IMG/VR virus record: IMGVR_UViG_3300025087_000224
Coordinates: 1 to 33,540 of that record
Strand: one strand, 5' to 3'
Length of the DNA: 33,540 nt
Source of the DNA: a virus
Shown here: positions 1 to 33,540 of the stretch, in pieces
Position numbering within the stretch: the stretch's first letter is position 1
Layout of the letters: the number at the start of each line of letters is the position of its first letter
Position numbers and translations under genes: made by a program
Notes under the pieces: generated by a model
What the model saw: only the letters and a program-made list of their open reading frames with translations
What the model was told of the DNA's origin: nothing
The model's database searches: none

Positions 1-3000
1 TTACATCGCCGCCGGCGCCGGGCATACCGGCCCAGTTGAAGCCGACCATCGTCTCGTTACGAAACTGCGCCTGCTCCGTCTCGACCACGGCCACAGGATC
101 AGCGGCGTAGTCACCGAGAGCGTCTACCGAGTACGCCTTAGCGCTATCGGCCAGTTTCTCGTAGGTCACACTGCCGTCGGGGGGCGGTGTCTGCCCCAGC
201 TTGACCGTCTGCCCTGTCTCAAGCACGGTCCCGTCACACAAGTAGACAGATGTCCCAAACCGCAGCGCCACGATCACTGTGTTATTCCCGTCAGCCAGCG
301 GCGCGGTCTTGTGCACCACTGACGGCGCGACATCCACGGCACCCGCGCTTGTACGCTGCAACGTTACAACCATCCTATCGCCATCGGTCCCGAGCGTCTG
401 GGGGGAGGAAGCAAGGGAGATATCATTCCAGCCTGCGGCCGCAAAAGGCAGGTCGAACCGGAGCGGGGCAGTCCAGGAAAGAGCACCCGTCGTAGCATTC
501 CACGAAATATTTGCTGTCGAAACCAAGCGCAAGTTTCGGTCCTGGTTCGTCCGGCTGTCGTGCTCGTGCGCCAGCAGTACAGCGCCCGTAGTGCTGTTCG
601 TCAGCGTACCTGTTACCCGGTACGAAGACACGATGACCTGTGAGCATCCAGCGACCAGCGTGAGCGTCTTACAATCGACACGAGATACCGTCAGTCCGAC
701 GACAGCCGCTTCAACCGAGAGCAGGCAATCGTCAAGCTCAGCATGCCCGACATAGACACGACTTCCAGTCACACTGACACTCGGCGTTACAGCAGCGGGA
801 TCAAACCCGAGGATCTGAAGCCGATTGACCGACATTCCGGTCCCGCCGAGACTGATAACGCCGGCAACGGTCGTGTCAAACACGATCCGATCAAACACGG
901 AAAGCGAATCATTGCGCCCGATCGTCTGGCTGGCATTGCTGCGGATCTGGATGTCATATCTGTTATTGGCGCCGAACCCGAAGTCGCTGTCGAACCCGGC
1001 AAAAACGTCCCAATTGGCGACACTGTCGAGCACGGTAAACCCGAGGTCGCACTTCCGGTTCTGCTTCACGTACACCCGGTTTGCCTGAACGAAATCAAGG
1101 CTTACGTCTTCACCGTGCCGCACCTCTACATAGTTGGCGACGGATGCATCACGAACGCGGACAGTCTTCTTCAGCACCCGCACACTGCCGGTATTGTTCG
1201 CCACCACGTATGTGTTCGGCAGGATCACGGACATCGACCAGTTACCCAGCACCGCGTACAGCCACCCCCTGAACATCGTTGCTGTTGCGGGATCGTACAG
1301 ATCGACCGGGTCGTACTTCTTGAGCCTTGAGTAGGGCAGGCCGTTACCGATCTGCAACGCAGCGGCGATGTCGATCTGGTAAAGCGTGTGCCCCGCCGGC
1401 AGATCAGGGGGTGCGGGAAGTGCAGCGGCAACCCAGGACGCAGCGGCGTGATCGCCGACGAATGAACGGCCGCTGCACACCAGGTTGTACGTCCCGTACA
1501 GGCTCACAGGGCCGCGGAGTTCTACACCCGACGGAAGGACCAAGTCCTCGCGCAACACAAAGTGCCCATTGGCTTCAACCGTGATCGGCGCCGTCGTACT
1601 GTCGTTGGTGAACACGTCTCGGATTGACAAGTACTCCGCATCAACGTAATCCATCGCTTCGTCAAGCGCCAAAGCGCCGGAGAACGTACCGCGGACGGCG
1701 CCGCGGCGGTCGAGCACCTTCACTGTCGGTTCGTGATCAGCATCCAGCTTGTGCCGCGTATGACAAACAATCGCGGCGTCGGTCACGTGCAGATGCCCGA
1801 GATCCACCACATCGCGGATATCGCGGTACTTCATGTCCAGGGACTGCAACGCTGTAATCACCGCACCGTCTGTCGGCACGACGGGAACGGTCGCAGCCAG
1901 TACTGCCGCCCCTGTGACGCTGACGATCTGGTACGGCTGCAACGGAAGCCGCCCGTCGTCCATCTGCGCCAACACGACACGGTCGAACCTGTGATTACCA
2001 GCAGCACACAGCGCCGCCGAAATGAGGTTCGTCTGGTCTGCCTCAACCCTGATGTAGACGCCATCGCCGGTGACTGCAACACCGTGCTGCACAGACACAT
2101 CGGTAACCGCAGTACCATTTGCGAGCGACAGGCCCTCCAGTACGCCGCCCGCATCAGCGGCGACTGTCCTGGTGGGGGCGGCGAGCGCCCCGAGGTAATC
2201 GGGCTTGCGTACCAGGCACTGCGAGAATGTCACAGCGCCGGCCGGGACTTCGACGTAAGCGATGACGGTGTCTTTCACCGTCAGCGGCGGCAACCGGTAC
2301 ACCGTAAACGTCAACGCCGTCTGCCCGCCGGCCTTCCATGTGGTGTTGACGAGCAGCGTCGTATCATTCACCACCTCTTCGACGGTGTACTCCCCGTTAT
2401 CGCCGGGGGTACCCGTGTCATTGATGCGCAGAATATCGCCCCGCGCCACATTGACGAGGAACCCGCCCGCCAGAGACGTAAGCGTCCGCGTACCGACTGC
2501 CGATGTAGCGCCGTCTGCGGCCCCGGCCCACATCGTCGCCGCTAACCGAAAATACGAAGCGCTCGGCGGCGGCACGGTAAGAGCGTAGGTGTAACTGGCA
2601 AAGAGCACGTCGATCCGGTACGTCCCACCGCCAACAGGCAAGTTGAACAGATTGTCCTGACAGGCATTCTCGCCGATCCATGCATGATCCGGGGGAAGGA
2701 AAACACCGAGTGCCTTGTACGCCACGAAGTTCAATGCAGCCAGTGAACCGACAGGCCAGTCACGGTTCACCGTGATCTGCGTGTCCAGAGGAACGCCCGT
2801 CACGATATAGGCGCCGTTGTCTCCGTTCGATTGGTAGTCTTCGATGACGAGGATGTCGCCGACTGCAACAGCGGCACTGAACCCGCCGGCGACAGACGTA
2901 AGCGTGCGCGCCGCAGGCAGACCTGTTGCACCATCGGTGCCCGGCTTATTGGCTCTAGCGAGATCGGGATCGTGCTGAAACGCGCACCACATGCCTCCGG

Positions 3001-3121
3001 TAGAACCGGGCACGACGTTGAAGCCGCGCTGTACGCCGAGACGGAAAAGCCCCTTACGCGCTTCGTTCAGAAACAGCGTCTGGTCATCTGCCTCGAAGTC
3101 GAAGTATCTCACCTGCGCCAT
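1..3121 (-). CDS. Large tail fibre / receptor-binding-type protein, 3' end outside the window
   Basis: The frame starts at ATG 3121 and stays open to the left edge, giving about 1040 visible codons with no stop. An AGGGG ribosome site lies 6 bases before the ATG. Two copies of a ~70 residue beta-rich module (TLTS..AGGF, GDIL.I, GDNG.Y, VN..W) lie at about residues 62-136 and 201-276. The middle part is rich in short alternating beta strands (for example around ITVEANGHFVLREDLVLPSG), which would suit a beta-helix fibre or depolymerase shaft; that is inference. It is the last gene after gpJ- and gpI-like baseplate genes, where P2- and Mu-type phages keep fibre genes. It is set apart from them by the only long gap in the window, so it may have its own regulation. 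I recognise no catalytic motif, and the C-terminus is not visible. Confidence 0.7.
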   Translation of the reverse strand, partial: MAQVRYFDFEADDQTLFLNEARKGLFRLGVQRGFNVVPGSTGGMWCAFQHDPDLARANKPGTDGATGLPAARTLTSVAGGFSAAVAVGDILVIEDYQSNGDNGAYIVTGVPLDTQITVNRDWPVGSLAALNFVAYKALGVFLPPDHAWIGENACQDNLFNLPVGGGTYRIDVLFASYTYALTVPPPSASYFRLAATMWAGAADGATSAVGTRTLTSLAGGFLVNVARGDILRINDTGTPGDNGEYTVEEVVNDTTLLVNTTWKAGGQTALTFTVYRLPPLTVKDTVIAYVEVPAGAVTFSQCLVRKPDYLGALAAPTRTVAADAGGVLEGLSLANGTAVTDVSVQHGVAVTGDGVYIRVEADQTNLISAALCAAGNHRFDRVVLAQMDDGRLPLQPYQIVSVTGAAVLAATVPVVPTDGAVITALQSLDMKYRDIRDVVDLGHLHVTDAAIVCHTRHKLDADHEPTVKVLDRRGAVRGTFSGALALDEAMDYVDAEYLSIRDVFTNDSTTAPITVEANGHFVLREDLVLPSGVELRGPVSLYGTYNLVCSGRSFVGDHAAASWVAAALPAPPDLPAGHTLYQIDIAAALQIGNGLPYSRLKKYDPVDLYDPATATMFRGWLYAVLGNWSMSVILPNTYVVANNTGSVRVLKKTVRVRDASVANYVEVRHGEDVSLDFVQANRVYVKQNRKCDLGFTVLDSVANWDVFAGFDSDFGFGANNRYDIQIRSNASQTIGRNDSLSVFDRIVFDTTVAGVISLGGTGMSVNRLQILGFDPAAVTPSVSVTGSRVYVGHAELDDCLLSVEAAVVGLTVSRVDCKTLTLVAGCSQVIVSSYRVTGTLTNSTTGAVLLAHEHDSRTNQDRNLRLVSTANISWNATTGALSWTAPLRFDLPFAAAGWNDISLASSPQTLGTDGDRMVVTLQRTSAGAVDVAPSVVHKTAPLADGNNTVIVALRFGTSVYLCDGTVLETGQTVKLGQTPPPDGSVTYEKLADSAKAYSVDALGDYAADPVAVVETEQAQFRNETMVGFNWAGMPGAGGDV
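2294..2521 (-). repeat. Module A, copy 2 of the fibre protein
   Basis: It encodes fibre residues about 201-276, with the pattern DGAT, TRTLTSLAGGF, GDILRIND, GDNGEYTV, LLVNTTW, LTFTVY. It aligns by eye with the copy at 2714-2941 and with modules in the sheath, the gpI-like protein and the 228-residue neck-region protein. Confidence 0.7.
2714..2941 (-). repeat. Module A, copy 1 of the fibre protein
   Basis: It encodes fibre residues about 61-136, with the pattern DGAT, ARTLTSVAGGF, GDILVIED, GDNGAYIV, ITVNRDWP, LNFVAY. The VNRDWP core is identical to that of the first sheath copy. Confidence 0.7.
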
Positions 3122-3122
3122 A

Positions 3123-3509
3123 TCACACCCCTAAACGGCACTCACCGTAGTCCATCGGCGCGCCATTGTCCACGAAAAAAGACCGTAGAAAAAATCGGAC
3201 GAAAAATGACAGAAAATCCGAGCGATTTCTAGTCTGTATAAGACTAGAAATACCTGCGCGAGCGTGCACCCGTCCGCGTTTTATGGGGTTAGAATACCTG
3301 AAAGAATGTATGGTAGAATACTTACAGTCTGTCCTTTTAGTCCTTCGGACACAGTCTTTATAGACAGATACTGTCTGTATACCTGTAGGATTACCGCGGT
3401 TTAACCGCGTCTTATCCGTGGTTAAACCGCGGTGAGAAAGCCTCTCTTTCTTAATTCTTTCCCTACCCTTCCCTTGATACCATCCCCCCGTTTTCGACAT
3501 TATCATCAT
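3123..3509 (-). CDS. Doubtful 128-residue basic ORF spanning the gap
   Basis: The ORF starts at ATG 3509 in an ATGA overlap with the gpI-like stop. It ends two bases before the fibre ATG, so it fits the operon packing exactly. Against it: there is no ribosome site before the ATG, the predicted protein is very rich in Arg, Lys and Ser with no recognisable fold, and it uses AGG, AGA and ATA codons that neighbours seem to avoid. It also runs straight through several perfect inverted repeats. I think the region is more likely regulatory, but a small recently acquired gene cannot be excluded. Confidence 0.22.
   Translation of the reverse strand: MMIMSKTGGWYQGKGRERIKKERLSHRGLTTDKTRLNRGNPTGIQTVSVYKDCVRRTKRTDCKYSTIHSFRYSNPIKRGRVHARAGISSLIQTRNRSDFLSFFVRFFLRSFFVDNGAPMDYGECRLGV
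3225..3251. repeat. Perfect 10-bp inverted repeat
   Basis: Arms ATTTCTAGTC (3225-3234) and GACTAGAAAT (3242-3251) enclose a 7-base loop. It lies about 105-130 bases upstream of the fibre start. It could be an operator-like palindrome or an mRNA hairpin. On the minus strand the loop reads TTATACA. Confidence 0.7.
3290..3323 (-). repeat. Direct repeat TAGAATACYT, 24-bp period
   Basis: TAGAATACCT (3290-3299) and TAGAATACTT (3314-3323) are spaced exactly 24 bases apart. On the transcribed strand they read AGGTATTCTA and AAGTATTCTA. Related AGGTAT sites sit at 3246-3255 and 3378-3384. They are candidates for tandem phage promoter or activator sites; function is inferred only from repetition and location. 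Confidence 0.5.
3393..3433. repeat. Perfect 14-bp inverted repeat
   Basis: Arms ACCGCGGTTTAACC (3393-3406) and GGTTAAACCGCGGT (3420-3433) flank a 13-base spacer. As RNA the stem could extend inwards by a wobble pair and two more pairs. It lies about 70-115 bases downstream of the gpI-like stop in the direction of transcription. No U-run follows on the minus strand (AATCC follows), so it is not a textbook intrinsic terminator. mRNA stabilisation, processing or protein binding are alternatives. Confidence 0.75.
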
Positions 3510-6088
3510 ACAATTTTGATGTTACTTGCTGCGAAGCGGAAAACCTCACGGTACACGTATCCAGCCATCGGATCAGCCGTCGGAACGGACGGAATTATTC
3601 TGTAGCTGATCCCAACATTGCCCGACACGGGCCATGTGGTCGTGACATCAATCGTGTGTGCATCAACGACTTGGAGCACGGCGTAGTCCCCGAGATCCGT
3701 GCTGTCCATCAGACGGAGCATGTCGCCTACTCGAATGCCCGCTGTGGTGAAGTTTCCTGCTGCAGACGTGAATCTGAATGTGCCGGGGACCGGGATGTTC
3801 GTCACTCCGTCCGTCTGCGAGAGCAGCAGGTTGTCGTTGTCGTACAGGTCGAGGTTCAGGTTGATCGAGCATGCGATCGGGTGACTGGAGTCGAAGGGCA
3901 TTCCAGAGTCAAGATGAATGCCGGAATCCCAGTGGTACCTCGGGTGAGTTACAGTGTACTTGGTTCTGAATCCGTAGTAGTGACACAACGCTACCAGCGC
4001 CGAGATGATCCCGATACGCGGGTTAATCCACGGCAGCAAACCCAGGTATACACGCTGCTTGTCGAGCGGGTACTGCTCAGTTGATCTCGGGTTCTGGATT
4101 TCTGCCAGAGAAGCAATGTCCAAGAGGGGAATGAGTGCCTCGACAACAGCGGGTGTGCAGGTCTTCACGTCTGCCGGCAGTAGATAGTCCCGGCTGTCTC
4201 CCGCCCTGTCTACTGTCGCTCCAATCAGGCGCAGCAGTCGAGCCAGGTGTCCCATTTCCGTCGTCGGCCAGCCCCGGCGTACTGTTTCGTTCGTGGACGG
4301 GAGAATCAGGTCGGGGCCGCTGATCGACCGGTCCGTGTCTTCAGTCAGTGATCGCTCTGCGACGAAGCGGGCCGTAGGCAGTTGCGACCTGTACTGGAAT
4401 CCCGTTGTCCTGTCCCCGCCTGCCCGGCAATAACTGTCGCCTGCCCGGCGCCAGAGGTCGTAATTCGTGTATGCTGTGCGGGCAGCACTGGAAATTCGTA
4501 GTTGGTCGATGTACTGCTGCCAATGCAGCGCCCCCATGGCACTACACCCCCACAGACAGCTACTCATCGCCGGGATAGCGACAACACCCGCCTGTGCGAC
4601 TCCAGCAACACCGTCCAGGTATACCCGGTGCAAGCCTGTACCCGTGTTCCACTCGTAGTACACATGGTGCCAGGCCGTATCGGCTATGACGGCCGCCGAT
4701 GTACACGTTACCGTTGCGCCACCTTGGGTGCGTCGCCCTTGCACCGTTCCGTTCGTGATCCAAACCTGGATGCGGTTCAATCCGCCACCGTCAGTAGCGC
4801 CGACGATGTACCTTCCTACCAATGCCGCCAGGTCTGTTGTTCGTATCCACATGTCCATCGAACCGACGGCGGTATTGATGTCGGCGGCTACGGTGTTGCA
4901 GTTGACGTATCCTGTCGCTCCGCACAATACGCCATTACCGAACTTTCCACCGGCGTTCAATGCCGCCGGAGCAACCAGCGTACCTGTGTTGGCGTGTCCC
5001 GAGGAATCGGGGATAACGCTTGCCGGCGCCGTCTCGCAGTGGAGCAATGTCAACACGCTGCTGTCGGAATCAACAGCTTCCGTCAGGTTGATGTCTGCGA
5101 CCGGCTCGGTGTACTTGTGCAGCGTGCTGGTATTCTCAGGGTCGTAGATGAAGAGTCGGAGCGTGCCGCCGCCTTCGTCAATCTCACAGAACCTGGTGGG
5201 TACGGTACGTGTAGGCGAGTACGCCTCCAGGTCTCCGCCGATAGGATCGAACCGCATGATGCGGCGGTTGTCGGCTGTGTGCCACGCCAGCCCGTCTGCT
5301 GACAGCGACAGGCCGTTGAATGCGTCGTGGTAGTAACTCTGTATCGCCGCCGGCAGCGTTGTTGACCCGGTCAGTGCTCCTGTTGTCGGGTTGATCGTTC
5401 GGACGACTGTTGCTGTGTCCAGCAAATTGATGCCGGTCATAATACCGGCAGCCCAGACGATGAAGCCGGCCGAGATGTGCTGCTTGTACATCCCGGTGTA
5501 ATCGACCGAGTACACAAGCCCTGTGGCGGCATACCCTCGGACACCTGAATCGGTAGAGATGAAGACAACGATCTGCCCGCTGGCTGCCGGGTATTCGTGG
5601 ACGTCAAGGCTGCAGCGTGTTCCTTCCGGGGGCGTGAACGCAATCTCGCTCTCGACGTAGCCGCGGGTTGTGTCGAACACCAGAGCAGAGTACCCGGACG
5701 CGGACCGGCCGACCAGCCACACTCGACCGGCGGCCGTATGGGCGTGTACACCAAGCGCGACATCATGCAGACGTTTGACGCTGTGCTGCGTGCCGGAGAG
5801 CACGCTGGACGCCGGGCCTTCGTACAAAGCGAATGCTGAGTAGTAGTACACCGTATCCGCTGAGACGACGATGTCTGCCTGTTGCGCTGGGACGGGAGGC
5901 GTGTAGTCGGCAACCAGGGTACCGTCAGTCTCTGAAGACGGGTGACGAAGTGTATGCTTGCGGACCCGCAGCGTCTTCAGCGCTACCGTTTCTGCTGCGT
6001 TGACGACCGAAACGACCAGCGTCTGCGGCGTATCCAGTGCCGTTGTCGCATCAAAGGACGACAGGAACTCAGGATTGGGGTGCGGCAT
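3506..6088 (-). CDS. Tail protein I-like baseplate/fibre adaptor with LamG-type lectin domain
   Basis: The product has 860 residues; ATG 6088 is preceded by GAGGA. Residues about 1-100 look FnIII-like, with the YYYSAFALYEG strand. About 110-310 has repeated WxxxxR / D..GG beta patterns, possibly a propeller. Residues about 346-545 form a concanavalin/LamG-type domain (DSSGHANTGTL, AWHHVYYEW, HRVYLDGV, IDQLRIS). About 590-740 carries a P2 gpI-like core (MGHLARLLRLIGA, QYPLDKQRVYL, IISALVALCHYYGF). A module A copy is at 771-834 near the C-terminus. In P2/Mu order gpI follows gpJ and links baseplate to fibre, which fits here. The lectin domain suggests glycan binding (inference). P2 gpI is far shorter, so most of this length is added domains. 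Confidence 0.7.
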   Translation of the reverse strand: MPHPNPEFLSSFDATTALDTPQTLVVSVVNAAETVALKTLRVRKHTLRHPSSETDGTLVADYTPPVPAQQADIVVSADTVYYYSAFALYEGPASSVLSGTQHSVKRLHDVALGVHAHTAAGRVWLVGRSASGYSALVFDTTRGYVESEIAFTPPEGTRCSLDVHEYPAASGQIVVFISTDSGVRGYAATGLVYSVDYTGMYKQHISAGFIVWAAGIMTGINLLDTATVVRTINPTTGALTGSTTLPAAIQSYYHDAFNGLSLSADGLAWHTADNRRIMRFDPIGGDLEAYSPTRTVPTRFCEIDEGGGTLRLFIYDPENTSTLHKYTEPVADINLTEAVDSDSSVLTLLHCETAPASVIPDSSGHANTGTLVAPAALNAGGKFGNGVLCGATGYVNCNTVAADINTAVGSMDMWIRTTDLAALVGRYIVGATDGGGLNRIQVWITNGTVQGRRTQGGATVTCTSAAVIADTAWHHVYYEWNTGTGLHRVYLDGVAGVAQAGVVAIPAMSSCLWGCSAMGALHWQQYIDQLRISSAARTAYTNYDLWRRAGDSYCRAGGDRTTGFQYRSQLPTARFVAERSLTEDTDRSISGPDLILPSTNETVRRGWPTTEMGHLARLLRLIGATVDRAGDSRDYLLPADVKTCTPAVVEALIPLLDIASLAEIQNPRSTEQYPLDKQRVYLGLLPWINPRIGIISALVALCHYYGFRTKYTVTHPRYHWDSGIHLDSGMPFDSSHPIACSINLNLDLYDNDNLLLSQTDGVTNIPVPGTFRFTSAAGNFTTAGIRVGDMLRLMDSTDLGDYAVLQVVDAHTIDVTTTWPVSGNVGISYRIIPSVPTADPMAGYVYREVFRFAASNIKIV
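3587..3778 (-). repeat. Module A in the gpI-like protein
   Basis: It encodes residues about 771-834 of the gpI-like protein, with the pattern FRFTSAAGNF, VGDMLRL, GDYAVLQV, IDVTTTWP, ISYRI. It is the most diverged of the copies and lacks the DNG turn. Confidence 0.55.
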
Positions 6089-6176
6089 CTATCTGTCCTC
6101 GGGGGGGAGGTAGGGTATCATTCGATCCGACCCATTCGTGGCGGGAAGGGTCGTTTCCGTTCGTTGCAGGGGTGAG

Positions 6177-7868
6177 TTATACATCCTCTTCAGCATACAC
6201 TACGTCGATCTCGAAGTCCGAGTCCTGCCGGTAGTACATGTACTCGTCGGGCTGGAGTGTGATGTTGCCGAGGTAGCGGGAGGTGTAAATCGTGTAGGTG
6301 TCGCCCAGGGTGAATGTGTCGCCCGGCTCACCAACGATGAACGAGAGCCCGCCTGACGCGTAGACTGCGCCGATTGTACCGATATCGGGAAGGAGCACGC
6401 CGTTCTGGGTCACGAAGTATGTGGTAGCGTCAAACATGATAACGTTCCAGGTGTCTGACGAGGTAAGCGTTGAAGCAAGCGTGAAAGAGTGGACTTCGGG
6501 TGCTGCAGGGTTTGACTGCACGACCCGTGGTTCTCTGGTGAATTTGCTGATATCCACGTAGTCGGTAGTCTGTCCGTTGCTCAGGTTTTCGATCAGAGCG
6601 GAGAAGTCGGACACCTTGTACCCGCGGCCGATCTCGGCGAGAGTGTAACCTAGTGCCGTCGCCAGTTCAGCACGGACCTGCTTGGATATTGTGCTGCGAG
6701 ACATACGGTGTGCCTGCTGTTGAACGACAACACGGCAGGAAGCGACAAGCGGTACTTGTACCAGCGGGTATGCCTCGATTACCAGGCCCTCGACACACAG
6801 GTTCTGGAGATAGCTTTGCAGGTTGGTAAGCAAAGCAGGAGAAGCGGTGCCTCCGCCGTCCGGCATGACGTAGACTCTGAGCACGGACCCGCCTGGACGT
6901 GTAACGCGTACCCTGTAGACACCAGAGAAGTCGTTTGCCAGTCCTTCGGCATCTTCAGCGCGGCGGATGTAGTTGCCCGAGGCCCAGAGGCGCGGCGCCG
7001 TTCGTTTCACCGTGGCGACGTCCGGCCCGTTGGACCCGCCGGTTGCGGCTGTTGTCTGCTGCGCCGACAGCGTCTGTCCCAGCACTCCTGTAAGGACGGA
7101 GAAGCCGTTGGTTGCCAGCGTGAAGTTGCCCGTTGTTCCGGAGCAGACGATCCAGTCGGCCGTAATGGCATCGCCGATCAACGGGCACTTGCCGAACGTA
7201 CCGTCTCCGAATGTGATCCACAGGTAGCCGTCCACGTCGTAGACCGCTTGGTAGCACAGGGTCGTATCGTCGGCGTCGTACAGCGAATCAACTCGGGGAA
7301 CAGTAACGGCGTTCGCGTAGACGGTTAGGTATTCCCGCGGGATGTAGCGGGTCGAGACCTTGTACGCTTGGTACGCTCCACCGAGTGCGGCGGCGACGGC
7401 CTGCCCCGTGAACCGCTGCCCCTGAATGACGGCAGCATCGACATAGGACGATCCGACCGGGATGGATAAGGACGATGTCGTGAGACCGAATAGCGCGGGG
7501 GATGCGAATGTCTTCAACACGGTGTACTGCGGAATGGGGATTGGTGCACCGACGACGGCCCCTGTTTGGTTGGTTAGGCGCACGGTACACCCCGATGCCG
7601 CGGGGCCGGGGGATTTGTAGTCGAGGATCGAGAAGACCTTGAACGCCTGTGTCAACCGGTCTACATCGGTAGCGTTCGACTGACGGAATCTGAAGTCCAG
7701 CGCGAAGTGCTCGGTGCGCAACAGCGAGGCGATCAGGTTGAAGAGTTTACGCCCGTCTCCCACGGTATCGACGTTCGTGATCGACGGAAGATAGGACGGG
7801 ATGTAGGTTTCCAGCAGGGTGCGCAGGTCTTCGGCGCTTTGTACGCCGTCTTTCAGCAGGTCTACCAT
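6177..7868 (-). CDS. Baseplate wedge protein, gpJ / gp6-like
   Basis: The 563-residue product begins at ATG 7868, preceded by GGAG and overlapping the stop of the gp25-like gene. The N-terminal helical part (LRTLLETYIPSYLPSITNVD) is followed by the family-typical WITFGDGTFGKCP at 217-228. Then come ATGGSNGPDVATVKRTAP (from about 275) and LWASGNYIRRAEDAEGLAND (about 294-313), both hallmark stretches of the Baseplate_J family. The C-terminal half has the VPL...V strand and ALGYTLAEIGRGYKVSDF patterns of that family. It should form the wedge ring that couples receptor binding to sheath contraction. A short gap of 88 bases follows, containing a weak CGACCC/GGGTCG inverted repeat (6128-6153) and the ribosome site of the next gene. 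Confidence 0.88.
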   Translation of the reverse strand: MVDLLKDGVQSAEDLRTLLETYIPSYLPSITNVDTVGDGRKLFNLIASLLRTEHFALDFRFRQSNATDVDRLTQAFKVFSILDYKSPGPAASGCTVRLTNQTGAVVGAPIPIPQYTVLKTFASPALFGLTTSSLSIPVGSSYVDAAVIQGQRFTGQAVAAALGGAYQAYKVSTRYIPREYLTVYANAVTVPRVDSLYDADDTTLCYQAVYDVDGYLWITFGDGTFGKCPLIGDAITADWIVCSGTTGNFTLATNGFSVLTGVLGQTLSAQQTTAATGGSNGPDVATVKRTAPRLWASGNYIRRAEDAEGLANDFSGVYRVRVTRPGGSVLRVYVMPDGGGTASPALLTNLQSYLQNLCVEGLVIEAYPLVQVPLVASCRVVVQQQAHRMSRSTISKQVRAELATALGYTLAEIGRGYKVSDFSALIENLSNGQTTDYVDISKFTREPRVVQSNPAAPEVHSFTLASTLTSSDTWNVIMFDATTYFVTQNGVLLPDIGTIGAVYASGGLSFIVGEPGDTFTLGDTYTIYTSRYLGNITLQPDEYMYYRQDSDFEIDVVYAEEDV

Positions 7869-8251
7869 GTTGGACTCCTGAACGTCTCCGTTACTGCTTC
7901 TCCCGTCCGTCTGATCCGGTAGAAGACGCGGATCTCGGTATCACCGGCGGCTGTGAGCGCGCCTTCACATCTCAGGTACTGCACGTATGTATTGAGGACG
8001 GCGAATACTGCGGGTAGCTGTTCAGAGCAGGCCGATAGCACCTCGTCCTTGGTGTACTCGAACAACATCTCGTCCAGACCGGCCCACTCCAGGTACGAAC
8101 CGAACCACGCTTGTCCACCCTCCTGCACTAACCGGCGGACATACTGCTTCAGCAGTGTTTCGTCGGATGCGTAGGCAGGTGAACCATCGGGAGATAACGA
8201 CAGGGGGGAGGCGAGTCCGGTGAGTGCACCGAGTGTTGTGGGGCCGGCCAT
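7862..8251 (-). CDS. Putative gp25/gpW-like baseplate wedge protein
   Basis: The 129-residue product starts at ATG 8251 and its stop overlaps the gpJ-like start, so the two are probably translationally coupled. Its size and its position directly before gpJ match gp25/gpW proteins. The pattern of a helical middle (DETLLKQYVRRLVQEGGQAW, LEWAGLDEMLFEY) and a beta C-terminus ending in an EIRVFYRIRRTGEAVTETF strand is compatible. I cannot see the conserved EPR core motif of gp25 clearly, so the call rests mostly on synteny. Confidence 0.5.
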   Translation of the reverse strand: MAGPTTLGALTGLASPLSLSPDGSPAYASDETLLKQYVRRLVQEGGQAWFGSYLEWAGLDEMLFEYTKDEVLSACSEQLPAVFAVLNTYVQYLRCEGALTAAGDTEIRVFYRIRRTGEAVTETFRSPTW

Positions 8252-8252
8252 G

Positions 8253-8741
8253 TTACGCCTGCTTCTCCAAGAGCGCCGCGACCTCGTCTATCACCCACCA
8301 CTGAGAGGGGGACAGGGCGTCAAACCGCTTCCGCTGTTTCGCCATCGACGAAGACCAGGATTCGCCGGCTTCCGCCGTTTTCTCTCCTGAGTACACTTTC
8401 CATGCCGCGTGCCAGTCGCACACCATTTCGATGATGTCGAACAACGACATCTCTTGTGGCTGGTCCCAATGTTCGGGATGATGCGGGTTTCCGTCGTAAT
8501 GCCGGTCGATGGTCCCGCGTTCCTGATTGAGCGCCGCTTTGTATGCGTCCGATCCGTAGGCGTGATCCCGAGCGGCCTTATTGATCCGCACGAAGCCGTC
8601 AAACTCGGCAGGTGAGAGCTTTGAGATGTCGTGCATCTTGGCTCGGCGTCGCAGTACGTCGCAGACAAGATCTATCCCGTCCTGCACCAGCGTGATATGC
8701 GCCGTGATGGTACGAAGGGTAGTGGTGGCTTCGTCAGACAT
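8253..8741 (-). CDS. DUF5662-like protein, possible HD-type metal enzyme
   Basis: The product has 162 residues. I chose ATG 8741, with GAGG 6 bases upstream, over an earlier in-frame start that would overlap the previous gene by about 30 bases. The core reads RRAKMHDISKLSPAEFDGF, then IDRHYDGNPHHPEHW, then LFDIIEMVCDWHAAW. The HD pair, the H..NPHHPEHW cluster and a later CDWHAA segment resemble the DUF5662 family found in phages and bacteria. The spacing of His and Asp suggests an HD-domain-like metal site, which is inference. It looks nothing like a structural protein, yet it sits within the baseplate genes with the same strand and tight spacing, so it may be a cargo (moron-like) gene or a virion-associated enzyme. 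Confidence 0.6.
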   Translation of the reverse strand: MSDEATTTLRTITAHITLVQDGIDLVCDVLRRRAKMHDISKLSPAEFDGFVRINKAARDHAYGSDAYKAALNQERGTIDRHYDGNPHHPEHWDQPQEMSLFDIIEMVCDWHAAWKVYSGEKTAEAGESWSSSMAKQRKRFDALSPSQWWVIDEVAALLEKQA

Positions 8742-8749
8742 TACAGACC

Positions 8750-9742
8750 TCACGATGATGTCTTTTTGGCGTTCGACCACAAGCGGCTGAACGCGTAGAC
8801 GTTGGGGCCGGCGGCAGCGGAAGCAAAGCCGGTAATGAACATGTCGTCGGTGAAATCGCCGGGCCTCGGGATCTGGTTCAACTGCTGGCGGATGACGTCC
8901 ACGCCGGCGCCGGTGTCCAGATACAGGAAATACCCGCCCAACGCCATCACCTGCTTCAGGTTCTTTATGTAATTGGCGATGTTCTCCAGAGCGTGTACCA
9001 GTGCCTGCGCCTTGGCAAGCAACATCAGTCCCGCCTCTTTCAGCGTGTCTTCCAGATAGGAGTTCTGTACCAGGTATTCTGCGATCCGGTCGAACTCTCG
9101 ATCCAACACGGCGGCCATGTCAGGGAACACGTCACGTAACGCCGCGCCTTTCCAGTCCGGCGGACGGGAATGGGTGACGGCTGGATTGAGTCCGCCTTTG
9201 GCAAAGAACGCCATCCGGTCGTACAGTTTCCGCAGGTCGTCTGTGCGGATCAGATCCATCGCAGCGTGAACCAGGTTCATTATTTCAACGAACGTCGGCG
9301 CCGCCGCCATGTAGACACATACGGCAATCGGACCGGTCGTGATCGGACGGCGCGTATCCCCGAGGTCTGTCAACGTCCCGGCGATTCGCGACATGAAGTG
9401 TGAGTATGTGTGGGGAAACCCCTCTTCGTACAGCCGGTGTCCTGTTCGCAGGTGATACAGGTAGTCGTCGAGAGCGTAGTCCCACAGCGGCAACAGGTAC
9501 AGCCCCGTCATCAGGTATTCGTTCTTGATCTGCTGAATCAGCGCCGCAATCGCCGACATGTAGTTGATGCCGCTTTCAGCCAGGATCACGTTTTGTATTG
9601 CGGCCAGCCCGTTTGCTGCGGCTTCAAGCCCGGTGATAATCGGGGACATCGTTTCATCCAGCGCGGTATACGCCGTGTCCATATCGGCGCCGGCCGCTGT
9701 CAGCACGTCGGCAAGTGTACATTTGTTCCAGATTACGGTCAT
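8750..9742 (-). CDS. Unknown baseplate-region protein, 330 residues
   Basis: I chose ATG 9742, which forms an ATGA overlap with the preceding stop; a longer start would overlap that gene by about 85 bases. The N-terminal third is mostly helical (VLTAAGADMDTAYTALDE, GLEAAANGLAAIQNVILAES). The rest mixes helices and has no motif I recognise. There is no signal peptide or clear membrane segment. It lies between the spike region and the gp25/gpJ genes, so a baseplate or tail-tip part is the simplest inference. Confidence 0.6.
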   Translation of the reverse strand: MTVIWNKCTLADVLTAAGADMDTAYTALDETMSPIITGLEAAANGLAAIQNVILAESGINYMSAIAALIQQIKNEYLMTGLYLLPLWDYALDDYLYHLRTGHRLYEEGFPHTYSHFMSRIAGTLTDLGDTRRPITTGPIAVCVYMAAAPTFVEIMNLVHAAMDLIRTDDLRKLYDRMAFFAKGGLNPAVTHSRPPDWKGAALRDVFPDMAAVLDREFDRIAEYLVQNSYLEDTLKEAGLMLLAKAQALVHALENIANYIKNLKQVMALGGYFLYLDTGAGVDVIRQQLNQIPRPGDFTDDMFITGFASAAAGPNVYAFSRLWSNAKKTSS

Positions 9743-10326
9743 ATCACCGCCATGAGTGCTGCTGTTCCAGCCAACGAAGACTGTGCAACCCAGACAGCGA
9801 TCGCCTCGGACAGCGCGGCAGCCCACGCATTGAGCGTTGCCTGCACCGCAATTGTGGGCGGGATCAATGGCATCGGCAAGGCGTCTTTACAGCGCGTGTA
9901 CAGCGTATCACCGGCGTAAGCGGCGGGATTGACAGCAAGCAGAGATAGCATTCCAGAGGGTACACCGCCCGGCGCCGGTACCGTGCCGGCGAGACCGAAA
10001 ATGATCTCCTCAAACGTCGTGTACAACCCCACCCCGACGCCGTCTACCAGTGCCTTGACGCCGGGTGTGTAGGTTGGAAACGGCGGGATGAACACCGAGG
10101 ACAGCGAACCGAACATGTTCGTTCCGGTAGCGGTACCAAGTGTGACGATGCATCCGGTTATCGGGCCGGGCGGACCGACCGGAACGCCGGGAATCGTGAT
10201 TGATGACTCCAGCATAGACCAGGTGGACGTGATCGCCGAAGCGAGCGAAGAGACAAGTGCCTGCGCTCCGACAGTAGGGTAGGGCGTCGCTGCTTGTAGC
10301 CGGGCGGTGATGTCGGGAGGGATCAT
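9739..10326 (-). CDS. Unknown hydrophobic, Gly/Pro/Ala-rich protein next to the spike gene
   Basis: The product has 195 residues. ATG 10326 overlaps the spike stop as ATGA; the longer upstream start lies inside the spike gene and is less likely. The sequence is rich in Ala, Gly, Pro and Ile (IPGVPVGPPGPITG, FIPPFPTYTPGVKALVDGVG) and ends in hydrophobic helices (TLNAWAAALSEAIAVWVAQ). There are almost no charged residues. I do not recognise the family. Because it directly follows the spike gene it may cap, chaperone or decorate the spike, but this is only positional inference. Confidence 0.6.
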   Translation of the reverse strand: MIPPDITARLQAATPYPTVGAQALVSSLASAITSTWSMLESSITIPGVPVGPPGPITGCIVTLGTATGTNMFGSLSSVFIPPFPTYTPGVKALVDGVGVGLYTTFEEIIFGLAGTVPAPGGVPSGMLSLLAVNPAAYAGDTLYTRCKDALPMPLIPPTIAVQATLNAWAAALSEAIAVWVAQSSLAGTAALMAVI

Positions 10327-11753
10327 GCCAGCGTATTCGGGTTGGTTCCGTGCACGGCTCCCGTGAACAGGCAGAACGGGAGGTTGTTGCACGGGACGGT
10401 ACCGCTATTGAGAATGACCTGTCCAGTCGTCGTGATCTGGACGCTGCCGGCCGGTGTCTGAAGCGTAATGTTGCCGAGCACGTCTACTTCTACTTTCGAC
10501 AATAGATTGGCGAGCGTGACGGCACCGGCCATTGTCTTCAGCAACGCGTTACCTGAGAGTAATTGGACGTACCATGCATCCGCTACAGTACCGTCGAGCG
10601 ACAGGTTGCCGACTACCATCCTGTAGGCACCAGCGACAACGGTCGATGCTGCAGCGCCGATCGCCTGAATCAGTGAACCACCGACGTTCATCGTGCGCGT
10701 CGCCAGTACCGTTTCCTTCAACGACCCCTGGTATTCCTGTGTCTCCGCACGTTTGTGCGTCCCCGTGATCTTGCCGTCCACATCCAGGGCGAAGTCACCG
10801 GCCACGCTGAGCGTCACATTACCACCGCGTGACATCGTCAGCGCTGAGCCTGACTGGCTCTGTACCTTGATTGAATCATCCCGCCAGGCAGCCAGTTCTA
10901 CCGTGTTGCCGACAACGTCTTGGATGGTGATCGCGTCGTCGCCCTGCTTGGACGACATCGTGATCGTCTGCTGCCGGTGCCCGTTGCGGCACTGCGACGT
11001 AAGCGTGACGCTTTCGTTCCCCTCGCGGCCGTCGAGCACGACCTCCTGCCCCGAGATGTCTTTCAGACGGATGAACGCCCGACCCTCGACCAGCTTGTCA
11101 TGCCCGACCTGGTCACCCTTGACTGTGTCACGCACGCCGCGTTGCTGAGCGTTGTTCTTGTTCGCTTCGACCGTCACCGGGCACGACATCTCGATCATCT
11201 GCCCCGCACGATCGATGATCCTCAAGAACTCGGCGCCGTCCTTGTCTTCAACGACGATCGTGTGCCCCTTGTACGACTTCTTCCAGACCTTCCGCGTCGG
11301 GTGTTTGTCATCCGCTGCTTTGCCGTCAAACACGTCCTTGGGTACCGTGCTGCCCTTGGGCGCTTTCCAGGTCTGCTCCGCCGCCGGTGTGCCGCTGCGG
11401 GTCAGCATCTCGATTTCTTCACCCGCAGCGCCGTGCATGCTTCCCAGGACGATAGGGTACCGCATGTCTCCGTCCCGGCACTCGATCCAGACGTCCTGAC
11501 CAACGATGTACTCGTGTGACGGTCCATGGTCGTACCCGGCCCCTCCCGGCAAGACGACCTGACACCATGGAAGTGCGGCGGGGGACGTGTCATTCGGACC
11601 ACCGTGCAGCACCCATATCCGGATTTGCACGCGGCCAAGCCGCGCCGGGTCATCGACGCTCTCAATCCGCCCTTCCTGTGGTCCGTACAGCCGTCCCGAC
11701 TGCCGACGGGCGGCGTTGCGAAGCACCCGATCAATCTGCAGATCGCCCCGCAT
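10323..11753 (-). CDS. Baseplate spike, gpV / gp5 / VgrG-type
   Basis: The 476-residue product starts at ATG 11753 with GAGGGG upstream and abuts the hub stop. Residues about 20-110 form the OB-fold typical of the family: GRIESVDDPARLGRVQIRIW, LPWCQVVLP, then YIVGQDVWIECRDGD and PIVLGSMHG. The long following part has short repeating beta patterns (IRLKDISGQEVVLD, VTLTSQ, ITMSS, ITIQDVVGNTVEL) as in triple-stranded beta-helix needles. The C-terminus has a CNNLPFC motif. No lysozyme domain is present, unlike T4 gp5; cell-wall cutting may instead come from the tape measure. It follows the gpD-like hub gene, matching the P2/Mu and VgrG hub-spike logic. Confidence 0.85.
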   Translation of the reverse strand: MRGDLQIDRVLRNAARRQSGRLYGPQEGRIESVDDPARLGRVQIRIWVLHGGPNDTSPAALPWCQVVLPGGAGYDHGPSHEYIVGQDVWIECRDGDMRYPIVLGSMHGAAGEEIEMLTRSGTPAAEQTWKAPKGSTVPKDVFDGKAADDKHPTRKVWKKSYKGHTIVVEDKDGAEFLRIIDRAGQMIEMSCPVTVEANKNNAQQRGVRDTVKGDQVGHDKLVEGRAFIRLKDISGQEVVLDGREGNESVTLTSQCRNGHRQQTITMSSKQGDDAITIQDVVGNTVELAAWRDDSIKVQSQSGSALTMSRGGNVTLSVAGDFALDVDGKITGTHKRAETQEYQGSLKETVLATRTMNVGGSLIQAIGAAASTVVAGAYRMVVGNLSLDGTVADAWYVQLLSGNALLKTMAGAVTLANLLSKVEVDVLGNITLQTPAGSVQITTTGQVILNSGTVPCNNLPFCLFTGAVHGTNPNTLA

Positions 11754-13037
11754 CTACTGCCCCTCGATGTCGATGGCGCGCTGGTAGTCTACAGAGATAC
11801 CGTAGTCGCTGGAGAGTGTGTGCGCCGCCTGCATGACGCGGTACAGGCCCGAAGACCAGTGGATGTTGCCGGACGGCAGTATAACCTGGACATTGTGCAC
11901 GTCACCGGCACGGATCGCCAATGTCTCGGGATCGCCGATGAACTCGGCCGTCGCGTTGCCCGTTGCCTCGTAAATCTTCAGCCAGGAATAATGCGCTTCC
12001 AACTCAGCGACAGCGTCGTTGTTAGTCGGTCCCGATATCATCCAGCGTGTGTGCTTCTCGATCCATGCTAAGCGGTCTTCGACACTCTCGATGGTCTTCA
12101 AGAACGCCAATGAACCGATGTACCCATCCTTTTCTAACTGCGACAAGATCGCCGACGGGAGTATAGCGCCCGCCCCTCGTTGCCCCCAAGAACCCTTCAC
12201 TACCGGGTCCACCACCCACTTGCGGTAGGTCTTGGTGTCAGGGTTGAACGTGATCGACACGGCCCCGTTCTGCGCCAGGTCGGCAAGCGTTTCGGCGGAG
12301 AAGCCGGGACGGAAGGACTTCAGCGACGGGTCTTGTCCCGTGAATACGCGGATTGTTCGGGTCGGCGGCAACGTTTCCCGCGGTCCGAAGTAGACCTCCT
12401 TGTCGGACACCGAGATCGACAGAATGTACGGACCGTTGCCCAACTCCGATACTGCCAGCGGGCACATGTACTCGCGGACGAACGCATGCCACTGCGTGAA
12501 CACTGGAATCACCCACGCGTCACCGCCCGTTGATAGCGCAGCCGGAATGGGCATTGTCGGAACTACCGTGGCTCTCTCACACAGCGGATCTCGTTTCGCC
12601 AGTTCGGCGACAATGTCAGACAGCCGCGTGTCAAGCGGGAACGAGACGCCCTGTGTGTCTAGCCGCGGTGTAAACACGGTGCAGGCGCCGACCAGGTGGA
12701 TTTTCAGGCCGGCGGGTACGAACTCCGGTAGATACTTCGTGAGGAAGCCTCGCCGCCAGCCTTTCGGCGGGTTCCACGCGTCCTGATCGGGATACCCGAA
12801 CCGAAACTGAATCGAGTCCTGATTCCCGTCGGACTTCAACAGGAGCAGGCGGAACAGCAGCAGTTCCAGCTTCTCGAATTCCGGGTCGATCAGGTCAATC
12901 TCGAACGAGTCGGACCCATCGCCCGTCGAGTTGTAGCGAAACATCTGAAGGTACTTCGGCGGTACCGACAATATCGGCGTGTCACCGATCTTCAGTTGGA
13001 CCCAGGGAATGCGAGCGGTATTGTCGTGCGTCGTCAT
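11754..13037 (-). CDS. Baseplate hub, gpD / gp27-like
   Basis: The product has 427 residues. I chose ATG 13037 (MTTHDNTARIPW), which overlaps the previous stop as ATGA; the frame stays open further up, but that part would lie inside the previous gene. Recognisable features are an N-terminal beta stretch (VQLKIGDTPI, SFEIDLIDPEFEKLELLLFR) and a late-control-D-like part with LDTRLSDIVAELAKRD, VPVFTQWHAF-type strands and TIRVFTGQDPSLKSFRPGF. Hub proteins form the trimeric ring under the tube on which the spike sits. Its placement just before the spike gene and after small baseplate proteins supports the call more than any single motif. Confidence 0.65.
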   Translation of the reverse strand: MTTHDNTARIPWVQLKIGDTPILSVPPKYLQMFRYNSTGDGSDSFEIDLIDPEFEKLELLLFRLLLLKSDGNQDSIQFRFGYPDQDAWNPPKGWRRGFLTKYLPEFVPAGLKIHLVGACTVFTPRLDTQGVSFPLDTRLSDIVAELAKRDPLCERATVVPTMPIPAALSTGGDAWVIPVFTQWHAFVREYMCPLAVSELGNGPYILSISVSDKEVYFGPRETLPPTRTIRVFTGQDPSLKSFRPGFSAETLADLAQNGAVSITFNPDTKTYRKWVVDPVVKGSWGQRGAGAILPSAILSQLEKDGYIGSLAFLKTIESVEDRLAWIEKHTRWMISGPTNNDAVAELEAHYSWLKIYEATGNATAEFIGDPETLAIRAGDVHNVQVILPSGNIHWSSGLYRVMQAAHTLSSDYGISVDYQRAIDIEGQ

Positions 13038-13342
13038 GCGATCGCGTTGAGCGCGTTGAGTACTCGGACCTTGGACGGAACCAAAACAACCGTATCCGCT
13101 GCGGATTCGGCGATCATGTCTTCCATCCCGTTGACCATCGGAATAACCCACTCCAGGAGCGGAGTGCCGTAGAAAAATGCGGAGATCAAGTCGGGTCGGT
13201 GCGCATACCCGTCGGTGATCTTCCACAGTGTATCGGTTGGATCGGCGGTCAGCAGAACCGCAACGGGCCAGTACGTGTAGCCTCCGGTAGCGGCGTCATA
13301 GTATTTCTCGCGGTGTTGTTCGAGTGACAGGGTTGATGACAT
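13034..13342 (-). CDS. Small baseplate protein, gp53 / LysM-like
   Basis: The product has 102 residues. I chose ATG 13342, which overlaps the previous TGA by one base and has AGGTGG 8 bases upstream; an in-frame GTG four codons earlier is possible. The stretch TLWKITDGYAHRPDLISAFFYGTPLLEWVIPMVNG resembles the FYG.P..WW.I...NG core of gp53- and LysM-type baseplate proteins, and it ends with a VLVPS strand as those do. Such proteins help nucleate the baseplate around the hub. Confidence 0.55.
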   Translation of the reverse strand: MSSTLSLEQHREKYYDAATGGYTYWPVAVLLTADPTDTLWKITDGYAHRPDLISAFFYGTPLLEWVIPMVNGMEDMIAESAADTVVLVPSKVRVLNALNAIA

Positions 13343-13860
13343 CAGCCTATCCACCTGATACCGGCAAGGCGCGGACCAACAACGCGCATCGTGATTGTCG
13401 CTTTGGCGTGGAATGGAGAACCCGTAACCAGGTCATACCCGCCGGTCTCGGCGATCTGGACGTCCACCAGGTAGCCGGTCCATGACCGTTTCGGCGTACC
13501 GGCGTCGAGGGGCGGGCCTTCGATCGCCATCGGCAACATCGAGATCGTGACTTTGTGCGGCGGTGTCGCTATTCCGCCGTCTGCCGTGGTTTGGTAGTCC
13601 GGGTAACACAGTGACTGCAACCAGGCAATGTCTTCAATCACGTTCTGCGGCGTTCTGGTATCCCCCACTTCAAGCGACGAACAGATCATCGTTTGGAAAG
13701 AAACAGTCTGCCCCTCGGTGTGCGAGTATCCGATGTGCGGATCGGATGTACCGCGGACTGCCTCCTCGGGATATGTCGCACGGGCGCCGTATGCGGGCTG
13801 CTCTTGCATGAGTACGGTAATCGACGCTGCGGTCACCGTATCGAGAACAGTTAATTTCAT
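13342..13860 (-). CDS. Tail/baseplate protein between tape measure and hub
   Basis: The 172-residue product starts at ATG 13860 in an ATGA overlap with the tape measure stop. It is beta-rich (VSFQTMICSSLEVGDTRTPQN, HKVTISMLPMAIEG, SWTGYLVDVQIAETGGYD, HAKATITMRVVGP). That layout resembles tube-like beta-sandwich proteins that initiate the tail tube (T4 gp48/gp54-type, or the N-terminal part of XkdP-like proteins). This is inference from position and strand pattern; no signature motif is visible. Confidence 0.6.
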   Translation of the reverse strand: MKLTVLDTVTAASITVLMQEQPAYGARATYPEEAVRGTSDPHIGYSHTEGQTVSFQTMICSSLEVGDTRTPQNVIEDIAWLQSLCYPDYQTTADGGIATPPHKVTISMLPMAIEGPPLDAGTPKRSWTGYLVDVQIAETGGYDLVTGSPFHAKATITMRVVGPRLAGIRWIG

Positions 13861-16715
13861 TCAAGCGCACCCACATACAGGGGAGTTATCCCACCCACGC
13901 CGGCGGTTTCAAGCGGTCCGGTGGGATTGGCGGGTTCGCGCCCTTTACCGGGGGGACGCGTTCTGCCGCGGCCGGCAACCAGTTCTTGCCGGATTGATTC
14001 CAGCGCAAGCAGCAGCCTCCGGTCGTCGATGGCGACAACACCGTTGATGGAAGTGGCAAGGCTGGTTGCGCCCAGGGCGCTCGCTGTAGCGAGGATGCCA
14101 GAGGCATAGCCCGAAGGATCGGTACGTGACTTTTCGCTTCCTCCTCCCCACCGGAACCGGCCTAGCGCGGCCCCGAGGTCTTGGCTTGTCCGGTCCAAAT
14201 GCCCACGGAGAATAGCGCCACCCGCCATGATGTTCTTTTCTGGGTCCAGCCGGTTCCAGTCGGATGCCCATCCGAGTTGCTTCGCTGTGGTAGTAGCTTC
14301 CTCGGGACTGATCTGGAGCAGGCCCCAGTGCTTACCATTTTTGGCGTTCGGGTTGAACCCGGACTCACGGGCGATCCACGCCTTGAATACCTCCGGTTGG
14401 ATGTTGAACTGTTTGCTGGCAGCGGCGATGAATGGGTCGAACTCGGGGTGCGCTTTGGCGAAACCGGACTGATCTTTTCCCGCAGCACCAGCCAGTTGTG
14501 TACCGACCGTCCACAGGGCAGACAGTCCCGTGCCGAGCGAACTGGTCTTAAAGCCCTCGGCGATCTCATGCGTCATGTCGCTAAACGTGCGGGGAATGGT
14601 GTCGGTCGCTTTCTTCGTTTCATCGAGCATCGACTGCAGAATCGACTTCCACTTGAAGCCGATCTTTTCCAAGAATCCACCGGGCGAAGCTCCTGCCATC
14701 TCGACTTTCGCGTCTAACGCAGTACGCGTGATTTTAGCAAATGCGGCATCCGCATCTTTCGTCATCGACAACATTGTGGCCTGCCACTTAGCGCCTATCT
14801 TATCGGTTAAAGCAGCGGTGTTCCCTTCTGCACTGGTGAACAATCCCCCCATCCAGTCCAGAACAGCGTCCATGGCGTCCATGTCTTGTGCCAATGGGTT
14901 CCCGATCCCCATCACGTTACCCATGACTGGGTTGTCTTTGACCGCCTCTTGCCGGTCTAAGCCGGGTCCGCCGAAAGCCTTCCTCCAAGCATGCCGTATT
15001 TCATTCGGGGACTCGGTCGCCCACCACTCCAGTGCTTGTATGAACTCGTCTATCATAGCAGTGTGCATCCCCTCGAAAAACCGGAGAAACTTCTCGCCGC
15101 CGCGTCCGGATACCCAGTCGGTGAACTGCGTCCAACCCGACTGCAGCCCTTTCCAGACAAGCGCGCCGATGGCGGTGGATATGTCGAGCCCCGTCTTTAA
15201 CAGAGCGAGCCAGTCAACTGCTTTCAGTTTCTCGATACCCCACCGGAATGCTGTTGCAATCCACTCGCTCAGCGGTTCGGCAATCATCTTGAACCGTGTC
15301 TCCCAGTCAGCGTCCCAGAAATCTTGGCCCCAAACAACTGCCTGTTCGATCGCCGTGATAACATCGTCGATGAACTGAGTAAACATCCCGGCGTTATCAT
15401 TCAGCCACACGCCGAATGCGCTCATCAACGGGAGTAAATGCCGTTCTATAACAGGAATCAGCTTTTCACCCATGGAGATCCAGATCAACTTTATCTGCTT
15501 CTCCAGAGAGGCGAATGCCTGTGTGATAGCGTCCACGGTCTTACGCGCCGCCCTGCCGTGATCGTCCATCCCCTTGCCGCCGTGCTTCAGCGACTCACGA
15601 ACGAACGCCTCGGTTTCTGCCACACCCTTGCGCCCGTACTTCGCCAGTTCAGCGGCGTCAATCCCAAGGGACTCCGACAGTCGGCTGTACTGCATCTGCC
15701 CGCGGGCAGAACTGTAGCTCTCAAACCCGCGGACAGCTTGTCCGATCAAAGACGGAAGTTTCTCCGGGTGCGACTGAATCAGGTCTCGAATATCACGTGC
15801 CGTCATACCAACCGCCTGCCCCAACTGTGTGACAGCCACCCCTCCCTCGCCGATCTTCATCATCTTTGCCAGCGCCGGATACACACGGGAGAATGTGATC
15901 CCGAAGTTGCTGAGGTGCCCTTCGACCGCCTTGAACTGTATGCCGTAGTTCATTAGGCTATTGTCTGTCTTACCCGACAACATCAACAGGCTGTCCAACG
16001 ACTCGTTGAACCCGAGCAATTCTTCATGCGAGATTGCCGTCTTGTCGCCGACGTACTTCATCGCGCTGCCGAATCGCTGCAGCCGCTCGTACCCGAGTTG
16101 GTAGACCTCGGCGAGTTGGAAGTGGAACTTACCGACTGCTGCGGTGGACGTCCCGGTTGCGCGGGCGAAGATCATCGTCTGATCCGTCCACAGCCGCATG
16201 TTCTTCGCGGCGTCTGTGTTCCGCTTGGCAAGGATACCGTACTCCAGCCCGAGGCGTGCGACAGCCAACGCCTCTTCCCTGGTGTACCCGAGGTTCGCCC
16301 ACCACTTATCGGTGAGCCCGGCAACAACCCCTAACTGCTTGCCCGTCATGTTGAGCGCCTGGTTCAGCAGGAGCAGTCCTTTGTGGTGCTCCACCGCCGC
16401 CTTCACCATCGACACGCCGAACGCTACCGCCGCTACGGCCGCGGCAACCAGCAACCCGCCGACGGACTTCAGCAGGCCCGCCAAGTTCTTGAACGACTCA
16501 ATGACTTTGTCGAGGATACCCTTGAAGACGCCTGTCTTCTTCGTCGCGTCCTCGGTGTCCTTGAACCAGCCGGTCCACATGTCGTGGCCGAGCTTTTTCA
16601 ACTTGCTGACGCCGTCCATGAACTTGTTCTGGAGTACGTGCAAAGACTGCAAGGGCCGGGAGACCTTGTCCTCCAATGTCAGCAGCCACTGCAACGGTAC
16701 TATCTCAGGCTCCAC
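13857..16715 (-). CDS. Tape measure protein with C-terminal lytic transglycosylase domain
   Basis: The 952-residue product starts at GTG 16715, with AGAGGA upstream. It overlaps the end of the frameshift extension by 11 bases. The N-terminal half has long helices and a hydrophobic segment at about 81-105 (LLKSVGGLLVAAAVAAVAFG). The middle has further helical stretches typical of tape measures. Residues from about 759 carry an SLT-type transglycosylase: FKAWIARESGFNPNAKNG with likely catalytic Glu784, then GLLQIS, and GRFRWGGG further on. It should set tail length and, on ejection, help cut peptidoglycan. Following the tube and chaperone genes it is in its standard place. Confidence 0.9.
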   Translation of the reverse strand: MEPEIVPLQWLLTLEDKVSRPLQSLHVLQNKFMDGVSKLKKLGHDMWTGWFKDTEDATKKTGVFKGILDKVIESFKNLAGLLKSVGGLLVAAAVAAVAFGVSMVKAAVEHHKGLLLLNQALNMTGKQLGVVAGLTDKWWANLGYTREEALAVARLGLEYGILAKRNTDAAKNMRLWTDQTMIFARATGTSTAAVGKFHFQLAEVYQLGYERLQRFGSAMKYVGDKTAISHEELLGFNESLDSLLMLSGKTDNSLMNYGIQFKAVEGHLSNFGITFSRVYPALAKMMKIGEGGVAVTQLGQAVGMTARDIRDLIQSHPEKLPSLIGQAVRGFESYSSARGQMQYSRLSESLGIDAAELAKYGRKGVAETEAFVRESLKHGGKGMDDHGRAARKTVDAITQAFASLEKQIKLIWISMGEKLIPVIERHLLPLMSAFGVWLNDNAGMFTQFIDDVITAIEQAVVWGQDFWDADWETRFKMIAEPLSEWIATAFRWGIEKLKAVDWLALLKTGLDISTAIGALVWKGLQSGWTQFTDWVSGRGGEKFLRFFEGMHTAMIDEFIQALEWWATESPNEIRHAWRKAFGGPGLDRQEAVKDNPVMGNVMGIGNPLAQDMDAMDAVLDWMGGLFTSAEGNTAALTDKIGAKWQATMLSMTKDADAAFAKITRTALDAKVEMAGASPGGFLEKIGFKWKSILQSMLDETKKATDTIPRTFSDMTHEIAEGFKTSSLGTGLSALWTVGTQLAGAAGKDQSGFAKAHPEFDPFIAAASKQFNIQPEVFKAWIARESGFNPNAKNGKHWGLLQISPEEATTTAKQLGWASDWNRLDPEKNIMAGGAILRGHLDRTSQDLGAALGRFRWGGGSEKSRTDPSGYASGILATASALGATSLATSINGVVAIDDRRLLLALESIRQELVAGRGRTRPPGKGREPANPTGPLETAGVGGITPLYVGALE

Positions 16716-17055
16716 GCCGCATCCTCTTCCGCTTGGCCTGCCGCTCCGCGTCCTTGGCTTCCGCTGCTGCTTTTTCCGTTGCAGCGCTGGTCTTCTTGGC
16801 TTCCGCTGCTACTTTCTGTTCTGCTTGGAACTCTTTCATCGCTTCCCGGTAGAGAAGGGTTGAACTCGGTTCGCCCGCGGGCGTGTCGCCCTTGGCTTCC
16901 GCCCGTTTGAGGAGCACACCGATGATGTGCTTGCGCTCCCATGGCGGCATCTGCATGACGTCACCCCACGGGATCTGGCCCTGTCGCTGGAGGTACAGGA
17001 TTTCAACCAGCAACTCCTCCGGCGGCGGAATCTGTCCCTTGATCAGGTCGTCGAA
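16705..17055 (-). CDS. Frameshift-encoded extension of the tail assembly chaperone
   Basis: This is the +1 frame relative to the gp26-like gene and codes for about 116 residues after the proposed slip, giving a 383-residue fusion. It begins FDDLIKGQIPPPEELLVEI, then YLQRQGQIPWGDVMQMPPWERKHIIGVLLKRAEAKG, a helical pattern I associate with small proteins encoded after gp26-type genes. It ends in a Lys/Ala/Glu coiled-coil-like tail. No ATG or GTG with a ribosome site precedes the conserved part. The only long-frame ATG (17169) would add an Arg/Ser/Cys-rich stretch that is the out-of-frame shadow of the gp26-like gene. A separate internal start at TTG or CTG remains possible. Confidence 0.65.
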   Translation of the reverse strand, partial: FDDLIKGQIPPPEELLVEILYLQRQGQIPWGDVMQMPPWERKHIIGVLLKRAEAKGDTPAGEPSSTLLYREAMKEFQAEQKVAAEAKKTSAATEKAAAEAKDAERQAKRKRMRRGA

Positions 17056-17857
17056 GAAAGAAGTCGCGGCTGACCGGCAACGGCATCGGGCCGTTGGGGT
17101 AGCCGCACACCTGACACTCGAATTCCTGCTCCAGTTGCACTCCGACGCGAATAGACTCGACGGCGCCACGGTATGCCAACAGATCCTGTCCGCGAAGCGC
17201 CTGGACGTAGTGCAGTTTGTCGCTGAACGTCGGCTCCGCTTCGTTGATCGTCTTCAGCCGCAGCGCCAACCTGTACTCATACTCGGGGTCGCCGATGATC
17301 TCCGGCTTCAGTTTCCGCCGCATCTGTTCGGCGTATTTGGCGATCTTCAGTTCGTCGTGCCCCGTCAACAGGCGCCACGTGAGTACGTCGCCCGCCTTGA
17401 CCGGAGCGTTCGAGTGCTCTCCGGGAATTGTAACCGTGAGTTTGTCTGCGTCTTCCGGTGTGAGCAGAAGAACGGGAAACCCGATCGGCTCGCTGCCGTC
17501 ATCGGGCACAGCATCCGGGTCCGGCGGTTTCATCGAGACTGTGTTGTTCGACTTCTCGCCGCACTCCGTACACTTGAACGAGAACCTGTACGCCGGCCCC
17601 CAGGACAAGATGCGCAGTACCCACATGAACCAGAACCGCTCGGGGATCGTGAACCCGAGGGGGTCGAACCCCTTGGGGAGATTCGTGCAGCATCCCTGGA
17701 TCAGCCTGTTGGTCTTGACGTCCTGCCTGAGACTTTCGGCAGAGAAGAACTTCTCTTCGGTGGTGCCCATCGGCACCAGGTTGACAGTACCGTCGGGGAA
17801 TGCATCAGGATACAGAATCCCGCACGGCAGTTTTTCAGTGGTTCCATAGCCGGCCAT
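17003..17857 (-). CDS. gp26-type (T4_baseplate family) Cys4 protein, likely tail assembly chaperone
   Basis: The 284-residue product starts at ATG 17857 with GAGGAG upstream. It follows the family layout: an N-terminal LPCGILYP segment, FSAESLRQDVKTNRLIQGCC, then FWFMWVLRILSWGPAYRFSF leading into CTEC (C96, C99). The middle has LLTGHDELKIAKYAEQMRRK and DPEYEYRLALRLKTI. A second CQVC pair (C248, C251) completes a probable zinc site, and family members end soon after with a DFF-type motif (here D265-F267). It lies between tube and tape measure, where tail chaperones sit. The last 17 residues after F267 (LRRPDQGT...) are the zero-frame end; a +1 slip at 17056-17059 would replace them with the extension. 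Confidence 0.75.
   Translation of the reverse strand: MAGYGTTEKLPCGILYPDAFPDGTVNLVPMGTTEEKFFSAESLRQDVKTNRLIQGCCTNLPKGFDPLGFTIPERFWFMWVLRILSWGPAYRFSFKCTECGEKSNNTVSMKPPDPDAVPDDGSEPIGFPVLLLTPEDADKLTVTIPGEHSNAPVKAGDVLTWRLLTGHDELKIAKYAEQMRRKLKPEIIGDPEYEYRLALRLKTINEAEPTFSDKLHYVQALRGQDLLAYRGAVESIRVGVQLEQEFECQVCGYPNGPMPLPVSRDFFLRRPDQGTDSAAGGVAG
17056..17059 (-). promoter_or_regulatory. Candidate +1 frameshift site TTT_C
   Basis: The zero-frame codons are GAC TTC TTT CTT CGA. A tRNA-Phe on TTT (17059-17057) could re-pair with TTC one base on and continue with TTC GAC GAC. The same output frame could also arise by a -2 slip. Confidence 0.5.
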
Positions 17858-17869
17858 TCTTGACTCCTC

Positions 17870-17882
17870 GTCTCAAAGAGAC
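17870..17882 (-). repeat. Small hairpin abutting the ribosome site of the gp26-like gene
   Basis: GTCTC/GAGAC with a 3-base loop directly precedes the GAGGAG ribosome site. It may tune initiation of the chaperone relative to the abundant tube protein; this is inference. Confidence 0.4.
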
Positions 17883-17905
17883 TGTTGACGTGAAACTATC
17901 GACCG

Positions 17906-17924
17906 GAGCGGGAGATCCCCGCTC
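17906..17924 (-). terminator. Hairpin just after the tail tube gene
   Basis: GAGCGGG/CCCGCTC, a 7-bp perfect stem with a 5-base loop, begins 7 bases after the tube stop. No U-run follows in the transcribed direction, so partial attenuation or protection of the tube mRNA 3' end is as likely as termination. Confidence 0.4.
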
Positions 17925-17930
17925 AAATGA

Positions 17931-18443
17931 CTAGGTGAGATCCCACAGCGCCTTGTCCACGCACAGCGAGATATCCATGTCCAGCGGGTTCTGCGAGTCC
18001 ATGGTGAGCGCCGTCGGCGGTTCGCCGGTAGGCCAGATACCCTGCAGCCCGCAGACACGTTCGTTTGAACTTCCGTCGGGGGCAAACAGCAGGATTTCTC
18101 CGACTTTCTTGTAATCGGAACACAGCCCCTTCTTTCCGGTGTACGGGTCGTATACCTTCCAGTACCACTTCAGGAGGCATTTGCGGACATCCTTGTCCAC
18201 CATATCACGACATTTCAGCGGCATATCTTCCAGCGTTACACCGCCGGAGACCTTCCTGAAAGAGTTCCCCCAGTTGATCACGACGCCTTCCGTCTTGTGT
18301 CCCGGAATCGTAATGTTGCGGAGAGCGAGCATGACGAAGTCGAAGTCGGGGGACAGGCCCGTGATGCTCAGGTAGAAGTTGTTCTCGCGCTGCGGCTCGT
18401 ACCCGTTGCCGGATGCCAGGTGATCTGCGTCTACTTTCGCCAT
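17931..18443 (-). CDS. Tail tube protein, gp19-like
   Basis: The 170-residue product starts at ATG 18443 behind AGGAG. Length and layout match T4 gp19-type tube proteins: ENNFYLSITGL at the start, then the loop SFRKVSGGVTLEDMPLKCRD, a helix DKDVRKCLLKWYWKVYDPYTGKKG, and a final strand pair PLDMDISLCVDKALWDL. It forms the inner tail tube through which DNA passes. It directly follows the sheath gene, as in T4 (gp18-gp19), and a hairpin follows it. Confidence 0.88.
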   Translation of the reverse strand: MAKVDADHLASGNGYEPQRENNFYLSITGLSPDFDFVMLALRNITIPGHKTEGVVINWGNSFRKVSGGVTLEDMPLKCRDMVDKDVRKCLLKWYWKVYDPYTGKKGLCSDYKKVGEILLFAPDGSSNERVCGLQGIWPTGEPPTALTMDSQNPLDMDISLCVDKALWDLT

Positions 18444-18475
18444 GTGATTCTCCTATTGACGTGTTGCGGGTTGGC

Positions 18476-20839
18476 TTACAGCTTGAAGTTGCCGACGTAT
18501 TCCTCGAACGTGACTCCGGCCGGTGTGACGATCCATTTGATGTAGATACGCTCTGCCGTCTCGGGGAATTCGACCCAGCAGTAACCCTGCGCTGAGTTGG
18601 CCTGCGGGAGCACGGCCGGATCGTTGGTGATGGCGTTGCACTTCGACTCGAAGTTCTTGATCCCGCCGCCGGACTTGACGTACCCGCACGCCTTATCTAT
18701 GACGGATTTGATGTTGCCCCACAGGGTCGAGTCTGAAGTGTCAAACTCCAGTTCGGAAATGTACGAAGCGCCGGTGACTTCCAGCAGGGTCAGCGTCATG
18801 CGGTTGTTGATGCGATTCAGGCGGGAAGTGGACCGGAGACCCGTGTGCTGCCCCTTCAGCATGATCCCCTTGCCCGCGACAGAGACGAGGGGGTTGACGC
18901 ACTGGTTCTCAGCCTGCATCATGTCGCGCTGGTCGAATTCGATGGAGTAGGCCACACCGAGTGCGTGAGGAACGATGCCGCGCTTCGGGCCGGCGGGCGC
19001 TTTCCAGGGTCCGCCCTGTTCGGCGGCGCGGCACATGCAATAGACTATGATACCGGACGGCGGGCAGTTGACGTTCTTGTCGTTGTACTCGTCATACACG
19101 CTGACCTCGGGCCAGGCCATGCAGGAACCGGACGCGCTGATCGGCGATGTACGGATGTTGGTGCCGTTCGACCAGCGCAAGATATCCGTCGGGTTGGTGA
19201 CGGTAGCGATGGGCGGTCCGTCGAGGACGACTTGACAGTCCTTGCGGACCTCGCGGATGGCCTCCATCTCGTTCTGCACCGCCTGCTCGTCTTCACCACC
19301 GGCAGCCAGCACGTCGATCAGCACCTGTTCGCTGTTCTTGAACAGGCGCAGTGCCGCTATCTTGTCGGATGTCGCGATTGTTGCATCTCCGTCGTACCCT
19401 CCGTTGAACACGTAACCGGAAGCGAACAGCGGCTCTGCCAGGTCAGCACGTGCCGTGGTCTGAATCGGCTCAGTCGTTGCAGCGACAACAGCGCCGGACG
19501 GCAACGAGAAGTAGATGCTGCCCGCCGCGTCGGTCGCGAAGGCGGTGCGGTTCGTGTTGGCCCACGACTCCAACAGCACGCCGGACTCGTACAGATCCAC
19601 GGTCCAGTTCGCCGGCGCCCCGTTAAAGACCTTGACTTCAGCAGTGAAGTTGTTACCGCGCGTGCCTTTGTAATAGCCCTGAAGCCGGACGGACGCGGGC
19701 AGGATGTAGAAGTCAAGATTCGCCAGTGTAGCAGCGAAAGCCCGATTCACCGTCAACTGTGTGTCGCTGTCAGTGGAGGTGACAACGTACACGCCGTTGT
19801 CTGTGGTCGGCGATCCCTCGTTCACGATCAGGATATCACCGGCGACAACGCCCCACTTGCTGAAGTAGGAGAACGCCGACGTGAAGGTCTTCAGACCGAT
19901 CGCGGCTGATCCGTCACCGCTTGCCGGAACGGCTCCGCCGGGACCGCCGCTGGTCGCGTCGGGATTGATGATCGTCCGCGGCTTGTAGATGTAAAAGTCC
20001 AAGTTGCTTTTGTTGCCGACAGGCAGGTCGCGGTCCAAGACAACTTGTTCTGCCGACGCGACAGAATCGACCAGGTACACGCCGTCGTCTTCGGTGCTGC
20101 CGGGCGCGGCTTCGTAGATGTGGACAATGTCGCCTGCTGCCACACCGGATGTCGTGAAGTTTTCGCCATTGACTGCAACGGACGTCAGTGTACGTGCCGA
20201 CACGGTTCCGGTCGCGCCGTTCGTCTTGGCGTTGCACCGGGTCGTGTGTACCTCGAAGTTGATGATGGCGCCGGAGGCCGACAGATCAGCGGGCCAGTCC
20301 CGGTTGACGGTCAGTACACCAGCAGCTACGGCCGTGATGATGTATGTCCCATTGCACGTATTCGCCGGGGCATCTTCGTTGATGTACAGGAAGTGCCCAA
20401 CCTTCACTCCGCTGGCGATGAACCCCGGAACAGCAGCGGATGTCAGCGTGCGGACTCCGACGGCCGACAGCAGTCCGTCCGTCCCCGTTTTGAATGCCGG
20501 TGACCGCCCCCCGCGGAGAGTGCCCAGCGCCTTCACGGCCGGGTCAAGCGCCGCGTCGCACCGTACCAACTGCCCGAACCGCCCTTTGCGGAAGTACTCG
20601 CGGACAGTGTACCAGCCGTACTGGATCGAGCCCGCTGCCCAGGTCGCCTTCGGTTTGCCGAATGTCGCCAGGAAGCTGTCATGCGACGTACACAGCGTCG
20701 GAGCCGTGAGCGTGTCGGACATTGCCGGCCCCCACGTCGCGGCGAGAATGGCGCCGAGGCGCAGGTTGACGTTCAGGTTGACGGAGTACGAACGGTCGTC
20801 TTCCTGATTGTATGTGCCGGATGCGTTGTATGTCGTCAT
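18476..20839 (-). CDS. Contractile tail sheath protein with three tandem inserted modules
   Basis: The 787-residue product starts at ATG 20839 behind GGAGG. It has typical sheath ends: an N-terminal arm (MTTYNASGTYNQEDDRSYSV), then SHDSFLATFGKP and SIQYGWYTVREYFRKG near the start, and LQGYYKGTRGNNFTAEVKV after the insert. At the C-terminus are TLWGNIKSVIDKACGYVKSG, the conserved N-x-PAVL stretch, then ERIYIKWIVTPAGVTFEEYV. Residues about 119-380 are three tandem copies of module A. That makes it longer than T4 gp18 (659 residues). Sheath insertions normally project on the tail surface, so the modules are probably surface-exposed (inference). Confidence 0.9.
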   Translation of the reverse strand: MTTYNASGTYNQEDDRSYSVNLNVNLRLGAILAATWGPAMSDTLTAPTLCTSHDSFLATFGKPKATWAAGSIQYGWYTVREYFRKGRFGQLVRCDAALDPAVKALGTLRGGRSPAFKTGTDGLLSAVGVRTLTSAAVPGFIASGVKVGHFLYINEDAPANTCNGTYIITAVAAGVLTVNRDWPADLSASGAIINFEVHTTRCNAKTNGATGTVSARTLTSVAVNGENFTTSGVAAGDIVHIYEAAPGSTEDDGVYLVDSVASAEQVVLDRDLPVGNKSNLDFYIYKPRTIINPDATSGGPGGAVPASGDGSAAIGLKTFTSAFSYFSKWGVVAGDILIVNEGSPTTDNGVYVVTSTDSDTQLTVNRAFAATLANLDFYILPASVRLQGYYKGTRGNNFTAEVKVFNGAPANWTVDLYESGVLLESWANTNRTAFATDAAGSIYFSLPSGAVVAATTEPIQTTARADLAEPLFASGYVFNGGYDGDATIATSDKIAALRLFKNSEQVLIDVLAAGGEDEQAVQNEMEAIREVRKDCQVVLDGPPIATVTNPTDILRWSNGTNIRTSPISASGSCMAWPEVSVYDEYNDKNVNCPPSGIIVYCMCRAAEQGGPWKAPAGPKRGIVPHALGVAYSIEFDQRDMMQAENQCVNPLVSVAGKGIMLKGQHTGLRSTSRLNRINNRMTLTLLEVTGASYISELEFDTSDSTLWGNIKSVIDKACGYVKSGGGIKNFESKCNAITNDPAVLPQANSAQGYCWVEFPETAERIYIKWIVTPAGVTFEEYVGNFKL
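19700..20485 (-). repeat. Three tandem copies of module A inside the sheath
   Basis: Copies lie at about 20246-20485, 19982-20221 and 19700-19918 (residues 119-198, 207-286, 308-380). Shared pattern: TLTS/TFTS, GV.aGdi, ING-Y or DNGVY, LTVNRDWP / VVLDRDLP / LTVNRAFA, then a final hydrophobic strand (NFEV, DFYIY). The linkers carry DG or NGAT before each copy. Confidence 0.75.
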
Positions 20840-20854
20840 TGATTCCTCCGCGTC

Positions 20855-21169
20855 TTAGTCGTTGAGAGTCTTGATCTCGTCGTCTTCGTCGGGCCTGTCT
20901 TCGACTGGCATCGGCAACGGAGGCGGCAGTTCTACCTTCACTTCCACTGTGATTGCTGCGGGCTGCGGTTCTTCGATCGGCAGAATCCGCAGCTTACCGC
21001 TGCGAACAAGGGACTGCAGCGCCGGTTCTTCGATGGCGTAGTCCCCCTCGGCGAACAAGTCGCCGCCGGGTCCGATCACGCTGGTACACGCGTGCCGTTT
21101 TGCCGGTCCCAGGAAGACCCGCACGGTCAGCGCCTGTTCGGTCAGATTCTGAATCCTGTACTTCGCCAT
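20855..21169 (-). CDS. Small beta-rich protein before the sheath
   Basis: The product has 104 residues. ATG 21169 has GGAGG 6 bases upstream and lies next to the previous stop, so a longer start is rejected. The N-terminal 65 residues are beta-like (MAKYRIQNLTEQALTVRVFL, TSVIGPGGDLFAEGDY, LQSLVRSGKLRIL). The remainder is Pro/Glu/Asp-rich and probably disordered. I do not recognise a family. Small proteins at this spot in myoviruses are often tail-completion or decoration proteins, but nothing here proves it. Confidence 0.6.
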   Translation of the reverse strand: MAKYRIQNLTEQALTVRVFLGPAKRHACTSVIGPGGDLFAEGDYAIEEPALQSLVRSGKLRILPIEEPQPAAITVEVKVELPPPLPMPVEDRPDEDDEIKTLND

Positions 21170-21170
21170 C

Positions 21171-22106
21171 TCATGCCTCCGTAAAGAACCCGGCCTCGAC
21201 CGGCGTATCTGCGTCAGGCGCCGTCGTGAACGTAACGGCAACCGCTCCAGTTGTGTAATTCACAGTACCGGTAATCCCGGTTCCCGAGATCACGCCTGCA
21301 CCGTCGTCGAACCCCGTTACCGTTAATCCGCCGACCGTACCCGTCACCAGCACCGAGTATGTCTGCAAATGCATCCCGAACGTATCGCTGAAGTTCTTGT
21401 TCGCTCCATCGCCGGTACCGAGCGGGTGTCTACGTGGGCTGTAGATACGTTCGATCTCGTTCTGTGTGCCCCAATCGAAGAATTTGATGATGATGTTGCG
21501 GGCGACTTGTTTCTCGACCAGCGTGTTGTCGAAGATCCACCCCTCCAGATAGTACGGAAGTGTGAAGCGCACCAACCGCTCACCGAAGCGCTCAGCCGAC
21601 TCTAGGTTCGTCGTGTTGACCACGGCGTTCCCAAAGAGCAGCGTTGCCTTCTTCCAACCCCACGGATCACCGGCGTGGACAGAAAGCCACGCGTATCCGC
21701 GACCGGTCAAAAACACGAGCTTCTGAATGAGTAGGTGTGCCTCGCGCGCCGTCTCGGTCCAGATGTCGGCGGTATAGGGTATCCGGGCAAGCATCGGCAT
21801 TCTGGCGGTCCGCCGCAGGAGCTTTGTTTGCTGCTGCGCCTTGGAGTAGCCCAGATTGCGGATCACGGCTGTTGATTGCCGGTCGCCGGGAAACTCAATG
21901 TTCTCGCCAGCGTACAAGGAGACCAGCGGCAGGTTGGGACGCGACTGTCCAGACTGCAATACCGTTTTCGCTTCGATCATGGCGCGGTCTACTGGTGACG
22001 TGATCACGTTGACGGTGTGTTCTAGTACGCCGCTGCACAGACCAACGAAAGTCTGCCGCATCGCGAGGTCATACGCCTCGAATATATCTACTGGCCTGGC
22101 GCTCAC
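21171..22106 (-). CDS. Putative tail terminator / sheath-stabiliser with C-terminal module B
   Basis: The 311-residue product starts at GTG 22106 (GTGA overlap with the previous stop, GGGGG upstream). Residues 1-228 include RTARMPMLARIPYTADIWTE and LIQKLVFLTGRGYAWLSV, the pattern of gp15-type terminators in which an IPY-type beta strand and an oligomerisation helix occur. Its position before sheath and tube genes agrees. Residues about 229-311 are a separate module (LGTGDGANKNFSDTF, DDGAGVISGTG, GTVNYTTGAVAVTFTTAP) shared with the capsid protein. Confidence in the terminator role is moderate. Confidence 0.55.
   Translation of the reverse strand: MSARPVDIFEAYDLAMRQTFVGLCSGVLEHTVNVITSPVDRAMIEAKTVLQSGQSRPNLPLVSLYAGENIEFPGDRQSTAVIRNLGYSKAQQQTKLLRRTARMPMLARIPYTADIWTETAREAHLLIQKLVFLTGRGYAWLSVHAGDPWGWKKATLLFGNAVVNTTNLESAERFGERLVRFTLPYYLEGWIFDNTLVEKQVARNIIIKFFDWGTQNEIERIYSPRRHPLGTGDGANKNFSDTFGMHLQTYSVLVTGTVGGLTVTGFDDGAGVISGTGITGTVNYTTGAVAVTFTTAPDADTPVEAGFFTEA
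21174..21422 (-). repeat. Module B at the C-terminus of the putative terminator
   Basis: The pattern GTGDGA...F...DDGAGVISGTG.GTVNYTTGA...TF.TAP matches the insert in the capsid protein at 29364-29600. Confidence 0.7.
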
Positions 22107-22501
22107 CTATCCCCCGTATCAGGCGCGCGCCCGCCTTCCATGACAGTAAGCAGCGTGCGGTTCAACTTGTTGAACGCCGCTGTCATTTCACCGACGCGGG
22201 CCTCTAATTCAGAAAACCGCTCCATCGCGTTTGTGTTGGACTGCTTGACAAGCGCAATGTCCTGCTGTGCTGTCGAGAATGAACCGAGGTACGCCTTTTG
22301 CTGGAGCAGGCAGTGATTCTGAATCAGCAAGGCGGCGTCATCTTTCTTGACGACCTTACGTTCGAGATCCACTACCATCTCGTATGCCGTTGTAGTCCGT
22401 TTTACCAAGTACAGAAACAGCGGGATTCCGATACCAGCGATAATCGCTGTGATGACACTCAGGATTGGAAAGACTGCGCCTACAGCACTAGTTTCTTCCA
22501 C
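22103..22501 (-). CDS. Single-pass membrane protein with coiled coil
   Basis: The 132-residue product starts at GTG 22501 behind GAGGT. Residues about 6-34 form one strong hydrophobic segment (VFPILSVITAIIAGIGIPLF), followed by YLVKRT and then a long helical region with heptad-like spacing (YEMVVDLERKVV, FSELEARVGEMTAAFNKLN). The layout resembles spanin-, holin- or virion-anchoring proteins, but no lipobox or family motif is seen. It lies among head-tail connector genes, an odd place for a lysis gene, so a role in the virion or in assembly at the membrane is equally possible. Confidence 0.6.
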   Translation of the reverse strand: MEETSAVGAVFPILSVITAIIAGIGIPLFLYLVKRTTTAYEMVVDLERKVVKKDDAALLIQNHCLLQQKAYLGSFSTAQQDIALVKQSNTNAMERFSELEARVGEMTAAFNKLNRTLLTVMEGGRAPDTGDR

Positions 22502-22533
22502 AGTAGACCTCGGCGGTACGGGACGGAACCATA

Positions 22534-23301
22534 CTACTGCTTCGGGGGTTCTGCCGGCGGCGGCGTCCCGCCATCAGGCGGGGACACCGCGTCTTCGGGT
22601 GGGAAGATGTCTTCATCGTCTTCATCTTCCTCATCCGGCTCTTCTTCGGACTCCGGGTCGAAGTAGAGATCCAGTTCATCCTCGGGGAGTGTGAGTTTCG
22701 CCGTCAGGAAATCGGGCGTCTTCTTCCCTCCGCCCTCTGCCGGCTTGTCGCCGTCGGGCTTCGGCGGGTCCACCGGCGGCACGGGCGGGTCGGGCGGGTC
22801 GGTGTCGGCCCCCTCTTCCTTCTTGCCGGGCTCAGCCGGCTTCTTCTCACCGTCAGGCGCCGTATCGTCTTCGCTCCGCGGTAGGATCTTCTCGACCGAA
22901 CGGAGCGCCAGCGTCAACTGCTCGTCCTCCTCCGACTTCTCGACGATTTCGATCTTGACCCTGGTTCCGGCAGGGATCGTCTCTACCGGCTGAAGCAGGA
23001 CGTAAGAGAAGCCCTCCTGCACCGCTTCGGTAATTGCTTTCACGTTGACCAGCATCTTGACCGCTATGTCGATGCGGAGTTGGTTCAGGTGCGGGAAGTT
23101 CACCGCCAGGAACTCGGCGACGTCCTTCGCGTTCGGCTTCAGTCTGCCCGCAGCGATCTCTGCTTTCGCCGTATCGACCAGCGGGCCGACACGCAGGTCT
23201 TCCAGCATTGAGACGAACGCCTCGACAACAGCGCCGGGCTGTGCCCCGCGCATCACATGCTCAGTCCAGTGCCGAACCGTTGCCCGTGTCTTCTTGCTCA
23301 T
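22534..23301 (-). CDS. Unknown protein with acidic proline-rich disordered C-terminal half
   Basis: The 255-residue product starts at ATG 23301 (ATGA overlap). Residues 1-135 look folded and helical (TEHVMRGAQPGAVVEAFVSM, KDVAEFLAVNFPHLNQLRID), ending in a beta pair (AGTRVKIEIVEKSEED). Residues about 140-255 are low complexity, first Pro/Lys/Asp, then a Glu/Asp-rich stretch with a PPP-rich end. Such acidic tails are common in assembly chaperones and DNA-mimic proteins, but I cannot assign a function. Confidence 0.6.
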   Translation of the reverse strand: MSKKTRATVRHWTEHVMRGAQPGAVVEAFVSMLEDLRVGPLVDTAKAEIAAGRLKPNAKDVAEFLAVNFPHLNQLRIDIAVKMLVNVKAITEAVQEGFSYVLLQPVETIPAGTRVKIEIVEKSEEDEQLTLALRSVEKILPRSEDDTAPDGEKKPAEPGKKEEGADTDPPDPPVPPVDPPKPDGDKPAEGGGKKTPDFLTAKLTLPEDELDLYFDPESEEEPDEEDEDDEDIFPPEDAVSPPDGGTPPPAEPPKQ

Positions 23302-23867
23302 GTTCTCTCCTTACGGCCGGCGTCGATTGAGCGCGCCAGCGCAGTCATCTGATCGAAATCCCGCCAGTTGATATGGTCCCACGCCTCACTTTCGACCTGC
23401 GACAGCAACTGCCGCAGCTTGTCCTGAAGGTGAGTCTTTGCCGTGTCTACTGTCATCGTGCCGACACCGCCGACACGAACCGGCGGATCATCGCCGATGT
23501 CGTCTTTCAGCCCGAGATCCGCACCGGGCGCTTCGTTCAACGCCGCCCGGAGCGAGGAAACTTCAACCGCCTCGGACTGTGCGTGCGGAGCGAGAGCGCC
23601 CTTGGCGTGCGCTGCACGGCGGAAAGTAGTATAGGCATGAACACGCGCGGCTTGGTCGATGTCGGCGTATTCTGTCGGAGCGCCGAAGTACGCCTGTACG
23701 GCACTCTCTGCCGCTTCTTTCGCCGTCCGATACTCGTCGGAGTTGACGCCGTTCTGCCGCTTCACCCACAACAAACGGCGAAACGCCGTGAGTGCCGAAC
23801 GAATCTGTTCGTCCGACACGTCTTCATGCAGTATGCGGAGAAAGCTCTGTTTTGCCGTGTCTGTCAT
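23298..23867 (-). CDS. Unknown helical protein in the neck region
   Basis: The product has 189 residues. ATG 23867 gives an ATGA overlap with the previous gene; the 36 codons further upstream overlap it and are rejected. It is almost entirely helical and charged (QIRSALTAFRRLLWVKRQNG, DEYRTAKEAAESAVQAYFGA, AKTHLQDKLRQLLSQVESEAW). I recognise no motif. By position it may be a head-tail joining or assembly factor. Confidence 0.6.
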   Translation of the reverse strand: MTDTAKQSFLRILHEDVSDEQIRSALTAFRRLLWVKRQNGVNSDEYRTAKEAAESAVQAYFGAPTEYADIDQAARVHAYTTFRRAAHAKGALAPHAQSEAVEVSSLRAALNEAPGADLGLKDDIGDDPPVRVGGVGTMTVDTAKTHLQDKLRQLLSQVESEAWDHINWRDFDQMTALARSIDAGRKERT

Positions 23868-24247
23868 ATCTGTGCCATCGCCTTCTTGATCTGGTGGATG
23901 ACGCCGCGCCACGCCTGATGCGGTCGGATACCAAGTGAGACGGACCCGTACTCGTAAAGCCGCAAGCGACGCCACATCTCAGGGTCTATTCTCACAGCAT
24001 ACGCTCCGGGGGTTTCGATGATGGTCACGCTGTCAACAACGGCAGAATAGGTGATCTTGTACTCGGCAGGGACAGTGACATCGGTTCCAACGGCCGACAG
24101 TTGCGACTCAATGCGCTTCAGCACCTCGGCGCGGACTGCATACGCCCTTGCTGCCATCTTGCTCTGCTGCGCCTGCACGACTTCAGGCCGGCGACGAAGG
24201 ATAACGTCGGTGATCTTCTTTCCCTTGGTTCCGCTATCGAATGTCAC
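23864..24247 (-). CDS. Unknown small head-tail region protein
   Basis: The product has 127 residues. I chose GTG 24247 (GTGA overlap with the previous stop, GGGGGAG about 11 bases upstream); ATG 24298 would overlap that gene by 55 bases. A helical N-terminal half (VVQAQQSKMAARAYAVRAEV) is followed by beta strands (YKITYSAVVDSVTIIETPGA). This helix-then-beta arrangement and its size resemble HK97 gp10/neck-type completion proteins, but the resemblance is weak. Confidence 0.55.
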   Translation of the reverse strand: MTFDSGTKGKKITDVILRRRPEVVQAQQSKMAARAYAVRAEVLKRIESQLSAVGTDVTVPAEYKITYSAVVDSVTIIETPGAYAVRIDPEMWRRLRLYEYGSVSLGIRPHQAWRGVIHQIKKAMAQI

Positions 24248-24597
24248 GGTGTGAAGATCTCCCCCGTGGCTTTGTTCACATACAGCGTCTTGAAGCACCA
24301 GATCCGGTCTAGCTGCAGACTCACGGCAACGTCATCCAGCGGTAACTCCGCCAATCGAGACCGTACCTGGACTTCTGTGGCGTCCAAGTCCTTGCCGCTT
24401 TCGGTGATTACGAATTTCTCGTCGTCAGTCAACTGGATACGGAATATGTCCTGCGGTTGCATCCGACTTGCGGCGTGTGCTGCCGCTGATCTGTGCACAC
24501 GGTCTGCTACCGCCTCGATGTCGGCAACCATCTCGCTCTGCAACTCGATGCGCCGGCGGATCACTTCACTCGGCGTCAGTGGTTCGTATACCCGCAC
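24244..24597 (-). CDS. Unknown small protein in the neck region
   Basis: The 117-residue product starts at GTG 24597, one base overlapping the previous TAG, with AGGGGG upstream. It has a helical N-terminus (LTPSEVIRRRIELQSEMVAD) and a mixed C-terminus ending KTLYVNKATGEIFTP. The general pattern (helix, DDEKFVITESG, paired small size) is similar to the next gene, so the two may be a diverged pair or bind each other. No family is recognised. Confidence 0.55.
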   Translation of the reverse strand: MRVYEPLTPSEVIRRRIELQSEMVADIEAVADRVHRSAAAHAASRMQPQDIFRIQLTDDEKFVITESGKDLDATEVQVRSRLAELPLDDVAVSLQLDRIWCFKTLYVNKATGEIFTP

Positions 24598-25349
24598 TAC
24601 GCCCCCTGCACAGGTGTGACTTTCTGCTGATTCGGCGGCAGGTCTCCGCCGGTTGGAGCGGCGTCTGCGAGCAGCGCCTTACGAATGGAGTTTGCTACAT
24701 CCTGCGGCGTCGCCAATCCGTCGAACTTCAGGCTCCGGTTTACCGACCCCAGAATCGGGTGACGGTAGTCCAGGTTGACATGCCCGACTGAGTTGCGGCG
24801 CTCTGCATCGTGCCCGTCGCTTACACCGATACTGAATGGAGCAGTGCAGCAGCAATACCCGTCGTTATTCGATGCGACAGCAACGGGATCGAGCCGCACG
24901 CTGAGAGAGACATCGGCCGGCTGCCCGGCGATTGACGCCGTAAGCGTGAGATGGCGGGATACGTCGCCGCTTGCCGGCCAGCACGGCGTCGGTTCCTCTT
25001 TCCCTGCGTGCTCCAAGGGTCCGATCTTGCCGAGTCCATCCAGTCCGGCAATCACGGCGTCAAGGAATGCCCGAGTCTGTCCGTACAACACCGCCGCCAA
25101 GCAACCGGGCACTTGGCGGTAATCCTGTGTCTTCACGACTTCGGGCTTGTGGATCGGGTACGCATCACCGACCCATTCGACCAGTGTGCGTCGCCCATCC
25201 GACGGACGGATTTCATGCAGGTTCTTCGGCTGCTGGCCCTCGTCGAGTGTACGGTGACCGGGAGAGCGCTGTACCAGCGAAAGCGCAGGATCGTCGGACG
25301 CAGACGAAAGCTGTGTCAGTTCACGAAATCTGTCAGAAGCATCCGTCAT
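24597..25349 (-). CDS. Unknown virion-region protein, 250 residues
   Basis: ATG 25349 has GGAGG 8 bases upstream and overlaps the previous stop. The N-terminal 75 residues are polar and likely flexible; the middle has beta strands (HLTLTASIAGQPADVSLSVR) and a CCC run (GYCCCTAPFSIGV). The C-terminus is Pro/Gln-rich. I do not recognise it. It stands in the connector gene run between capsid and tail genes. Confidence 0.55.
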   Translation of the reverse strand: MTDASDRFRELTQLSSASDDPALSLVQRSPGHRTLDEGQQPKNLHEIRPSDGRRTLVEWVGDAYPIHKPEVVKTQDYRQVPGCLAAVLYGQTRAFLDAVIAGLDGLGKIGPLEHAGKEEPTPCWPASGDVSRHLTLTASIAGQPADVSLSVRLDPVAVASNNDGYCCCTAPFSIGVSDGHDAERRNSVGHVNLDYRHPILGSVNRSLKFDGLATPQDVANSIRKALLADAAPTGGDLPPNQQKVTPVQGA

Positions 25350-26032
25350 GTCGAAATCCTCCGCTTGTGCGTGACTTCACTTGAACCGAGCCACCGCACA
25401 TGAACGCCACTACCTGTGAAGAGATCGTCGGGTCTGATGTCGGTGATCTCCTGTTCCCGCCCTTCGTCGTCCACGAACCTGTCGCCGACTTTGGGTGTGA
25501 TGGAGTTATCCTCCAGCGTCTTTGCTGCGAATACCAGGATACCGTTTCGCGGACGGTCGTAACCGTATTTTGTGCAGACAACGGGGGACGGGTCCATGAT
25601 CAACAGGAACGGGATCGCCGCTGTCGCGGTCCATGCAACCGAACCCGAAGCCGGATCACCGTACACGTCGTGGTAAATGACCTCGTAGGGCAACCCCGTC
25701 TTACCGCCGTAAGGCCAGTCACTGTCTACTTTTAGCGTAGTGACATTGACGATCTGCACCACCTTGTAATCGCCGTTGTCGAAATCATCTGTAACCCCGG
25801 CAATCCGGAGCAGAGAGTTCACCAGTACGGTTGTCGAGAAATCCTTTGTTGTGTCGGTGAACAGCCGGTTAGTCACGACGGCACTGGTAGCGCCGACGGT
25901 TCCGCTGATAGCGGCGATCTGCGATTGCCGATACAAGACGCGGTTCGGCCGGTAAAGCTCACCGTATTCTCCGGCGCGTGCCTTCAGGTACGCTGCATCT
26001 TGCGCTGACTGGAATAGGTTCGACTGTGTCAT
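25346..26032 (-). CDS. Neck-region structural protein carrying a module A-like domain
   Basis: The 228-residue product starts at ATG 26032, overlapping the stop of a micro-ORF as ATGA. Residues 1-45 are helical (AQDAAYLKARAGEYGELYRP). Residues about 47-121 match module A (VNSLLRIAG, DNGDYKVVQIVNVTTLKVDSDWP, LPYEVIYH). The C-terminal part is beta-rich with GDRFVDDEGREQEITDIRPD. It is probably a virion component at the head-tail junction; the family is not recognised. Confidence 0.55.
   Translation of the reverse strand: MTQSNLFQSAQDAAYLKARAGEYGELYRPNRVLYRQSQIAAISGTVGATSAVVTNRLFTDTTKDFSTTVLVNSLLRIAGVTDDFDNGDYKVVQIVNVTTLKVDSDWPYGGKTGLPYEVIYHDVYGDPASGSVAWTATAAIPFLLIMDPSPVVCTKYGYDRPRNGILVFAAKTLEDNSITPKVGDRFVDDEGREQEITDIRPDDLFTGSGVHVRWLGSSEVTHKRRIST
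25670..25894 (-). repeat. Module A in the 228-residue neck-region protein
   Basis: Pattern: LVNSLLRIAG, DNGDYKVVQIV, LKVDSDWP, LPYEVIYH. It retains the DNG.Y turn and the W-P core but lacks TLTS. Confidence 0.5.
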
Positions 26033-26121
26033 GCGGCGGGGTTCTCGGCGCGCTTCGGGCTCTTGAACTTTGAGTCCCGAGTTTCAGTCAACTCTAGGAA
26101 CCGGGAGAGCGCAGCATCCAT
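26029..26121 (-). CDS. 30-residue micro-ORF
   Basis: ATG 26121 has GGAG 7 bases upstream, and the TGA overlaps the next ATG as ATGA, exactly like its neighbours. The peptide (MDAALSRFLELTETRDSKF...) is charged and helical at its start, then basic. It fills an otherwise empty 110-base gap. It may be a real small protein or a coupling leader for the next gene. Confidence 0.45.
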   Translation of the reverse strand: MDAALSRFLELTETRDSKFKSPKRAENPAA

Positions 26122-26143
26122 CAGTTCACTCCCTTCGTGCTTG

Positions 26144-27574
26144 TCATGCCCCCGCCCGCGGCGTAGCGCCGGCTTTCTTCAGTGCCAGCCTGAGTGCCTG
26201 TGCCGCCCGCTTCCGGTTGGTCTCCGTGCTGATAGCGTCGGTCGCCGGCCGGTCAAGCAGCCACAAGGCAAACTCCATTGTCTTGCGGTCACTGACCGCG
26301 TCGGTCGTCGCGGGGTCGGTTGCTTCGTGCAGCCGAGTGAGCAGGCGGCTTTTCGGTCCCGTAGTCTTCGCTTCACCGATAGAACTCACGGTAGACTCGT
26401 CCCCCCCTGTTTCCGCTATGCGATCGGTACCGATCCGTGCTGCTTTCTGGTAGTGAAGCTCGTCAGGATCGCCGTCGTCGTCCAGGCCGACTTCGTCATC
26501 GCCTACGAATACGGTCTGCTTGCTGAACTTGTCCTGGAGTTCAGGATCTTCGACGTAACCCTTCAGGTACGTGTACTCGCTCACGTTGAACCCGTCGAAG
26601 CCGCGCTCGACCACGGTTCCGTACTCGCTGTCCTTGCCGCCCGGACCGTACCACGTTGCCGTATCTCTGACAAACTCGTCAGGCTGCCGGAACGTGTCCT
26701 GCTTCGCTGCTTCGGCAAGGAACTGCCGATAGAGCGGGAGCAGGCCCTTGACCGATTCCGACATCATGTCGTCCACGGCGGCGTCGGTGAACGATTCGTT
26801 CGTCCGCTTCCTGGACTCTGAAATCTTCATCGACTTGATCGCCTCGGGGACGGCCCCCTTCAAACCGAAATCGGACGGGTTGATCCCGCCGACCTGCACT
26901 TCCCGCAGGAATGTGTCCGCCATCTGCTTTGCCGCAGCTTGCCGCGTCGGCTTGGGGAACTGAGCGGACCACGAGTGCCCCGGTGTTCCGTGGATGCTGG
27001 CGTACTTCTTGGCCCCGGCGTCTGCCAGGTAGAGCCACAAAAGCGGCGCCTTCGTGTGGTCATACTCACCCTTCACGATCTTGCGGAGCAGGTTCTGGTG
27101 TATCGGTGTCGTCCGCTGCCGGTACAGGTCGCCGTCGTTGTCGATGAAGAGAACGAGTTCATTCGCGCTGACCGTGTCCTGACCGGAACCCGGAGCATCC
27201 CGATCGAAGCGACCCTCGTTCTTCTGCCCCAGCCCCGCGGCGCGTTCCAGTCGGGTCGCCAGCCGCTGAGCGGACGACTCAGAATTCTTCCGCAGGTTCG
27301 CTATTGCTGCGATCAGCGTGTCCCGGTTTACCGCATGCCCGCCGTACAGGAACGATCCTGCGGCGTAGATCGGATCACTGGCACTGGAGTGCCAGTCCAT
27401 CATCGCCAGCCCGAGCCGTTTCGCTTCAGCCGGTTCGATGGTGATCAGCGGTTCGTCGCCAGTGTCTTCATTGACTACGCCGGGACCGGCAGCGGGCTTA
27501 CTCGTGCTCGGCCTCGACCCGGTCAGGATGGACTTGAACGCGTTGCCTGCGTCAATCTGTTCGTGCACTTTCAT
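26144..27574 (-). CDS. Unknown large head-region protein
   Basis: The 476-residue product starts at ATG 27574 behind GGAGG and overlaps the previous stop as ATGA. The N-terminus is polar and Pro/Ser-rich, then helical (LIAAIANLRKNSESSAQRLA). A central part has ELVLFIDNDGDLYRQRT, then LLWLYLADAGAKKYASIHG, and QMADTFLREVQVGGINPSDF. The C-terminal third has many Asp, Glu and Thr residues and ends in a basic helix. There is no recognisable catalytic motif. Its size and place two genes after the capsid suggest an internal head or scaffold-type protein, without proof. Confidence 0.55.
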   Translation of the reverse strand: MKVHEQIDAGNAFKSILTGSRPSTSKPAAGPGVVNEDTGDEPLITIEPAEAKRLGLAMMDWHSSASDPIYAAGSFLYGGHAVNRDTLIAAIANLRKNSESSAQRLATRLERAAGLGQKNEGRFDRDAPGSGQDTVSANELVLFIDNDGDLYRQRTTPIHQNLLRKIVKGEYDHTKAPLLWLYLADAGAKKYASIHGTPGHSWSAQFPKPTRQAAAKQMADTFLREVQVGGINPSDFGLKGAVPEAIKSMKISESRKRTNESFTDAAVDDMMSESVKGLLPLYRQFLAEAAKQDTFRQPDEFVRDTATWYGPGGKDSEYGTVVERGFDGFNVSEYTYLKGYVEDPELQDKFSKQTVFVGDDEVGLDDDGDPDELHYQKAARIGTDRIAETGGDESTVSSIGEAKTTGPKSRLLTRLHEATDPATTDAVSDRKTMEFALWLLDRPATDAISTETNRKRAAQALRLALKKAGATPRAGA

Positions 27575-27867
27575 CTCTTGCCTCCAACTCTCACAACATA
27601 CTCAATAAGGTAGTCCAGTCCTTCAAGCACTTCGGGTCTGGTGTAGAATCGTACATCTTCCTGAAGATGCCCACGTGCAGCGAGTAGGGCCGCCGCAACA
27701 TCGCTGGTTGATGCAAGCGGTCGGCGGAACAACGACTTCGACGCCAGCACCCCCTCGGCAATATCCGCATCGAATGTATCAGTGAGCGCTTCGTGTAGTA
27801 CCTGTTCCGGTCGGCCCCCGTCAACCACCGCCTGTACCAGGTCTCGAACGAGGTCTTCATCCATCAT
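27571..27867 (-). CDS. Small acidic helical protein
   Basis: The 98-residue product starts at ATG 27867; a second ATG follows immediately, and both lie at the overlap with the previous stop. The sequence is helical (MDEDLVRDLVQAVVDGGRP, TSDVAAALLAARGHLQEDV). The family is not recognised. It is tightly coupled on both sides, so it probably acts with its neighbours in head completion. Confidence 0.55.
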   Translation of the reverse strand: MMDEDLVRDLVQAVVDGGRPEQVLHEALTDTFDADIAEGVLASKSLFRRPLASTSDVAAALLAARGHLQEDVRFYTRPEVLEGLDYLIEYVVRVGGKR

Positions 27868-28568
27868 GCCCTCAGCGGCACGCCGATCTCGCCGATCCTG
27901 TTACGCAGTTCCTGCTCCAACAGCGGCAACTCGTCCTTTGCTTCCTGAAGCAGGGCGGGACCGTCCATTTGAAACTCGTGCTCGGCCCCGCGGACGACGG
28001 CGTACTTCGACCGCTGTCGCCCGAGCGGCATCTTCGCCGTCGCCAGCGTGTACCGCAGAAACCAGTCCTCGTCATCAGGCAGTATATCCGTCACAGCCCG
28101 ATCTTCCAGATACGTGTAGACGCCGGTCGTACTCTCAGTAACGTTGGATGCGATCCACAGCGTGTGTGTGTCACGCTCCCAATCCCACTCCAGATTTGCC
28201 GACAGTACCTGTGCCGCTAGAGCCAAGTGCGCTCGGTCCGTAATGAACTCGTCGAGTCTGAGCGGCTGTCGAACCATCTGATACGGGTTGAAGATGTCAA
28301 CCGACGCAAGAACCGGACGCGCACGCGGCTTCAGTTGGAAGTCTACCAGACCTTTACCGTATGTCGTCAACACGTATTTCTGTACTCCGGCTGTCACGGC
28401 GATCTGTGCTTCCTTACGAAACGGGCGATACCGATTGTACAGCCGCAATGCTTGATTCTGGCACTCAGTGATCATGTTCGGTGTGAGTTCGACCACGACA
28501 CCGGACGTGGTGTCCTGGCCGAGCATCCGCTTGACGTAATCACTTACGATAGTTGCTGAGAGTGCCAT
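27864..28568 (-). CDS. Putative neck / head-completion protein
   Basis: The 234-residue product starts at ATG 28568. No ribosome site is visible upstream, where the sequence is ACTAATAC. The N-terminus (SDYVKRMLGQ, VELTPNMITECQNQALRLYN, RYRPFRKEAQIAVTAGVQKY) has the pattern of phage adaptor/neck proteins: an N-terminal helix, a helix ending in RYRP-like residues, then beta strands ending in VQKY. Later parts include DTHTLWIASNVTE and WFLRYTLATAKMPLGRQRS. It follows the capsid gene, the usual place for connectors. The call is structural inference. Confidence 0.5.
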   Translation of the reverse strand: MALSATIVSDYVKRMLGQDTTSGVVVELTPNMITECQNQALRLYNRYRPFRKEAQIAVTAGVQKYVLTTYGKGLVDFQLKPRARPVLASVDIFNPYQMVRQPLRLDEFITDRAHLALAAQVLSANLEWDWERDTHTLWIASNVTESTTGVYTYLEDRAVTDILPDDEDWFLRYTLATAKMPLGRQRSKYAVVRGAEHEFQMDGPALLQEAKDELPLLEQELRNRIGEIGVPLRA

Positions 28569-28587
28569 GTATTAGTGAGTGCTGCGA

Positions 28588-28634
28588 CTTGGGCCGGGAG
28601 ACCCGGCGTCAGGGGGGAGGCCCCCCAGCCCAAG
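28588..28634 (-). repeat. GC-rich three-way-junction structure after the capsid gene
   Basis: An outer stem CTTGGGC (28588-28594) / GCCCAAG (28628-28634) encloses two hairpins. These are CCGGG or GCCGGG/CCCGGC around AGA (28593-28607), and GGGGGG/CCCCCC around AGG (28612-28626). The last G and C of the outer arm compete with the first hairpin. It lies 19 bases past the capsid stop in an 84-base gap. No U-run follows. It could stop, slow or protect transcripts. Confidence 0.6.
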
Positions 28635-28652
28635 CGCGGGGACTGACGAACG

Positions 28653-30068
28653 TTACACCGGGAGCGAAGTACAGGTGCCAGTGCAGTAGAACCCGCCGTC
28701 CACGACCTTCTTGCCATACCTGCTCCAGATGCCGAAGCGGGTGAGGAAGTCGGTCAGGGTGACGGGCGGCACGTGCTCGAACATCTGGTACGGGGAGAAG
28801 ATGTACCCGGTATCCCACATTTCCTCGCCCTTGTGCCCCATGCAGTACGTCGCGCGGGCCATGTACGAGTTGATGTAGACTTCCCAGGTTCCGTTCAGCG
28901 TTCCGATGTGCTGGATGCCGCGGCCGGAGATCTTCTTGCCGTTGCCCTTGAAACCAGGCAAGGTCTCGATGACGTTGCAGACACCGACGCCGGCGACAAT
29001 CCAGTCACCGCGTGCACGCTGCGTGGTCTCGTAAATCTTGTTGCTAGCACCGACCAGCGTGTCCACGATCGACAGCTTGTGCTCGGTGTACGACACTCCG
29101 GCGGGGGGGGTGGCACTCCACGCCACCTGCTGGTTGGTAGCAATCCTGATGCAGTCGTTGATGACCTTCTGGTCGATCTCGAACTTGGCCTGGCTCACCT
29201 GCGCTGACATCAGTTCGACATCGGCCGACTTGCCGTGCACAACCCTGAAGTCCATCGCCGATTCAAGCGACAACTTGCTGATCAGCTTGTCAGTGACTGC
29301 GGTCACCGGCGAACCGGTGATCACGAAGTCAAGCTCGGCCTGAAGGCTATTGCCTTCGTTGTCATAGTCGTATGTCACGACGACGGCAGCGCCCGCGGTG
29401 GGAGCGGCAGTCCAGGTGATCGAGTACGCCCCGGTCGAGTAGTTGATCGTGCCCGTGCCGGAACCGGAGAGCACACCAGCGCCGTTGTCGGTCACGATCT
29501 GCGTATCGCCGTCGGAGAACAGCATGGTACCGGAGTGAACCGGAACCCATGACAGCGTACCGGCGAATACCTGCGTGGCACCGTCACCGGTACCGATCGA
29601 CTCGCCTTCGATGGTCTTCGACCCGAAGTTCGTGCTCGGGTTGGTCAGGATGTCCTGCCCCGCCTTCGCTGCGCCCTTCGTGACGCCGTACAGGAACTTC
29701 ATAAAGAAGACCATCGACGTCGGGCCGTTCATCGCCTGGATGGAGACCAGGTCGTGAGCGATCAGGTTCGGGAACACCGCAGCGATGACCGGGTAGGACC
29801 AGCGGTCGAACGAGCCGACGTAGGAGAGACGGGTCGTCTCTTCCAGACTCCGGTAGTACACGTTCTGGTTGTGGAGGAGGAGGGCGGTCTGCTGCCGCTT
29901 CTTCTCGTCTTTGATCCCCTCCAGCAACTCGCCCATCGTCCACTTCATCGTGTTGCCGTCGGGCATCTTGCCCTCGTACAGGCAACGGTCCTTGCGGCTG
30001 ACCAGCGACTCGCAGAGATTCTGGTTCTCCGTTACGCCGCGTTTGTACTCTTCGGAAAGGATGATCAT
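28653..30068 (-). CDS. Major capsid protein, gp23-like
   Basis: The 471-residue product starts at ATG 30068 behind AAGGAG. The gp23 family signature is clear: WSYPVIAAVFPNLIAHDLVS then QAMNGPTSMVFFMKFLYG (residues about 90-128). Later come LESAMDFRVVHGKSADVELM, FEIDQKVINDC, VYINSYMARATYCMG, YIFSPYQMFEHVPPVTL, and FLTRFGIWSRYGKK near the end. Residues about 157-235 form an inserted beta-rich domain (module B) where gp23-type capsids tolerate insertions. It follows the protease/scaffold gene, as in T4 (21-22-23). No separate gp24 vertex gene is seen. Confidence 0.9.
   Translation of the reverse strand: MIILSEEYKRGVTENQNLCESLVSRKDRCLYEGKMPDGNTMKWTMGELLEGIKDEKKRQQTALLLHNQNVYYRSLEETTRLSYVGSFDRWSYPVIAAVFPNLIAHDLVSIQAMNGPTSMVFFMKFLYGVTKGAAKAGQDILTNPSTNFGSKTIEGESIGTGDGATQVFAGTLSWVPVHSGTMLFSDGDTQIVTDNGAGVLSGSGTGTINYSTGAYSITWTAAPTAGAAVVVTYDYDNEGNSLQAELDFVITGSPVTAVTDKLISKLSLESAMDFRVVHGKSADVELMSAQVSQAKFEIDQKVINDCIRIATNQQVAWSATPPAGVSYTEHKLSIVDTLVGASNKIYETTQRARGDWIVAGVGVCNVIETLPGFKGNGKKISGRGIQHIGTLNGTWEVYINSYMARATYCMGHKGEEMWDTGYIFSPYQMFEHVPPVTLTDFLTRFGIWSRYGKKVVDGGFYCTGTCTSLPV
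29364..29600 (-). repeat. Module B inserted in the capsid protein
   Basis: It encodes capsid residues about 157-235: IGTGDGATQVFAGTL, DNGAGVLSGSGTGTINYSTGA, TWTAAP, VVVTYDY. It matches the C-terminal module of the putative tail terminator at 21174-21422. Confidence 0.7.
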
Positions 30069-30096
30069 CGTATACTCCTTGGGTTTGAAGTCGTTG

Positions 30097-32454
30097 TCAC
30101 CGCTGGACCTTGCTCCGGAAGATCGACATGATGTCTGCTGTTGCGGACACAGGCGAATTCAGGACGGGAAGTCCAGTATCCACACCCCGGTTCTGTCCGG
30201 GGAGAGGTTCACGTGAAGTAGAGTCGGCGGCTTCGTTCACATTCCGCCTGTTCCGCTTGATCTGCTGCATCGCCCGCTGCTTGGCTCCGCCGACACGGCG
30301 CGTCCGCTTGGCTTCGTCCTTCGACGACTCGTCGTCGGTTCCCCAGAAGCCGTAATCACTGCCGTCGCCCTCGGAGGCGCCGAAGTAGTGACCGGCGGGG
30401 GCGTGCTCGTCCAGGGCATCGAAGAGTTCAGCGAGGATGTCGGACGCAAGGTCCGACTGCCACCAGTCATCGTCTGCGCCCAGGTCGGACAGCGGTGTCT
30501 TCGCTGCATCCTTGATTTCCTGCTGGACCTGTTTCGCTTTGTCGGCGTCGAGATCCTCCAGTTCGTCCAGGAAGCGGGGAAGCAGATCCTGAAGCCGCAT
30601 GGTGCCCCAGGAGATCGAACCGGGCGTCCCTGTCTTCTTTCCCGTGTCAGCAGCGGGAGGCGTGCTGGATTCCGGCGGCGGTGTCTCTTCGGCCTCGTTG
30701 ATCTTCGCCTTCACGGCGGAACGTGCCGCTTCGTTGGTTGTGACGGACGCGAGCAAGCTGTCCAGGTCCGACTGCGGTACCGTCTTGGCCTGCGCACCGC
30801 CGAGCCAGCGGTTGATGTGCCGCGTAGTCGTGCTCGACCATGCCTTGTCGGTACGGAAGTTTTCGCCGCCCTTTGAATACGCTACGGGCGTCCTGTACGA
30901 GAACAGGATACGCGTGCCTCCGACGACGACCTCGTTCACATTCGGTCCGATCGGCGTCAGGCCCACACCCTCAGCGATCTGCTGCGGTTTGCGGTCTTCC
31001 TTCAACATGGAGTACGCCGGCGGTTTGCCCTTGGCATAAGCAGCACGAGCGATCAGCTTTCCGGTGCCATCCTTGTACTCCAGGACCGCCGTGTCGGGGT
31101 CAGTCGTATTCGGCTCGCCCTTCAGTCCTGCGACAGCACGAGAGAATTCCTCCTGTGTCGTCGCTTTCAGCGCGGGTACCTGTTCGTGAATCGGCTTCGC
31201 TGCGGAAACGGCAGCACCGCCCGTCTCACTCAGCGTCTTCCACACGCGGCGGACGTCCGACTTCGTCTTGCACTCACCGAGCAGGCGGCGCGCCATCGGG
31301 GCGAACGCGGGCTTCGTGTGCCGCAGCACAGCACCGGCAACACGCGCCGTTTCTCTCTGGTTGAGCGTGTCAAGCAGCGCTTCGAGAATGCGGCCCTCGG
31401 CCTTGGCGCGAGATTCGTACAGTTTGTACCGCTGAAGCATCTGAAGAGAACTGCCCAGCAGCCGTTCTGCCGATTCAAGCCGCTTCGCCAGCATGACATT
31501 ATCCTGTGCCGATTCTGCAACAGGGCGAATTGCTGTTCCAGTTGCATTGCAATGCGGGCACGTCAACGGCCCGCCTTCAGGCAGCGATCTGCCGTCGCGC
31601 ACGAACTCTTTGTGACACGATTCACACTTGTACTTCTTCGACGCCGCCTGTGACATCACAAAAGCGATGTCCTTTTTCATGCTGTCCGTGGCTTCGGTAA
31701 GTGCGGTGATCGCTGTCATTACTCGTTCGATTTCTGCGTGCGGCATAGCGGCCCCTTCCCCATTGGCTCTCTGCGAGAGCTTGGCGAGAGCATGTTCTAC
31801 CAATACGGAGTCTCGGATCTCCGCCCCTAACGACGCACATTTTTCAATCACCTTAGTGTCAGTGGCCTCGTTTATCAGTTTCAGCAGCGGTTCGCGCACA
31901 CGCGTTCGTTCCTCGGCCTCTTTCGCTTCGGAGAGCACACGTGGGTACGCTCCGGGGGTGGACGGCTCCAAAACGAAGTCCCAGGTAGACAGCGCGTAGT
32001 CTGCTTCGTTCACGACTTCAAGCCCGTTCTCGACAATAGTCGATCCTTTACCTCGGGATGACGTTCCGAGACCGGCCTTCGCGCGGTGCAGCGTAGCGGC
32101 AACGTGCCCGTGCGGTGTGTCGAGAATGTCATACTGGCAGTACACCGACCCGTCAGGTTCCAGCCGCGCTTCGGTAACGATATGCGACACGTCTTCGGGT
32201 TTCGACGCGTCTTCATCTTTCGGGTGTCCCAACTTCCCGAACATCCGACGTTCGGCGATCTTTGTCTTAATCGCGGGATCGTTCAGCGTTTTCTCCCACA
32301 GGGACCGCTTGTACACCCTGTTGTTCTCGTTCTTCGTATCGGACGTCTGCGAGCGCCCACCGACGCGCATGATGATGCCGGGCGGCAGTGATCTGCGGTC
32401 TTCGGTCATCACCGTGTAGCTCGGATAGTAAGTATCGACGATAGGCTGTAGCAT
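30097..32454 (-). CDS. Prohead protease (gp21-like) fused to a scaffold-like region with a zinc ribbon
   Basis: The 785-residue product starts at ATG 32454 behind AGGAGG. Residues about 25-165 match T4-type prohead proteases: NRVYKRSLWEKTL, GKLGHP (His77, likely catalytic), DILDTPHGHVA, then GLGTSSRGKG (Ser132/133, likely nucleophile). Residues about 180-270 are helical. C277/C280 and C299/C302 form a CxxC...CxxC zinc ribbon. The rest alternates helical, polar and acidic stretches (EDLDADKAKQVQQEIKDAAK, EGDGSDYGFW) and ends basic. T4 uses separate protease and scaffold genes (21, 22); here one chain could supply both, with self-cleavage during maturation. It directly precedes the capsid gene. 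Confidence 0.75.
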   Translation of the reverse strand: MLQPIVDTYYPSYTVMTEDRRSLPPGIIMRVGGRSQTSDTKNENNRVYKRSLWEKTLNDPAIKTKIAERRMFGKLGHPKDEDASKPEDVSHIVTEARLEPDGSVYCQYDILDTPHGHVAATLHRAKAGLGTSSRGKGSTIVENGLEVVNEADYALSTWDFVLEPSTPGAYPRVLSEAKEAEERTRVREPLLKLINEATDTKVIEKCASLGAEIRDSVLVEHALAKLSQRANGEGAAMPHAEIERVMTAITALTEATDSMKKDIAFVMSQAASKKYKCESCHKEFVRDGRSLPEGGPLTCPHCNATGTAIRPVAESAQDNVMLAKRLESAERLLGSSLQMLQRYKLYESRAKAEGRILEALLDTLNQRETARVAGAVLRHTKPAFAPMARRLLGECKTKSDVRRVWKTLSETGGAAVSAAKPIHEQVPALKATTQEEFSRAVAGLKGEPNTTDPDTAVLEYKDGTGKLIARAAYAKGKPPAYSMLKEDRKPQQIAEGVGLTPIGPNVNEVVVGGTRILFSYRTPVAYSKGGENFRTDKAWSSTTTRHINRWLGGAQAKTVPQSDLDSLLASVTTNEAARSAVKAKINEAEETPPPESSTPPAADTGKKTGTPGSISWGTMRLQDLLPRFLDELEDLDADKAKQVQQEIKDAAKTPLSDLGADDDWWQSDLASDILAELFDALDEHAPAGHYFGASEGDGSDYGFWGTDDESSKDEAKRTRRVGGAKQRAMQQIKRNRRNVNEAADSTSREPLPGQNRGVDTGLPVLNSPVSATADIMSIFRSKVQR

Positions 32455-32463
32455 ATCTGCCTC

Positions 32464-33528
32464 CTAGTTTTCCGGTAGGTCCAACTGTGTAGCCAGCAAC
32501 GCCGCGTATTCACGGGTCCACCAGCCGACATTTGCAATTTCAAACAGGGTTGTACGCGTCCCCCGCAGTACGCTGTGGATCTGATTGTCTGCGGTAACCA
32601 TGGCCCGCGCTTTCTGCACGAACTGCGTGAACCATGATGTCAGGCTTTTCGTTGTAATTGCTTTGACCTCCGGCGAAACAACGAGATCGGCGACTGCGCG
32701 TAAGAAACTTTCCAGCAGATTCCGCGACGATGTGCTGCCCCCGCCCTTCAAGACGTCTGACGGGATGTAGCCTTGGATCACGTCCACTGTCAGGCCGAGC
32801 GTTGTTTGCACTTCTTTCGTTGTCGTATTACCGACAATAGACCGGAGCACGACGGCGAAAACCCGGCCGATGCCCGGCTGTAATGCGCGCTGCACTGTAG
32901 CGCGGAACAGGCCGGATAATAGGCTCTTGCGGAATGCTGGATCAAACTCACCCCCCAACTGCTGACGGAGCACCGACACAAAATGCAGGATACCCTCCAT
33001 CGGACCGGGATGCGCCATACTCTGCATCCACGGAGCGAATACCTGCATGAGGAGATGCCGTACCGTTGCTTCCATTTCCGCTATCCCAGCCGATGCCAGC
33101 TTTGCGGCCAGATCAGACGCATCGGTGTAGCCGGGAGTACCGAACAGGCGTAACCGCTTCAACCACGCGTGTGTCTGCGGTGTAACGTAGGCGGCAGCGC
33201 CGGATTCGTATTCCTTGTTATCGAGCACTTCCAACACATGCAACGGGCGCATCGAGAAGAACACCGCTTGCGTCGGTTCGTTACCGTGTATGACTGCCAG
33301 CCCCGGATCAAGAACACCGTCGAACCCAAGAATTGAGCGAAAAACAGAGTTCCACTTGTTCGGGTTGTTGGCTACCAGCAAGCGGGTCACGTTCCAGAGT
33401 TTACCGGCAGGTGTACCCACTCGGGCACAGCGTTCCCAAGCGGGAAAATCGGAATCCATTCGCTCTTGCGCCTCAGCCGCTGACGCCGTAGATCCGTCTG
33501 CTTTGTACCGCGCTAATGTAGGCTTCAT
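32464..33528 (-). CDS. Unknown protein before the protease/scaffold, possibly partial
   Basis: The product has 354 residues from ATG 33528. The frame is open to the right edge (four more codons, no stop), and no ribosome site precedes this ATG, so the true start may lie outside the window. The protein is helical (LVANNPNKWNSVFRSILGFD, TVRHLLMQVFAPWMQSMAHP, LLESFLRAVADLVVSPEVK) with no motif I recognise. In T4-like order the portal lies upstream of the protease; I see no portal motif, so an internal or scaffold-associated head protein is only a guess. Confidence 0.6.
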   Translation of the reverse strand: MKPTLARYKADGSTASAAEAQERMDSDFPAWERCARVGTPAGKLWNVTRLLVANNPNKWNSVFRSILGFDGVLDPGLAVIHGNEPTQAVFFSMRPLHVLEVLDNKEYESGAAAYVTPQTHAWLKRLRLFGTPGYTDASDLAAKLASAGIAEMEATVRHLLMQVFAPWMQSMAHPGPMEGILHFVSVLRQQLGGEFDPAFRKSLLSGLFRATVQRALQPGIGRVFAVVLRSIVGNTTTKEVQTTLGLTVDVIQGYIPSDVLKGGGSTSSRNLLESFLRAVADLVVSPEVKAITTKSLTSWFTQFVQKARAMVTADNQIHSVLRGTRTTLFEIANVGWWTREYAALLATQLDLPEN

Positions 33529-33540
33529 CGCGGTACAAAG
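33501..33540. repeat. Perfect 12-bp inverted repeat around the ATG at 33528
   Basis: CTTTGTACCGCG (33501-33512) and CGCGGTACAAAG (33529-33540) enclose a 16-base loop. On the transcribed strand the loop begins with the ATG at 33528. The right arm may continue past the window edge. Confidence 0.75.

Follow-up and report, generated by a model that had tools for sequence, protein, structure and literature searches.

On the virions of phages, small accessory domains have been described for several proteins. Ig-like domains are found on sheaths, tail tubes and other virion proteins, are missing from some relatives, and in the available parts of the accounts are proposed to act in adhesion or stability (PMC9230969, PMC8718954). 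That phage proteins from separate functional classes share domains is presented in the accessible portion of a further study as a general phenomenon, which extends to neck and tail proteins (PMC10684548). For the T4 sheath protein gp18, domain I (residues 98-188) is described as a six-stranded barrel with a helix; in the part of the account available, it protrudes, makes no subunit contacts, also binds the baseplate and may initiate sheath assembly (PMC3004832).

The module M1 presented here is a variant of this already known theme of accessory inserts. Like the Ig-like domains, it is a small beta domain on several virion proteins which is missing from some relatives. However, it has six predicted strands and a helix, none of its seven copies matched a Pfam Ig family at E values up to 5, and no Ig entry was among the top structure matches listed. 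In comparison to general domain sharing, one module is located on four kinds of protein within a single particle, namely sheath, neck, gpI-like and fibre, at positions that appear to be inherited.

Carriers, copies and predicted fold

The window, the whole stretch of 33,540 nucleotides that was analysed, codes for four carriers of M1 and for two proteins sharing a different module, M2 (Table 1). The names fibre and gpI-like were given only by size and gene order, the latter being kept for the gene's place; in Pfam, PHROGs and NCBIfam neither protein was named, save for LamG_3 in the gpI-like protein, and no gpI or tail protein I model matched this carrier. The neck-region protein has no Pfam family and is possibly T4 gp14-like: its likeness to the T4 gp14 profile (hhalign P 0.003 over 70-71 columns, probability 9-11%) compares with P 0.021 for a sheath-profile control and a probability of 0.3% for single T4 gp14. 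None of the 14 proteins searched in phage SP-15 could be recognised as a counterpart to the neck carrier (best i-E 0.61).

Table 1. Positions of the M1 carriers, the M1 copies and the M2 segments in the window
Feature	Positions	Strand	Extent (aa)	Basis or remark
Carrier: long fibre protein	2..3121	-	first 1040	ORF cut by window start
Carrier: gpI-like protein, LamG_3 domain	3506..6088	-	860	ORF list; LamG_3 match
Carrier: T4 gp18-type tail sheath	18476..20839	-	787	phrog_23; hhalign
Carrier: neck-region protein, possibly T4 gp14-like	25346..26032	-	228	ORF; weak profile likeness
Fibre module copy 1	2714..2941	-	61-136	leave-one-out profile; six-frame search; structure modelled
Fibre module copy 2	2294..2521	-	201-276	leave-one-out profile; six-frame search
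gpI-like module, near C-terminus	3587..3817	-	about 758-834	profile envelope; six-frame search
Sheath module 1	20246..20485	-	119-198	leave-one-out profile
Sheath module 2	19979..20227	-	205-287	leave-one-out profile
Sheath module 3	19697..19918	-	308-381	leave-one-out profile
Neck-region module	25670..25903	-	about 44-121	profile envelope; six-frame search
M2 in gp23-type capsid protein	29361..29603	-	156-236	
M2 at gp15-like protein C-terminus	21174..21428	-	227-311	

All seven M1 segments are stop-free on the minus strand and lie within ORFs at the positions originally predicted, with the ends of the gpI-like and neck copies widened by the profile envelopes. In leave-one-protein-out HMMs, for which a profile was built without one protein and then run on that protein, the fibre copies were recovered with 69.4 and 64.4 bits, the sheath copies with 33.1, 41.7 and 29.7 bits, the gpI-like copy with 44.1 bits and the neck copy with 43.9 bits. 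The top score in 1000 shuffles per left-out protein was 7.4 bits, which rules out chance or composition as the source of the likeness, and none of the other ORFs exceeded 1.9 bits among the 31 searched. A six-frame search of the window record identified exactly the seven copies. In two longer, near-identical records the fibre ORF extends to 2078 aa and includes a third fibre copy, which brings the phage to eight copies. The original prediction of seven copies of one module was thereby confirmed, since the profile search proposed with it found the copies of each left-out protein above the shuffle background (30-69 bits against at most 7.4), which supports the view that they represent one homologous module in proteins differing in place and function.

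For fibre copy 1, the one copy whose structure was predicted, six strands and a short helix were obtained with a pLDDT of 97.9, and M1 is predicted to form by itself a small six-strand beta-barrel, with a length of about 75 residues. The nearest folds are barrel stretches in the LKA1 gp49 tailspike, the phi92 endosialidase, the Mystique tail tube, the VP1 capsid protein and Uba1, with 66-74 residues covered at VIA Z values of 6.5-8.0. These stretches have a similar arrangement to M1 without sequence support, and the matches, glycan-degrading phage tailspikes included, may at Z values of this size reflect just a common arrangement. This holds also for Uba1 residues 183-258 (VIA Z 7.7, rmsd 2.5 over 71 residues), which we take to be the FCCH domain; no FCCH-type Pfam family was identified for any of the seven copies.

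Database searches with the seven copies gave one below-cut-off Pfam match for one copy (E 0.025) and eight weak PHROGs families, the best being a tail fibre family for one copy (E 0.0024), while a PDB sequence search returned nothing at E <0.04. In a tblastn search of 50,697 phage records, neither of the fibre copies 1 and 2 nor a 236-aa neck relative had a match at E 1, and a three-module stretch from locus L184 gave 15 weak matches (E 0.5-0.6). The GDRVLV-type repeat units of phage tail fibres have the core GD...(D/N)NGxYxV in common with M1, and iterated profiles join both. However, the alignment spans 32 columns and the sequences were gathered with that very motif, so that descent is not established; the corresponding hhalign link (P 2e-6) is circular and was not counted. 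A profile iterated on these loci shifted towards the fibre units and was kept out of the counts.

The sheath array and a putative surface function

The sheath carrier matched phrog_23 (E 2.3e-44), and hhalign gave probabilities of 100% for residues 472-784 and 97% for residues 2-96. By this likeness it is assigned to the T4 gp18 type, with a conserved, homologous core at either end of the protein. The tandem array at about residues 119-382 sits between stretches aligned with T4 gp18 residues 1-85 and 334-657 and, on this alignment, falls in the region of the T4 gp18 protruding domain; residues 383-471 do not align to T4 gp18, so that the join is approximate. Domain I of T4 lies in the same region of the chain. 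It is, however, single, whereas M1 sheaths have three or four tandem units, and no sequence link was found between 41 modules and this domain by hhalign against four T4-type sheaths (probability 0.9%). The 494-aa sheath of the related Bacillus phage SP-15 has a gap where the array sits and contains no M1, and the S-TIM5 sheath, rank 28 among the structure matches, gave no significant sequence match (i-E 0.064). A structure prediction for the sheath from 7 sequences was of low confidence (pLDDT 44.1) and was not used; the outward display of the sheath modules is thus inferred.

Outside the window's phage and its twins, a carrier-blind pattern search identified M1 at 14 loci (12 sheath, one gpI-like and one fibre). 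The distribution is not limited to a single phage: the layout recurs in related uncultured phages, with three or four tandem units on the sheath, one on the neck protein, one near the end of the gpI-like protein and three on the fibre. G010 shows the same arrangement, and that of G005 is nearly so. In one relative, the gpI-like protein has an extra copy where two others have a gap, and in another case the sheath has four units instead of three. This supports the gain and loss of M1 as a single unit.

With a probability of about 45%, M1 serves a contractile-tailed phage of the T4 type as an accessory domain of the particle surface. It would have been copied at an early time into several outer virion proteins, with three tandem units on the sheath, single units on the neck and gpI-like proteins and three on the long fibre, and would since have been inherited at those sites, with single units gained or lost now and then. 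The modules would face outwards on each carrier. This reading is supported by the homology, the predicted structure of one copy, the conserved positions, the protruding-domain region and one sheath without the array. As to function, M1 may tentatively be taken to give the virion numerous weak contacts to molecules of the cell surface or the environment, as proposed for phage Ig-like domains. The fold matches with glycan-degrading tailspikes, at the level of a common arrangement, would fit such a role; for extra sheath domains, an aid to adhesion is proposed in the available part of one study (PMC9230969). Polyanionic targets are disfavoured, since all 45 modules of the tree described below are net acidic (mean -8.1 per 100 aa). 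M1 may also take part in assembly, because for T4 domain I baseplate binding and a possible role in initiating the sheath are described in the available portion of the account (PMC3004832).

It is rather unlikely that M1 serves instead as a cement or docking part, with neighbouring modules or a separate decoration protein bridging subunits to stabilise tail, neck and fibre base. The tandem sheath array is retained in divergent relatives, in the YSD1 tail tube an inserted domain is in extensive contact with its neighbour (PMC8718954, accessible part), and stabilisation is one of the roles put forward for extra sheath domains (PMC9230969, accessible part). However, T4 domain I in the same sheath region is described as free of subunit contacts (PMC3004832, accessible part), the number of sheath units varies between three and four, with zero in SP-15, and no partner protein was identified. 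It is unlikely that M1 forms an acidic coat, inert or repulsive, that gives solubility without a specific partner, or is a neutral domain tolerated in exposed loops. The charge is consistent with such a coat, M1 being more acidic than the remainder of most carriers, including all eight modules in the window's phage, but the remainder of two carriers is equally acidic (the G005 gpI-like protein with -8.4 and the 474-aa frame of G003 with -8.1). A neutral filler is opposed by positions and core residues kept over long divergence, beyond expectation.

Age of the dispersal

A tree was built from 45 modules (i-E <1e-5) of nine phages, leaving out the twins of the window's phage, the partial sheaths L071 and L190, the records G007, G014 and G015, which have modules already represented by other records, and the weaker matches (G016, G017, the 654-aa and 257-aa frames in G005 and the 823-aa frame in G009). 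Good support was obtained for 11 of 42 inner branches. The copies cluster by position in the protein, with 15 changes where shuffles averaged 30.1 (0 of 200 as low), and not by phage, with 32 changes against 31.9 (123 of 200 as low); the dispersal of M1 therefore appears to be old and inherited. Two neck copies stand apart from the rest: one pairs with a sheath copy (support 86/54), the other with a gpI-like copy (support 93/87). In AU tests none of six groupings was rejected (p 0.18-0.49), so that the clade tests speak neither for nor against later exchange.

That M1 is now being exchanged between genes of the window's phage by recombination or gene conversion is very improbable: it would fit the single-unit gains among relatives and the placement of the two neck copies, but the copies do not cluster by phage, the DNA identity among the seven window copies is only 53-69%, and holding the neck copies (p 0.18) or the gpI-like copies (p 0.22) together was not rejected. 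The portable domain of the original prediction was upheld as one homologous module gained and lost as a unit, whereas its spread by recombination did not stand as a recent process in the window's phage. Convergence of short beta-rich stretches without common descent is hardly credible. Single-sequence comparison does fail for some pairs (i-E 1.8 for neck against sheath copy 1, 0.51 for sheath copy 3 against neck and 0.15 for sheath copy 1 against neck), for which reason the most distant copies are linked by the profile, but the leave-one-out scores extend along the entire module at levels far from the shuffles.

M2 and the significance of the modules

For M2, which is common to the capsid protein and the gp15-like protein, a wider arrangement is conceivable if doubtful, in which an uncultured T4-type lineage would carry two portable modules, M1 on sheath, neck, gpI-like and fibre proteins and M2 on capsid and gp15-like proteins, as one multivalent coat. 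If this were true, much of the particle surface would present the same two chemistries.

Accessory virion domains have mostly been discussed protein by protein, whereas M1 is found at defined sites on four carriers and is kept in divergent relatives. The theme of accessory inserts is thus not bound to domains of the Ig family, and a module that gives the impression of recent shuffling can prove to be an old arrangement passed on by inheritance. Sheaths with zero, three or four M1 units provide a natural comparison for the function of such domains.

A module common to fibre, sheath, gpI-like and neck proteins

The seven segments of the original prediction translate in frame at the predicted positions. 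That these four proteins have a module in common was confirmed with profiles built after leaving out one protein at a time, which recovered the left-out copies in every case. The fibre copies scored 69.4 and 64.4 bits against the profile lacking the fibre, the sheath copies 33.1, 41.7 and 29.7 bits, the gpI-like copy 44.1 bits and the neck copy 43.9 bits against the profiles lacking their respective proteins, while the highest score among shuffled controls (1000 per left-out protein) was 7.4 bits. Some distant pairs of copies were not linked in single-sequence searches, and the DNA identity among the seven copies is 53-69%.

The window record of 33,540 bases covers part of a larger phage. Its sheath, fibre and capsid genes recur in records of 79,193 and 103,972 bases, with 100% identity in the best segment. 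In both of these longer records, the fibre frame extends to 2078 aa and contains one additional copy, so that the phage carries eight copies. The named genes of the window, several of them named on order and size, are all encoded on the minus strand, in the order capsid, connector and neck genes, sheath, tube, tape measure, baseplate genes, gpI-like and fibre.

A second module, M2, was identified in the capsid protein and in a gp15-like protein encoded immediately ahead of the sheath; the two copies match each other with a phmmer E of 1.7e-11. The likeness of the latter carrier to T4 gp15 extends over 132 columns (hhalign E 7.7e-5, probability 62%). M2 has weak similarity to DUF2460, and a profile of its two copies also hits frames at loci from related phages, for the most part at aa 165-315. 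The two module families gave no mutual hits in the window.

Features of the window and of other records, with coordinates where available
Feature	Sequence	Position	Strand	Description
M2 copy	window	29361-29603	minus	gp23-type capsid protein, aa 156-236
M2 copy	window	21174-21428	minus	C-terminus of gp15-like protein, aa 227-311
Capsid protein	window			gp23 family
Sheath	window			phrog_23
gpI-like protein	window	3506-6088	minus	LamG_3 lectin-like domain at aa 390-539
474-aa frame	L233 (G003)	954-2375	minus	one module; no PHROG match
654-aa frame	L232 (G005)	1136-3097		three weak, more distant module copies
Long frame	L171 (Polyangiaceae contig)	2-6514		13 tandem units
Long frame	L168 (Polyangiaceae contig)	2755-7998		11 tandem units

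Distribution and insertion sites in related phages

A carrier-blind pattern derived from the latter half of the module matched 19 viral loci, five of them from the phage of the window itself and its twin records. In the remaining 14 loci (13 records; L191/L197, L189/L194 and L195/L199 are near-duplicates with identical modules), the match is located in the sheath in 12 cases, and in a gpI-like protein and a fibre in one case each. Whole-record searches gave matches in 17 of 17 records, as expected from the way in which the records were selected. The related phage G010 (52,283 bases) has the layout of the window's phage, with three copies in the fibre, one in the gpI-like protein, three in the sheath and one in the neck protein. 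For G005 (120,930 bases), three copies were identified in the sheath, one in the neck protein and two in the gpI-like protein; two further frames gave four weak matches between them. The 654-aa frame of G005 also has a weak head-closure match at its C-terminus (E 0.037). The tandem units of the Polyangiaceae frames carry a GD...NNGxYxV core in common with the module.

In six neck proteins, from the window and five relatives, the module lies between the same flanking regions. Three gpI-like proteins contain one copy directly ahead of the C-terminus; the extra, earlier copy of the G005 protein corresponds to a gap in the other two. Across the seven sheaths aligned (that of the window and six with 33-42% identity to it), the array occupies a single site; it consists of three units in six of them and four in one. 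The sheath core is of the T4 gp18 type, with residues 2-96 of the window protein aligned to T4 1-85 and residues 472-784 to T4 334-657; residues 383-471 have no T4 counterpart in the alignment. By these flanks, the array falls in the stretch that holds domains I and II in T4. Domain I of T4 gp18 (98-188) is described as a protruding, baseplate-binding, six-stranded barrel with a helix, which makes no subunit contacts (PMC3004832). A sequence link between the module and T4 domain I was looked for and not found. In Bacillus phage SP-15, whose 494-aa sheath is 38% identical to that of G005 within the 52% that matched, the alignment shows a gap at the array position, and the module is absent from the 14 SP-15 proteins searched.

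On a tree built from 45 modules of nine phages, the labels for position required 15 changes as compared to a shuffled mean of 30.1 (none of 200 shuffles as low), and those for phage 32 as compared to 31.9 (123 of 200 as low). This tree is poorly resolved: 11 of its 42 inner branches have good support, and none of the six groups tested was rejected. The simplest reading is that the copies were put in place before these phages diverged and were later inherited.

Predicted fold and possible role

For fibre copy 1, an AlphaFold2 model with 41 aligned modules reached a pLDDT of 97.9, with predicted strands at 4-6, 13-16, 30-33, 43-52, 55-58 and 72-75 and a short helix at 21-24. The module is called a barrel on account of its structure matches. 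Foldseek found nothing in the PDB at E 0.001, the best match being the phi92 endosialidase (E 0.017), followed by the Mystique phage tail tube (E 0.019). VIA-align Z values were 8.0 for the LKA1 gp49 tailspike, 7.7 for Uba1 residues 183-258, 7.6 for the Mystique tube, 6.7 for a VP1 capsid and 6.5 for the phi92 endosialidase, a range which by the tool's own warning may reflect a common arrangement only. Of the 50 matches listed from predicted viral proteins (best E 0.0012), some are to tail fibres, two to baseplate J-like proteins and two to tail sheaths, so such folds are widespread in phages.

A putative role in accessory adhesion is proposed tentatively, at slightly less than even odds (about 0.4). 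For extra sheath domains, a part in adhesion or stability has been suggested (PMC9230969), and phage proteins of different function are known to share domains (PMC10684548). The sialic-acid site of the K1F endosialidase is located on a beta-barrel (PMC12632334), which may or may not be the stretch matched in endosialidases. The net charge is negative in all 45 modules (mean -8.1 per 100 aa), which argues against polyanionic targets and leaves an inert coat as a real rival to adhesion. The modules are more acidic than the remainder of most carriers, with two carriers being equally acidic.

That phage virions carry portable accessory domains is already known. None of the Pfam Ig families matches the module copies. 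By sequence, this module is not of the Ig family; it occurs on several of the outer proteins of a single phage, and related phages retain it there.
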